Shown in pieces: positions 1 to 64,000 of a stretch of DNA of 64,000 nt; position 1 is the first letter of the stretch, and each line of letters starts with the position of its first letter. The notes below the pieces were generated by a model that was not told the DNA's origin, made no database searches, and was given only the letters and a program-made list of their open reading frames with translations. Both the position numbers and the translations under genes were made by a program. Source of the DNA: Powellomyces hirtus (taxonomy: Eukaryota > Chytridiomycota > Chytridiomycetes > Spizellomycetales > Powellomycetaceae); the NCBI GenBank assembly GCA_025526995.1, contig JAHLKG010000034.1, positions 1 to 64,000 of the forward strand, given 5' to 3'.

Positions 1-639
1 CAAGAAGAGATAGCCCGAATCGTACGCGAAAACCTGCGTCGAGCACAAGATGAATATGCCTGACAACATGACAAAGGCCGAAATCCTATCGCTTACAATA
101 TCGGAGATCTCGTCGACCTCAATCGCAAGGGTATAGACCTCGAGGTTGACGTAAGAAGAGGCCCTCGATTCTCTACTATATGGATTGGACCCTACAAAGT
201 CATCGCCAAAGGTGATCATCCTGACACCTACGAACTCGACCTCTCGCCTTCAAAGATTAGTGGCATTTGGCCTGTCTTCCACGTTGATATCCTACGCCCT
301 CACGCAATAGACCAGTATCCACAACGCGAAGTCGAACAACCACCCGAACCAATCGAAGTTCGTGGAGAACAAGAATGGGTTGTCGAAGACATCATTGATG
401 AACGCCGTCATAAGCGAAACCTCTTGGTCAAATGGGCAGGATGGGCCGATCCTACATGGGAACCTGAGTCTGAACTCCAACAAACACCTGCGTACCAACA
501 ATGGCGAACAGCCCATCCTCTCTGGCAATTCAGCCACGTACAAAGAAGAGATAAACCTCATCACCACTCAACAAAGACGGATTGGCTTTGCCTCGTCTCT
601 CCTCACATCACGCGCGGCAACGCAAGAACTGACCTATAA
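1..639 (+). pseudogene. 3' end of pol (integrase C-terminus and chromodomain), array unit 0
   Basis: The frame reads the C-terminal part of a chromovirus integrase followed by a chromodomain (VKWAGWADPTWEPESEL, about codons 143-159 of the frame). A TGA at 61-63 stands where units 1-4 have CGA (Arg), so the copy is dead. Its end differs from units 1-3 and resembles unit 4 (LQQTPAYQQWRTAHP), so this is an older sequence variant at the left edge of the array. The 5' part is outside the window. Confidence 0.85.
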
Positions 640-840
640 CAAAACCACATGCGCGGCGACGCAAAAACCGACCTATATGCACACACACAAATACTTCGAC
701 ACAAGGGACGCCTCTGTCGCACATACAAACATCGTGCGCCAACGAGCACTGCGTCAACAGTCTAAAATGAACATGAGCTCTCCCTTTCTATTCATCCCCT
801 TCACATTCATCTACGATGCTTCCTCAGGGTCTGAGGGAGG

Positions 841-1119
841 TGTCGGGGAAACCTCATATCCTTATACTTTTTCGTGATCTTCTGATTACGTTATACGCGA
901 TCCTTTGTTCGGGCTGGCCACCCGTTCATCGGTGATACACATGACTCCTGACTCATAGGCAATAAAGCGCCTCGCGGATAAATTACTTTGCGCCACCCTG
1001 ACACACATTATATAAAAGCTGTCAGCCGTTGGTCGCCCTTCTCCGCTGGTTACCTTACAACACACAATAATACACACTATTTATTACTACCAACTATCAA
1101 AGCTTCCTTTGACGTTACA
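841..1119 (+). repeat. Family A LTR (unit 0/1 junction)
   Basis: 279-bp LTR beginning TGTCGGGG and ending GACGTTACA. It is preceded by the polypurine stretch CTGAGGGAGG (831-840). A TATA box (TTATATAAAAG) lies at 1008-1018 and probably starts transcription of the next unit. The right boundary is fixed by the terminal copy, where foreign DNA follows the same TTACA. Confidence 0.88.
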
Positions 1120-1480
1120 CAGGCCACCGTACAATTATCCTAGACAAGGTTACCAAACGAGAGGCCACGGTCAACGACGTCAAGCACCAACAACTCCTTG
1201 CCCAATTTGCAATTGTATGGGACACTGGTCTGCTGACTGCTGGTACAATACTGGAAATCAACAACATGGTAATTGACGTGGTGGCTCCGGAGGCTCTGGA
1301 CAACGAGGGCGTGGAAACGGTTGCGGCCGAGGCGGTCGTGGCCAATCTAATCAGAACCAAAACCAAGCACAAGGGATGGCGAATGACAATACAACGCAGA
1401 ATCAGTTAAACCAAATTGTCACGCCGCAAGTGCAAGCGGCCATTCAAAGCGCAGTCGATGTCGCTAATGCTCAACAATGA
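1120..1480 (+). pseudogene. Truncated gag remnant with CCHC zinc knuckle (unit 1)
   Basis: Directly after the LTR the frame reads the C-terminal end of a Gag: a zinc knuckle CPICNCMGHWSADC (1199-1240, C-x2-C-x4-H-x4-C), then RGG/Gln-rich sequence ending at TGA 1478-1480. Capsid-coding sequence and any primer-binding site are missing, so an internal deletion fused the LTR to late gag. A TGA (in AATTGACGTGG) interrupts the RGG part in every unit, so the damage came before amplification. The gag stop overlaps the pol ATG (ATGA, 1477-1480), consistent with coupled or frameshifted translation in the ancestor. The same remnant lies at 5880-6240, 10640-11000 and 15400-15760. Confidence 0.8.
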
Positions 1481-3795
1481 CAAGTGGGTTTTCTCAACGG
1501 CCGTTAGAGCTTATCGGTAGCTCTGTTCAGCCTCTATATCTACCTACCGTTCAAGATGCGTGGAAACCTTTGGCCACCGGATTATGGATTGCACATTGCC
1601 GTATTGGAAAGAAATTCGCCCGAGCATTATTCGATGGTGGAGCGACGGGAATGTTTCTCGACAAGACCTTCATCAAAAAACATAAATTCGAAACTAGGCC
1701 TACCGAACCACAACAAATAACTCTGGCCGACAAAAAATCTCAAATGCTCTTAGACACCGTTGTCTCCGAACCGTTAGAACTCTGGAACATTGAATCTCGT
1801 TCGCCTTTTATGGTTGGACAACTCCCATGGCTCGTCAGCGATCTTATATACGATGCGATCATCGTAACACCTTTCTGGAACCTCTTTACTCATGCTGAAC
1901 GATACTTACGTGAAAAACAGCCTATTCTCTGTTTTACTAATCATTTACAAATACCAAACGCATCTCTCTCCGTCACCATCAAATGCGAAGGAACATCACG
2001 AAAATGGCAACCATTAGACTTTCTCCCTCGGGATTGTCCCTCTCATTTTGACACTACTCCATCTACGAAACAATCTATATTCACCAAAGCTGCTGCTCAT
2101 CGCAATATCCAAATGATTGAAGTTACATCTAAGCGATTCAATAAAGCCTGGCGACGAAACAAGTTCGAAGCCAATACTGTATGCCAACTGGCTCTCAACA
2201 AAATTTCAGAGGATCCTGAACGGTTTAGGGGAAACGCTGAACTTTTGAAAGATTCTCTGGAAAAGTATGTTGATACTCTATTCAAGGAACCGCAAGGCTT
2301 ACCACCAGATCGGGGAGAAGATAATTTCCAAATCAAACTTGTCAAAGGCGCTGAACCTGTCTGGCAACCTCTCCGCCACATGAATAAGGAAGAATTAGCC
2401 GAACTAAAAAAGCAAATTCAACTGATGCTCAAGAAAGGATGGATACAGCACTCCTCAAGCCCATGGGGAGCTAGTGTCGTTTTTGCCAAGAAGAAAGATG
2501 GAGGTCTACGTATATGTTGGGATTATCGAGGTCTCAACTCCGTCACTAAGAAAGATCGAACACCCCTTCCGAACATCCGCGAAATGCGCAACCGAATTCA
2601 AGGATGCGAATACTTCAGTCTCATCGATATTAAGGAAGCCTATCATCGTTTGCTCATTCGAAAACAAGATCGGGAAAAGACCGCCATACGCACAAGATTT
2701 GGTCATTTCGAATATCTTGTCATGCCTTTCGGCTTGACCAACGCTCCTGCCGCATTCCAACGATTAATGAACAAAATTTTCCACAAAGATTACGACGACT
2801 TTGTCAACTCATATCTCGACGACATCCTCATTTTCTCAAAGACATTGGAGGGACATCAGAAACATGTAGACCTAGTCCTTAAGAAGCTCGAAGAACATCA
2901 ACTCTATGTCAAACCTTCTAAATGTGTCTGGGCCGTGCCCGAAGTTGAATGGTGTGGACACGTCTTGGGCCGAAATGGAATTCGCATTGCCCCTTCGAAG
3001 ATCCAAGTGATTAAGGACTGGCCTAGACCTACGACGACAAAAGGAGTTCAATCATTCCTTGGCCTCGCCAACTATTTCCTCGACTTTGTCAAAGATTATT
3101 CGAATATTGCTCTTCCATTATCCAACATTCAATCGGCAAAAGTCAAGTTCAAATGGGAAGCCAATCAAGAACAAGCGTTCCAGAATCTGAAGGAAGCACT
3201 CATCAATGCGCCAGCTTTAGCAACTATCGATGAGAGTAAACCTATCTACGTCTACACAGATTCGTCTGGCTATGCCATTGCTGGATGGATCGGACAACCA
3301 TATGATGACGAGACCATACCAACCAATTTTCCTCGTCTCGTTGGCGAATGGAAACAATTTCCTCGCCTCCAACCTGTCATTTTTTATTCTCGCAAGATGA
3401 AGGGCGCTGAGACTCGGTATCCGGCCCATGAACAAGAATTACTCGCATTAGTCAAGATGCTTGTTGCCAATAGACCATACCTGGTTGGACGACCGTTTCG
3501 GTGCTTCAGCGATCACAAGGGCTTAGAATTTATCCAAACACAACCTCACCTTAGCCGAAGACAAGCTCGATGGGTTGAGATTCTACAAGAATACGATTTT
3601 ACGATTCAGTACATTCCAGGGAGGTGGAATCACATTGCGGTCATTCTCTCCCAAAGTGCTATTTACGCTCCACGTTGTGTTGAATGTCAAAGACGTATCG
3701 ATATGCATACTCAGGTTCAACAACATGATGGATGGCATTCCCCCCATAGTAGGCACAACGGTAGATCTTTGCACAACGCCAACATATTCTGCTGA
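1477..3795 (+). CDS. Gypsy family A Pol, part 1: protease, reverse transcriptase, RNase H (unit 1)
   Basis: 772-codon frame. It has a retroviral-type aspartic protease near residues 50-60 (LFDGGATGMF, with DGG where most families have DSG or DTG). The reverse transcriptase has IDIKEAYHR and the catalytic YLDDILIF motif (about residue 446). RNase H begins at YVYTDSSGYAIAGW (about residue 590). The frame runs out of homology around IYAPRCVECQ and ends after unrelated residues; the continuation is one base over (see 3575-5272). The run of six C at about 3750 is a likely place for the shift. Units 2 and 4 have the same arrangement. The ATG at 1477 overlaps the gag stop. Reverse transcribes element RNA in virus-like particles. 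Confidence 0.9.
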   Translation: MTSGFSQRPLELIGSSVQPLYLPTVQDAWKPLATGLWIAHCRIGKKFARALFDGGATGMFLDKTFIKKHKFETRPTEPQQITLADKKSQMLLDTVVSEPLELWNIESRSPFMVGQLPWLVSDLIYDAIIVTPFWNLFTHAERYLREKQPILCFTNHLQIPNASLSVTIKCEGTSRKWQPLDFLPRDCPSHFDTTPSTKQSIFTKAAAHRNIQMIEVTSKRFNKAWRRNKFEANTVCQLALNKISEDPERFRGNAELLKDSLEKYVDTLFKEPQGLPPDRGEDNFQIKLVKGAEPVWQPLRHMNKEELAELKKQIQLMLKKGWIQHSSSPWGASVVFAKKKDGGLRICWDYRGLNSVTKKDRTPLPNIREMRNRIQGCEYFSLIDIKEAYHRLLIRKQDREKTAIRTRFGHFEYLVMPFGLTNAPAAFQRLMNKIFHKDYDDFVNSYLDDILIFSKTLEGHQKHVDLVLKKLEEHQLYVKPSKCVWAVPEVEWCGHVLGRNGIRIAPSKIQVIKDWPRPTTTKGVQSFLGLANYFLDFVKDYSNIALPLSNIQSAKVKFKWEANQEQAFQNLKEALINAPALATIDESKPIYVYTDSSGYAIAGWIGQPYDDETIPTNFPRLVGEWKQFPRLQPVIFYSRKMKGAETRYPAHEQELLALVKMLVANRPYLVGRPFRCFSDHKGLEFIQTQPHLSRRQARWVEILQEYDFTIQYIPGRWNHIAVILSQSAIYAPRCVECQRRIDMHTQVQQHDGWHSPHSRHNGRSLHNANIFC

Positions 3796-5272
3796 AGAAT
3801 GGAAACAAGCTTTAGCTACGGATCCCTATTCTGAATACCTTGAAGAGATCTGTCAGAAACCCGATCACGAAAAGACCGCAAGAGAACGATGGTACACTTT
3901 CCAAGATGGAATCACTCGACATGAAGGACGCCTCTATGTGCCTGAAAGTTTACGTCCAAAAGTACTGCGGCAATTCCACATTGATTTAGCTACCGGAGGC
4001 CATCTCGGCGTCAGAAAAACTCTTGCCCGAATCCTTGTCAATTACTATTGGCCCAATGTTAGACAAGACGTCATGAAGTATGTCGGAACATGTAAATCCT
4101 GCCGACAGTTTAAACCCGGTCATCGCCGCTACGGATTTCTACGACCACTTCCTGTACCATTGGGGAGATGGCATACAATTGGATTCGACATCCTCTACAT
4201 TGGAGATGAAGCATGTCTCGCCTGTATCGATTATCTATCAGGACGTGCTATTCTTTCAGCTGTCGATAAAAACATTGGCGGTAAAGAACTTGCTGCCGTT
4301 TTTCTGGATCGAGTATGGAAATACGTCGGGACCCCAAAAGTCTTTGTTACGGACTGCGAACATCGAGCACTTTCAGATTTTTTCCTTGCTTTCGATATCT
4401 TACTCGGCGTTAAACATGAATTCGCAACGGCTCGACACCAGCAAACTGATGGGAAAGTTGAACGAGCCATTCAAACACTGAAGAGAATCTTTAAGCAGTA
4501 TCTCAACTACGATAAGAGCAATTGGAAGAAGCTACTCCCGCTCGATGAGTTCGCCTTCAACACTGCCCCTAGAAGTGAATATGAAGGCCTGACACCATTC
4601 GAAGTAGACCTTGGCCGCACAGTCATCTTACCTGGATGGAATCCACTCCAAGAAGGACAAGAACTTCGTTTACACGGAGTCGACAAGGCCGAGCTTGAAA
4701 GATACCATAAGGGACAAGAAGAGATAGCCCGAATCATACGCAAAAACCTGCGTCGAGCACAAGATGAATATGCCCGACAACATGACAAAGGCCGAACTCC
4801 TATCGCTTACAATATCGGAGATCTCGTCGACCTCAATCGCAAGGATATAGACCTCGAGGTTGACGTAAGAAGAGGCCCTCGATTCTCTACTATATGGATC
4901 GGACCCTACAAAGTCATTGCCAAAGGTGATCATCCTGACACCTATGAACTTGATCTCTCGCCTTCAAAGATTAGTGGCATTTGGCCTGTCTTCCACGTCG
5001 ATATCCTACGCCCTCACGCAATAGATCAATATCCACAACGCGAAGTTCAACAACCACCCGAACCAGTCAAAGTTTGTGGAGAACAAGAATGGGTTGTCGA
5101 AGACATTCTCGATGAGCGCTGCCACAAGCGAAATCTTTTGGTCAAATGGGCAGGATGGGCCGACCCTACATGGGAACCTGAGTCTGAACTCCGAGAAACA
5201 TCTGCCTACGAACGATGGCGCACAGCACATCCCAACTCTCTGGCGATACAGCCAACGAGTCGAAAAAGGTAA
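3575..5272 (+). CDS. Gypsy family A Pol, part 2: integrase with C-terminal chromodomain (unit 1)
   Basis: Only the part from about 3750 onward is homologous coding sequence; the earlier codons are a shadow of the RNase H frame. There follow an HHCC zinc-binding region (GGHLGVRKTL to CKSCRQF), the integrase core with Asp in the FDILYIGDE/CIDYLSG block, Asp in VFVTDCEH and Glu in QQTDGKVER, a GPY-like region (WIGPYKVIAKG), and a chromodomain at the extreme C-terminus (LVKWAGWADPTWEPESEL). The domain order PR-RT-RH-INT-chromo is that of chromoviruses, in which the chromodomain steers integration to marked chromatin. The +1 displacement relative to part 1 is shared by all units, so it is either a real recoding site or an old mutation that was amplified. 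Confidence 0.9.
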   Translation: MRFYKNTILRFSTFQGGGITLRSFSPKVLFTLHVVLNVKDVSICILRFNNMMDGIPPIVGTTVDLCTTPTYSAEEWKQALATDPYSEYLEEICQKPDHEKTARERWYTFQDGITRHEGRLYVPESLRPKVLRQFHIDLATGGHLGVRKTLARILVNYYWPNVRQDVMKYVGTCKSCRQFKPGHRRYGFLRPLPVPLGRWHTIGFDILYIGDEACLACIDYLSGRAILSAVDKNIGGKELAAVFLDRVWKYVGTPKVFVTDCEHRALSDFFLAFDILLGVKHEFATARHQQTDGKVERAIQTLKRIFKQYLNYDKSNWKKLLPLDEFAFNTAPRSEYEGLTPFEVDLGRTVILPGWNPLQEGQELRLHGVDKAELERYHKGQEEIARIIRKNLRRAQDEYARQHDKGRTPIAYNIGDLVDLNRKDIDLEVDVRRGPRFSTIWIGPYKVIAKGDHPDTYELDLSPSKISGIWPVFHVDILRPHAIDQYPQREVQQPPEPVKVCGEQEWVVEDILDERCHKRNLLVKWAGWADPTWEPESELRETSAYERWRTAHPNSLAIQPTSRKR

Positions 5273-5330
5273 AACCCTTATCACTACTCAACCATGACGG
5301 AACGGCTTCGCCTCGTCTCTCCTTACATCA

Positions 5331-5440
5331 TGCGCGGCGACGCAAGAACCGACCTACTACACAATCACACGCGCGGCGATGCAAAAACCGACCTACAAAT
5401 ACAATCATACGCGCGGCGACGCAAAAACCGACCTATATGC
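5331..5440 (+). repeat. Three-copy minisatellite of about 40 bp upstream of each LTR
   Basis: The core CGCGGCGACGCAAGAACCGA recurs three times with CpG-type variants between the pol stop and the polypurine tract. Units 1-3 have three copies (also near 10091-10200 and 14851-14960), whereas unit 0 and unit 4 have two. The copy number difference explains much of the 35-bp shorter length of unit 4. Confidence 0.75.
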
Positions 5441-5600
5441 ACACACACAAATACTTCGACACGAGGGACGCCTCTGTCGCACATACAAACATCGTGCGCC
5501 AACGAGCACTGCGTCAACAGTCTAAAATGAACATGAGCTCTCCCTTTCTATTCATCCCCTTCACATTCATCTACGATGCTTCCTCAGGGTCTGAGGGAGG

Positions 5601-5879
5601 TGTCGGGGAAACCTCATATCCTTATACTTTTTCGTGATCTTCTGATTACGTTATACGCAATCCTTTGTTCGGGCTGGCCACCCGTTCATCGGTGATACAC
5701 ATGACTCCTGACTCATAGGCAATAAAGCGCCTCGCGGATAAATTACTTTGCGCCACCCTGACACGCATTATATAAAAGCTGTCAGCCGTTGGTCGCCCTT
5801 CTCCGCTGGTTACCTTACAACACACAATAATACACACTATTTATTACTACCAACTATCAAAGCTTCCTTTGACGTTACA
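5601..5879 (+). repeat. Family A LTR (unit 1/2 junction)
   Basis: Same 279-bp LTR, nearly identical to that at 841-1119, with ACACGCATTATATAAAAG around the TATA box. Confidence 0.88.
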
Positions 5880-6236
5880 CAGGCCACCGTACAATTATCC
5901 TAGACAAGGTTACCAAACGAGAGGCCGCGGTCAACGACGTCAAGCACCAACAACTCCTTGCCCAATTTGCAATCGTATGGGACACTGGTCTGCTGACTGC
6001 TGGTACAATACTGGAAATCAACAACGTGGTAATTGACGTGGTGGCTCCGGAGGCTCTGGACAACGAGGGCGTGGAAACGGTTGCGGCCGAGGCGGTCGTG
6101 GCCAATCTAATCAGAACCAAAACCAAGCACAAGGGATGGCGAATGACAATACAACGCAGAATCAGTTAAACCAAATTGTCACGCCGCAAGTGCAAGCGGC
6201 CATTCAAAGCGCAGTCGATGTCGCTAATGCTCAACA

Positions 6237-8555
6237 ATGACAAGTGGGTTTTCTCAACGGCCGTTAGAGCTTATCGGTAGCTCTGTTCAGCCTCTATATC
6301 TACCTACCGTTCAAGATGCGTGGAAACCTTTGGCCACCGGATTATGGATTGCACATTGCCGTATTGGAAAGAAATTCGCCCGAGCATTATTCGATGGTGG
6401 AGCGACGGGAATGTTTCTCGACAAGACCTTCATCAAAAAACATAAATTCGAAACTAGGCCTACCGAACCACAACAAATAACTCTGGCCGACAAAAAATCT
6501 CAAATGCTCTTAGACACCGTTGTCTCCGAACCGTTAGAACTCTGGAACATTGAATCTCGTTCGCCTTTTATGGTTGGACAACTCCCATGGCTCGTCAGCG
6601 ATCTTATATACGATGCGATCATCGTAACACCTTTCTGGAACCTCTTTACTCATGCTGAACGATACTTACGCGAAAAAGAGCCTATTCTCTGTTTTACTAA
6701 TCATTTACAAATACCAAACGCATCTCTCTCCGTCACCATCAAATGCGAAGGAACATCACGAAAATGGCAACCATTAGACTTTCTCCCTCGGGATTGTCCC
6801 TCTCATTTTGACACTACTCCATCTACGAAACAATCTATATTCACCAAAGCTGCTGCTCATTGCAATATCCAAATGATTGAAGTTACATCTAAGCGATTCA
6901 ATAAAGCCTGGCGACGAAACAAGTTCGAAGCCAATACTGTATGCCAACTGGCTCTCAACAAAATTTCAGAGGATCCTGAACGGTTTAGGGGAAACGCTGA
7001 ACTTTTGAAAGATTCTCTGGAAAAGTATGTTGATACTCTATTCAAGGAACCGCAAGGCTTACCACCAGATCGGGGAGAAGATAATTTCCAAATCAAACTT
7101 GTCAAAGGCGCTGAACCTGTCTGGCAACCTCTCCGCCACATGAATAAGGAAGAATTAGCCGAACTAAAAAAGCAAATTCAACTGATGCTCGAGAAAAGAT
7201 GGATACAGCACTCCTCAAGCCCATGGGGAGCTAGTGTCGTTTTTGCCAAGAAGAAAGATGGAGGTCTACGTATATGTTGGGATTATCGAGGTCTCAACTC
7301 CGTCACTAAGAAAGATCGAACACCCCTTCCAAACATCCGCGAAATGCGCAACCGAATTCAAGGATGCGAATACTTCAGTCTCATCGATATTAAGGAAGCC
7401 TATCATCGTTTGCTCATTCGAAAACAAGATCGGGAAAAGACCGCCATACGCACAAGATTTGGTCATTTCGAATATCTTGTCATGCCTTTCGGCTTGACCA
7501 ACGCTCCTGCCGCATTCCAACGATTAATGAACAAAATTTTCCACAAAGATTACGACGACTTTGTCAACTCATATCTCGACGACATCCTCATTTTCTCAAA
7601 GACATTGGAGGGACATCAGAAACATGTAGACCTAGTCCTTAAGAAGCTCGAAGAACATCAACTCTATGTCAAACCTTCTAAATGTGTCTGGGCCGTGCCC
7701 GAAGTTGAATGGTGTGGACACGTCTTGGGCCGAAATGGAATTCGCATTGCCCCTTCGAAGATCCAAGTGATTAAGGACTGGCCTAGACCTACGACGACAA
7801 AAGGAGTTCAATCATTCCTTGGCCTCGCCAACTATTTCCTCGACTTTGTCAAAGATTATTCGAATATTGCTCTTCCATTATCCAACATTCAATCGGCAAA
7901 AGTCAAGTTCAAATGGGAAGCCAATCAAGAACAAGCGTTCCAGAATCTGAAGGAAGCACTCATCAATGCGCCAGCTTTAGCAACTATCGATGAGAGTAAA
8001 CCTATCTACGTCTACACAGATTCGTCTGGCTATGCCATTGCTGGATGGATCGGACAACCATATGATGACGAGACCATACCAACCAATTTTCCTCGTCTCG
8101 TTGGCGAATGGAAACAATTTCCTCGCCTCCAACCTGTCATTTTTTATTCTCGCAAGATGAAGGGCGCTGAGACTCGGTATCCGGCCCATGAACAAGAATT
8201 ACTCGCATTAGTCAAGATGCTTGTTGCCAATAGACCATACCTGGTTGGACGACCGTTTCGGTGCTTCAGCGATCACAAGGGCTTAGAATTTATCCAAACA
8301 CAACCTCACCTTAGCCGAAGACAAGCTCGATGGGTTGAGATTCTACAAGAATACGATTTTACGATTCAGTACATTCCAGGGAGGTGGAATCACATTGCGG
8401 TCATTCTCTCCCAAAGTGCTATTTACGCTCCACGTTGTGTTGAATGTCAAAGACGTATCGATATGCATACTCAGGTTCAACAACATGATGGATGGCATTC
8501 CCCCCATAGTAGGCACAACGGTAGATCTTTGCACAACGCCAACATATTCTGCTGA
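6237..8555 (+). CDS. Gypsy family A protease-RT-RNase H (unit 2)
   Basis: 772-codon frame, nearly identical to unit 1 with a handful of substitutions (for example Gln to Glu near residue 149 and Lys-Gly to Glu-Arg near residues 326-328). YLDDILIF and TDSSGYAIAGW are intact. It is displaced by exactly 4,760 bp from unit 1. Confidence 0.9.
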   Translation: MTSGFSQRPLELIGSSVQPLYLPTVQDAWKPLATGLWIAHCRIGKKFARALFDGGATGMFLDKTFIKKHKFETRPTEPQQITLADKKSQMLLDTVVSEPLELWNIESRSPFMVGQLPWLVSDLIYDAIIVTPFWNLFTHAERYLREKEPILCFTNHLQIPNASLSVTIKCEGTSRKWQPLDFLPRDCPSHFDTTPSTKQSIFTKAAAHCNIQMIEVTSKRFNKAWRRNKFEANTVCQLALNKISEDPERFRGNAELLKDSLEKYVDTLFKEPQGLPPDRGEDNFQIKLVKGAEPVWQPLRHMNKEELAELKKQIQLMLEKRWIQHSSSPWGASVVFAKKKDGGLRICWDYRGLNSVTKKDRTPLPNIREMRNRIQGCEYFSLIDIKEAYHRLLIRKQDREKTAIRTRFGHFEYLVMPFGLTNAPAAFQRLMNKIFHKDYDDFVNSYLDDILIFSKTLEGHQKHVDLVLKKLEEHQLYVKPSKCVWAVPEVEWCGHVLGRNGIRIAPSKIQVIKDWPRPTTTKGVQSFLGLANYFLDFVKDYSNIALPLSNIQSAKVKFKWEANQEQAFQNLKEALINAPALATIDESKPIYVYTDSSGYAIAGWIGQPYDDETIPTNFPRLVGEWKQFPRLQPVIFYSRKMKGAETRYPAHEQELLALVKMLVANRPYLVGRPFRCFSDHKGLEFIQTQPHLSRRQARWVEILQEYDFTIQYIPGRWNHIAVILSQSAIYAPRCVECQRRIDMHTQVQQHDGWHSPHSRHNGRSLHNANIFC

Positions 8556-10032
8556 AGAATGGAAACAAGCTTTAGCTACGGATCCCTATTCTGAATACCT
8601 TGAAGAGATCTGTCAGAAACCCGATCACGAAAAGACCGCAAGAGAACGATGGTACACTTTCCAAGATGGAATCACTCGACATGAAGGACGCCTCTATGTG
8701 CCTGAAAGTTTACGTCCAAAAGTACTGCGGCAATTCCACATTGATTTAGCTACCGGAGGCCATCTCGGCGTCAGAAAAACTCTTGCCCGAATCCTTGTCA
8801 ATTACTATTGGCCCAATGTTAGACAAGACGTCATGAAGTATGTCGGAACATGTAAATCCTGCCGACAGTTTAAACCCGGTCATCGCCGCTACGGATTTCT
8901 ACGACCACTTCCTGTACCATTGGGGAGATGGCATACAATTGGATTCGACATCTTCTACATTGGAGATGAAGCATGTCTCGCCTGTATCGATTATCTATCA
9001 GGACGTGCTATTCTTTCAGCTGTCGATAAAAACATTGGCGGTAAAGAACTTGCTGCCGTTTTTCTGGATCGAGTATGGAAATACGTCGGGACCCCAAAAG
9101 TCTTTGTTACGGACTGCGAACATCGAGCACTTTCAGATTTTTTCCTTGCTTTCGATATCTTACTCGGCGTTAAACATGAATTCGCAACGGCTCGACACCA
9201 GCAAACTGATGGGAAAGTTGAACGAGCCATTCAAACACTGAAGAGAATCTTTAAGCAGTATCTCAACTACGATAAGAGCAATTGGAAGAAGCTACTCCCG
9301 CTCGATGAGTTCGCCTTCAACACTGCCCCTAGAAGTGAATATGAAGGCCTGACACCATTCGAAGTAGACCTTGGCCGCACAGTCATCTTACCTGGATGGA
9401 ATCCACTCCAAGAAGGACAAGAACTTCGTTTACGCGGAGTCGACAAGGCCGAGCTTGAAAGATACCATAAGGGACAAGAAGAGATAGCCCGAATCATACG
9501 CAAAAACCTGCGTCGAGCACAAGATGAATATGCCCGACAACATGACAAAGGCCGAACTCCTATCGCTTACAATATCAGAGATCTCGTCGACCTCAATCGC
9601 AAGGATATAGACCTCGAGGTTGACGTAAGAAGAGGCCCTCGATTCTCTACTATATGGATCGGACCCTACAAAGTCATTGCCAAAGGTGATCATCCTGACA
9701 CCTATGAACTTGATCTCTCGCCTTCAAAGATTAGTGGCATTTGGCCTGTCTTCCACGTCGATATCCTACGCCCTCACGCAATAGATCAATATCCACAACG
9801 CGAAGTTCAACAACCACCCGAACCAGTCAAAGTTTGTGGAGAACAAGAATGGGTTGTCAAAGACATTCTCGATGAGCGCTGCCACAAGCGAAATCTTTTG
9901 GTCAAATGGGCAGGATGGGCCGACCCTACATGGGAACCTGAGTCTGAACTCCGAGAAACATCTGCCTACGAACGATGGCGCACAGCACATCCCAACTCTC
10001 TGGCGATACAGCCAACAAGTCGAAAAAGGTAA
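8335..10032 (+). CDS. Gypsy family A integrase-chromodomain (unit 2)
   Basis: Copy of the unit 1 integrase frame (homologous from about 8510). Zinc-binding HHCC, catalytic Asp, Asp and Glu, and the C-terminal chromodomain are all readable. Small differences include Gly to Arg in the segment following YNI and Glu to Lys in the chromodomain's VVEDIL. Confidence 0.9.
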   Translation: MRFYKNTILRFSTFQGGGITLRSFSPKVLFTLHVVLNVKDVSICILRFNNMMDGIPPIVGTTVDLCTTPTYSAEEWKQALATDPYSEYLEEICQKPDHEKTARERWYTFQDGITRHEGRLYVPESLRPKVLRQFHIDLATGGHLGVRKTLARILVNYYWPNVRQDVMKYVGTCKSCRQFKPGHRRYGFLRPLPVPLGRWHTIGFDIFYIGDEACLACIDYLSGRAILSAVDKNIGGKELAAVFLDRVWKYVGTPKVFVTDCEHRALSDFFLAFDILLGVKHEFATARHQQTDGKVERAIQTLKRIFKQYLNYDKSNWKKLLPLDEFAFNTAPRSEYEGLTPFEVDLGRTVILPGWNPLQEGQELRLRGVDKAELERYHKGQEEIARIIRKNLRRAQDEYARQHDKGRTPIAYNIRDLVDLNRKDIDLEVDVRRGPRFSTIWIGPYKVIAKGDHPDTYELDLSPSKISGIWPVFHVDILRPHAIDQYPQREVQQPPEPVKVCGEQEWVVKDILDERCHKRNLLVKWAGWADPTWEPESELRETSAYERWRTAHPNSLAIQPTSRKR

Positions 10033-10360
10033 AACCCTTATCACTACTCAACCATGACGGAACGGCTTCGCCTCGTCTCTCCTTACATCATGCGCGGCGA
10101 CGCAAGAACCGACCTACTACACAATCACACGCGCGGCGATGCAAAAACCGACCTACAAATACAATCATACGCGCGGCGACGCAAAAACCGACCTATATGC
10201 ACACACACAAATACTTCGACACGAGGGACGCCTCTGTCGCACATACAAACATCGTGCGCCAACGAGCACTGCGTCAACAGTCTAAAATGAACATGAGCTC
10301 TCCCTTTCTATTCATCCCCTTCACATTCATCTACGATGCTTCCTCAGGGTCTGAGGGAGG

Positions 10361-10639
10361 TGTCGGGGAAACCTCATATCCGTATACTTTTTCGTGATCT
10401 TCTGATTACGTTATACGCAATCCTTTGTTCGGGCTGGCCACCCGTTCGTCGGTGATACACATGACTCCTGACTCATAGGCAATAAAGCGCCTCGCGGATA
10501 AATTACTTTGCGCCACCCTGACACGCATTATATAAAAGCTGTCAGCCGTTGGTCGCCCTTCTCCGCTGGTTACCTTACAACACACAATAATACACACTAT
10601 TTATTACTACCAACTATCAAAGCTTCCTTTGACGTTACA
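10361..10639 (+). repeat. Family A LTR (unit 2/3 junction)
   Basis: 279-bp LTR, nearly identical to the two upstream copies. Confidence 0.88.
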
Positions 10640-10996
10640 CAGGCCACCGTACAATTATCCTAGACAAGGTTACCAAACGAGAGGCCGCGGTCAACGACGT
10701 CAAGCACCAACAACTCCTTGCCCAATTTGCAATCGTATGGGACACTGGTCTGCTGACTGCTGGTACAATACTGGAAATCAACAACGTGGTAATTGACGTG
10801 GTGGCTCCGGAGGCTCTGGACAACGAGGGCGTGGAAACGGTTGCGGCAGAGGCGGTCGTGGCCAATCTAATCAGAACCAAAACCAAGCACAAGGGATGGC
10901 GAATGACAATACAACGCAGAATCAGTTAAACCAAATTGTCACGCCGCAAGTGCAAGCGGCCATTCAAAGCGCAGTCGATGTCGCTAATGCTCAACA

Positions 10997-13315
10997 ATGA
11001 CAAGTGGGTTTTCTCAACGGCCGTTAGAGCTTATCGGTAGCTCTGTTCAGCCTCTATATCTACCTACCGTTCAAGATGCGTGGAAACCTTTGGCCACCGG
11101 ATTATGGATTGCACATTGCCGTATTGGAAAGAAATTCGCCCGAGCATTATTCGATGGTGGAGCGACGGGAATGTTTCTCGACAAGACCTTCATCAAAAAA
11201 CATAAATTCGAAACTAGGCCTACCGAACCACAACAAATAACTCTGGCCGACAAAAAATCTCAAATGCTCTTAGACACCGTTGTCTCCGAACCGTTAGAAC
11301 TCTGGAACATTGAATCTCGTTCGCCTTTTATGGTTGGACAACTCCCATGGCTCGTCAGCGATCTTATATACGATGCGATCATCGTAACACCTTTCTGGAA
11401 CCTCTTTACTCATGCTGAACGATACTTACGCGAAAAAGAGCCTATTCTCTGTTTTACTAATCATTTACAAATACCAAACGCATCTCTCTCCGTCACCATC
11501 AAATGCGAAGGAACATCACGAAAATGGCAACCATTAGACTTTCTCCCTCGGGATTGTCCCTCTCATTTTGACACTACTCCATCTACGAACCAATCTATAT
11601 TCACCAAAGCTGCTGCTCATCGCAATATCCAAATGATTGAAGTTACATCTAAGCGATTCAATAAAGCCTGGCGACGAAACAAGTTCGAAGCCAATACTGT
11701 ATGCCAACTGGCTCTCAACAAAATTTCAGAGGATCCTGAACGGTTTAGGGGAAACGCTGAACTTTTGAAAGATTCTCTGGAAAAGTATGTTGATACTCTA
11801 TTCAAGGAACCGCAAGGCTTACCACCAGATCGGGGAGAAGATAATTTCCAAATCAAACTTGTCAAAGGCGCTGAACCTGTCTGGCAACCTCTCCGCCACA
11901 TGAATAAGGAAGAATTAGCCGAACTAAAAAAGCAAATTCAACTGATGCTCGAGAAAGGATGGATACAGCACTCCTCAAGCCCATGGGGAGCTAGTGTCGT
12001 TTTTGCCAAGAAGAAAGATGGAGGTCTACGTATATGTTGGGATTATCAAGGTCTCAACTCCGTCACTAAGAAAGATCGAACACCCCTTCCGAACATCCGC
12101 GAAATGCGCAACTGAATTCAAGGATGCGAATACTTCAGTCTCATCGATATTACGGAAGCCTATCATCGTTTGCTCATTCGAAAACAAGATCGGGAAAAGA
12201 CCGCCATACGCACAAGATTTGGTCATTTCGAATATCTTGTCATGCCTTTCGGCTTGACCAACGCTCCTGCCGCATTCCAACGATTAATGAACAAAATTTT
12301 CCACAAAGATTACGACGACTTTGTCAACTCATATCTCGACGACATCCTCATTTTCTCAAAGACATTGGAGGGACATCAGAAACATGTAGACCTAGTCCTT
12401 AAGAAGCTCGAAGAACATCAACTCTACGTCAAACCTTCCAAATGTGTCTGGGCCGTACCCGAAGTCGAATGGTGTGGACATGTCTTGGGTAGAAATGGAA
12501 TCCGCATCACCCCTTCGAAGATCCAAGTAATCAAGGACTGGCCTAGACCCACATCTACGAAAGGAGTTCAATCATTCCTTGGTCTCGCCAACTACTTCCT
12601 CGATTTTGTTAAAGATTATTTGAACATTGCTCTCCCATTATCCAACATTCAATCGGCGAAAGTCAAGTTCAAATGGGAAGCCGATCAAGAACAAGCGTTC
12701 CAGAATCTGAAGGAAGCACTCATCAATGCGCCAGCTTTAGCAACTATCGATGAGAGTAAACCTATCTACGTCTACACAGATTCGTCTGGCTACGCCATTG
12801 CTGGATGGATCGGACAACCATATGATGACGAGACCATACCAACCAATTTTCCTCGTCTCGTTGGCAAATGGAAACAATTTCCTCGCCTCCAACCTGTCAT
12901 TTTTTATTCTCGCAAGATGAAGGGCGCTGAGACTCGGTATCCGGCCCATGAACAAGAATTACTCGCATTAGTCAAGATGCTTGTTGCCAATAGACCATAC
13001 CTGGTTGGACGACCGTTTCGGTGCTTCAGCGATCACAAGGGCTTAGAATTTATCCAAACACAACCTCACCTTAGCCGAAGACAAGCTCGATGGGTTGAGA
13101 TTCTACAAGAATACGATTTTACGATTCAGTACATTCCAGGGAGGTGGAATCACATTGCGGTCATTCTCTCCCAAAGTGCTATTTACGCTCCACGTTGTGT
13201 TGAATGTCAAAGACGTATCGATATGCATACTCAGGTTCAACAACATGATGGATGGCATTCCCCCCATAGTATGCACAACGGTAGATCTTTGCACAACGCC
13301 AACATATTCTGCTGA
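10997..13315 (+). pseudogene. Gypsy family A protease-RT-RNase H, interrupted (unit 3)
   Basis: The reading frame equals unit 1 except for a TGA at 12113-12115, where units 1 and 2 have CGA (Arg) just before the IQGCEYFSLIDI block, and a Lys to Thr change in the following IDIKEAYHR motif. The two halves read as 372 and about 400 codons. From about 12426 to 12670 this unit carries a set of silent and missense differences identical to unit 4 and absent from units 1 and 2, then returns to the common type. This mosaic structure suggests exchange between units. Confidence 0.88.
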
Positions 13316-14792
13316 AGAATGGAAACAAGCTTTAGCTACGGATCCCTATTCTGAATACCTTGAAGAGATCTGTCAGAAACCCGATCACGAAAAGACCGCA
13401 AGAGAACGATGGTACACTTTCCAAGATGGAATCACTCGACATGAAGGACGCCTCTATGTGCCTGAAAGTTTACGTCCAAAAGTACTGCGGCAATTCCACA
13501 TTGATTTAGCTACCGGAGGCCATCTCGGCGTCAGAAAAACTCTTGCCCGAATCCTTGTCAATTACTATTGGCCCAATGTTAGACAAGACGTCATGAAGTA
13601 TGTCGGAACATGTAAATCCTGCCGACAGTTTAAACCCGGTCATCGCCGCTACGGATTTCTACGACCACTTCCTGTACCATTGGGGAGATGGCATACAATT
13701 GGATTCGACATCTTCTACATTGGAGATGAAGCATGTCTCGCCTGTATCGATTATCTATCAGGACGTGCTATTCTTTCAGCTGTCGATAAAAACATTGGCG
13801 GTAAAGAACTTGCTGCCGTTTTTCTGGATCGAGTATGGAAATACGTCGGGACCCCAAAAGTCTTTGTTACGGACTGCGAACATCGAGCACTTTCAGATTT
13901 TTTCCTTGCTTTCGATATCTTACTCGGCGTTAAACATGAATTCGCAACGGCTCGACACCAGCAAACTGATGGGAAAGTTGAACGAGCCATTCAAACACTG
14001 AAGAGAATCTTTAAGCAGTATCTCAACTACGATAAGAGCAATTGGAAGAAGCTACTCCCGCTTGATGAGTTCGCCTTCAACACTGCCCCTAGAAGTGAAT
14101 ATGAAGGCCTGACACCATTCGAAGTAGACCTTGGCCGCACAGTCATCTTACCTGGATGGAATCCACTCCAAGAAGGACAAGAACTTCGTTTACGCGGAGT
14201 TGACAAGGCCGAGCTTGAAAGATACAATAAGGGACAAGAAGACATAGCCCGAATCATACGCAAAAACCTGCGTCGAGCACAAGATGAATATGCCCGACAA
14301 CATGACAAAGGCCGAACTCCTATCGCTTACAATATCGGAGATCTCGTCGACCTCAATCGCAAGGATATAGACCTTGAGGTTGACGTAAGAAGAGGCCCTC
14401 GATTCTCTACTATATGGATCGGACCCTACAAAGTCATTGCCAAAGGTGATCATCCTGACACCTATGAACTTGATCTCTCGCCTTCAAAGATTAGTGGCAT
14501 TTGGCCTGTCTTCCACGTCGATATCCTACGCCCTCACGCAATAGATCAATATCCACAACGCGAAGTTCAACAACCACCCGAACCAGTCAAAGTTTGTGGA
14601 GAACAAGAATGGGTTGTCGAAGACATTCTCGATGAGCGCTGCCACAAGCGAAATCTTTTGGTCAAATGGGCAGGATGGGCCGACCCTACATGGGAACCTG
14701 AGTCTGAACTCCGAGAAACATCTGCCTACGAACGATGGCGCACAGCACATCCCAACTCTCTGGCGATACAGCCAACTAGTCGAAAAAGGTAA
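13095..14792 (+). CDS. Gypsy family A integrase-chromodomain (unit 3)
   Basis: Open frame equal to that of unit 1, homologous from about 13270, with intact HHCC, catalytic Asp/Asp/Glu and chromodomain. It would be expressed only if the interrupted upstream frame were bypassed. Confidence 0.88.
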   Translation: MRFYKNTILRFSTFQGGGITLRSFSPKVLFTLHVVLNVKDVSICILRFNNMMDGIPPIVCTTVDLCTTPTYSAEEWKQALATDPYSEYLEEICQKPDHEKTARERWYTFQDGITRHEGRLYVPESLRPKVLRQFHIDLATGGHLGVRKTLARILVNYYWPNVRQDVMKYVGTCKSCRQFKPGHRRYGFLRPLPVPLGRWHTIGFDIFYIGDEACLACIDYLSGRAILSAVDKNIGGKELAAVFLDRVWKYVGTPKVFVTDCEHRALSDFFLAFDILLGVKHEFATARHQQTDGKVERAIQTLKRIFKQYLNYDKSNWKKLLPLDEFAFNTAPRSEYEGLTPFEVDLGRTVILPGWNPLQEGQELRLRGVDKAELERYNKGQEDIARIIRKNLRRAQDEYARQHDKGRTPIAYNIGDLVDLNRKDIDLEVDVRRGPRFSTIWIGPYKVIAKGDHPDTYELDLSPSKISGIWPVFHVDILRPHAIDQYPQREVQQPPEPVKVCGEQEWVVEDILDERCHKRNLLVKWAGWADPTWEPESELRETSAYERWRTAHPNSLAIQPTSRKR

Positions 14793-15120
14793 AACCCTTA
14801 TCACTACTCAACCATGACGGAACGGCTTCGCCTCGTCTCTCCTTACATCATGCGCGGCGACGCAAGAACCGACCTACTACACAATCACACGCGCGGCGAT
14901 GCAAAAACCGACCTACAAATACAATCATACGCGCGGCGACGCAAAAACCGACCTATATGCACACACACAAATACTTCGACACGAGGGACGCCTCTGTCGC
15001 ACATACAAACATCGTGCGCCAACGAGCACTGCGTCAACAGTCTAAAATGAACATGAGCTCTCCCTTTCTATTCATCCCCTTCACATTCATCTACGATGCT
15101 TCCTCAGGGTCTGAGGGAGG

Positions 15121-15399
15121 TGTCGGGGAAACCTCATATCCTTATACTTTTTCGTGATCTTCTGATTACGTTATACGCGATCCTTTGTTCGGGCTGGCCA
15201 CCCGTTCATCGGTGATACACATGACTCCTGACTCATAGGCAATAAAGCGCCTCGCGGATAAATTACTTTGCGCCACCCTGACACGCATTATATAAAAGCT
15301 GTCAGCCGTTGGTCGCCCTTCTCCGCTGGTTACCTTACAACACACAATAATACACACTATTTATTACTACCAACTATCAAAGCTTCCTTTGACGTTACA
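15121..15399 (+). repeat. Family A LTR (unit 3/4 junction)
   Basis: 279-bp LTR, nearly identical to the internal copies. Confidence 0.88.
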
Positions 15400-15756
15400 C
15401 AGGCCACCGTACAATTATCCTAGACAAGGTTACCAAACGAGAGGCCGCGGTCAACGACGTCAAGCACCAACAACTCCTTGCCCAATTTGCAATCGTATGG
15501 GACACTGGTCTGCTGACTGCTGGTACAATACTGGAAATCAACAACGTGGTAATTGACGTGGTGGCTCCGGAGGCTCTGGACAACGAGGGCGTGGAAACGG
15601 TTGCGGCCGAGGCGGTCGTGGCCAATCTAATCAGAACCAAAACCAAGCACAAGGGATGGCGAATGACAATACAACGCAGAATCAGTTAAACCAAATTGTC
15701 ACGCCGCAAGTGCAAGCGGCCATTCAAAGCGCAGTCGATGTCGCTAATGCTCAACA

Positions 15757-18075
15757 ATGACAAGTGGGTTTTCTCAACGGCCGTTAGAGCTTATCGGTAG
15801 CTCTGTTCAGCCTCTATATCTACCTACCGTTCAAGATGCGTGGAAACCTTTGGCCACCGGATTATGGATTGCACATTGCCGTATTGGAAAGAAATTCGCC
15901 CGAGCATTATTCGATGGTGGAGCGACGGGAATGTTTCTCGACAAGACCTTCATCAAAAAACATAAATTCGAAACTAGGCCTACCGAACCACAACAAATAA
16001 CTCTGGCCGACAAAAAATCTCAAATGCTCTTAGACACCGTTGTCTCCGAACCGTTAGAACTCTGGAACATTGAATCTCGTTCGCCTTTTATGGTTGGACA
16101 ACTCCCATGGCTCGTCAGCGATCTTATATACGATGCGATCATCGTAACACCTTTCTGGAACCTCTTTACTCATGCTGAACGATACTTACGCGAAAAAGAG
16201 CCTATTCTCTGTTTTACTAATCATTTACAAATACCAAACGCATCTCTCTCCGTCACCATCAAATGCGAAGGAACATCACGAAAATGGCAACCATTAGACT
16301 TTCTCCCTCGGGATTGTCCCTCTCATTTTGACACTACTCCATCTACGAAACAATCTATATTCACCAAAGCTGCTGCTCATTGCAATATCCAAATGATTGA
16401 AGTTACATCTAAGCGATTCAATAAAGCCTGGCGACGAAACAAGTTCGAAGCCAATACTGTATGCCAACTGGCTCTCAACAAAATTTCAGAGGATCCTGAA
16501 CGGTTTAGGGGAAACGCTGAACTTTTGAAAGATTCTCTGGAAAAGTATGTTGATACTCTATTCAAGGAACCGCAAGGCTTACCACCAGATCGGGGAGAAG
16601 ATAATTTCCAAATCAAACTTGTCAAAGGCGCTGAACCTGTCTGGCAACCTCTCCGCCACATGAATAAGGAAGAATTAGCCGAACTAAAAAAGCAAATTCA
16701 ACTGATGCTCGAGAAAGGATGGATACAGCACTCCTCAAGCCCATGGGGAGCTAGTGTCGTTTTTGCCAAGAAGAAAGATGGAGGTCTACGTATATGTTGG
16801 GATTATCGAGGTCTCAACTCCGTCACTAAGAAAGATCGAACACCCCTTCCAAACATCCGCGAAATGCGCAACCAAATTCAAGGATGCGAATACTTCAGTC
16901 TCATCGATATTAAGGAAGCCTATCATCGTTTGCTCATTCGAAAACAAGATCGGGAAAAGACCGCCATACGCACAAGATTTGGTCATTTCGAATATCTTGT
17001 CATGCCTTTCGGCTTGACCAACGCTCCTGCCGCATTCCAACGATTAATGAACAAAATTTTCCACAAAGATTACGACGACTTTGTCAACTCATATCTCGAC
17101 GACATCCTCATTTTCTCAAAGACATTGGAGGGACATCAGAAACATGTAGACCTAGTCCTTAAGAAGCTCGAAGAACATCAACTCTACGTCAAACCTTCCA
17201 AATGTGTCTGGGCCGTACCCGAAGTCGAATGGTGTGGACATGTCTTGGGTAGAAATGGAATCCGCATCACCCCTTCGAAGATCCAAGTAATCAAGGACTG
17301 GCCTAGACCCACATCTACGAAAGGAGTTCAATCATTCCTTGGTCTCGCCAACTACTTCCTCGATTTTGTTAAAGATTATTTGAACATTGCTCTCCCATTA
17401 TCCAACATTCAATCGGCGAAAGTCAAGTTCAAATGGGAAGCCGATCAAGAACAAGCGTTCCAGAATCTGAAGGAAGCACTCATCAATGCGCCAGCTTTAG
17501 CAACTATCGATGAGAGTAAACCTATCTACGTCTACACAGATTCGTCTGGCTACGCCATTGCTGGATGGATCGGACAACCATATGATGACGAGACCATACC
17601 AACCAATTTTCCTCGTCTCGTTGGCAAATGGAAACAATTTCCTCGCCTCCAACCTGTCATTTTTTATTCTCGCAAGATGAAGGGCGCTGAGACTCGGTAT
17701 CCGGCCCATGAACAAGAATTACTCGCATTAGTCAAGATGCTTGTTGCCAATAGACCATACCTGGTTGGACGACCGTTTCGGTGCTTCAGCGATCACAAGG
17801 GCTTAGAATTTATCCAAACACAACCTCACCTTAGCCGAAGACAAGCTCGATGGGTTGAGATTCTACAAGAATACGATTTTACGATTCAGTACATTCCAGG
17901 GAGGTGGAATCACATTGCGGTCATTCTCTCCCAAAGTGCTATTTACGCTCCACGTTGTGTTGAATGTCAAAGACGTATCGATATGCATACTCAGGTTCAA
18001 CAACATGATGGATGGCATTCCCCCCATAGTAGGCACAACGGTAGATCTTCGCACGACGCCAACATATTCTATTGA
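15757..18075 (+). CDS. Gypsy family A protease-RT-RNase H (unit 4)
   Basis: 772-codon frame with protease, RT (YLDDILIF) and RNase H. It shares the 12426-12670-type variant block of unit 3 (here 17186-17430). Its last codons (about 18047 on) switch to a clearly more diverged version than units 1-3, marking the border between the amplified unit type and the older 3' end. Confidence 0.9.
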   Translation: MTSGFSQRPLELIGSSVQPLYLPTVQDAWKPLATGLWIAHCRIGKKFARALFDGGATGMFLDKTFIKKHKFETRPTEPQQITLADKKSQMLLDTVVSEPLELWNIESRSPFMVGQLPWLVSDLIYDAIIVTPFWNLFTHAERYLREKEPILCFTNHLQIPNASLSVTIKCEGTSRKWQPLDFLPRDCPSHFDTTPSTKQSIFTKAAAHCNIQMIEVTSKRFNKAWRRNKFEANTVCQLALNKISEDPERFRGNAELLKDSLEKYVDTLFKEPQGLPPDRGEDNFQIKLVKGAEPVWQPLRHMNKEELAELKKQIQLMLEKGWIQHSSSPWGASVVFAKKKDGGLRICWDYRGLNSVTKKDRTPLPNIREMRNQIQGCEYFSLIDIKEAYHRLLIRKQDREKTAIRTRFGHFEYLVMPFGLTNAPAAFQRLMNKIFHKDYDDFVNSYLDDILIFSKTLEGHQKHVDLVLKKLEEHQLYVKPSKCVWAVPEVEWCGHVLGRNGIRITPSKIQVIKDWPRPTSTKGVQSFLGLANYFLDFVKDYLNIALPLSNIQSAKVKFKWEADQEQAFQNLKEALINAPALATIDESKPIYVYTDSSGYAIAGWIGQPYDDETIPTNFPRLVGKWKQFPRLQPVIFYSRKMKGAETRYPAHEQELLALVKMLVANRPYLVGRPFRCFSDHKGLEFIQTQPHLSRRQARWVEILQEYDFTIQYIPGRWNHIAVILSQSAIYAPRCVECQRRIDMHTQVQQHDGWHSPHSRHNGRSSHDANIFY

Positions 18076-19552
18076 AGAATGGAAACAAGCTTTAGCTACG
18101 GATCCCTATTCTGAATACCTTGAAAAGATCTGTCGGAAACCCAATCACAAAAAGACTGCAAGAGAACAACGGTACAGTTTTCAGCATGGAATCGCTCAAC
18201 ATGAAGGACGCCTCTATGTACCTGAAAGTCTACGCCCAAAAGTACTGCAACAATTTCACGATGATTTAGCTACTGGAGGACACCTTGGCGTCTAGAAAAC
18301 TCTCGCCCAAATCCTTGTTGATTACTATTGGCCCAACGTTAGACAAGACGTCATGAAGTATGTCGGAACATGTAAATCCTGCCGACAATTCAAACCTGGT
18401 CATCACCGCTATGGATTTCTACGACCACTTCCTGTTCCATTGGGAAGATGGCATACCATTGGATTTGATATCTTCTACATCGGAGATGAAGCATGTCTCT
18501 CCTGTATCGATTATCTATCAGGACGTGCTATTCTTTCAGCTGTCGATAAAAACATTGGCGGTATAGAACTTGCTGCCGTTTTTCTGGATCGAGTATGGAA
18601 ATACGTCAGGACCCCAAAAGTCTTTGTTACGGACTGCGAACCTCGAGCACTTTCAGATTTTTTCCTCGCTTTCGATATCTTACTCGGCATTAAACACGAA
18701 TTCGCCACGGCTCGACGCCAGCAAACTGATGGGAAAGTTGAACGAGCCATTCAAACATTAAAGAGAATCTTTAAGCAATACCACAACTACGATAAGAGCA
18801 ATTGGAAGAAACTACTCCCGCTTGTCGAGTTCGCCTTCAATACTGCCCCTAGAAGTGAATACGAAGGCCTGACACCATTTGAAGTAGACCTTGGTCGAAC
18901 AATCATCTTACCTGGATGGAATCCATTACTGGAAGGACAAGAACTTCGTCTACGCGGAGTTGATAAGGCCGAGCTCGAGAGATACCACAAGGGACAGGAA
19001 GAGATAGCCCGAATCATATGCGAAAACCTACGTCGAGCACAAGATGAATATGCCCGACAACATGACAAAGGCCGGACTCCCATCGCTTACAACATTGGAG
19101 ATCTTGTTGACCTCAATCGCAAAGGTATAGACCTTGAGGTTGACGTAAGAAGAGGCCCTCGATTCTTTACTATATGGATTGGACCGTACAAAGTCATCGC
19201 CAAAGGTAACCATCCTGATACCTACGAACTCGACCTCTCACCTTCAAAGATTAGTGGCATTTGGCCCGTCTTCCACGTTGATATCCTACGTCCTCACGCA
19301 ACAGACCAGTATCTGCAACGCGAAGTCGAACAACCACCTGAACCAATCGAAGTTTGTGGAGAACAAGAATGGGTTGTCAAAGACATCATTGATGAAAAGC
19401 GCCATAAGCGAAATCTCTTGGTCAAATGGACAGGATGGGCCAACCCTACATGGGAACCTGAGTCTGAACTTCGACAAACACCTGCCTACCAACAATGGCG
19501 ACCAGCCCATCCTCACTCTCTGGCAATTCAGCCACGTACAAAGAAAAGATAA
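17855..19552 (+). pseudogene. Gypsy family A integrase-chromodomain, interrupted and diverged (unit 4)
   Basis: The integrase frame is closed by a TAG at 18293-18295 after GGHLGV and resumes through CKSCRQF, the catalytic Asp/Asp/Glu block and the chromodomain (VKWTGWANPTWEPESEL) to a stop at 19550-19552. From about 18047 it differs from units 1-3 at many positions, and its end resembles unit 0. This is probably the original element's 3' half, with younger units added to its left. Confidence 0.88.
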
Positions 19553-19845
19553 CTCTCATCACTACTCGACAGAGACGGATTGGCTTTGCCTCGACTCTCC
19601 TCACATCACGTGCAGCGATGCAAGAACCGACCTACAACAAAATCACATGCGTGGCGACGCAAGAACCGACCTATATACACATACAAACACTTCGACACGA
19701 GGGACGCCTCTGTCGCATACACAAACATCGCACACCAACGCAAGAACTGAGCACTGCGTCAACAGTCTAAAATGAACATGAGCTCTACCTTTCTATTCAT
19801 CCCCTTCACATTCATCTACGATGCTTCCTCAGGGTCTGAGGGAGG

Positions 19846-20124
19846 TGTCGGGAAAACCTCATATTCTTATACTTTTTCGTGACTTTCTGATTACATTATA
19901 TGCGATCCTTTGTTTGGGCTGGCCACCTGTTCATTGGTGATACACATGACTCCTGACTCATAGGCAATAAAGCGCCTCTCGGATAAATTATGTGTGCGCC
20001 ACCCTGACACGCATTATATAAAGCTGTCAGCCGCTGGTCGCCTTTCTCCGCTCGTTACCTGACAACACACGATAATATACACTATTTATTACTATCAATT
20101 ATCAAAGCTTCCTTTGACGTTACA
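19846..20124 (+). repeat. Terminal (diverged) family A LTR
   Basis: 279-bp LTR starting TGTCGGGAAAACC and ending GACGTTACA. It differs from the internal LTRs at many positions, so it is older than the amplification. The base after it (20125) is Copia gag sequence: ATCGCTGATT matches ATCGCAGATT at the same point in copia-2 gag (about 49610). The first bases TTAAT may be one copy of the target duplication; the other lies outside the window. Confidence 0.85.
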
Positions 20125-20575
20125 TTAATCGCTGATTGAAAGAATGTGAATGATGTGCGCTGGGCTTCACAGTCATTGCTCTTTCTGCTGCTCGTAGTTG
20201 TTGTGCTCTCCGTTGGGGAAGACGGACAAAAGTGAGGGGCAACTGGGGCTTCAACTTCGCCGTGAGTAATGTGTTGATGTAGAAAAGGGTACTCAAGGCC
20301 CGCTTTTAGGCTTCTCATCGGTGAAGTTGGTGGATTATAACCGTCGATGTGAGGATTTCCGTTTTCGTACTTTTCGTATTGATGGGAAGGTGATATAACG
20401 AGAGGATTTGACTTAGTCAAGAGTGTCTTCTCCAACTTCTCCATCCGTTGGTTGAGTTTTTTGTCCATTTCCATTTTAAACCTCTGCAGAAGATGCAGGA
20501 CTCTGTCGGTCTGCGGTCCGGTCAGTTCTATTGCCGGTTCTGCATGAATTTCTCCAGGATTCATCTCATCCACAT
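20125..20575 (-). pseudogene. Copia-1 gag fragment
   Basis: The minus-strand frame reads DEMNPGEIHAEPAI, then a segment ending in FFQSAIN, matching copia-2 Gag (DEMNHGEIHADSAIV to YFKSAID) with substitutions. It breaks exactly at the LTR of the Gypsy array. The first gag codons continue at 26808-26960 beyond element B1. Confidence 0.85.
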
Positions 20576-20997
20576 TGTGAGATGGCCATCATGGCATATT
20601 TATACTTTACTTATTTTCGGCTAGTAAAAAAGCCATATCCCAAGTTAAGGCAGACGCGCCTCATAAGCGATTATCCAATCCCTCATAAGCATCTCCACAA
20701 GTCTCAGCTCTGTCAGCATACCCCCGCAATGCGCAGCTGCACTGCCCAGATACACTGCCCCGCTGCACTGCCATAGATCCCTAGATCATCTCCCCGTTCT
20801 CCACAAGTTAGCTAGAACAATCAAACCGTAGAATCTCATATAAAAACGGGAGGAAAGTTCCTCCCGGATGGAGACAGCATCTTGTCCAATACATCAAATC
20901 CAGACATCGAAATCAACTTCTCTTTTCATCCCTCTACCGCTCCTCTCAACTCCAGACCGAAACAACTCCTCCCGCCTTGAAACATAGGCACCTCACA
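20576..20997 (+). repeat. Gypsy B1 5' LTR
   Basis: 422 bp, TGTGAGATGGCC to GCACCTCACA. TATATTT-like AT-rich motifs occur near the start and ATATAAAAACGGGAGG at about 20838, a plausible promoter core. The left flank is CACAT. Confidence 0.93.
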
Positions 20998-21013
20998 TGG
21001 TAGCACCACCTTC
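20998..21013 (+). other. Primer-binding site of Gypsy B1
   Basis: TGGTAGCACCACCTTC starts directly after the LTR. TGGTAGC plus CC fits the 3' acceptor end of an initiator tRNA-Met (ending GCTACCA), the usual primer of fungal Ty3-type elements. The exact tRNA of this organism is not visible here. Confidence 0.7.
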
Positions 21014-21075
21014 GTCCCTCCTGTCAGAACTCACTTCCTCTCGCTCTCTCTTTGACTTGAATATAGTAATCCACA

Positions 21076-22278
21076 ATGGCTGCACCCGGACCTGCCGCCT
21101 GGACTTTCCCCGCCGTAGGCCCTGCTCTGCAGAATGGTGACCGACTCAGTGAAATCACCTTACGAACAACTCTGCTCGCCAATACGAAGACGATCCCATA
21201 CTTCTCTGGCGAACATGACATGGAGCTGATCAATCTTTTCGTCACCACAAACGTCAGAGCCTGCAACCACTTCATCACGGCTTATACCGGCATTGCCTAC
21301 AATGAGTTCAATTACTTCGACGAGTACACCATCACCAAAATGGACCCTTCAGTCGTCGCTTGGCACGTTGCTATCATGAACAATCTCCGCGTTCAGTTTG
21401 TTGCTCCTGCCGAAGGCGATGCCGCCTGGTGGGCCACCCAGTTCTATCAACACTGGATGCCTCGCAATGTTACCAACCGTCTACACCAAGAAATGACGGC
21501 CCTCTCGCTTGGAAACTCGCTTGAAGATTACATCCGCGAATTGGAACGATATCGACATCTCGAAACAATCGCTGTTCGTGCCAACGGCAATGCTACGGAA
21601 CGACTTCTACTGGAAAGCGAGATGATCGACATCTTCCGCGCGGGACTTCTCCGTAACTCGACCTACGGCCTTTACCTCGTCCAAGCTCTTCAAAACTTCA
21701 TGACGATGAGACTCACCATTGGACAAGCCGTCACTTGGCCCCTGGCCGTAATCTGCGTCCGAAACGCAGCAGCCTCCCACAATCTGGTCGATGGCTACCT
21801 TACTACTCCAGCACGAGCACAAGCCAAGGCCCCTGCCCGATTCCATCCTTACTCGGGTATCGAACAAGCCCCCTCTCGCACTCCTCGACGTACCTTTCAA
21901 CAACCCGTACCGGTTACTCCTCGAAGGACACCAACTGAAACACAAACATCCAAACAATCCATTCCGCAGACACCAAGGAAGAGATCAGGCGTGCCAACCC
22001 CAATAACGACTCCACAACAAACTCCTACACGCAGACCAGCATTCCCCAGGACTCCAGGACCTCCCAAGACTCCGACAAAGCGGGGAAGTGCGATGCTTTG
22101 CAAACGATGTGGACGAAAGAATCACACCATCCAAGATTGTTTTGCCAAACGAGACGTCAACGACGAAACTCTTGAAGAACGAGCCACCGGTAGCAACTAT
22201 CCTGTCCGACAAATCAATCGGATCAGTGAAGTCGAAACCGATGAGCAAGAACAGGATTTTCTGGACGGCTGGGAGTAG
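21076..22278 (+). CDS. Gypsy B1 Gag
   Basis: 400 residues and an intact frame. It has an N-terminal capsid-like alpha-helical region (residues about 60-240), then a basic Pro/Thr-rich linker with repeated TPRR and TPKT motifs (about 255-335). A single CCHC zinc knuckle CKRCGRKNHTIQDC (about residues 338-351) follows, then an acidic C-terminus. This is the usual layout of a Ty3-group Gag that packages element RNA. The start is the first ATG after the PBS. It aligns end to end with the B2 Gag (54606-55808). The TAG stop precedes pol by about 60 bp. Confidence 0.93.
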   Translation: MAAPGPAAWTFPAVGPALQNGDRLSEITLRTTLLANTKTIPYFSGEHDMELINLFVTTNVRACNHFITAYTGIAYNEFNYFDEYTITKMDPSVVAWHVAIMNNLRVQFVAPAEGDAAWWATQFYQHWMPRNVTNRLHQEMTALSLGNSLEDYIRELERYRHLETIAVRANGNATERLLLESEMIDIFRAGLLRNSTYGLYLVQALQNFMTMRLTIGQAVTWPLAVICVRNAAASHNLVDGYLTTPARAQAKAPARFHPYSGIEQAPSRTPRRTFQQPVPVTPRRTPTETQTSKQSIPQTPRKRSGVPTPITTPQQTPTRRPAFPRTPGPPKTPTKRGSAMLCKRCGRKNHTIQDCFAKRDVNDETLEERATGSNYPVRQINRISEVETDEQEQDFLDGWE

Positions 22279-22340
22279 AAATCGGTTTCTCTCAGCTCAA
22301 TAAGGGACATACTATCTTCCCTGAATCCGATATACCATGG

Positions 22341-25300
22341 ATGACATGCAATCGACCACCTGAAAGCCCTAAGGGCAATCCTACATCCATTCGACAAATG
22401 GACTTCCAAACCCAACTTCAACCCGGCAAGGCTTCAAGCGCACCCAGTTGGGTCTTCGGAGTCAAAATGGGCACCGAGCCAATTATCGCCCTTTTGGACA
22501 CTGGCTGCAATACTATGGTCGTTCAAGACCGTATAGCAGATGTACAAAAACTCGAAAGGAGACCCCTCAATAAGTCATACGACATCGATACCGCCGGTGC
22601 TGGTCAAACAATCCGAATCACATCCCTTACAACCCAATCAATCCAAATCTTCAACAATACCTTGCAAGACTACGATTCCATTGCCTCCTTCCATTTCGAA
22701 ACCGCACCTATTGGAATCCCGCTTATTTTGGGACTCCCGTTCTTCGAAGCGATTGGTACCTTCACCTGTATTACTGTCGAACGACCCCATCGCATCCTAT
22801 TCACCCTAGATGGAAAACCTTTCAATTGCTCATCTCTTCCATCCAAGCGGCATACTCAGAATCCTGACTCATTCATCAAGAAGGCCCAAACATTCACCGT
22901 TCACGGAGCTGCCAAGAGCATTAAGCGTGAACGACAGAAGCCCTTCCAGCGTATTGCCGCTGTCTCAACAAAACGATTTAACAAACAATTTCGACATAAG
23001 CAATATCAAGAAGCATTCGCAGTCCATATACGCCCTACTACAAAAGAAAACAAGGCTGGGGCTGATCCATCTTGGCCTAAATTCCTTGATTCAATCCTTC
23101 AACGATTCAAGAATACCCTCTTCAGGGAAACCGACGAATTACCTCCCGATCGCGGCAATAATAACTTCCATATCGACATCATTCCCGGATCGAAACCGGT
23201 CTTCCAAGCATTACGTCCTATATCACAAGATCAACTGAGCAAACTACGAAAAAAACTAGACCACCTCCTCTCAAAAGGATGGATTCAACATTCGAAATCA
23301 CCATGGGGAGCATCAGTCGTTTTCGCTGTCAAGAAAACGGGCGGAATTCGCGTCTGTTGGGACTATCGTGGACTGAATGCCGTCACAATCAAGGACCGCA
23401 CTCCACTTCCCAATCTTGGAGAAATGCGTAACCAGCTTCTCGGCGCCTGCCTCTATACGCTCATTGACTTGAAGGATGCATATCATCGATTGCTTGTCGC
23501 TCCAGAAGATCGTGAGAAAACGGCCATCCGTACAAGATTTGGACTTTTTGAATATGTCGTCATGCCCTTTGGGCTTTGCAATGCACCTGGCGCCTTTCAA
23601 CGGCTCATGAACCAAGTGCTAGGCAGTCTCTATGACATCTGCGTCATCTGCTATCTCGACGACATTCTTATCTTCTCGCCTGATCCGACTACACATCAAC
23701 AACACGTAGCCGAAGTCCTTCAGCGATTACAAGATCATTTGCTCTATGTTAACGCTGCCAAATGTCAATGGGGCCAAAAGGGGATTGAATTCTGCGGCCA
23801 TCTTTTCAGTGTTAATGGCATGCGAATTGCGGATAGCAAGGTCGCAGCCGTTTGAGATTGGCCAATCCCTCGGACCACTTGACACATTCGGCAATTTCTT
23901 GGACTGACAAACTACTTTCTCGATTACATTGAACGGTATGCTGAAATTGCGGCGCCACTATCGGCTTTACAAGGCGTCAAAAGCGCTTTCGAATGGACGA
24001 CCAAGGAGCAAAAAGCCTTTGACGCTCTCAAAGCTGCTATCACAAGCGCTCCAGTCCTCGCCACGTTCAACCCCGATCAGCCCATCTATGTTCATACCGA
24101 TTCATCTGGCTATGCCATCTCAGGATGGTTAGGACAAACCGTCAATGGAGAATCCCTTCCTATGCCATTACCGACTTACCGAGTACGAGCTATGGAGCAA
24201 CTTCCCAAACTTCGTCCAGTACTCTTCTTTTCGCGCAAGATGAATGGAGCCGAGACCCGATATCCAGTACACTAGCAAGAGCTACTAGCCCTCGTGAAGT
24301 TCCTCAAGACAAACCGATTTTACCTCATCAATCGGCCTTTTAGCGCTCTCGTTGATCATCGATCACTCGTTCACCTGCAAACGCAACCACACCTGAGTAA
24401 ACATCAAGCCGGATGGGTTGAAACACTACAAGAATTCGACTTTTCGATCCAATACCTTCCCGGACGATTCAACACGATCACCGATCTACTCTCGCGAAAC
24501 CCTACATATGCACCACGATGCATCGAATGTCAAAAACGGCTGATGGTTACGGCATATATGAATACCAACGAGCACCCATTTCCGACTACATTCGGATTCG
24601 AACAATGGAAACATGAATTGCTCCAAGATGAATACGCGCTCCACATTATCGAAATGCTCGAAAAGCCAGAACACGAGCGCCCCGGTCGTTATTGCAGATT
24701 TGCTATACGATCTGACGGAATCATCACATACGAAGGTGAACGGCTTTACGTCCCTTATACCATCAGGCCACATGTCCTTCGAGAATTCCATGATGAACTT
24801 CCTAACGGCGGACATCAAGGACCGTTGGTTACTTATGCCAAAATGCTGCAACGATATTTCTGGCCCAAGATGCAGCAAGACGTTTGATCCTTCATTCGTA
24901 CCTGTGCAGAATGCCGCTCGTTTTCACGTCCACCTCACAATGGCCTCTTAAGACCTCTTCCCATACCATCAACGGTCAATCACACTCATGGGTTCGATCT
25001 TTTCGAATTACCTCGACCTCGAAGAAGTCCCGAGCGTCCGTTTATCATATGCATTGTCGACTATTTATCAAGCCGAACGCATCTCGTCCCTGCAGAAAGC
25101 ACTCTCTCCACAAACAAGTTAATGACACTCATCCTGAGCCAAGTTTGGAAACATACCGGCATACCTCTCCTCATAATATCCGACCAAGAACCCAGGTTAT
25201 TAGCAGATCTTTTCTCCGCCTTTGCCAAGTTAACCGGCGTTAGGCACGAGTTTGCTACGGCACGACATCAGCAAACGGATGGCCGAGTAGAAAGAATGAT

Positions 25301-26099
25301 CCAAGTTGCCAAGTTCGTCACACGCAAATACCTCGACTATAGCAGATCCAACTGGCGTGAATTTCTACCACTAGTCGAGTTCTGCCTCAACTCCATGCCT
25401 AGGCGTCACCTCAATGGCCTTGCACCATTCGAAATCGAACTTAATCGAATGCCACGCCCTCCAGGTTGGAATGCCGACGCAGAACAACTCGCGCAGATGA
25501 CACCGCCAAATTGGGCTCTTGTTTGCCTGTATCAGGAACGAGCTGCAGAGATCAATCTCACAGTCCAACAAGCTCATCGTAACGAACAAGATCGCTACGA
25601 ACAATACTTCAATCAAGGACGCACCCCCATTGCGTTCGAAGTAGGCGATCTCGTTGACCTCAACCGCGAGCAACTAGCGATCAACTTCGACCAAGTTAAA
25701 CCTGCCAATCTCACACCCAAGTGGATCGGGCCGTTCACAATATCGGCCAAAGGACCTCATCCAGACACATATTGCCTAGATCTCTCCCAAACGGTTCTCA
25801 AGGCGATCTGGCCCTATTTCCATGTTAACATACTACGGAAGCATGTGCCCCCCACCCACCCACTCCGCGACCAAACACCACCTCCGCCAGAGCCGGTTCT
25901 TATCGAAGGGGAACTCGAATACCCAGTCGAAACAATCCTCGACGAAACAGTAACCGGCCGAGGCCGAGCCCGCCGCCGAATGTTCTTGACCAAATACATC
26001 GGCTGGCCCAAACCCTCCTGGCAACCGGAAGCCAATCTCAAAGATACGGAGGCGTTCGAGATCTGGCGAGTCGACAATCCCCCTCTCCCGCTTAGATAG
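22341..26099 (+). pseudogene. Gypsy B1 Pol with multiple stops
   Basis: One continuous frame reads protease (LLDTGCNTMVVQD), RT (YLDDILIF), RNase H (YVHTDSSGYAISGW), zinc-binding integrase (GGHQGPLVTYAKM to CRMPL-type Cys pair), catalytic residues (ATARHQQTDGRVER) and a C-terminal chromodomain (FLTKYIGWPKPSWQPEANL). It is broken by TGA at 23853-23855 and 23880-23882 (both CGA in B2), TAG at 24274-24276 (GAG in B2) and TGA near 24885. Without these it would match the B2 Pol over its length. Dead copy. Confidence 0.92.
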
Positions 26100-26370
26100 C
26101 ATGAACAAAGCCTTGAGCTCCCTGTTCAAAAAGGATAAAGCCGCTTAGGAGCCGCTCCCTGTCCTGGCCATGAGCCGAATCTTACTGAGCCCGACGGGGT
26201 TTCGATGTACCAATCTTCTCGACGGAGAGATTGAAGCCAGTGTAAGCCTAAGCGCCGCACCAGGAGCTGACACCATATGGGAGCTCGTCCTATGGCAAGC
26301 CAGCAGCTGACGACTGCATGGGAGCTCGGCCTGCAACTCAGCAACCTCATGCCTCCTGTACTAAAGCCCA

Positions 26371-26385
26371 AGAGGCAAAGGGGGG
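26371..26385 (+). other. Polypurine tract of Gypsy B1
   Basis: AGAGGCAAAGGGGGG abuts the 3' LTR and is identical to the one in B2. Confidence 0.9.
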
Positions 26386-26807
26386 TGTGAGATGGCCATC
26401 ATGGCATATTTATACTTTACTTGTTTTTGGCTAATAAAAAAGCCATATCCCAAGTTAAGGCAGACGCGCCTCATAAGCGATTATCCAATCCCTCATAAGC
26501 ATCTCCACAAGTCTCAGCTCTGTCAGCATACCCCCGCAATGCGCAGCTGCACTGCCCAGATACACTGCCCCGCTGCACTGCCATAGATCCCTAGATCATC
26601 TCCCCGTTCTCCACAAGTTAGCTAGAACAATCAAACCGTAGAATCTCATATAAAAACGGGAGGAAAGTTCCTCCCGGATGGAGACAGCATCTCGTCCAAT
26701 ACATCAAATCCGGACATCGAAATCAACTTCTCTTTTCATCCCTCTACCGCTCCTCTCAACTCCAGACCGAAACAACTCCTCCCGCCTTGAAACATAGGCA
26801 CCTCACA
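26386..26807 (+). repeat. Gypsy B1 3' LTR
   Basis: 422 bp and the same length as the 5' LTR. Visible differences are transitions (for example TTATTTTCGGCTAG versus TTGTTTTTGGCTAA). Followed by the CACAT target duplication. Confidence 0.93.
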
Positions 26808-26960
26808 CACATTGGCATCTGCTTTGTGGGAATCATGGTAGATCGAGGCATTGATATTAACGTCTTCTTCAGCTTCAGGACCCCGTTGGGCTTCTCGTGT
26901 GGCTTGACGGGCTTGTTGGTGGGTCCGCACTCCTTGAATGGGAGATCTTGCAGTAAGCAT
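26808..26960 (-). pseudogene. Copia-1 gag, first codons
   Basis: Minus-strand ATG at 26960 starts MLTARSPIQGVRTHQQARQ and reads into YHDSHKADANV, where element B1 interrupts it. Copia-2 has the homologous MPTARSPVQGVQTRQQARQ (ATG at 56414). The C-terminal continuation is at 20125-20575. Confidence 0.85.
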
Positions 26961-27061
26961 CTTGACGGTGTGCTCGGTACTTTCTTGGCACTTGAATTTT
27001 GACGGAAGACTTGTAGTTTACAGGTTTTACAAAGGGAGAATGATTCGGATTCGACTGGTCT

Positions 27062-27075
27062 CAGGGCTCATAACC
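27062..27075 (-). other. Copia-1 primer-binding site (half-tRNA type)
   Basis: The plus strand reads CAGGGCTCATAACC, the anticodon arm of initiator tRNA-Met. The element RNA (minus) would pair with it immediately inside the 5' LTR. Confidence 0.7.
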
Positions 27076-27446
27076 TATTGGAGATATCAGCGTTTCCAGT
27101 ACTTTATCGGAAATGCAGAGGATTGGCCGAATTTGAGGCAGCCTCCAGTATACTTCGTAAAAAGGGGGTTACAGAGCTCTTCTGTGATGCAGTTGACCAT
27201 GTAGCATTGTCAGATGCACGGAGATGTAATGTATGTGAATGTATTTTATGTCTTAAGTCTTGTCGGTAATGTCTCGCTTGTCGAGCGTTCTAATCTACCT
27301 TTTTTTCTCCAATCACGTGATCACACGTGATCCAATTCAGCTCTTAGCATTACCGGTATGACGGTCACGCGTTCTAGTCGGAGAATCCAAGTAAGGATCT
27401 AATGTAAGGACCAAACGTTGAGTACGCAAGTCTCAACATTCCAATA
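27076..27446 (-). repeat. Copia-1 5' LTR
   Basis: 371 bp, the same length as both copia-2 LTRs. In element orientation it starts TATTGGAATGTTGAG and ends near TATCTCCAATA. It contains the inverted motif ATCACGTGATCACACGTGAT at about 27313-27332. Confidence 0.9.
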
Positions 27447-28259
27447 GAGTTGACCGAAATGGCCATGCGCCATCCAAAGACGCGTGGATGGCATAGTACA
27501 ATAGTGCCAAGATAGAAGAATAGAAGCAAGTGATGAAGGCTTCTGAGTGACCGGCCGAAGCTTTTTGGTATCCCAACAGACCGGCATCTCTGTAAACACC
27601 TTCTACAGGTCCTCTGAGGTTGACGTGGAGGACGATGTGGAGGCGGACTGTGAGGACCTCCGGGACCTCTCTGTTTCAGCTGCATTGGATCTCCTGGTCC
27701 AGTGTGCTATGTACATAGGTAAATTGGTGCACATTCAAAATTGCTCATCATTTTCCGCCGAAAGCACATTACGCTATACATAAGAGAAAAGCAATAAAAA
27801 CTGTATTTAGGGGAAAAAAGGTCTGCCTTGGCTCCACATCTTTGCTATAAATCACTTCGCATGGGCTGGAAAACTGACAGAGATCCCGGGGTTCGAAGTC
27901 AGGAGGTCCGGTGGGGAAGAAATTCCGCGACAGCCTTTCCAAACGCGACAGGCTTCGCTGCGCCAGAGATGGGCCTCAAATGGGTATATACCCTCATACA
28001 AATCCAAATATATTGGTCCGCTTTGCTTGGACCCGTTTGTAATGATTGAAAATGGGGTATACATATCCAGAGAGATATAATGTAGTTGGTGTGCAACGGA
28101 AAGCCCTCAATATGATGTACGGCCTATGCATCAAATTGTCAATCTCCATTGTGATCCTCAAGCAGCTGCCGGACTATTGGACTCTGCTGCGTGAGCGGGG
28201 CGTCCCCAGCAAGGATCTGCTTGAAGACGCGCTGTTTCTGGCGTTGCCTGCAGAGGGCA
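27447..28259. other. Gene-poor stretch between copia-1 and MSH3
   Basis: No supported gene. A minus-strand open stretch (27447-27685) reads a hydrophobic run and Ser/Arg-rich sequence but has no recognisable domain. It could be the tail of a host gene cut by copia-1. The minus-strand frame at 28139-28259 may be an alternative C-terminal extension of MSH3. Confidence 0.5.
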
Positions 28260-31200
28260 TCAATATCTGTGAGGCAAACGACTGTCGTGAATGAGCACGA
28301 ACCTGTTCTCCTGCTTTCGCTGTTCCATTTCGAATTCAAGTTCAGCCGCCTTCTGCTTCGCAACCGCGAGGAGCGTTTCAGGAAGGTTTGCCAGGCGCGC
28401 GACGTTAAGTCTGATAAATGAGTCAATTGTTAGCTCTTGGACGTGATGGCTTCTAAGAGCGAAAACTTACCCGTAAGACTTATGCGCGAGGCCGTTCGTG
28501 AGCTTATACAAAAAGATGATTGCATGTCCGTCTGCTATATTGGTGGACGTCATAAGATTCTGCTACCAAATATCTGGTTCTGCTTGAACACTCACCACCT
28601 TCCCCTCCCTCTTCCGTCTCATGAAACGCCATATGACAATTCCTAAGTACACCAGGAAATTCGCGTTCCAGTTGACCTAGGATCGGATAATGGGTCACAA
28701 AGAGTGTGAGGCTGCGAATAGTCGTCAAGAAATGCCGCAGCGCCGCGTAGGCAATAGCCGTGCCATCGTGAGTGGATGTGCCGCGCCCGAGCTCGTCAAG
28801 AATCACGAGAGATCGATCGGTCGCGACCCGCATGATGTCGGATGTTTCTTGGAGCTCTTTCATGAACGTGGACTGACCGCCCGCCAAATCGTCGGACGCC
28901 CCCATTCTGTGCATCGATCAAATAGTGCGTCAGAAAATGTGGTGGTGAATGCGCGCCAGTTCGCCGTCGAATGACCTTGTGTGTACTGATTCGAAGATTC
29001 CAAGCTTCGCAGACTTGGCAGGTACATACGAGCCGATCTGACCCATGATGACGATCAACGCCACTTGTCGCACATACGATGACTTTCCGCCCATGTTTGG
29101 TCTGATGTCATAATACCAGACACTGTTTGTTGGCTGTGGATAACATTGGAGCCTGTCTGCGTGTAGTTACATACCCGGTGATCAATAGACAACGACGGTC
29201 GTTCTTTACATAACATTGAGTTCGGGACCAAAGATGGATGGTAAAATGCATGTTCTCACCGTTAAATCAATGTCGTTTGGGACGTAATCTCCTATCAGGC
29301 TTTCCACCATGGGATGCCGCCCATCCTCCACCGCCACTGTCGCATCAGTGACAAATTCCGGTTTGCAATACCCGGGTTGTGTTCCGACCGTTGCTGTTGT
29401 AGCTGTTAACAAGTCCATTCTTGAAATAAGCACTCGTCGGCTTGCGATATTGCCACGCACCAAGAGAGAACAGACAGTCCATTGTCGCCATGCTTTGCAC
29501 GCTTTCCCGCAACTGCTCATAGTTGTCCGCAACTTGCCTGTCAATAGACGATGTGCGATCCATGTCAGCGGGAAGGCGGGATAAACTTTGGTGAGATAAC
29601 GAACCTCAAGAAGTCTTGGTACGCTGAACCACACGCCATGGTTAGCTGTTCTCGAAAACGGTCCCGCTCCTTTATTTTTTCTGATGGAACTCAAATGGTG
29701 AGATTGCGCAGAAACTCATCTGGACTCTACATAGCAGACACGCACCTATAACGACAGGAGTGTGGAATCGGGAGACTGCCTTTGTGCTTTGTGTAAGTCA
29801 GAACTTTGTTCGATCATGACAGCTGGTCGCAGACAGCTTACTTGCTAATCTTCATCCAGCTTTTGGGGACCGTTGGCGCCTGCGCGGCGGGAACCTCTAC
29901 CAAGTACTGCGGACACGTATACCACGGTTTAGTAGATGCAGGTTTCCAGAGACCCTTCCCAAGCTTTACCTCTATGCCAGCGACCGTTACAAAGGCCAAC
30001 GAAGGTTTCTTCAATTCCTTTCTCACGTCGCGAAGGTGACTTGTAAGATCTTCTTCCACTTCGACAATATTCTGATAACGGTAGTTGATGTCAGAGCAAG
30101 CCGGAAAGGGATGGTGGAGTGGACTTTATAAGGGTACCTCTTTCAATTGTGCAATCTCAGGCCACTTCGACGTGTTTCTAAACAAGTCCAATTTATCGTT
30201 CTTTCTCGCGGCTTCCTCGTCAACCAGTTCTCGGAATATTGATATGTCTTTCCGCAATCCAGGCAAGGCAGCGTAAATGCGCCTGAGAAGCGGGGAGGTG
30301 AATCGGTCGGCGGCATCAGGAGTCACACTGGTGGTGATCTTTTCAAATGCAAGGAGAGTGTTGTACAATTCGGACGGAGCGCAACGTCCATAGTGTATGC
30401 GAACGATGCTTCGCTCCAAATCTGGAAGCAGTTGGTCAACGTTCGAGACCTTGACGAGGTCCTTCTCCAGAAATCCTTTTACCTGGCAACTGACACACCA
30501 ACCCCTTAATGCGTCTCACGAGCGGATTCTCTTTTGCGTCCTCCACTAAAAGCTCCTCCACAGCGTCAATTCTCTGCTGAAGCTGCTCTATTCGCACCAG
30601 GGGTCGCCCGATCCATTTCTTGATGAGCCGCCGGCCAAACTTCGTTTTTGTATGATCCAGGATCCACAATAACGACCCTTTCTCTGTGTAATCCGTTTGG
30701 TTTTGAAATATCTCCAAGCTGCTGAGGGTGTTGGCATTTAAGACCATGTGCGCAACCGAGGCGAAAGGGGAGAAGAACTTTGTGAGGCGTAAGACGTTCT
30801 CCAGGCCGAACTGGGTAAGGTACTTTAGTAGAGCGGCAAGACATGTTATGATCCGGCGGGGTAGAGACAGGGCTTGGCTGTAGATCTCGGCTGCAAAAGA
30901 TGGGTCAGTCTGCGAGTTACCACTATGATCCTTTCTGAGAACTATTCATACCACCAAGTAATGTGCCATCGTCTTGTCGCATCCCTTCATCGACCAAGGG
31001 TTTTTCATAGAACTCCGCCAAGGCTTTCCGTGCAGTGGAGTGATCCAAAAACATGTCCTTGACGCGCTCTACTCGAACAGCGTCTCCTGTGACGCCAACA
31101 CTGAAGCAGGTGGTTTAGTTACTTCTGATTGGACGGCAACTCATCTCACGTGGGTACATACGTCTCACAAAGATGTTTCAAAAGCTTTTCCGTAATGTCA

Positions 31201-32886
31201 CTCATTGCATTTGCCGTCAATATGATCTCAGAAGGCTGTATGTGCATGAAACGAGTTTCGAGCTCGTTCCGGAAATGATTATCTTCGAATTCATCAAATA
31301 TGATGTCTCCCGTATGGAGTTGAACAGCCTATACATGTGGTACAAAGTTTACAAGAGTGACGAGATCCAGCTCCACCATTGTGACGATCGTACCACGATG
31401 CTAAAATGTGCGCCATCCCCAGTTTTGCTCAGCTCTTCGTTGATGCACAGCAGGTAACTGGACCGTGGTTCGAAGGAACCGTTGTCTGTTTCCAAGTCAT
31501 CGACAAAAGTGCCTTTCGTGTAGACGTTCATCAGCTTACGGACAAAAGGCGCGCTTTTGTTGTCTCCAGCCGCTACAATATCCGGTTATTGATCAGTAAG
31601 AACGCGAATACATGTCACCAAAATGATCACCTTTGAGGGCCGCAGTTTCCATCTGCCTGACAATGCCGACTAGGTAGCATTAGCTTTGGTTTGCGATGCA
31701 CGTCCATCAAAACAGTAGGCACCTTTGTATCCCAATTGTACCAGTCTGCAAATGATCCTGTCAGTAAGCGCTGGCACACAATCTGCTCCGTCATGTAACC
31801 CACTTTTGTACGTGAACATGCAAACGATGTGTCGGGATCCCAGCCGTGTACATGCTATGATCCTTGTATGCGACGATGTTGAGCTCTGTGCTGACGGTTT
31901 CGGATTAACGACACTTTCTGAAAGATCAGCTGTATGCAAAACTGAAATATACCTTTGGCGGCATTCTGAGGAAAAAGATGGGTGAGATGTCTTCAACTTG
32001 CGGCAACCAACCGGAATTCTTATAAAAGCTACACGCTAACCTTTGCATCTTCGCCAAAGAAGCGAAATTTGTATCCCACTTCGATCAGAAGCAAACAGTC
32101 GGGGTTCTGAGCCTTGATCTCCAGAAACTGCTGCTCAAGAGGGGTATATTGTGGTTTGCGTTTGCTTGCAGGTGTTTTCTTGATTGCGGATCCTTTGGGT
32201 CGAGATACAGGCAGTCTCGTTTCTGTCACCGGCTCACTCTCTCCGTCACTTCCGTCTTCATGAACTATGGCCTGTTCTGGGTCGACTGGTGCAATTTCAT
32301 CGATGGTGAACTTTTCCAGAAATTTGCTTCGCATGGCATCCCGCTCGGCAGACGGTACAGCTGGTGTCGACATGTTATGCCCATTAGGTTCGGACAAGAG
32401 CCTTGTCTTGTTGTACCGATATATCTCTGTCCGCTTCATGATTCTGCCAGCGTTTGCCCGCTTGGCAAAAGCGGTCCTAACAATGCGAGGGTTCTCTGGT
32501 GGCTCATCCTCATCCTCCGAAACTATCAAAGGTACTCTCCTGGACCTTTTCATTTTGGGAGAGGGTGAATCAACATCCATATGATCGACCCCGCCTAGTA
32601 GCGGTGCTGCTTCCAACGGCTCTCTGCCGACATCGCGCAGGCCCGTCAGTTGTGGTACCTGGCTTCCATTGCCGGTGTTTGCGTCATTTTCTTTTTCACG
32701 TCGACCCGACAGCGGTGAAGGGCATGGAGAAGAAGAGGCTTGAGTCGAAGCACCCGCCTCTGTGGCAGGTTTCGTAGCAAAGAAACTGCTAATTGTGGGT
32801 TGGATAGAGGAACCACCCTTGCCGCCCGCTTTGACTTTTTTCGAGGCTGACCGTGGCTCTTTGCTTGCCTTCCTCTTCCCTGACAT
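28260..32886 (-). CDS. MSH3: DNA mismatch repair protein MSH3 (MutS homologue), multi-exon
   Basis: MSH3 pairs with MSH2 (MutS-beta) to recognise insertion/deletion loops in nuclear DNA. The ATG is at 32886 (MSGKRKASK). The N-terminus is basic and has a PCNA-binding PIP box, QPTISSFF. Mismatch-binding domain I starts [12 protein letters not shown] and [14 protein letters not shown]. Exons then read [51 protein letters not shown], lever and clamp segments ([20 protein letters not shown], about 30,640), Walker [10 protein letters not shown] (about 29,090), Walker [17 protein letters not shown] (about 28,800) and the C-terminal helix-turn-helix ([13 protein letters not shown] then [10 protein letters not shown]). 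At least ten short introns separate these. The simplest stop is TGA at 28260-28262; a further spliced exon to 28139 is possible. MSH3 rather than MSH6 from the domain I wording. It appears intact. Confidence 0.93.
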
Positions 32887-33843
32887 TTTTCGAGAATGCT
32901 GGTGGAAAAGCAAACATCAGATAAGTGAAATGCAATGCTTAGACAAACCAAAAAAAGTGCTGGCAAAGGAATGGTGAGAAGGGATGAATGACGGGGTGTG
33001 AGGAGGTGGAAGGGCATTTCATTTGTCTGAATACAGGTTAAGTTCCGGCCGTGGCGTAGGACAGGCTGGAAACAGGTCGTCCCGATTCCTCCCATGATCA
33101 CGTGTGATATCTACACGGCCAACATGTGCAACAAGTTTTAACATGTCGAGTCTACAAGCATTCATGTACTTCTATCGTATTCATGTACTTCTATCGTCGT
33201 ATCAAGTACACCTAATAGCGAGGGGCAAATTATGGAACCATCACCAATGGATGATGTTCTCGATTCGGCGGGGGATTGATATCTATGATAATACATGTTA
33301 CGGCTTTCCCAACGTTGTTTGGATTCATCAATTGAAATGAAATATGCGACAGACTGACTGGGGTGTCCGCCACTCGTTTGTCATCATCGACTCATCACGG
33401 GAACAGCCAATCAGCGATCTCCGCGAGCACGTAGTTGTCAACAAGCGCGCAGTTGCGTCACGAGGTCTCGGAATGAGAGTTGTGGCTGTTGGGGGATCCC
33501 GATTCGGTCGTTTTGCTGTGCCAATTCCGAGTTTATTGTGAATTGTGCAATCGAAAACAACACGCGCAAGTCAGTCGCCCCGCAAGCTTTTTGGGTTTTT
33601 GCCGTCCATTTCATCCAATCCATTTTGAAGATAGCGCGCGGAATATAAAAAACATCTGCGATTTCGGAATTTCACACGTTGGATGCGCCACACTTGGGTT
33701 AACAAAACCAGCGACCCCCAACCTACTTCCCCTGCCGGTAACCCAAACACAATCCGAATCCGACTGCGGCTATATATTCCTGGATTTACTTTAACTTTCC
33801 CACCCATACACACACCCATACACTCTATACAAGCTGTCAAACG
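32887..33843. promoter_or_regulatory. Intergenic region between divergent MSH3 and the 33844 gene
   Basis: No gene seen. It probably holds both promoters: a TATA box (TATATATT, 33771-33778) lies 66-73 bp before the ATG at 33844, after a CA-rich leader. A duplicated CATGTACTTCTATCGT occurs at about 33164 and 33184. Confidence 0.55.
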
Positions 33844-34518
33844 ATGAAGTCAGGAATCACTCTCGTGACCCTGCCCACTCTTTCCACCGGCTCCTCGCTG
33901 TCCCTCCGTTCGTCTCCGCCTCCGCCTTCCACTTGCTCCGCCCAAAAACACTCGTCGATCCTGATGAATGACAACGACCCGTGCCCGCAGTGCAGTGGGT
34001 CAGGGTATCTGTCCGCCGAATCGCCCTGCCTGACTTGCCCAGGGCCACAGCTCGCCAGATATCCCACCACATATGACGGCATGGGTTCCAAAGGCTGCTC
34101 GTCCCTCGTTTCCCAGTCTTCATCATCACAGCGACGAACCGCTTCTCTCCCCATCACCCACCCCGTTCGCCCCGAAACACGAGTATGGATCGATGGCGCC
34201 CTGATACCCACGACTGCGAGCGCCGTCACAGAGAGCACGTTGCTTAAAGGTCCCGCGCCAAAGCCACGATGGTCGCTTCGCATGGACTGGCTCAAGCGTC
34301 GGGAAGTCCTCGACCACGACGCAGACGTCGAATGTAACGTCTCTCCCGTTTGCGCCAACAACAACTCAACATCATACACCACCACCATCAAACAAATTGC
34401 AAAGAAACTACCAGGCCCGCGACGCTCCAAGCGATGGAATGCTCGAGCCGAAGTCGTTATGGCAGAATCAACGCTCCGGGAATTGCTGGCCAAAACCGCT
34501 GCGGCGCGATCTCGTTAA
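33844..34518 (+). CDS. Hypothetical protein with a CxxC-CxxC cluster
   Basis: A single open frame of 224 codons with a good TATA box upstream. The N-terminus is Ser/Pro/Thr-rich. A short cysteine cluster CPQCSGSGYLSAESPCLTC (about residues 47-65) has the C-x2-C...C-x2-C spacing of DnaJ-type or rubredoxin-like zinc sites. The C-terminal half is basic (KQIAKKLPGPRRSKRW) and ends with a helical ESTLRELLAKTAAARSR. I recognise no family. The low-complexity frame and absence of introns leave some doubt, but promoter, length and stop placement favour a real small gene. Confidence 0.6.
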   Translation: MKSGITLVTLPTLSTGSSLSLRSSPPPPSTCSAQKHSSILMNDNDPCPQCSGSGYLSAESPCLTCPGPQLARYPTTYDGMGSKGCSSLVSQSSSSQRRTASLPITHPVRPETRVWIDGALIPTTASAVTESTLLKGPAPKPRWSLRMDWLKRREVLDHDADVECNVSPVCANNNSTSYTTTIKQIAKKLPGPRRSKRWNARAEVVMAESTLRELLAKTAAARSR

Positions 34519-35114
34519 ACTGATCAGCTTTCTTGTTGTCTTTTTCTGTACATATATTTGTTTTGGTCCCAGTTGTGACTTTGTGTCAATATATCAACGT
34601 GTTGCATCCTCGGACTCACCCTCCAAGCGGGCTTCGAGTAACTCCCCCTCGACAGACAGACACAGACACCCAACAATCAACAAAACCTTTCAGCCCAAAC
34701 ACATCTACTACATCTGACTACAACCCACTGAAGCTGGACATTGTAATTTGTGAGAAGAAATATATTTCAATCAGATATACAAGTGAGGGAACGATAATAG
34801 GCCAACATTCGTTTCCTCCCACCTCTCGACGCGGGAAGGAAAAAGAAAAACAGAACAAAAGCAAGCACTTCACCATACGAGGTGACGGCCCTCCCCCTCC
34901 TCGCTGTCTGACGCCCCAAGCAGGGTGTCGATGGTGTGTCGTTGCCGTTGTCGTCGTTGTCCTCATCATCATCATCATCGTCCTCCTCGTTGTCATCCTC
35001 GTCCTCATCCTCGTTGTCGTCGTCATTGTTGTTGTCGTTGTTGAAGGAGGAGGAGGAGGAGGCGCAGGGGGAGAGGGAGGAGGAGGCGCAGGGGGAGGGA
35101 GAGGGGGAGGGGGA
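34519..35114. repeat. Low-complexity GTT/GTC and GGA repeats downstream of LC8
   Basis: 34519-34917 shows no gene. About 34930-35045 is an imperfect trinucleotide tract (GTC, GTT, CTC, ATC), followed by GGA/GGGAGA repeats to 35114. Read from the minus strand this would encode Ser/Pro then Asn/Asp/Glu runs and would directly follow the LC8 intron. Confidence 0.7.
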
Positions 35115-35176
35115 CTGAAAAGAAGAGAGGGAATCGGTAAGACTGAAGGAATATTCGTCGAATAACAGTAGCATAC

Positions 35177-35437
35177 CTTAAACAGCAGGATCGCAATCTG
35201 TCCCTGATAAAAGTAGATAAAGTGCTTCGTCCCATGGGTTACGTAGGATCCAAAGTTCTGTCCAACAATACAGTGCCAGGTGGGGTTGTATTTTTTGTCA
35301 AATTCTCGCTTGATGAAGACCGCAATATTCTTTTCCATATTGTACTTTTCCATTGCTTGAGTTGCACAGTCGACGGCATCCTGCTGCATCTCCGCCGACA
35401 TGTCGGCCTTCTTGATGACGGCATTGCAGTCAGACAT
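35177..35437 (-). CDS. Dynein light chain, LC8 type
   Basis: The frame starts at ATG 35437 and gives 87 residues with the complete LC8 fold: [63 protein letters not shown]8 is a dimeric hub that binds dynein intermediate chain and many short-linear-motif partners. Family members are about 89 residues and normally end one to three residues after ILLFK. Here a GT donor (GTATGC, 35176-35171) follows that Lys, and the nearest acceptor (TTTTCAG, 35115) opens into low-complexity sequence with no prompt stop. The last exon is therefore unresolved. Confidence 0.92.
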
Positions 35438-35470
35438 GGTGAATGCGGGTGAGGGGGTTTGAGGTGGTGG

Positions 35471-35530
35471 TGTGTGTGTGTGTGTGTGTGTGTTGTATGT
35501 GTGTGTGTGTTGTGTGTGTGTGTGTGTGCG
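35471..35530 (-). repeat. (TG)n microsatellite in the LC8 5' region
   Basis: Interrupted TG repeat about 60 bp long, starting some 35 bp upstream of the LC8 ATG, probably in its 5' leader or promoter. Confidence 0.85.
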
Positions 35531-35809
35531 GGTGAGGAAAGTACAAAGTGGGTCGAAGAGATGGCTGCAGTCCTTTTTATACCGTCAGTTTGAAGAGTCT
35601 GTTCTGTTATGGGAGTCTATTTCCGCCCTGTCCATGTCACTTTCACATGGAGCTTAGTTGCACGTTTTTGATGCAAGATGAGCGCCACATATACCTGCTG
35701 ACGTAAGCACTTGATCGTCCTCAATCTATGATGGCCAAGCCGCCCGCGCTCTGACTTGCTATCCAATTTTTGACAGCACACATTCGCAAAATCGCAAAAT
35801 CGCAAAACT

Positions 35810-36248
35810 ATGCCAAATCCATTGTGCCCAGTGTGTTTAATTTGAGACGCCAACCACTGTGGAGGGTGCGGACACCTCTTTTGTAAGCAATGTATGAAGG
35901 ATATTCTATTGGGAAACCCCTTGTACTGTAGGTGCCCCAACTGTCAGTGAGTAACTCGTTGTTGTTGTTGAAGACTTTGTAAAAGTGGTTTAGCTGTAAA
36001 TTCATTGCAATAGGGTGCGATGGCCCGAGATTTCGCTGTCCAATGTCACTTACCATCGCTGCGTCCGGTGCTTCCAGATGAGGAACACCCGAGTCCCATT
36101 CGCCTGTCGATGCTGCGCACTCTGCAGAAACTGCACGCGGAGAGTTTTCCAGCGTGACGGGTTTGTCCGTTGTCCTGAATGCAACCATACTGACCGACAA
36201 CTTCGAAACTGGCTTCGAAACTGGTTGCGAAGGGTTTACTTTCCCTGA
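35810..36248 (+). pseudogene. Small two-RING-finger protein, one in-frame stop
   Basis: Two exons joined by a 67-nt GT-AG intron (35947-36013, GTGAGT to AATAG). Exon 1 reads a RING (CPVC, CGHLFCKQC, CPNC). Exon 2 reads a second Cys-rich module (RCVRCF, CRCCALCRNC, RCPEC) and ends RNWLRRVYFP. RINGs of this type usually act as E3 ubiquitin ligase modules, but no partner can be inferred. A TGA at 35843-35845 stands where the homologous gene at 56928-57079 has CGA (Arg), so this copy is probably a pseudogene through one C-to-T change. No other part of a Copia element is seen around it. Confidence 0.75.
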
Positions 36249-36617
36249 GCGTGGGGACCCTCTCGTCAACTTCCGCATCGCTGTTTTATGGATCCCATTG
36301 AAGTTCATTGGTTATGTCTCTGTATTAGTATTAGTATAAAGTCTTTCAATATATTCCGTTTCACCACATATGTCCGTCTGTTAGCTGATGTGCGTAAGAT
36401 GCGATTTTGAGAAGCTGCCAACGTCTGTGATAACGGTCCTCTATGTCGGAATGCCAGTCAAAATCAACTGGTGCATCTTGAAGACAATCGTGAAGCGTTC
36501 AATGCCTTTCCACTTCCGGACAAAGTGCTCCAGCGCGAATGAACGGATGAAGATAATGTTGCCGCGTTGGAAAGGGAACTTGAGTTGCAAGTCGGCGAGG
36601 CAGAATTCTCCTCCACG
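36249..36617. other. No gene recognised
   Basis: Only short chance frames. TATTAGTATTAGTATAAAG at about 36324 is AT-rich. Nothing supported. Confidence 0.5.
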
Positions 36618-37514
36618 TTAGGCACCGAGACATACAACGGCACACCAACCGTAACGGGAGTCGCGCAAGTCACGGTGTTTCTTCACATACTCGTTTATGA
36701 CGAGAACCATCATTGCAAACGTCTGGTTGCAGGTGTTTAGGCCCCAAAACCCGATGCCCAACCGTGGCATTTGTGCCCATGCCTTTCTGTAAGCCGCTGC
36801 CATCTCGGGATCCAGCGCGGCAAACCATTTCGTAACAAGTAAGCACATCATGCGCACGGGAGTGGACTGGATCCAATCTTGCGTGTCGTTGAGTTGTAGG
36901 TTGCTGCTATGGGACTTGTGCAACACTGTGGGGACCTTCAAAGCTTGCGCCTGCCAAACACCAAGGTGATAAATGCCATGCAGTTTGGGCTGCTTGTCAA
37001 AGGTGACATGACGGTTATCAGGTTTCACCGTTGGCAAGCTGTCAGGGGGGTAATTGTGCAAGAAACGTCGTAACTCAATTGTCAGATGATCGCGGAGGAT
37101 TTCGGGGAGTGCGTCAGGTATGTAACAGCACAAACGGCTCTTCTTGCAGTTGGCGGCGATAAACAGGGTCCTTGGGATCTCTAGATAGCTTTCAGCTTCT
37201 TGTATGCTCTCCTCGAACTCCTCTTTGGGTGATAAAGGTTTTTCCGAGACTAGCGATATCATTGATGACCGTGCCTGTTGTTTATTTTGTTGCTGCGCCA
37301 GATCATCCAGTGAAACGGTCAAGTGCTGATCCCACGCCCTTCGTGCCAGACGGTCCTCCAAACGGCGTATAACACAGTTGTAGAACACCGGGAATGGCTT
37401 GTCAGAGACAATCAGCGCAGAATTCTCGTGCGTGGGGACCGTATCCTCCACGGCTCTTCCCCCATGCTGCACTTGAGTGGAACCCCGTCCACCAAGGCGT
37501 CCATTCTGGGCCAT
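36618..37514 (-). CDS. Hypothetical protein
   Basis: 298-codon uninterrupted minus-strand frame. Its protein-like composition is not random: mixed alpha/beta segments such as FPVFYNCVIRRLEDRLARRAW, an acidic helix SPKEEFEESIQEAESYLEIP, and a C-terminal DPEMAAAYRKAWAQMPRLG followed by hydrophobic TFAMMVLVINEYV. An overlapping frame upstream (37514-37657, starting MAQGKRKRQRCKSNLDIPP) may supply the real N-terminus through an intron. I recognise no family. It could be one of the lineage-specific multigene proteins common in mushroom genomes, but that is a guess. Confidence 0.5.
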   Translation of the reverse strand: MAQNGRLGGRGSTQVQHGGRAVEDTVPTHENSALIVSDKPFPVFYNCVIRRLEDRLARRAWDQHLTVSLDDLAQQQNKQQARSSMISLVSEKPLSPKEEFEESIQEAESYLEIPRTLFIAANCKKSRLCCYIPDALPEILRDHLTIELRRFLHNYPPDSLPTVKPDNRHVTFDKQPKLHGIYHLGVWQAQALKVPTVLHKSHSSNLQLNDTQDWIQSTPVRMMCLLVTKWFAALDPEMAAAYRKAWAQMPRLGIGFWGLNTCNQTFAMMVLVINEYVKKHRDLRDSRYGWCAVVCLGA

Positions 37515-37657
37515 TCATCAGAGGCAAGTCCATCAGACAGTTCCTGGACGTACGTTGGGGGGATGTCTAGGTTGCTCTTGCATCTTTGTCGCTTGCGCTT
37601 GCCTTGGGCCATCCTGTTCCATGAGAACAGCATTAGACTCAAGAATGTCGACGCCAA

Positions 37658-38696
37658 CCTTTACATTACCTCTTTCACAATCTTGCTGTCTACCCTGCTG
37701 ATTGCCGCGGAAATTCAAGCAAGATGGTGGATGGCAACCAAGAGAGCGATCTCGTTGGAAGAGGTACAGTCCCCTGTCCGAAAGATGCGGACCCCCCCTC
37801 ACCCCAAATTAAGCCCCTCTGTTGGAAATCAACGCTAGCAGCATTGGATGGAACCATGTTTGGAGTGGCAGCTTTGGATCATGACGACTTCAGATCTCAA
37901 CAGTGGTACCGTTGAGAGCGGCTTAATCATTGGCCCTATAAGCGCAATACGCGTGCTTGCCACAGCCATTCTCACCAGTGCCGTTCCCATTCGGCGTCCT
38001 GGATACTTCCTTTTTTGGTAAAGCGCCCAATCATCCTGGTGGCCGATTGACTTCGCGCGCGCACAAATAAAATCAAACAATGGCATAGTCAGTCACATGA
38101 CCCGGAATGTCTCTAATAAGTATGAACACATCCAGGTCGATTACTTGGGCTGGGCCCAATGGAACCGCCGTTTCGTATGACCCTTGAGTAGTGTGAAAAA
38201 CGCACGCGCAGCCCTGTCATCATGCACAGCTGGATCATCTGTATCCGTGATATCGATAAGAAAAAGCGGCATAGCGGCTTAATAATTGGCCCTATAAGCG
38301 CAATACACGGGAAGTATAAATACTGGAGTACTTCTCTAGCCGTTTAGAAATATATCAGCTTCCCGCCTCATAGTTTACTCTACTCCTCTTATTACAATCT
38401 TCCCATACTTTTCTTGATGGGATTTTTTTTGACTACGGACAACATCTCTGTGCGCATTTTGCTTTCCCAACCCAACACAGATCCCCGCCGCATTACCTCA
38501 TTGTAGAGCGGCCGCTGGCGAGTAGGAATATCACTGTCTCGGGTCATTTGGACAGGTATTGACAGAGTTATTTCATTTCGCGTTTTCCGATGTTTGTATT
38601 GATTGACAACATTTCTGTGCGCATTCCAGTGTGCCTCGCCATTAAGTTAAGCATCGACGACTTCGAGATCTTGTGGATGTTGTCGATGTCAAGAGC
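37658..38696. repeat. Non-coding stretch with a 36-bp direct repeat
   Basis: No gene supported. AGCGGCTTAAT(C/A)ATTGGCCC continuing to GCGCAATAC occurs at 37917-37952 and again at 38273-38308. A second pair, GACAACAT(C/T)TCTGTGCGCATT, occurs at about 38439 and 38606. 38652-38690 resembles part of a Fanzor intron (57932-57970). Confidence 0.6.
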
Positions 38697-40084
38697 ATGA
38701 TTCGCACAACATCATTCCCCGATCACAATGACAGGTGGCCCCCGAAGAAAAGAAGACGAAAGAGGTAAGATGCCGTTCTTATTATGAGTCCACAGCCAAT
38801 CTCACAGCATGTTAATGCATTGTCGCTTTCCAGGCCGCCCTGTCCACAGGATGCCAATGCTCCGTTTCCTGCACCTCCCCCACCGCCTGTCAAACCCCCA
38901 CCCTTTGTCCGTCGAGTTCCTGCCAGCCTACTTTGGAATCTGTTTGCTGACGACGATCCGGGAGACCCAAGCTCCTCTTCCAGCGACGACAATGAATCCT
39001 TCAGCTCGGAGTCTCCCGAATCTCCTCTGACCGACCCACGATCCGACAGAGAATGAGGAGGTGGAAGCTTCGAGATCCTCCCGCGTCTAGTGTGGTCAGC
39101 AACTAGGGCCATCTTGATGCGGCCTGGATTGGCACGGCTGCGCAGTTGACGAGATTACGGTCATACGTCGCAGCAATGCATCGACTTGCCCAACATGGGA
39201 CATGGGCTATCAAGTTCTGGCTGATGCAGATTGCGCCGAACGCTGCCTTTCCAGTCATCGACGAGGAACATGTACAGATTGTTCTCACACTTCTCCAAAA
39301 CCCTGCATACAACCCTCGCGCGCCAAGAAAGGTAGCAATCACAACAGTTCTCCGCCCTATCATGCTGCAATACACAACGGCGGCCAGATTTGCTCCCTCC
39401 AGAGTGAATCATGGGTCCTTTATCCAGAATGGGATTAACTTCACCGCAACCAGCATTGTCTCCAACATCAACACCAACATCAAAATGCATTTTTGCAATC
39501 AGGTGCAATCTTACATCAACGGGCGGTTGGGTGTCAAGGAGCTGACTCGAATATTGGCCCGGCGACCATGGTCACGACCGAATGCGTGTGTGGCCATCCA
39601 TCGGCTCTGGAGGGCGGCTGCAATCGTCAAGAAATACGGACTCTCGCCTGAAGCTGCGTGGCAATCCCAAGACACACTTGCCAACCTGCAGTCCAACTTG
39701 ACATCCTTGGAGTTCGAAGTCCTTGAGGAAGTCTGGGCACTGCTGCCTGACCGTGCTTTCAACTTGTGGACTGGGGCCGGAAACAGAGAGTCTGATGTTA
39801 AAGTGGACGTGGACGTTGTCATTTCTCCCGAGAGATACGTGCGTGCCTATCTGAATCTTGCCCGCGGATTTGAAGCTCGGGGGTTCCCTCTTTTCAACGC
39901 GCTTCCATTGCGGCGTCGTCATATACTGGCGTACACGACCATTGACACAAAGTTGCTCTGGGATGCAGTCCTCCAGAAGTCGCACCGCAAGCTCAGCCTT
40001 AAGGGTCAGCACCACCGGCTCTGGGGAGAGTGCTTCAATCTTTCGCATTCCGCCTTCCATCAACGGGGTCGCACCGTATATCAG
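38697..40084 (+). CDS. Fanzor (eukaryotic TnpB-like nuclease), 5' exons
   Basis: Start of the split Fanzor gene. The proposed first exon (38697-38764) begins MIRTTSFPDHNDRW and carries a strong nuclear localisation signal, PPKKRRRKR, which continues across a 69-nt intron (38765-38833, GTAAGA to TTCCAG). The second exon is Pro-rich (APPPPPVKPPPF) then Ser/Asp/Glu-rich and meets a TGA at 39054; its junction with the next exon is unclear. The main exon is open from 39107 (after TAG acceptor-like CAACTAG) to the donor at 40085 and encodes about 326 residues of the N-terminal helical domain. It ends RGRTVYQ, which joins in frame to FDGTISTDG at 57372 when the interrupted intron is removed. Unresolved: true start, and whether the 39054 stop is a mutation. 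Confidence 0.68.
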
Positions 40085-40126
40085 GTTTGAGGACAAGCCG
40101 AATCTTCCGTGCCCATACGGGGCACG

Positions 40127-40383
40127 TGTTGAGGTTGGAGTTTTGAGATAAACCTGTCAAATCGACAGCGCTCCAAGACTCCACGTGACCCCCGCTGCGC
40201 AATGGTGCTTCATCTGACCGCGTATGCTTAGATAGCTTGCACAGCCACCTTTCTTCTTTGTAGTGTAGATCTCTTTCACCCATCGTTTACACCTAACAAC
40301 AACACAATCATCCCATTGTCATTAAGATTGTCGAGCTAGCTTTCCTCTGTTGCACTACACCTTAACCGGACCTATGCACAACA
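40127..40383 (+). repeat. Copia-3 5' LTR
   Basis: 257 bp, TGTTGAGGTTGG to ATGCACAACA; the ends form the inverted repeat TGTTG/CAACA. The left flank GCACG is the target duplication. Confidence 0.92.
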
Positions 40384-40397
40384 GGTTATGAGCCCTG
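40384..40397 (+). other. Copia-3 primer-binding site (half-tRNA type)
   Basis: GGTTATGAGCCCTG abuts the LTR. It is complementary to the anticodon arm of initiator tRNA-Met (CAGGGCTCATAACC), not to a tRNA 3' end. Priming by a tRNA-iMet half is known for Drosophila copia and yeast Ty5. Confidence 0.75.
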
Positions 40398-40464
40398 TCA
40401 GCCCGCCCAACGCTTAAAACGACAAGCATCCTGCATCCTTCTTCACGTTGCTCAATACTCAATC

Positions 40465-42138
40465 ATGCCATTGTCCCGTAGCCCCATTCGGACCAGGTCC
40501 GGAACAAACACTGCCCCTGCACCGACGCAGGATTCTGCAGATGAGGGTCCTCACAGTGAGGACAACAAGAGTCGAGCCGCTTGACCTGACGACGAGGTCG
40601 TCACCAAGGAGTATTTGGAGAAGGCGCTGTTGGAATCCCAACACATTATCGCCGAAATGCAGGAACGCATGCTGCTGGAATCGCAGCAACTCGCCGCTGA
40701 GTCACAAAGGGAGTCTCAGCACCTTGCAGCTGAATCCCAATGAGAGATGATGGAGAAGATGATTTCTACCTTTGCACAAATGCAAATGCAGACGGCCGCC
40801 GCTGCAAACCCTCATGTCTTCCCGGAGGACCGCCCACACTCTCGCTCATCAGAGAATTCTTCTCCCACGTCGTCCTCAATGAATTCCGTCGCAAAGGAGC
40901 TCCTTAAACAAGTTCCCAACTTTGATGGCAATATGAGTAGCCCGCAATTACTTCTCGAATTCATTGCAAAACTGGACGACTTTTTCGAGGTTGCATACCT
41001 TCCGCCACTTCTCGAAGCAAAAATGGCGGTAAGCAAACTCACATCTACCGCTCACATCTGGTGGAGGACCCAGGAAAGCCAGGGGACCGCCCCTCGAACA
41101 TGGAACCATCTCAAAACAACGTTACGCCTGAGATTCACACCACCAGCGTTCAGCTCGATGATCCGTGATAAACTGGATGATCTTTCGCAGACCACGTCGG
41201 TCATTGCATACAACAATGCGTTCAACAAACTTGTCATGCAGATTCCCGACATGAACAAAGGAGAAATCGAGCATTGCTATCTCAAGGGACTCAAGCGTCC
41301 TATCTACTCAGCCATCATCTCAAAGGATCTCTTGGATCTGGACGCCATGCAGGAAGCCGCAATCCAACAGGAACAGCTTACCTCAGAACGGGGCGCTTGT
41401 GTGCCCAAAACCGAGTCTCACGTTGAAGCCCATGTGATGCATGGCAATTCGGACGCCAACACCAATGAACACGCGCCTCAAAAATCGTGGAAAAAACAAC
41501 ACCGCCGCTCAGTTCCAGGATCTCCCTGCCTCCTCTGCGAACAAACCGGTCATTGGATGAAGGACTGCCCGAAAATGAAGGACGCGCGCGAGCTCCTTAA
41601 ACAACATCAGCAAGAACCTGCTGCCGAAGTAAACCTCGTTTTGGCAACTAACCACAGGTCCTCGCATTCAATCGCCCTCGATTCTTGCGCAACGCACCAC
41701 ATTATCAAGGATGCTATTCTCCTTACTGACCTGCGACCCATCCCGGCAGTCCAAATCAGCGTCGCAAACGGCGAAAACCTTACCGCTTGCGAAGCAGGCA
41801 CACTCACCATCAGCAATAACAACACGGACGAAGCCATTGTCTGCGTTGATGTGCTCTACGTACCTGAAGCGAGCCGCAACTTGGTTTCCACATCGCCACT
41901 GAACCGGGACGGTTACGAAATCACGTTCTCAACTAACGGTTCATCCATCCTAAAGAACGGCCTCGTTATCCTACCGCTCCGCCACAACGGAAACCTGCCA
42001 TTTATCAATGGTTATGTTGAAACCACCGCCGCTGCTTTTGCGACCGAAGCTGCAAAACAAAGGACTGCAATGTCTATAAACTATGGCATCAACGCTTTGG
42101 GCACATTGGACAACGAGCGCTTCATGCTGCGAATCTGA
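40465..42138 (+). pseudogene. Copia-3 Gag and protease, broken
   Basis: The frame starts at ATG 40465 (MPLSRSPIRTRSG). It has a Gln/Glu-rich coiled-coil segment with repeats of ESQ (about 40630-40740), a Ty1/Copia-type Gag (DFFEVAYLPPLLEAKMAVSKL, WWRTQESQ, IPDMNKGEIEHCYLKGLK), a CCHC knuckle CLLCEQTGHWMKDC and an aspartic protease (ALDSCATHHII). TGA codons at 40582-40584 and 40741-40743 interrupt it; the second stands where a repeat unit just upstream has Arg. A frameshift at about 42075 separates it from the integrase frame, whose GAG-pre-integrase motif LWHQRFGH is read one frame over from about 42078. Confidence 0.88.
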
Positions 42139-44759
42139 TCTACTCTCTCGATCTGCCAAACAACGTCGAACCGGAACACACGCTGTGCTCCGGCTGCTCC
42201 CTCAGTAAATCCACTCGGCTGCCCTTCAATGGGCAAAACTCTCGACCTGCAACCAAACCACTTGATCGCATACACTCGGACATTCTTGACATGGGCGCCA
42301 ATCTTCTCTCCCTCTCTGGCGCCCGCTACATCCTCACGTTCATTGACGAATACACACGGTATTCCGTCATCTACCTCCTCAAGACCAAAGATCAAACCAA
42401 CAATTATTGGCAAAACTATCGCGCGTACGCTGAACACCATCTTGACTCCAAGATCAAGGAGCTGCACTGCGATAACGGCGGTGAATACTATCCCCTACAG
42501 GCTGAGCTGCTCGCCGATGGGATCACGTTAAACCCTACTCACCCGTACTCCTCTCAGCAAAATGGCATTGCTGAACGGTTCAACCGTACGCTCATGGACC
42601 AGGTCCAAGCGATTCTTCATGACAGCCGCGCTCCTTTCAAACTTTGGGGAGAACTCGCTATGGCCGTCAACTACCTGCGTCAACGGACGCCATCAACGTC
42701 TCTCAACGGAGAGACCCAATACCAACGTTGGTTTGGGACCCCTGCCGATGTATCGAACCTTCGCACCATCTGGAGCGTGGCCTATATGCATCAACCTGTG
42801 CGCCGTCGCACACACCGCAAGCTCGGAGCTCGCGCTGTCGGACCGTTCCGACTAGTGGGATATCACCCCACTAAACAAGGCAACTATCACCTTTATGATG
42901 CATCGACGGATTCGATCATCGGCGCACGAGACGTCACAATTAACGAGGCTGATTACGTCAGCCCTGTCGCTCAGAGCGACACTACTCCTGAATATGTGGT
43001 TGGGCGCATCTTACTCTCTCGCAACGGCGAAGGGGGAGAGGAATTCCTGGTCAAGTGGCTTGGCTACGACGAACCAACATGGAAACCCCTCGACAACGTC
43101 AAGGATTCAGAGGCCCTGATGCGGTTCACGGGAATCGAAGATGACGGCACACCCGTAATCGCCGAACTGCATGCCGCATGCAGCACTGACATTGACAAGC
43201 CCGCCACTTACCAGGCGGCAATCAACTCGCCATATGCAAAAGAGTGGAAACAAGCGATCGTCGCTGAACTCTCATCTCACCGCACTAACAAGACGTGGGA
43301 CACGGACACCACGCAAACACCGTCTGGCACTCACCTTGTTGATTCTAAATGGGTCTTCAAAGTCAAACGCAACGCCGATGGTTCCATCAAGAAGTTCAAA
43401 GCCCGCCTCGTCGCCCGAGGCTTCACGCAGCGTGAAGGCATTGACTTCAACGAAACATATGCGCCCGTCGTCAAGTTTAACACCTTGCGGGCGCTACTCA
43501 CGCTTGCCGCTAAGCTCGACCTCCACGTCCATCAGATGGATGTCATCACCGCATTTCTCAACGGAGATCTCGACGTAGAAATCTGGATGCGGCTCCCAGC
43601 CGGCATCGCTGACGATGTCGTCAAACTACGCCGTTCCCTTTACGGCCTTAAACAATCGCCGCGCCTATGGAACAAGGTTCTCGACTCCTTTCTTCAACAG
43701 CTCGGGTTCTCAGTATCAGAACTTGACACTGCGCTCTACATTAAGCGGACTGACAACACAAAGATCCTGATTGTTGCCGTCTACGTGGATGATCTCACGA
43801 TTTTCGCATCAAACCTCGATGACATGCTCGCTCTCAAATCCGCGCTTGCCGAACGCTTCAAGATGGAGGACATGGGGGAGATCTCTTTCCTTCTTGGTCT
43901 TCAGATTACGCGCGACCGGTCAAAGCGATGCATTACCATCGGCCAACAGAAGTACATCAAAGACATGATCGACAAGTTTAACCTTAACGGCATGCGGCCG
44001 CATCACATCCCGATGGACCCGACCTTACATCTAAATGCGCACGATGGAGCCGACGTCCTCGACGCATCAGGAATCAAGGAATATCAGTCGATCATTGGAA
44101 CACTAATGTATCTGATGTTAAGGACTCGCCCTGACCTGGCCTACTCAGTCTCCCGCTTATCTCAGTTTCTGGCAGCACCGACGGCCGCACACATGACGGC
44201 TGCAAAGAAAGTTTGCGCGTACGCAAACACAACCAGTGATCTCTCTCTTGTCTTCAAAGATGGGGGAGATATTGTCGGATATTCGGATGCCGACTACGCA
44301 CGCTGTACGGACACGCGTCGCTCAACCTCCGGCTATGTATTCATGCTCAACGGAGCTGCCATTTCATGGAAATCTCAACGTCAAAAATCAATGGCGCTAT
44401 CCACAGCAGAAGCAGAATACATTGCACTCACGGAATGTGCAAAGGAAGCACTCTGGATCCAGGGTCTCCTATCCGAACTGTCAGCAACGGAGCAGACAGC
44501 AGTTCTCATCTATAAGGACAATCAGGCCGCTATCAAGCTTGCTGCCAATCCAACGCATCACCAATGAACCAAACACATTGATGTCCGTTATCACTTCCTG
44601 CGAGACCTCGTCGGTAACGAGCGCATTCACCTACAGTACATTGAGTCCAAGCTCATGCTGGCTGATGCCCTGACGAAACCACTACCTCGCCCATTACTTG
44701 ATGATCTGAGACACCGAACTGGACTCCGAACGAAATCAGATTACGCCAAATCTCATTGA
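42078..44759 (+). pseudogene. Copia-3 integrase, chromodomain, RT and RNase H
   Basis: The frame reads LWHQRFGH and a Cys pair (CSGCSLSK), then the integrase core (FIDEYTRYS, LHCDNGGEYY, QQNGIAERFN). A complete chromodomain follows at about 42991-43128 (YVVGRILLSRNGEGG, FLVKWLGYDEPTWKPLDNV). Then RT (QMDVITAFLNGD, YVDDLTIF at about 43782) and RNase H (GYSDADYARCTDTRRSTSGY, STAEAEYIAL). A single TGA at 44565-44567 replaces the Arg of the family motif H-x-RTKHID; the frame then continues to TGA 44757-44759. The order PR-INT-RT-RH is diagnostic of Ty1/Copia. The chromodomain between integrase and RT is unusual for that group. Confidence 0.92.
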
Positions 44760-44777
44760 TATACACCCGTTATAAGT

Positions 44778-45009
44778 CTAGTTGAAATACACCCGCCGCA
44801 ACCACCATCTCAATCGACGGTCCGACTTGTTGCATTTCGGGCAACGTATTTCTCCACTTCAATGCACCAGACCCCGTGAACAGCTCTCACACAGAAAACA
44901 GGGGTTTCTTTCTCCACAGGCGTGCAGCGTCTGACAGTCTTTTCTTTCGTAACACCTGTCACACCGCCTTCTCGTTACTTCCCCTTCAAAGAAGTTAACC
45001 CACTCCTCT
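44778..45009 (-). pseudogene. RING gene inside copia-3, exon 2
   Basis: The minus-strand frame reads REEWVNFFEGEVTRRRC, RCYERKDC, CFLCESC, RCPKC and ends LRWWLRRVYFN (TAG at 44780-44778). It aligns without gaps over its first part to exon 2 of the free copy at 36014-36248. A TGA at 44861-44859 falls opposite an Arg codon (CGT) of that copy. It is convergent with copia-3 pol, with 18 bp between the stops. The acceptor (CACAG) is at 45010-45011; exon 1 is at 56928-57079, with copia-2 inserted in the intron. Confidence 0.8.
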
Positions 45010-45044
45010 CTGTGCAATGCGAGATATCAGTACCCTGAAACCAG

Positions 45045-45415
45045 TATTAGAGATATCGGCGTTTCCAGTACTTTATCGGAAATGCAGAGGATTGGCCGAA
45101 TTCGATGTGGCCTCCAGTATACTTCGTAAAGGGGGGTTACAGAGCTCTTCTGTGATGCAGATGACGGTGGAGCGTTGTCAGTTGCACGGAGATGTAATGT
45201 ATGTGAATGTAATTTTATGTCTTAAAGTCTTATTGGTAATGTCTCGCTTCAAGCGTTCTAATCTACTTTTTTTTTCTCCAATCACGTGATCACACGTGAT
45301 CCAATTCAGCTCTTAGCATTACCGGTATGGTGGTCACGCGTTCTAGTCGGAGAATCCAAGTAAGGATCTAATGTAAGGGCCAGACGTTGAGTACGCAAGT
45401 CTCAACATTCCAATA
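45045..45415 (-). repeat. Copia-2 3' LTR
   Basis: 371 bp. In element orientation it starts TATTGGAATGTTGAG and ends ATATCTCTAATA, so the ends are TATT/AATA rather than TG/CA. Left-hand target copy ACCAG at 45040-45044. Confidence 0.92.
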
Positions 45416-48139
45416 CACCCCCTGTCCAAGCAATCGATCCGTGATGATGGGATTTTACTCATTTGGGAGCTCCGTCATGGACGCTTTCGTCATTGGCATG
45501 ATGGTGTTGTCGTAGAGCTTGATGCACATGCTTTCGCGATGGTATTTGAATGCCGGGGCCGGTAAAGGCTTTGTAAGTGAGTCGGCTACCATTTCAGCGG
45601 TGGGTAAGTACTCCAGATGAATCTCCTTGTCGATGTGATCACGAATGAAGTGATGTCGAATGTCGATGTGCTTGGTACGGGCGTGATGCACGGGATTCAT
45701 TGCCAACGAGATGCATGACTGATTGTCTTCGTAGATCGTTGTAGGTCGAGCATTTTCATCGAGATATTTGGGGATTTGGAGTTCTTGCAGAAGTGAGCGA
45801 AGCCAAATTGTCTCTTGAGTGGCGAAGGAAAGTGACATGTATTCAGCTTCGGTAGATGAGAGAGCAACGGTGGGTTGGCGCTTCGAAGCCCAAGTAACGG
45901 GGCCCGCATTTCCAATGTAGAAAAGGTAGCCAGTGATTGACCGTCGATCAATGATGTTGTTTCCCCAATCGGCATTGCTGTAGCCGTGAAGGGTGACGTT
46001 ATTTCCGCCGATGCAGAGGCTGTAATCTGATGTTCCCCGTAGGTAGCGAAGAACGCGCTTTGCAGCTTGCAGATGTTGAGGCGAAGGGTTGCTTGCAAAG
46101 CGAGAAAGCATACTGACTGCGACAGCGATGTCAGGACGCGTGCATATCATCAGGTACATGAGAGAACCAACGCTTTCGCAATATTCTCCTTCTTGCGGGT
46201 TAGGTGAAGTCTTTGTATTTTCGACTTCGTAGGGTTCGAGCTTGGTCTGGTCCATCGGAGTGTTGACGGGCTTGCAATCTTGCATACCAAAGCGCTCAAG
46301 GATGTCATTTACATATGACTCTTGATCGAGATAGATGACGTGCCTTGAGTAATCGCGTCGAACTCTCATTCCTAGGTAGTGGTTGACTTCGCCTAGGTCT
46401 GTCATGTTGAACTCGTTGTGCAGGGATGTCTTGATTGACGAGATTTCTGATTTGGTCTTTGCGAAAATGAGGAGATCGTCAACGTAGACGGAGATGTACT
46501 GCAATGAGTCACTTTCAGGTAGAGTTCTGATGTAGACGGCATTGTCATTTGCCAGGCGCTTGAATCCCAAAGAAGTCAGTTCTTTGTGAAGTAGGGAGTA
46601 CCATTTGCGCGGGGCTTGTTTCAGACCGTAAAGGGCCTTTCGGAGTCAAAGGATGGTCCCAGGCGGAAAGCCAGAGCCTTCAGGGGCATAGATTAGGATG
46701 GTCTCGGTAACAATCCCATTCAGGAATGCGGTTACTACATCCATTTGATGGCATTTCAAGCCTAGACTGGCGGCGAGAGCGAGGAGGACGCGTTGGGTGG
46801 CTATCTTGGCAACCGGAGCGTAGGTTTCGTTATAGTCGATACCGTAGCGTTGTTCGAAGCCTTTCACTACAAGCCGGGCCTTGTATCGTTGGGGTTGACC
46901 ATTCAGGTCTCGCTTGATCTTGAATACCCATTTGGTGCGGATGGGCCGTTGATTGTGCGGTAAGGATTTGGGGTTAATGACTTCCCATGTATCATTGGTA
47001 TGAAGGGACTTCAATTCGGCATTTATGGCCTCGGTCCACTTTGGCGTGTCGTCTGATGAGAGCGCTTGTTTGTAGGTTTGGGGTTCTTCGGTACTTGCAG
47101 CCAAAAGAGCGCTCGCCGTCTTCTCGTTGATGTAGTCAGCAAAGACCGTCAAATGATTGACATTTTCGAGCGGTTCCCATGTATTATCTTCGTCTTCGAA
47201 TCCTAGCCATTTGCAGAGGAATTCGGGGCCTTCCGGGCCATCACATGAGTCAAGAATCTCTGTGACTTCGTAGAGTTCTTTGGGCGGGATGTAGTCTTTT
47301 GCTAGTTCGAGTGCTGAGGTTTCGACGAACGTTACATTGCGAGAAATGACTATTTCTTGACGGTTGTCATCCCAACAGCGGTAAGTGCCGTCAAATTCGT
47401 AACCGATGAGTTTGAGACGTGTGGCGCGCGGTGCCAACTTTGAGACTTGTTTTCTCTTGACGAGATGCACGAAGGCATCGGCCCAAATCACACGAAGGTG
47501 AGAAAGTGAGGGCTCTTTGCCGTTGAGCCGTTTGTACGGCGAAATGTTGTTATTGGACTTGTGGGGTAGGCGATTCCGTAAGTAGACTGATGTAGCCGCT
47601 AACTCGGTCCAGAGTTGTTTTGGGATGCCGTATGAGTGTTCCAATGAACGAATGGTGTCAAACAGGGTGAGGTTGAACCTTTCAGCTACACTGTTGGACT
47701 GTGGGGAATCTGCAGCGGTGAGTTCGTGCAGAATGCCCTTTTTCGAAATGAATTCTTTCAGATCGTGATTGACAAACTCCCCCCCTCGATCGGAATGAAG
47801 TCGTCTGACCCATTCGTTGGTCTGATTTTCGATGAAATTGATGAATTCAATCAATTTTGCAGTAGATTCGCTCTTCGTCTTCAAGAAGAAGATCCATGTG
47901 AAGCGTGAATAGTCATCGATCACAACGAGGGCATATTTCTCATCGCCAACCGCGGGTATGTGCGGACCGTTTAGGTCAAAATGTAGGCGATTGAGTGGCG
48001 TCTTGGACCGTGTCATCGTACCGTTAAATGGTGAGCGCTTGTGCTTACCAAACTTGCAACCTTTGCAGACCTCGTTGGTCAATGGGAGCTTGAGTGGCTT
48101 CATGATGTGAGTGCCAGGATGGCCCAATCGGTGATGCCA

Positions 48140-48420
48140 GAGGGTTCCTTCGTTGACAGAGGAAAAGGGACCAGAACCAGCCCCAGAAGAAGCCGCTGAA
48201 GCAGCAGCGGAGGCAGTGCTAAAGCTGCCTGCGCCCTCTGCAGGGGTGCGTGCCCCCCCCCATCTCCTTTCCAAGAGCACCGAGGGGGGGGCCCCTCGGT
48301 GCTCTTGGAGGGGGAGGAGGGCATCTTCAGTGAGGATGGGGCTGACGTTCCCTGATGGGGCCGACCAGCCCCGATTTGGGGCGGCCGGCCCCTCCGTCGT
48401 GGCTTGGATCGGAGTAGAAC
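48140..48420 (-). repeat. GC-rich foldback segment inside the copia-2 polyprotein frame
   Basis: 48271-48308 is a perfect 17-bp inverted repeat (arms CCAAGAGCACCGAGGGG and its complement) around GGGG. An imperfect second palindrome (GGGGCCGACCAGCCCC, GGGGCGGCCGGCCCC) lies at about 48356-48392, next to Ala/Ser-coding repeats. It stays in frame and codes a Gly/Ala/Ser/Pro spacer between protease and integrase. It may be an insertion. Confidence 0.7.
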
Positions 48421-50085
48421 GCGTGACCGAGATACCGGTAGCGTCTGTCGGCAGGTTGGAGGCTTTTGTCCTTGAGCGAGTTTGAGTAGCGAAAGCCATC
48501 GGAGTTGGCGAGATGTGATACATTCCTCGAACGAGAGGTATGGTGATGTCATTCGTAGTGCCATTGCAGTCTTGAATGACAGCGCTCTCGTCTTCAAAGG
48601 TGACTCTCTTTCCATCTTTGGCGAGTGCGGAGACCGAGATGAGAGTTTTGGCAAGTTTCAGAACGTAGAGAACATCAGTGAGAGGTACATCTCCATCCGG
48701 AAGCTTCAAGATAGCGTTCCCTTTCGCTTCGGCATCGAGAAAGGCGTTGTTTTCAAATCTGACGCGCGTTGAGTGCTCTTTGTAGGATTCGAGAATGGAA
48801 ATGTCATTCGTCATGTGCTGTGAGCAGCCCGAATCCAGGTAAGCCAATGTAATGGTGTTATGTGCTTCTGCAATGTTGGCATTAGCAGCGGGTTTTAAGG
48901 CTTTGACTGCCTTGGCTTTGAGGGGACAATTGAATGGGGTATGTTCATTCGAATTGCATAACCAACAGGGGAAGTTCTGTCTCTTCTTCGAGTCTGTGGT
49001 CTTTTTCGCATCGGTCTTCTTGTGACTTGAGCCGTCTTTCTTTGAAGGTTGGGCTTCGAGCGCGATGTTTTCGCTCTTCTTGGCGAAACAATTGTTGTTT
49101 TGGTTACTCTTGTTACTTCCGTTATCCAGACGCTTGGCCGCTGCCATGAGGCCATGGAGATCCTTGAAACTTTGAGTTCTGACAAGCTCTGCATGATGTT
49201 CATTCATTCCGCGAAGGTAGAACCACTTGTAGATTTCGAACGGCACCTTCACAGGGGATTTGACTTGTAATCTTTGTGAATGAGGTATTGTACTGCGAGA
49301 TGGAATGACTCCCTTGTCGGAGTCTTTCAAGTTGAGTGAGCAAAGTTTCTTCGTGATCGGTTGGTTGGTAACGCGAGAGGAAGGGAGGCTTGAAGGATTC
49401 CCAATCCGTGATGGGCTCCACCATCCCTTGTTCGGCATTTTTCTGGTGATTACGATACCATTGTTTTGCTTCGCCAGAGAGCTTCGTGAAGATGAATGAG
49501 AGTTGTTCTTCTTCAGATACAGGTTTTAGGCGAAAGACTAGAGTAAGTTGATCGACGAAGTCGGCGAGTTTTGAGAGATTTCCCGTCCCGTCGAATGTAG
49601 ATACTGCATCGATCGCAGATTTGAAGTATGCGAATGATGTACGTTGTGCGTCATGCTCATCGCTGTTTCTGCTGCTCGTAGTTGTTGTGCTCTCCATTGG
49701 GGAAGACGGACGAATGTGAGGGGCAACTGGGGCTTCAACTTCGCCGTGAGTAATGTGTTGATGTAGAAAAGGGTACTCAAGGCCCGCTTTTGGGCTTCTC
49801 ATCGGTGAAACGGCCATAGGATGACCACCGATGTGAGGCTTTTCGTACTTCTCGGGTTGTTGATGGGAAGTTGATGTAGCGAGAGGGTTTGAACTAGTCA
49901 ATAAAGTCCTCTCCAACCTGTCCATCCGATGGTCGAGCTTTTCGTCGATTTCCATCTTGAACCTCTGCAGAATTTCCATGACAATGTCAGTCGGTACTTC
50001 GGACGGTACTATCGCCGAGTCTGCATGAATTTCTCCATGATTCATCTCATCCACATCTGCATCTGCATCGTGGGAATCATGGTAG

Positions 50086-50090
50086 ATCGA
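50086..50090. other. Target-site duplication of Gypsy B2 (ATCGA)
   Basis: ATCGA at 50086-50090 and 56296-56300. The uninterrupted site in copia-1 reads GGTAGATCGAGGCATTGA (26838-26855). Confidence 0.93.
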
Positions 50091-50503
50091 TGTGAGGTGC
50101 CTATGTTTCAAGGCGGGAGGTTGTTATGATCGAGCGAGAAGGTAAAGGAAGATGGAAGAAGAAAGAGAGAGAGAGAGTTGTTTGTTCTGATGCGGATGTC
50201 GGTATATTGATGGATGATCCTCTCTACGGGGGTTCTTTCCTTCTCATTTATATATATGAGGTTCTCGGGTTCTTAGTCTCTAACTAACTTGTGGAGAACG
50301 GGGAGATCATCTAGGGATTATGGCAGTGCAGCGACGGCAGTGCAGCTGCGCAGTACTGAGACCGCGGGGTAAACTTGTGGGGAGTTCTGCTTATGAGGGA
50401 TTGGGTAATCGCTTATGAGGCGCGTCTGCCTTAACTTGGGATATGGCTTTTTACTAGCCGAAAGATAAGTAAAGTATAAATATGTCATGATGGTCATCTC
50501 ACA
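50091..50503 (-). repeat. Gypsy B2 3' LTR
   Basis: 413 bp, plus-strand ends TGTGAGGTGCC and CATCTCACA. The adjacent polypurine tract at 50504-50518 (minus AGAGGCAAAGGGGGG) is identical to that of B1. Confidence 0.93.
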
Positions 50504-50784
50504 CCCCCCTTTGCCTCTTGGGCTTTAGTACAGGAGGCATGAGCTTGCTGAGCCGCAGGTCGAGCTCCCATGCGATCGTCAGCTGCTGGCTTGCCATAGG
50601 TCGAGCTCCCATATGGTGTCAGCTCCTGGTGCAGCGCTTAGGCTTACACTGGCTTCAATCTCTCTGTCGAGTAGATTGGTACATCGAAACCCCGTCGGGC
50701 TCGGTAAAGTTCGGCTCATGGCCAGGACAGGGAGCGGCTCCTAAGCGGCTTTATCCTTTGAACAGGGAGCTATTGCTTTGTTCG

Positions 50785-53700
50785 CTATCTAAGCGGGAAA
50801 GGGGGATTGTTGACTCGCCATATCTCGAACGCTTCTGTGTCTTTGAGATTGGCTTCGGGTTGCCAGGAGGGTTCGGGCCAGCCGATGTATTTGGTCAGGA
50901 ACATTCGGCGGCGAGCTCGGCCTCGGCCGGTTACGGTCTCATCGAGGATGGCTTCGACTGGGTATTCAAGTTCCCCTTCAACGAGGACCGGCTCTGGCAG
51001 AGGTGGTGTTTGATCGCGGAGTGGGTGCGTGGGGGGCACATGCTTCCGTAGTATGTTAACATGAAAATAGGGCCAGATCGCTTTGAGAACCGTTTGGGAG
51101 AGGTCTAGGCGATATGTGTCTGGATGAGGTCCTTTGGCCGATATTGTGAATGGCCCGATCCACTTGGGTGTGAGATTGGCAGGTTTAACTTGGTCGAAGT
51201 TGATCGCTAGTTGTTCACGGTTGAGGTCAACGAGATCGCCTACTTCGAACGCAATGGGAGTGCGTCCTTGGTTGAAGTATTGTTCGTAGCGATCTTGTTC
51301 GTCACAAAGCGCTTGCTGCACCGTGAGATTGATATCTGTGGCTCGTTCTTGATATAGACGAATGAGAGCTCGATTTGGCGGTGTCATTTGGGCGAGTTGT
51401 TCTGGGTTTGTGTTCCAGCCTGGGGGTCGTGGCATTCGGTTGAGTTCGATTTCGAATGGGGCGATGCCATTAAGATGGCGCCGAGGCATGGAATTAAGGC
51501 AGAACTCGACCAATGGTAGGAATTCACGCCAATTGGATCCGCTGTAATCGAGGTATTTTCGTGTGACGAACTTAGCAACGTGGATCATTCTTTCTACTCG
51601 GCCGTCAGTTTGTTGATGTCGTGCCGTAGCAAACTCATGTCTGACGCCGGTTAATTTGGCAAAGGCGGAAAAGAGGTCTGCCAATAACCTGGGTTCTCGG
51701 TCGGATATTATGAGGAGGGGTATGCCGGTATGTTTCCAAGCTTGGCTCACGATGAGGGTCATTAACTTGTTTGTAGAGAGAGTGCTTTCCGCAGGGACTA
51801 GGTGTGTTCGACTTGATAAATAGTCGACGATGCATATGATAAACGGACGCTCGGAGCTTCCTCGAGGTCGAGGTAACTCGAAGAGATCGAACCCATGAGT
51901 GTGATTAACTGTGGATGGTATTGGGAGTGGTCTTAGGAGGCCATTGCGTAGTGGACGCGAAAATGAACGGCATTTGGCACAGGTTCGGACAAAAGAGCGA
52001 ATATCCTGTTGCATCTTGGGCCAGAAGTATCGACGCAACATCTTAGCATACGTAACTAATGGCCCTTGATGTCCACCATTAGGAAGTTCATCATGGAACT
52101 CTCGGAGAACGTGTGGTCTAATCGTATAAGGGACGTAAAGCCGTTCGCCTTCGTACGTGATGATTCCATCGGATCGTATGGTGAATCTGCAATAACGACC
52201 GGGGCGCTCATGCTCTGGTTTTTCGAGCATTTTGGTGATGTGGAGCGCATATTCGTCTTGGAGCAATTCGTCTTTCCATTCCTCGAATCCAAATGTAGTG
52301 GGGAATGGATGCTCACTGGTATTCATGTACGCTGTGATCATTAGTCGTTTTTGACATTCGATGCATCGTGGTGCATATGTAGGGTTCCTCGAGAGTAGAT
52401 CAGCGATTGTATTGAATCGACCGGGAAGATATTGAATCGAAAAGTCGAATTCTTGTAGCGTTTCAACCCATCCGGCTTGGCGTTCACTCAGGTGTGGTTG
52501 CGTTTGCAGGTGCACAAGTGATCGGTGATCAACAAGAGCAATGAAGGGCCGATTAATCAAATAGAACCGGTTTGTTTTGAGAAACTTTACAAGGGCTAAT
52601 AGCTCTTGCTCGTGTACCGGATATCGGGTCCCGGCTCCATTCATCTTACGCGAGAAGAAGAGTACTGGACCAAGTTTGGGCAATTGTTCCATAGCTCGTA
52701 CTCGGTGAATCGGTAATGGCATGGGGAGAGGTTCTCCATTAGGGGTTTGTCCAAGCCATCCGGAGATGGCGTAACCAGAGGAGTCGGTGTGGACATAGAT
52801 TGATTGATCGGGATTGAAGGTCGCTAGGACGGGAGCGTTTGTGATAGCAGCCTTGAGAGCGTCGAAGGCTTCTTGCTCCTTGGCCGTCCATCCGAAAGCG
52901 CTTTTGACGCTTTGTAAAGCTGATAGTGGTGCCGCAATTTTGGCATATCGCTCGATGTAATCGAGAAAGTAGTTCGTTAGTCCCAGAAATTGCCGAATGT
53001 GTCGAGTAGTCCGGGGGGTTGGCCAATCTCGAACGGCTGCGATCTTGCTGTCCGCAATTCGCATGCCATTGATACTGAAGAGATGGCCGCAGAATTCAAT
53101 TTCCTTTTGTCCCCATTGACATTTGCCAGCATTGACGTAGAGTGAGTGATCTTGTAGCCGTTGAAGGACTTCCGCTACATCTTGACGATGTTTGTTAGGG
53201 TTGGGCAAGAAGATGAGGATGTCGTCGAGATAGCAAATGACGCAGATATTGTAAAGGTCGCCTAAGACTTGATTCATGAGTCGTTGAAAGGCGCCAGGTG
53301 CATTGCAAAGCCCAAAGGGCATAACGACATATTCGAAGAGTCCAAATCTTGTACGGATGGCCGTTTTCTCGCAATCTTCCGGAGCAATGAGCAGTCGATG
53401 GTATGCGTCCTTCAAGTCAATGAGCGTATAGAAGCGGGCGCCGAGAAGTTGGTTACGCATTTCTCGAAGATTGGGAAGGGGAGTGCGGTCCTTAATTGTA
53501 ACGGCATTCAGTCCACGATAGTCCCAACAGACGCAAATTCCGCCCGTTTTCTTGACAGCGAAGACGACTGATGCTCCCCATGGTGACTTCGAATGTTGAA
53601 TCCATCCTTTTGAGAGGAGGTGATCTAGTTGTTTCCGTAGTTCGCTCAGTTGATCTTGTGATATAGGACGTAATGCCTGGAAGACCGGTTTCAATCCGGG

Positions 53701-54543
53701 GATGATGTCGATATGGAAGTTGTTATCGCCGCGATCGGGAGGTAACTCATCGGTTTCCTTAAAGAGAGTATTCTCAAATCGTCAAAGAACTGAGTCGAGG
53801 AATTTAGGCCAAGAGGAATCAGTCTCGGCCTTATTCTCTTTGGTAATAGGACGTATATGAACTGCGAATGCTTCCCGATATTGCTTATGTCGCAGTTGTT
53901 TGTTGAATCGTTTTGATGAAATGGCGGCAATACCCTGAAATGGTTTCTGTCGCTCGCGTTTGACGTCTTTGGCGGCTCCGTGGATCGTAAAGGTTTGAGC
54001 TCTCTTGATGAATGAATCAAGATTTTGAGCGTGTCCTTTGGATGGGAGCGATGAACAGTTGAAGGGTTTGCCATCCAAGGTAAACAAGATGCGGTGTGGT
54101 CGTTTGACAGTAATGCAGGTGAAAGTACCAATCGCCTCAAAGAATGGGAGTCCCAAGATGAGCGGGATTCCAATTAGTGCGATTTCGAAATGGAAGGAGG
54201 CGACGGGATCGTAGTCTTGTGATATGTTATTGAAGATTCGAATGGATTGGGTCGTAAGGAATGAAATTTGGATGGTTTGACCAGCACCAGCAGTATCAAT
54301 GCTATAAGGTTTGTTCAGGGGTCTTTTCTCGAGTTTTCGTTCGCTAGTGATGCGGTCTTGAACGACCATAGTATTGCAGCCGGTATCTAAGAGGGCTATA
54401 ATTGGGTCGGTACCCATCTTGACTCGAAAGACCCAGCTAGGTGCACTCGAAGCCTTGCCGGGTTGAAGTCGGGCTTGAAAGTCCATTTGTCGAATGGATG
54501 TAGAATTGCCCTTAGGGCTTTCAGGTGGTCGATTGCATGTCAT
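50785..54543 (-). pseudogene. Gypsy B2 Pol (single in-frame stop)
   Basis: From 54543 the frame reads MTCNRPPESPKG, protease (ALLDTGCNTMVVQD), a connection region, then TGA at 53784-53782 where B1 has CAA. The remaining 969 codons are open: RT (DLKDAYHRLLI, YLDDILIF), RNase H (YVHTDSSGYAISGW), zinc-binding integrase (GGHQGPLVTYAK, CAKCRSF), catalytic Asp in CIVDYLSSR and LIISDREP, Glu in QQTDGRVER, and a terminal chromodomain (FLTKYIGWPEPSWQPEANL). It aligns with B1 Pol throughout. Apart from the stop this is an autonomous-looking Pol and the best-preserved Gypsy copy in the window. Confidence 0.93.
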
Positions 54544-54605
54544 CCATGGTATATCGGATTCAAGGAAGATAGTATGTCCCTTATTGAGCTGAGAGAAACC
54601 GATTT

Positions 54606-55808
54606 CTACTCCCAGCCGTCCAGAAAATCCTGTTCTTGCTCATCGGTTTCGACTTCACTGATCCGATTGATTTGTCGGACAGGATAGTTGCTACCGGTGG
54701 CTCGTTCTTCAAGAGTTTTGCCGTTGACGTCTCGTTTGGCAAAACAATCTTGGATGGTGTGATTTGTTCGTCCACATCGTTTGCAGAGCATTGCACTTCC
54801 CCGCTTTGTTGGAGTTTTAGGAGTACCTGGAGTCCTGGGGAATGCTGGTCTGCGTGTAGGAGTTTGTTGTGGAGCCGTAACTGGGGTTGGCACGCCAGAT
54901 CTCTTCTTTGGTGTCTGCGGAATGGATTGTTTGGATGTTTGCGATTCTGTCGTTGTCCTTCGAGGAGTAATTGGTGCGGGTTGTTGAAAAGCCCGTCGAG
55001 GGGTACGAGAGGGGGCTTGTTCAATGCCCGAGTAAGGATGGAATCGGGCGGGGGTCTTGGCTTGTGCTCGTGCTGGGGTAGTAAGGTAGCCATCGACCAG
55101 ATTGCGGGAGGCTGCGGCATTTCGGACACAGATTACGGCCAGGGGCCAGGTGACGGCTTGGCCGATGGTAAGTCTCATTGTCATGAAGTTTTGAAGGGCT
55201 TGGACAAGGTAAAGACCGTAAGTCGGGTTTCGGAGAAGTCCTGCACGGAAAATGTCGATCATCTTGCTTTCGAGTAGAAGACGCTCGGTAGCATTGCCAT
55301 TAGCGCGCACGGCAATGGTCTCGAGATGTCGATATCGTTCGAGTTCGCGGATATAGTCTTCAAGTGAGTTCCCAAGCGAGAGGGCCGCCATTTCTTGATG
55401 TAGGCGGTTGGTGACATTGCGAGGCATCCATCGTTGATAGAATTGGGTGGCCCACCAGGCAGCAACGCCTTCGGCAGGGGCAGCAGGTTGAACACGAAGG
55501 TTGTTCATAATAGCGACGTGCCAAGCGACGACTGAAGGGTCCATGTTGGTGATGGCGTATTCGTCAAAGTAGTTGAATTCGTTATAAGCGATGGCTGTAT
55601 AAGCCGTAATGAAATGGTTGCATGCCCTGACATTCGTAGTGACGAAGAGGTCGATCAATTCCATATCATGCTCGCCAGAGAAGTAAGGAATCGTCTTCGT
55701 ATTGGCGACAAGGGTTGTACGCAAGGTGATTTCGCTGAGCCGATCACCGTTTTGGAGGGCAGGGCCTACGGCAGGGAAGGTCCAGGCGGCAGGTCCAGGT
55801 GCAGCCAT
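54606..55808 (-). CDS. Gypsy B2 Gag
   Basis: 400-codon intact frame starting MAAPGPAAWTFPAVGPALQN. It has a capsid-like helical core, a basic TPRR/TPKK linker and the CCHC knuckle CKRCGRTNHTIQDC. It has the same length as B1 Gag with scattered substitutions. The ATG lies 74 bp inside the 5' LTR. Gag ends at TAG and pol begins about 60 bp further on. Confidence 0.94.
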   Translation of the reverse strand: MAAPGPAAWTFPAVGPALQNGDRLSEITLRTTLVANTKTIPYFSGEHDMELIDLFVTTNVRACNHFITAYTAIAYNEFNYFDEYAITNMDPSVVAWHVAIMNNLRVQPAAPAEGVAAWWATQFYQRWMPRNVTNRLHQEMAALSLGNSLEDYIRELERYRHLETIAVRANGNATERLLLESKMIDIFRAGLLRNPTYGLYLVQALQNFMTMRLTIGQAVTWPLAVICVRNAAASRNLVDGYLTTPARAQAKTPARFHPYSGIEQAPSRTPRRAFQQPAPITPRRTTTESQTSKQSIPQTPKKRSGVPTPVTAPQQTPTRRPAFPRTPGTPKTPTKRGSAMLCKRCGRTNHTIQDCFAKRDVNGKTLEERATGSNYPVRQINRISEVETDEQEQDFLDGWE

Positions 55809-55866
55809 CGTGAATCACTCTGTTTCAATCAAAAGAGCAAGGGTAGATGAGTTTGACAGGAAAGAA

Positions 55867-55882
55867 CCTGGTGGTGCTACCA
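55867..55882 (-). other. Primer-binding site of Gypsy B2
   Basis: Minus strand TGGTAGCACCACCAGG directly inside the 5' LTR, the same core as B1 (tRNA-iMet-like acceptor end). Confidence 0.7.
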
Positions 55883-56295
55883 TGTGAGATGCCTATGTTT
55901 CAAGGCGGGAGGTTGTTATGATCGAGCGAGAAGGTAAAGGAAGATGGAAGAAGAAAGAGAGAGAGAGAGCTGTTTGTTCTGATGCGGATGTCGGTATATT
56001 GATGGATGATCCTCTCTACGGGGGTTCTTTCCTTCTTGTTTATATATATGAGGTTCTCGGGTTCTTAGTCTCTAACTAACTTGTGGAGAACGGGGAGATC
56101 ATCTAGGGATTATGGCAGTGCAGCGACGGCAGTGCAGCTGCGCAGTACTGAGACCGCGGGGTAAACTTGTGGGGAGTTCTGCTTATGAGGGATTGGGTAA
56201 TCGCTTATGAGGTGCATCTGCCTTAACTTGGGATATGGCTTTTTACTAGCCGAAAGATAAGTAAAGTATAAATATGTCATGATGGTCATCTCACA
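55883..56295 (-). repeat. Gypsy B2 5' LTR
   Basis: 413 bp, matching 50091-50503. Contains TATATATATGAGG at about 56040 (minus-strand CCTCATATATATA), a likely promoter core. Confidence 0.93.
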
Positions 56296-56414
56296 ATCGA
56301 GGCATCGATATTAACGTCTTCTTCAGCGTCAGGACCCCGTTGGACTTCTCGTGTGGCTTGACGGGCTTGTTGGCGGGTCTGCACTCCTTGAACGGGAGAT
56401 CTTGCAGTAGGCAT
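56296..56414 (-). pseudogene. Copia-2 gag, first codons
   Basis: ATG at 56414 gives MPTARSPVQGVQTRQQARQ and reads to IDASIYHDSHDAD across the Gypsy B2 insertion, continuing at 50090. Confidence 0.85.
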
Positions 56415-56515
56415 CTTGACGGTGTGCTCGGTACTTTCTTGGCGCTTGAATTTCAACGGAAGACTTGTAGTTTACAGGTTTTGCGAAGGGAGAATGATTC
56501 GAATTTGACCGGTCT

Positions 56516-56529
56516 CAGGGCTCATAACC
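56516..56529 (-). other. Copia-2 primer-binding site (half-tRNA type)
   Basis: The plus strand is CAGGGCTCATAACC, the initiator tRNA-Met anticodon arm, directly inside the 5' LTR. Same as copia-1 and the mirror of copia-3. Confidence 0.75.
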
Positions 56530-56900
56530 TATTAGAGATATCGGCGTTTCCAGTACTTTATCGGAAATGCAGAGAATTGGCCGAATTCGATGTGGCCTCC
56601 AGTATACTTTGTAAAGGGGGGTTACAGAGCTCTTCTGTGATGCAGATGACGGTGTAGCGTTGTCAGTTGCACGGAGATGTAATGTATGTGAAGGTAATTT
56701 TATGTCTTAAAGTCTTATTGGTAATGTCTCGCTACAAGCGTTCTAATCTACTTTTTTTTTCTCCAATCACGTGATCACACGTGATCCAATTCAGCTCTTA
56801 GCGTTACCGGTATGGTGGTCACGCGTTCTAGTCGGAGAATCCAAGTAAGGATCTAATGTAAGGGCCAGACGTTGAGTACGCAAATCTCAACATTCCAATA
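56530..56900 (-). repeat. Copia-2 5' LTR
   Basis: 371 bp, ending in ACCAG target copy 56901-56905. Contains the inverted motif ATCACGTGATCACACGTGAT. Confidence 0.92.
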
Positions 56901-56927
56901 ACCAGCACAACGGGGCTCCTTCCTCAC

Positions 56928-57079
56928 CTGCAGATAACACATCTGCGTGCGGCGTCGTCAGGTGTCACCCAAATGTACTTCAAACACCAGAAGCACAGCA
57001 GGTGCCCGCAGTCCCCACAGAATTCGGCATCTCGAAAAAGACAAACGGGACACTTCGGAGCTCGACCGTTTTGTGGCAT
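56928..57079 (-). CDS. RING gene inside copia-3, exon 1
   Basis: ATG at 57079 gives MPQNGRAPK, then a RING (CPVC, CGDCGHLLCFWC, CVIC) ending at a GTGAGG donor (56927). Homologous to exon 1 at 35810-35946, including intron position and phase. Spliced to 44778-45009 it would give 127 residues with one internal stop. The likely role is an E3-like RING protein; the target is unknown. It starts 25 bp from the copia-3 3' LTR and runs antisense to the element. Confidence 0.8.
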
Positions 57080-57103
57080 GTTTGGTCTCCAAAGTCGGGG
57101 GAG

Positions 57104-57360
57104 TGTTGAGATTGGACTTTTGAGATAAACCTGTCAAATCGACAGCGCTCCAAGACTCCACATGACCCCCGCTGTGCAATGGTGCTTCATCTGACCGCGT
57201 ATGCTTAGATAGCTTGCACAGCCACCTTTCTTCTTCTTAGTGTAGATCTCTTTCACCCATCGTTTACACCTAACAACAACACAATCATCCCATTGTCATT
57301 AAGAGTGTCGAGCTAGCTTTCCTCTAATGCACTACACCTCAACCGGACCTACGCACAACA
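57104..57360 (+). repeat. Copia-3 3' LTR
   Basis: 257 bp, TGTTGAGATTGG to ACGCACAACA, preceded by polypurine tract AAAGTCGGGGGAG and followed by GCACG. The mismatch with the sequence to its left shows it is not a solo LTR: the GCACG partner is at 40122. Confidence 0.92.
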
Positions 57361-57371
57361 GCACGCACCAG

Positions 57372-58606
57372 TTTGATGGCACCATATCGACAGACGGCAA
57401 AGGCATATCTGTCATGCTCAAATCACCTCTCGCATCCAAAGCCGGCAGAGGTGGCCCAAAAAAAAGGATGACTAAGGCGATGAGGAAAACCAAGCTGAGA
57501 CGGATGTACATCGATCATCCCGCAAATCTTACTCGCCTTCAACAAGTTGATGCCGCTGCATCAAGGCGCCGGATCATCTTGATTGACCCCAACAAGCGCG
57601 ATCTTCTGTTCATGAAGGAGTTGCATCAACCCGGCGTTCAGGGTGCCAACGCTTGGAGGACTATGCGGTACACATCATCCCAGCGAGCGAATGACACGAG
57701 GGAAAGAAGGACGCGTTGCCACCAGCTGTTTCTCAGATCAAAGCCTGCTCCATATCCACCAGGCTTGGTGGGGCCGCGCCAACGGATTGAGGACATCGAA
57801 CGAGAATCCCCTTCGCACGCCACTATGAATGTGAACAGCTTTCGAGATTGGCTTACATGGCGAGCAGACGTTGATCCCCTTCTCTCAGAATTCTATGCTG
57901 GCAGTATGTGGCCTGATGTCACAGGACCAAACATCGACGACTTCAAGATCTTGTCGATGTTGTCAATGTCTGTCGACTAATGACTGTCTCCGCACCTCTA
58001 GCATCCCTCCGTAAAAGCGAAAACTGGTCACTTATGAAGCTCAATGCATTTTGGCTTCGTCAGCGGTCTGAAGACTTGCTGATTCAGCGCATGCGGGCAT
58101 ACTTTAGCCCCAAGCTCATGGTCGTGTTGGGTGACTGGCAAAGTGAGTCATGTGCCAGGCACAAGAAGTTTCACGCTCCGACAAAGGTTGCAGGTTTCCA
58201 AAAGCTTTTCAACAAGCACCACATACCTTGCTTCCTCATCGATGAGTTCAGAACTTCTTCCTTTTGCCCTCTTTGCCACAATCGCCTTTCCAGGAACGTC
58301 CTGCCAAAGCGCCCCTCTGCACGGCCGTGGCGGGAGCACATTCTTGAAGAAGTCCATGGTTTGTTGAGTTGTGTGTGTCAGCGCAAGTCTTTTGGTGTAC
58401 TTGGGTGACTAAACTCTCTCTTTCAGCTTGGTTGCGCAGAATGCGCGTCTCCGGCGTGGCCGCCAAGTCCTCGAACAGGGTTGCCATACCTGTACTGGAA
58501 CCGAGACATGGCAAGCGTCAGGAACTTTGATCTCATTGTCCGTTCCATGATTGACGGGAATGACAGGCCAGCCCATCTGAGTAGATCTGAGTCTGAGTCT
58601 GAGTAA
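57372..58606 (+). CDS. Fanzor (eukaryotic TnpB-like nuclease), 3' exons with RuvC and zinc finger
   Basis: Exons 57372-57903, 58002-58372 and 58427-58606, with introns of 98 nt (GTATGT to CTCTAG) and 54 nt (GTGTGT to TTTCAG). They read FDGTISTDGKGISVML, RuvC-I IILIDPNKRD (Asp at 57585-57587), a helical segment (SFRDWLTWRADVD; joined FYAGTSLRKSENWS), VVLGDW, then IDEFRTSSFCPLC (about 58240-58280), the second half of a four-Cys zinc finger (LGCAEC) and RuvC-III YWNRDMASVRN. Asp, then Thr-Ser before a C4 finger, then Arg-Asp, with 189 residues between the first Asp and Thr, is the signature described for Fanzor/TnpB proteins. These are RNA-guided DNA endonucleases spread by transposons. All key acidic residues are present. 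Confidence 0.85.
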
Positions 58607-58630
58607 ATAGTTATAGTTATTCCCCCCCCC

Positions 58631-58686
58631 TTGTCCTGGCCAGTTGACGCTGGCCTGGCCGCACGGCACTTACGTCCCCGGGACAA
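58631..58686 (+). ncRNA. Candidate structured RNA at the Fanzor 3' end
   Basis: Nested inverted repeats: outer TTGTCC (58631-58636) with GGACAA (58681-58686), inner GGCCAG (58638-58643) with CTGGCC (58650-58655) around TTGACG. It starts 24 nt after the Fanzor stop, where guide RNAs of TnpB/Fanzor genes are usually encoded. The structure is seen; the function is inference. Confidence 0.3.
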
Positions 58687-59131
58687 ACGGTGCAGGGGCC
58701 TGAAAACCCTTGCATTCTTGTATCAACGTGTGTAAATACCTCTCTTGGGGTTGTCCTTCAATTCGCTTGTGCAGACCACATTGATGGAAGCTTTGGGTTC
58801 TTTCGCTGGAAGACTGCAATACTTCAAGAATCTTCAATGCCAAGAAGCCATTTCAATTCCAACTTCAATTATACCCAATGCAATTAACATCGCTAGCGTA
58901 GGGAAAGCTTTCTCGCCTCTCCACGGGGAATTCTTCCGAAGATTTTTTGTGGATCTCCATTACAATGTCCCCTAAGACTCTAAGATTACATGAATTGACT
59001 GCTTCGCATTTGAGTGGGGACGGGCTGGATATTCTGGTGATCGTGTGTCAGGGCTGGACTTCTGCAAACCGTAGATATTCACCCCTCTTGTTTGACGCGT
59101 CCTACAGTTTATCTCGTTGTCGAGCCTCTTC
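58687..59131. other. No gene recognised
   Basis: Only short overlapping frames on both strands, none with a domain. Probably the 3' flank of the Fanzor gene and of the convergent chitin deacetylase gene. Confidence 0.5.
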
Positions 59132-60330
59132 CTACGAGAGATCTCTGTACGGAGGGATTCCGGTACATTGGCCAACCGGCTTCGGCTTCATTTCCAATTC
59201 GCCAGTCTTCATCCTCGCTATTACGCGAGTTGCAATCTGAACCTCGTATGCAAACGCTGCTCGCATGGCACGGAGTGTGATGAATGAAGATTGCAGAGCA
59301 CATGAGTCGCCAATGATCGTACTCACCATCATGTTGCAATGATATGACTATGCAGATTTGAGCGTGAAGTTCACAGACGTTAGCCTCATGCCCATAGCGT
59401 AGTGTAAATCATCTACGTACATCCACGTTGTTCAGGGAAGTACTCTTTCACAATCTTGGTGACGACTTCATCCTGTAAATTGCCATCGGTAGCGGCCCAG
59501 TCGCGTGTATCTCTCATCGGATCTGTTGTCCACATGACATTTCGGTAGCCAAGAGCGCTCATGATGGCCCTCACTCTATCGTCCACGTCCCCTGTGGGCA
59601 TCAAGTAATGATTCATGAGGGGGAACGGCTCATATTGACAAGACTAACAAGAAACCGATCTCTGCGTACCGTATGGCGGACGGATGAGCGTAGGCACCGC
59701 GCCAGTCACTTTGTAGATCATTGCCTAAGAGTTACAGCCGTTGAGTATCCCCATCTCATGTGTGATCTGAGTACCACCGCCATCACAACCCCCGTCGTAT
59801 ACAACAACCGCCGCCGCACAATGTTCATCCTCTATCGCGGTTAACCAGTGTTTCTCTTTGTAACGCACCTCGGTGTATTTGATCTGCGCAACGATCTCGA
59901 CATTGGTCATTGTAGTCAAAGGATGATGCGTCCATGTACTTTCCAGAAGGAAGGGCATGTGTCAATACGACCTGCCTAAATACCACATACGCCATATGCC
60001 CGCATCATCGGATTCTACAGCAAGTAAACTCACTGGCTTGCGACCTCATGCCCCTCATCGAATGCAGCCTTCAGAACTTTCTGCCCGCTTTCCGCCAGAG
60101 CATTGATTCCAACTCGAAAATGTGTGCATTTGATCCCTTGCTCTTTCAATGCAGCTACCAATGCCGTGGAATCATCAATGCCATGAAAGGAACTAGGGCC
60201 GTCGTCGTAGGTTAAGCCCCAGTCTCCTGTGTCAGCGAATGAGAACGTGGTCTGGTCATTCATTCTATGCTCATTCGAATGCAATAGGTAAGTGATCAAG
60301 GATACCATAGGTAGGGGACTCAAATACATC
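59132..60330 (-). CDS. Chitin deacetylase-like CE4 polysaccharide deacetylase (NodB domain), multi-exon
   Basis: Read leftward the exons give GDWGLTYDDGPSSF (motif 1, both Asp), FRVGINALAE, then after a spliced junction SHTWTHHPLTTMTN (metal-binding His motif, with one extra His), IYKVTGAVPTLIRPPYG joined across a short intron to DVDDRVRAIMSALGYRN (motif 3, catalytic Arg kept), WTTDPMRDTRDW, ISLQHD and the C-terminal PKPVGQCTGIPPYRDLS (stop 59134-59132). Removes acetyl groups from chitin, making chitosan in the cell wall. All core catalytic motifs are present and at least four short introns are visible. The N-terminal exons, signal peptide and any GPI signal were not resolved; they should lie between 60330 and about 60960. 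Confidence 0.85.
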
Positions 60331-61484
60331 TGCCTTGAAATGGGGAGTATCCTGCTCTCTGAATCGATTGTCTGAAACGAATGTTAAGTTCTCAGCTTTT
60401 GCAGCATTCCCTTCAGGTATTGCGCACCGATTGGCCAATACGCCGTTTCCTTTGCTGCGCAAAGGCGAGCATCAATACAAACAATTCAAGTGGGCGGGAT
60501 TGTAGATATCAAATACGCACGATCATTATGGTATGCAGTGCCTTCAGCCTGTAATGACTCAATGAGCAACATGTCCCCAGACGAGACGTCAGAGTGGGAA
60601 GGCTCACGGGATTGGTATGATCGGACACTAGAAGATTCAGCAACGATTGTGGAACCATGCTTTCGACGTATTCCATTGCACTGTAAATGCAACCGTCAGT
60701 GGGAACTTCTGCGTAGCAACTGCGGTTGCGCTTGGGATGACACACTTTGTGACGAGCGGGTCATTCAGCTGTTTGTACGTGAATGGGTGATTTGCTGGCC
60801 CATTGGGTTGCGGCCACTCTTTTGGAGAATCCTCCTTTCAGTTCATGAAGCCGTGCGCTTGTTCCTGTCTCTCCTCTGCAACCAGAACCATTACCTGCTG
60901 GCATGGGCGGCGGCATGAGTAGCTTCACCTCCGCCACCGAGTCGGCTGTTTTATTCCACATCTTAGATCAGGTAACGTGAAAGCAAAGTTATTGGAAGTC
61001 TTGCTCGGCGATCTGTCTTTGGTTTCAGCTACAGACTCTTTTGACAGGAAGGGAGACGCGTTAAATTCACAACGCGACTGACTGCGCCACCTCTGCTCAA
61101 AAAATGTTCTGCCGAAGCGGTCATCCGGTGGTCATGCCATCCGTGATCGAATTCGGGACCTCTTCGACACCGGGAATGATCAATGGATCATTCCGCTACC
61201 TAATCCGGAGTTCCGCATCCCAAGACTCATACACGATGGGTAAGGAGGGCCGGCGATCGCAATTACGTTACCATGTTGCCGCATGGTTTAGGCTTCTGCA
61301 ACGTCATTTGGTGTTGACTGACATCGAAACCGTCACTTTCAGTGCCCACATAACAAAAAGCAAAGAGAACATTGTGATCAATGATATCTATGTAAAGTCC
61401 AAAACACATATACAGTCTATATTTGAGGGCAAGAAAAAGAAAGCTATGATACAGAACAGTCGATCATGTCTTCTAGATCCTCAA
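60331..61484. other. Probable N-terminal exons and promoter of the CE4 gene, plus intergenic DNA
   Basis: Minus-strand frames at 60271-60462 and 60761-60961 (starting MWNKTADSVAEVKLL) could be upstream exons, but I recognise no conserved motif. 60962-61484 shows nothing supported. Confidence 0.4.
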
Positions 61485-62543
61485 TCAAGTGTACGAATAC
61501 GAGTGCACTATCGGCCGCGCCAGCCCTTGGGGGAAATAGGCCGGTGATGAAGAGGAGGTGGAGGGAAGGGTTGGGAGCAGATGGTATACGGGGGTGCTTC
61601 TGGCAGACGGGTACGCAGGGGTCAAGTGCTCTAGATTGCACGCCGGGTGCCCATACATGTTGCCGGCGTATAGATATGGGTATGTGAGGGTGATGTCTGA
61701 CTGTGTGGATGTAACGGGGCCGCCCGTCCAGGTCGTGCGGCGGGTATCGGTGTTGCGTGGGTGGCGGGGTATCTTTCTTCGAGGTTCTTGCTCGAAGGCC
61801 TCTTGCAGTCCCACCTTGCGTTTGCGGTAGTAGCCGGGAAGAGGTTGCTGCTGCATCGGCTGCGGTGGCAGTGAGAGCGGCGGCGAGTATCGCTGCGACA
61901 CGGGGTATCCTCTGGCAGGGGATTCCTCGAGCCCCGCACCCATTTGCTGCGCCCATGAGGTGCAGGACCGCACCCATGACCGGTATTCTTGCTCCGTAAC
62001 GTGAAGCTTGAAGTCTATCTTGGACAGAAACTCTGATTCCATCCTGTTGATGTCGGGCAAGGCAAAGCCAGTCAGCTCCGACCATGTCTTGTTGGTGAAT
62101 CGGTTGTCGTCCGTGATCTTCTGCGCGAGGATGACGGCTGCCGTCACCAGACGAGCCTCAGCGACTGCCTCTGGCGAATCGAAGGCTGAAGTAGCAGAGT
62201 TGAATTGTGATAGAGAGGCGACTTTTGTGGCTTGTCGCAGACGAATGATGTAGAGGAGTGAGAGGAAGAGTATTGTGCTGGTGACGCCCGACATACGAAC
62301 CACCCGACTAACGAACGCCAAGAATGATGGGTGGGCCTGGCCGTTGTTGGCTGGTCGGTTCGGCCAAGTACGATGGACGACGAAGCATATGAACTTGGCG
62401 ACCCGCTGAGGCTTCGGGTTGGCAGTGGAGAGAATCGGAGAAGGGCTTCGCATTGGCAGCACTCTCCGAGAGCACTGTTGATGGTGGGTCATTGGTTTTA
62501 CTGAGGCGGAGGGAAGCACTGTGCTTCCAGACCATATGGCCAT
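61485..62543 (-). CDS. Pho80/Pcl-type cyclin
   Basis: 352-codon uninterrupted frame from ATG 62543. Residues about 75-180 are a cyclin box of the Pho80 group: FLAFVSRVVRMSGVTSTILF, SLLYIIRLRQ, ARLVTAAVILAQKITDD, FTNKTWSELTGFALPDINRM, EFLSKIDFKLHVTEQEYRSW. Such cyclins activate Pho85-like kinases that control phosphate, glycogen and cell-cycle responses. The C-terminal half is low-complexity (Pro/Gln/Ser/Tyr-rich, QPMQQQPLPGYYRKRK) and probably disordered. The first 60 residues are basic and Ser-rich without a domain, so a later Met could be used. Absence of introns is slightly unusual for this genome. Confidence 0.9.
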   Translation of the reverse strand: MAIWSGSTVLPSASVKPMTHHQQCSRRVLPMRSPSPILSTANPKPQRVAKFICFVVHRTWPNRPANNGQAHPSFLAFVSRVVRMSGVTSTILFLSLLYIIRLRQATKVASLSQFNSATSAFDSPEAVAEARLVTAAVILAQKITDDNRFTNKTWSELTGFALPDINRMESEFLSKIDFKLHVTEQEYRSWVRSCTSWAQQMGAGLEESPARGYPVSQRYSPPLSLPPQPMQQQPLPGYYRKRKVGLQEAFEQEPRRKIPRHPRNTDTRRTTWTGGPVTSTQSDITLTYPYLYAGNMYGHPACNLEHLTPAYPSARSTPVYHLLPTLPSTSSSSPAYFPQGLARPIVHSYSYT

Positions 62544-64000
62544 TGTAGAGAGAAGGACGTTGGCGAGAGAAGGGATGTATTGTATATGTCGTCGGATTCG
62601 GACATTGGCGTGGGAAAGGAATACTCGGCTTTGTATAAAACCTGTTCGCGCACACAGCCAGCTTGCTGCTGAGGTTTGCCAGATGTGACGATGGTGGCCG
62701 GGTGTGAAAGGCGCCGGTCATTTTTGCTCACGAATGATAATTTTCCCTTTTGCCAGAGGAACCGTGTTGTGTATGTGTGTGTGTGTGTTGTGAGGGGTGG
62801 GCTTCGGCGGCTTCAACGAAAAGGAGTAGAGAGCCATAGCATGGTGGAATATCTGATCCTTCTCCCCCTTCGTCCGCGCGCTCGGCGCGCGTGCAAAAAG
62901 CGTTCAGATTCACACAACCTGCCGCGCGCAAAGTGTCCATGGTTGCCCAAGCAGCGGATCTCGCGCAAACGGGGAACTCGCGTCCGTGGGGTTCATGGGC
63001 CAGTCAGAAAAAAATGTTCATGAATCATGAATGGGGTTGTTTAGGTCGTGGCAAGTGGGAGTCGGACCCGGCAAGAAACGAAAAAAAGTCTCGGATCAAA
63101 CAATGCCCAGTAGTGTGTTCAAAACTCCAAACAGACGGACGTCAAACGGCACTCCGCGAAAAAATGTCTTCGCGACGTGTCCACTGTTCACACCCCCCTC
63201 TCATCTCGAGTCTCACGTCCTCAACCCATGCGGAATGGTCCCCTTTCTCGTGCCAGTCGAAGCAAAAGCAAAGCCGTTGAGACATGACGCCTGACCGACA
63301 GAACATGTCAAAATTTCTAACACACAATTGGTGTTTGACCATTTTTCTTGGAAACTAACCCCAGGCTAGCGCGCGATCCACACAAAAAATTTATCGATAA
63401 AACGCGGAGCTACCTCGGTGTCACCGCCCCGCCGTCACCGTCACTTGTCGGACTCGCCGGATGCTGGATGGTGCACCCATATTTTGAGTTGGGATTCAAC
63501 TTTGACGCCCAGAAAAAGAAAAAGGAAAATAAATGCTTGATCGCGATCCCTGGCCTTTCCTTTCATGGAAGGCGAAAACAAAAAGGTGCAAACATTTCCG
63601 TGGCAGCGACGCGGCATGGTGGCACCCAAGTCGACCCTGGGCTTGTCAGCTACTAGCGAACAAAAGCAATGCCTGCCGCCCACTAGCACTCAGCCAAGGC
63701 AATCAAGTAAGGGGGCGGACGCACTATATTTACCGCTTTTGCCAAACAACATGAGTGGACCATATGTCTCTACTGACCAGATAAGAGCCGGAACGCACAC
63801 GCGCGCTAAAGGTGTTACTCCAAAAGAATCCGCGTATGCGTTCATGGCTCACTGGCCCTGACTCCTGATGGGATTGGCTGGATCATCTCTGGATTGGCCC
63901 TTGGATCGAGGCGATCGTTTGTGCACCACCCATCCATGACAGAAAGATGACAGAAAGTGCTCACCATGTCGAACAGTAGCAGAGCGTGCCCGGACACTCT
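62544..64000. other. 5' region of the cyclin gene and intergenic DNA
   Basis: Contains a short (TG)n run at 62768-62790 and GTATAAAAC at about 62633 (plus strand reading TTGTATAAAACC). A TATA-like GACGCACTATATTTACCGC occurs at about 63720. No gene with recognisable coding character was found. Confidence 0.5.

Follow-up and report, generated by a model that had tools for sequence, protein, structure and literature searches.

The described systems closest to the locus analysed here are the SPu-1/SpuFz1 elements of the chytrid Spizellomyces punctatus and the Fanzor1 copies CRe-1, CRe-2 and CRe-3 of Chlamydomonas reinhardtii. SpuFz1 is a Fanzor1 with a D, E, D triad and a Cys4 finger (PMC3627910, PMC10432273), the triad residues being given as D383, E541 and D606 (PMC11423790). 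For S. punctatus, PMC10432273 describes 134 “ghost” loci, which are stand-alone right ends without the gene, and it counts, among 11 loci holding additional genes, Gypsy/Ty3 retroelements that lie within Fz genes or next to them. The C. reinhardtii copies are linked to Helitrons whose targets are TTTT, and their 3' ends outnumber complete copies (PMC3627910).

The window, i.e., the whole 64,000-nucleotide stretch of Powellomyces hirtus DNA that was analysed, holds a Fanzor-bearing mobile element (hereafter W) broken by retrotransposons. It shares with SPu-1/SpuFz1 the triad, the zinc finger, the ghost right ends, the putative scaffold followed by a variable flank and the retroelement-hit Fanzors (PMC3627910, PMC10432273), and with C. 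reinhardtii the excess of 3' ends. Compared with SpuFz1, the protein is longer, is encoded with introns, and has a proline-rich N-terminus and a 16-residue stretch before FDGTIS; the outer insertion is copia instead of gypsy, and a search for the left inverted repeat at 16 loci failed at 15 of them, unlike in the S. punctatus ghosts, which are described with both inverted repeats (PMC10432273). We assign a probability of roughly 0.9 to the reading of W as a decayed Fanzor1 copy of SpuFz1 type, in which a copia element carrying a nested copia and a gypsy was inserted in a coding exon, and whose right end was preserved. The case is largely ordinary: a known nuclease gene, nested jumping genes and a decayed remnant. 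It adds a second chytrid genome, besides S. punctatus, with LTR-hit Fanzor1 copies and persisting stand-alone right ends.

Layout and Identity of the Fanzor Gene

The element and the gene are laid out as follows:

37950..58722, + strand: Fanzor-bearing mobile element W, retrotransposons included; extent set by the DNA in common with paralogues C1 and C23, exactly on the right at CATTCTTGTA, approximately on the left, where similarity fades and no inverted repeat was found
38697..38764, + strand: exon 1, start codon and basic PPKKRRRKR
38765..38833, + strand: intron 1, GTAAGA...CCAG, 69 nt; same stretch omitted by the P0001 gene model
38834..40126, + strand: exon 2, 5' part, N-terminal SpuFz1 match; also compared with C1, C23 and P0001
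40085..40126, + strand: opening 42 nt of the stretch proposed as a 48-nt intron; coding, reads V*GQAESSVPIRGT in W
57366..57903, + strand: exon 2, 3' part, with HQ, FDGTISTDG and RuvC-I IDPNKRD; SpuFz1 match
57904..58001, + strand: intron 2, GTATGT...CTAG, 98 nt, branch-like CTAAT; agrees with the P0002 gene model
58002..58363, + strand: exon 3, RuvC-II glutamate IDEFRTS and first zinc-finger cysteines CPLC; SpuFz1 match
58364..58426, + strand: intron 3; donor TT in W, GT in C1 and C23
58427..58606, + strand: exon 4, second cysteine pair, WNRD, stop TAA at 58604-58606
58634..58722, + strand: right end, up to and including CATTCTTGTA; putative omega-RNA scaffold, with two hairpins in the consensus fold of 18 aligned sequences

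An earlier note, made from this DNA alone, had proposed a Fanzor gene in two halves with its catalytic acids kept, and this part of it stands. Both halves are present (38697-40126 and 57366-58606), as are IDPNKRD, IDEFRTSSFCPLC, the second Cys pair, WNRDMASVRN and, in exon 1, PPKKRRRKR. In a sequence search, three pieces of the gene matched S. punctatus SpuFz1 (8gkh) in order, beyond what chance would give: 39107-40084 over the N-terminal part (E 2.2e-25), 57372-57902 over the RuvC-I part (E 1.1e-11), and residues 41-153 of the frame 57917-58405 over the RuvC-II/zinc-finger part (E 1.4e-21). The window gene is, as judged by this similarity, a Fanzor1 of SpuFz1 type by descent. IDPNKRD, IDEFRTS and WNRD line up with the SpuFz1 triad motifs, and the Cys4 finger of the NUC/TNB part is represented by CPLC and GCAEC, aligned via P0003 and SpuFz1; the paralogue C4 has WNRG in place of WNRD. 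No Fanzor family appeared among the Pfam matches of the three window pieces, nor among those of P0001 and P0003; the precomputed label PF26935.1 on P0001-P0004 is absent from the matches in the Pfam library scanned.

Two kinds of relatives serve for comparison. C1 and C23 are uninterrupted paralogues (94-96% identity) that supply the empty site. The P. hirtus proteins P0001 (75% identical over 72% of the query) and P0002 (77% over 58%) are predicted gene models that may belong to another locus than W; both include the 16 codons claimed as an intron, and the models end early or leave the frame. The intron before SLRKSEN runs from 57904 to 58001, in agreement with the P0002 model, so that IDDFKILSMLSM, previously taken as exon, is intronic.

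The Nested Retrotransposons

The 17.2 kb between the Fanzor halves consist of three LTR elements, one inside the other: a copia outermost, then another copia, and a Ty3/gypsy innermost:

40122..40126, + strand: target-site duplication GCACG, left copy
40127..57360, + strand: outer Ty1/copia, 5,373 bp without the nested insertions; LTRs 40127-40383 and 57104-57360, 11/257 positions differing
45045..56900, - strand: second Ty1/copia, inside the first; 7/371 positions differing between its LTRs, 45045-45415 and 56530-56900; duplication ACCAG
50091..56295, - strand: Ty3/gypsy, inside the second copia; 6/414 positions differing between its LTR matches, 50090-50503 and 55882-56295; duplication ATCGA
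57361..57365, + strand: target-site duplication GCACG, right copy

The outer element is confirmed as a copia; its LTRs measure 257 nt, and a GCACG flanks it at either end. Paired LTRs, the 5-bp target duplication and an integrase before RVT_2 place it in Ty1/copia, its rve match (28.9 bits) lying below the Pfam cut-off of 32.6 and those of RVT_2 and SH3_retrovirus above theirs. Its LTR family has at least 40 copies in the genome, its own two counted, and full elements of the family show an LTR spacing of 5,116 bp, which with 257 gives the 5,373 bp of the outer copia. All three elements resemble known Ty1/copia and Ty3/gypsy in their LTRs, short target duplications and gag-pol, with integrase before RVT_2 in the copias and the order RT, RNaseH, integrase in the gypsy; both copias have a chromodomain match after the integrase, unlike standard Ty1/copia.

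LTR divergence is highest in the outer copia, at 0.044, than which the nested elements have less (0.019 and 0.017); this fits the nesting order. The distances of the two inner elements do not separate their ages. The first copia would have entered the coding exon upstream of RuvC-I, parting Thr from His in the codons for G-T-H-Q and duplicating 5 bp; the second copia would then have entered the first, and the gypsy the second. LTR insertions are present in 3 of the 6 near-complete Fanzor copies (W, C5 and C4), which may be an excess.

The Claimed 48-nt Intron

The earlier note had placed the insertion inside one intron, leaving the exons untouched. A literal, in-frame GT...AG stretch of 48 nt does appear when the element and one GCACG are removed, and an ancestral intron of that length could have taken up the retrotransposons, the gene being then silenced, or spliced across 17 kb, with intact exons. 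The kept catalytic acids agree with such a history, and so does SpuFz1, which has no long stretch here: about four residues only separate the flanking conserved blocks, so that a protein with 16 residues excised is conceivable. Nonetheless, the same 48 nt are open and coding in C23 (VRGQAESSVPIRGTHQ), P0001 (LRGQAESSVPILGSHQ) and P0002 (LRGQAKSSVPVRGMHQ), and their final codons form a G-x-H motif that is also kept in SpuFz1 and, just before F-[DE]-G, in P0003; at the same place C4 reads AGTHR followed by one extra nucleotide, and C19 reads T-H. C1 and C23 are indeed uninterrupted, with the two ends 48 nt apart as the empty-site check had anticipated, but what lies between them is exon, and the insertion sits within it, splitting G-T-H-Q after its Thr codon, shortly before FDGTIS.

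The splice signals point the same way. In place of the Val whose codon begins with the proposed donor GT, the P. hirtus proteins carry Leu, making a GT impossible there, and the donor in W (GTTTGA) is weak. No branch-like YTNAY motif was found within the 48 nt, which is weak evidence because intron 3 of W also lacks one. Frame-keeping GT..AG pairs of 30-120 nt that skip the TGA within this stretch number 7, against a mean of 7.43 in 500 letter shuffles, the reading frame and that one stop being the only features scored. An apparent intron of 66 nt in C4 has a different position, 5' of its GTH codons. With the other disabling changes in W, these observations make an ancestral intron very improbable.

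A later origin of the splicing has also been considered, in which the 48 nt turned into an exitron in the W/C1 lineage only, escaping a new TGA, and the copia landed there afterwards. W and the paralogue C1 do share the TGA, and both retain the GT and the AG; yet both are broken elsewhere, leaving little selection for such an escape, and the missing branch-like motif and chance-level dinucleotides tell equally against it, so that we give this scenario hardly any credence. The claimed 48 nt are best read as exon, without the marks of a spliceosomal intron. What falls is an attractive idea that lacks support, that of Fanzor exons kept whole on either side of a 17-kb intron; the lesson is that decayed exon sequence can yield an apparent frame-keeping GT..AG.

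Decay of the Window Copy

W does not hold an intact reading frame. Besides the insertion in exon 2, it has in the same exon a 1-nt deletion at about 39024 (relative to C1, C23 and P0001), a TAG stop at 39104-39106 and a TGA stop at 40088-40090, and the donor GT of intron 3 is lost at 58364 (TT); a GT nine bases further on keeps the frame, and the lost donor may be bypassed there. We consider W a pseudogene of the Fanzor family with an insertion in an exon. Given the frameshift, the two in-frame stops and the lost splice donor, it does not make the nuclease. The earlier suggestion that a very long intron is tolerated finds no support here; that the gene is now silent is probably right, on account of these lesions and not of an insertion in an intron.

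The TGA, common to W and the uninterrupted C1, is probably older than the copia insertion, which would thus have hit a copy already carrying one in-frame stop. It could also have arisen twice, since the step from CGA to TGA is a transition at a CpG, a kind of change common here (24 of the 60 private changes in W).

Right Ends and Candidate Omega-RNA

Twenty-eight right ends were found at 27 loci, 19 of them without Fanzor coding. They share a hairpin-bearing sequence, with two hairpin types, and an abrupt boundary followed by unlike flanks, as in W from 58723 on. They are candidate omega-RNA scaffolds, in which case the flank would be the guide. The first hairpin is maintained by paired changes in C4, C5 and C19. 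In the 18-sequence alignment, its covariation comes from one clade of 3/18 sequences, with an RNAalifold covariation term of no more than -0.08, and the fold departs modestly from shuffled sequences (z-scores of -0.7 to -2.0). An Rfam scan of 36500-60500 returned no match at E 0.5.

The conserved right end may instead be terminal DNA for a transposase, of TIR or rolling-circle type. The C6 locus (identical stretch on C40) carries two right ends in inverted orientation, 880 bp apart, as expected of a TIR element; SPu-1 of S. punctatus is described with TIRs and TA duplications, and a subterminal hairpin also suits Helitron-type ends (PMC3627910). A left inverted repeat was, however, not found at 15 of the 16 loci searched (of 27), namely at W, C1, C23, C19, C4, C11 and 9 of 10 stand-alone loci; the left ends may be truncated. 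As these terminal inverted repeats of ~30 nt were not found, W is not filed as an SPu-1 element. The paired changes preserving the first hairpin also speak for an RNA, and the right end of S. punctatus, itself an inverted repeat, is reported to be transcribed as omega-RNA (PMC10432273). We consider the terminal-DNA reading possible but doubtful; it is, in any case, compatible with an RNA scaffold.

As an RNA scaffold, the right end of W, if transcribed, could at most serve in trans. A wider proposal is that a dispersed pool of nuclease-less omega-RNAs is kept, together with the right ends of dead Fanzors, that it guides the C19 Fanzor in trans, and that the scaffold extends ~70 nt into the coding sequence; we hold this to be unlikely. 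If the right ends are transcribed, the question of guides in trans becomes testable in this fungus. C19 is the sole copy seen open throughout outside apparent introns, one of six near-complete Fanzor genes.

From NFDLIV onward, the DNA is nearly invariant among W, C1, C23, C11, C4, C5 and C19. At conserved residues of this final block, identical codons are used at 19/22 positions (W-C19) and 22/26 (C4-C19), against 26/53 and 20/59, respectively, just upstream. Such a contrast, together with the omega-RNA of GtFz1, which overlaps 17 C-terminal codons (PMC10432273), speaks for an overlapping omega-RNA constraint, and against gene conversion or module exchange, as the source of near-identity in the last ~70 nt. 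On the other hand, the block differs in C1b and C23b, whose versions are 89% identical to each other and about 76% to those of C1, C23 and W, with the right-end hairpin still kept, as conversion would allow; we give conversion or exchange about even odds. As a separate observation, the left end of C19 adjoins an LTR.

Identity of the interrupted gene

The interrupted gene of the window (W) is a Fanzor1 gene by its protein matches and, as read from the DNA, a pseudogene with an insertion in an exon; the split by retrotransposons and the family assignment of the earlier note hold, and its intron does not. Three pieces of W match Fanzor1 of Spizellomyces punctatus (SpuFz1, 8gkh), collinearly along the chain:

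39107-40084: 5' piece, SpuFz1 432-711 (E 2.2e-25)
57372-57902: RuvC-I piece, SpuFz1 716-859 (E 1.1e-11)
57917-58405: RuvC-II/zinc-finger frame, SpuFz1 868-981 (E 1.4e-21)

The sole further match in each of these searches was a Parasitella Fanzor 1 (E 0.067 for the RuvC-I piece), and all three catalytic acids are retained, as the earlier note stated. The joined W query matched four database proteins, two from Powellomyces hirtus (75 and 77%), one from Geranomyces (35%) and a weak one (E 1.3e-6). The searched genome comprises 29.26 Mb in 60 contigs, the window being C34:1-64000, and its Bms1-type protein is 98% identical to that of P. hirtus (95% of the query), 80% to that of Geranomyces variabilis and 65% to that of S. 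punctatus. By this measure the host belongs to Powellomyces or stands very near it, among the spizellomycetalean chytrids.

About 42 nt of W intron 2 (57929-57970) are duplicated, at 88-90%, just 5' of the start codon (38649-38690), also in the uninterrupted paralogues on contigs C1 and C23. The stretch 38500-38640, also 5' of the start, is repetitive and dispersed; among its many short genomic matches is a tandem array of ~171-nt spacing (C13:462793-464598).

Nested retrotransposons

The split is documented by LTR pairs and target duplications:

40127-40383 and 57104-57360: LTRs of the outer Ty1/copia, differing at 11/257 sites, with GCACG on either flank
45045-56900, minus strand: second copia, within the outer one; LTRs differ at 7/371 sites, duplication ACCAG
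50091-56295, minus strand: gypsy, within the second copia; LTR match differs at 6/414 sites, duplication ATCGA

Once the elements nested in it are subtracted, the outer copia is 5,373 bp long, and adjacent LTR copies elsewhere in the genome give the identical length (5,116+257; 40 of 90 candidates scored). LTR distances are 0.044 for the outer copia and 0.019 and 0.017 for the two inner elements (the gypsy comparison used here was set one base late, counting 7/414); by this measure the outer copia is the oldest of the three, in agreement with the nesting, and the ages of the inner two are inseparable. In both Ty1/copia polyproteins (42021-44564, plus; 46646-49525, minus), a match to the chromodomain family PF00385 (E 1.1e-6 and 1.5e-10) lies between integrase and reverse transcriptase; in a survey of fungal LTR elements, chromodomains are described for gypsy chromoviruses (PMC3248453).

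The insertion site

The C1 and C23 copies, 94-96% identical to W, are uninterrupted, and the bases flanking the W insertion point run on unbroken in both. The expected empty site is thus present, but the 48 nt (GT...AG) left once the outer copia and one GCACG are removed, which had been taken for an intron, read in C23 as stop-free coding sequence (V-R-G-Q-A-E-S-S-V-P-I-R-G-T-H-Q). The equivalent place is L-R-G-Q-A-E-S-S-V-P-I-L-G-S-H-Q in the predicted P. hirtus protein P0001 and L-R-G-Q-A-K-S-S-V-P-V-R-G-M-H-Q in P0002. The terminal G-T-H(-Q) form recurs as GMH before FEG in SpuFz1, GTHC before FDG in Geranomyces, THC before FEG in the copy on C19, and AGTHR in that on C4, followed there by one extra nucleotide and FDG. 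The copia sits between the T and H codons, so the exons cannot be called untouched.

Within the 48 nt, CGA of C23 is TGA in both W and C1. Frame-keeping GT..AG pairs (30-120 nt) that bypass this TGA number 7 in the joined stretch, against a mean of 7.43 in 500 letter shuffles, 96% of which hold at least one. The intron is rejected on both grounds; that W nonetheless splices it, leaving its exons intact, is very improbable, even though SpuFz1 has merely ~4 residues between the flanking blocks and the P. hirtus proteins coding through the stretch are gene predictions. The motif YTNAY, present in introns 1 and 2 and in an apparent 66-nt intron of C4 lying further upstream, does not occur within the 48 nt, a weak point since W intron 3 also lacks it.

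Other lesions and order of events

Relative to C1, C23 and P0001, W carries further damage:

near 39024: 1-nt deletion
39104-39106: stop TAG
58364: intron-3 donor lost; the frame might be preserved by a GT nine bases downstream

The C1 copy is broken too, and C23 has its own TGA near KL*DPP. W and C1 lie closer to each other (0.040) than either does to C23 (0.052 and 0.054), and the TGA that they share is therefore probably older than the copia insertion; two independent CpG hits are conceivable instead, CpG transitions making up 24/60 private changes in W, 24/56 in C1 and 21/95 in C23. The Fanzor copies (Fanzor parts of window 38240-58722, C1, C23) hold numerous CpG to TpG changes, suggestive of methylated repeats.

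LTR elements occur in three of the six near-complete Fanzor copies, including:

C4:1242999-1243255 (L013:2500-2756): solo LTR of the outer-copia family inside a Fanzor exon, duplication CTTCA
C5:1497834-1514600 (L045, L046): Fanzor split just before RuvC-I by a nested LTR element of ~14 kb, duplication ACGA

C4 has WNRG in place of WNRD, besides further breaks. The uninterrupted sequence for the C5 site is supplied by C19, which is open outside intron-like stretches (putative introns, read by eye). It has a start codon, the three acids and a basic stretch, PPRKKQR, and is immediately preceded by an LTR.

The right-end family

Most worth following is the family of right ends, the conserved 3' termini of the elements. 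A similar terminal stretch is found in the six near-complete copies (C34, C23, C4, C19, C5 and, internally shortened, C1) and in three remnants (C11, C1b, C23b), and DNA and pattern searches of the genome give at least 28 right ends, distributed over 27 loci; genome counts are lower bounds, and the duplicates on C40 and C41 are not included. The two pattern searches returned 12 hits each, and the reversed-pattern control none. The terminus is exactly CTTGTA in 21 of the 28; the others end in CTAGTA, CTTGTT (twice), CCTGTA, CTGGTA, CTTGTG and, once, without such a motif. The 25-nt flanks show at most 52% ungapped likeness in every pair. At 19 of the 28, protein searches detected no Fanzor coding sequence and a DNA search for the coding end was also unmatched; several of these stand-alone copies are similar across a stretch of ~185-295 nt that finishes at the right end.

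Eighteen of the 28 were aligned, leaving out C1 (shortened), C12:778498 (unrelated upstream) and eight later finds. RNAalifold predicted two hairpins, with both-side changes in 2/13 pairs and a small covariation term. Read by hand, the first hairpin stays paired in the C4/C5/C19 group, where C-G has changed to G-C and G-C to A-U; of its seven pairs, one or two are broken in C23b, L038, L042 and the second L042 end.

Of 16 loci searched, a single one has both ends: at C6:1201470 and C40:22870 (L043, L042), two right ends in inverted orientation are separated by 880 bp. Over the 1,700 bp compared, contigs C6 and C40 are identical, so one of them may represent an alternative haplotype.

For S. 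punctatus, Saito et al. report 42 Fz loci, full or partial, 134 ghost loci without ORF, and a 75-nt right-end scaffold with a 14-15 nt variable extension expressed as omega-RNA at four loci; at 11 loci they note additional genes, among them Gypsy/Ty3 lying upstream or downstream of the Fz gene or inside it (PMC10432273). W is a case of the same kind in a related genus, its right end being a candidate scaffold. Compared with the loci as described there, the Powellomyces gene is longer and intron-bearing, left inverted repeats were not found at 15 of the 16 loci searched, and the outer insertion in W is a copia. In the open-access library searched, no paper mentions both Powellomyces and Fanzor.

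In the last Fanzor coding block, each of the eight comparisons of diverged copies shows unusual conservation of synonymous positions (p 1.6e-5 to 0.0072), which would fit an overlapping RNA or gene conversion; the close pairs W-C23 and C19-C5 show no such difference, as expected.
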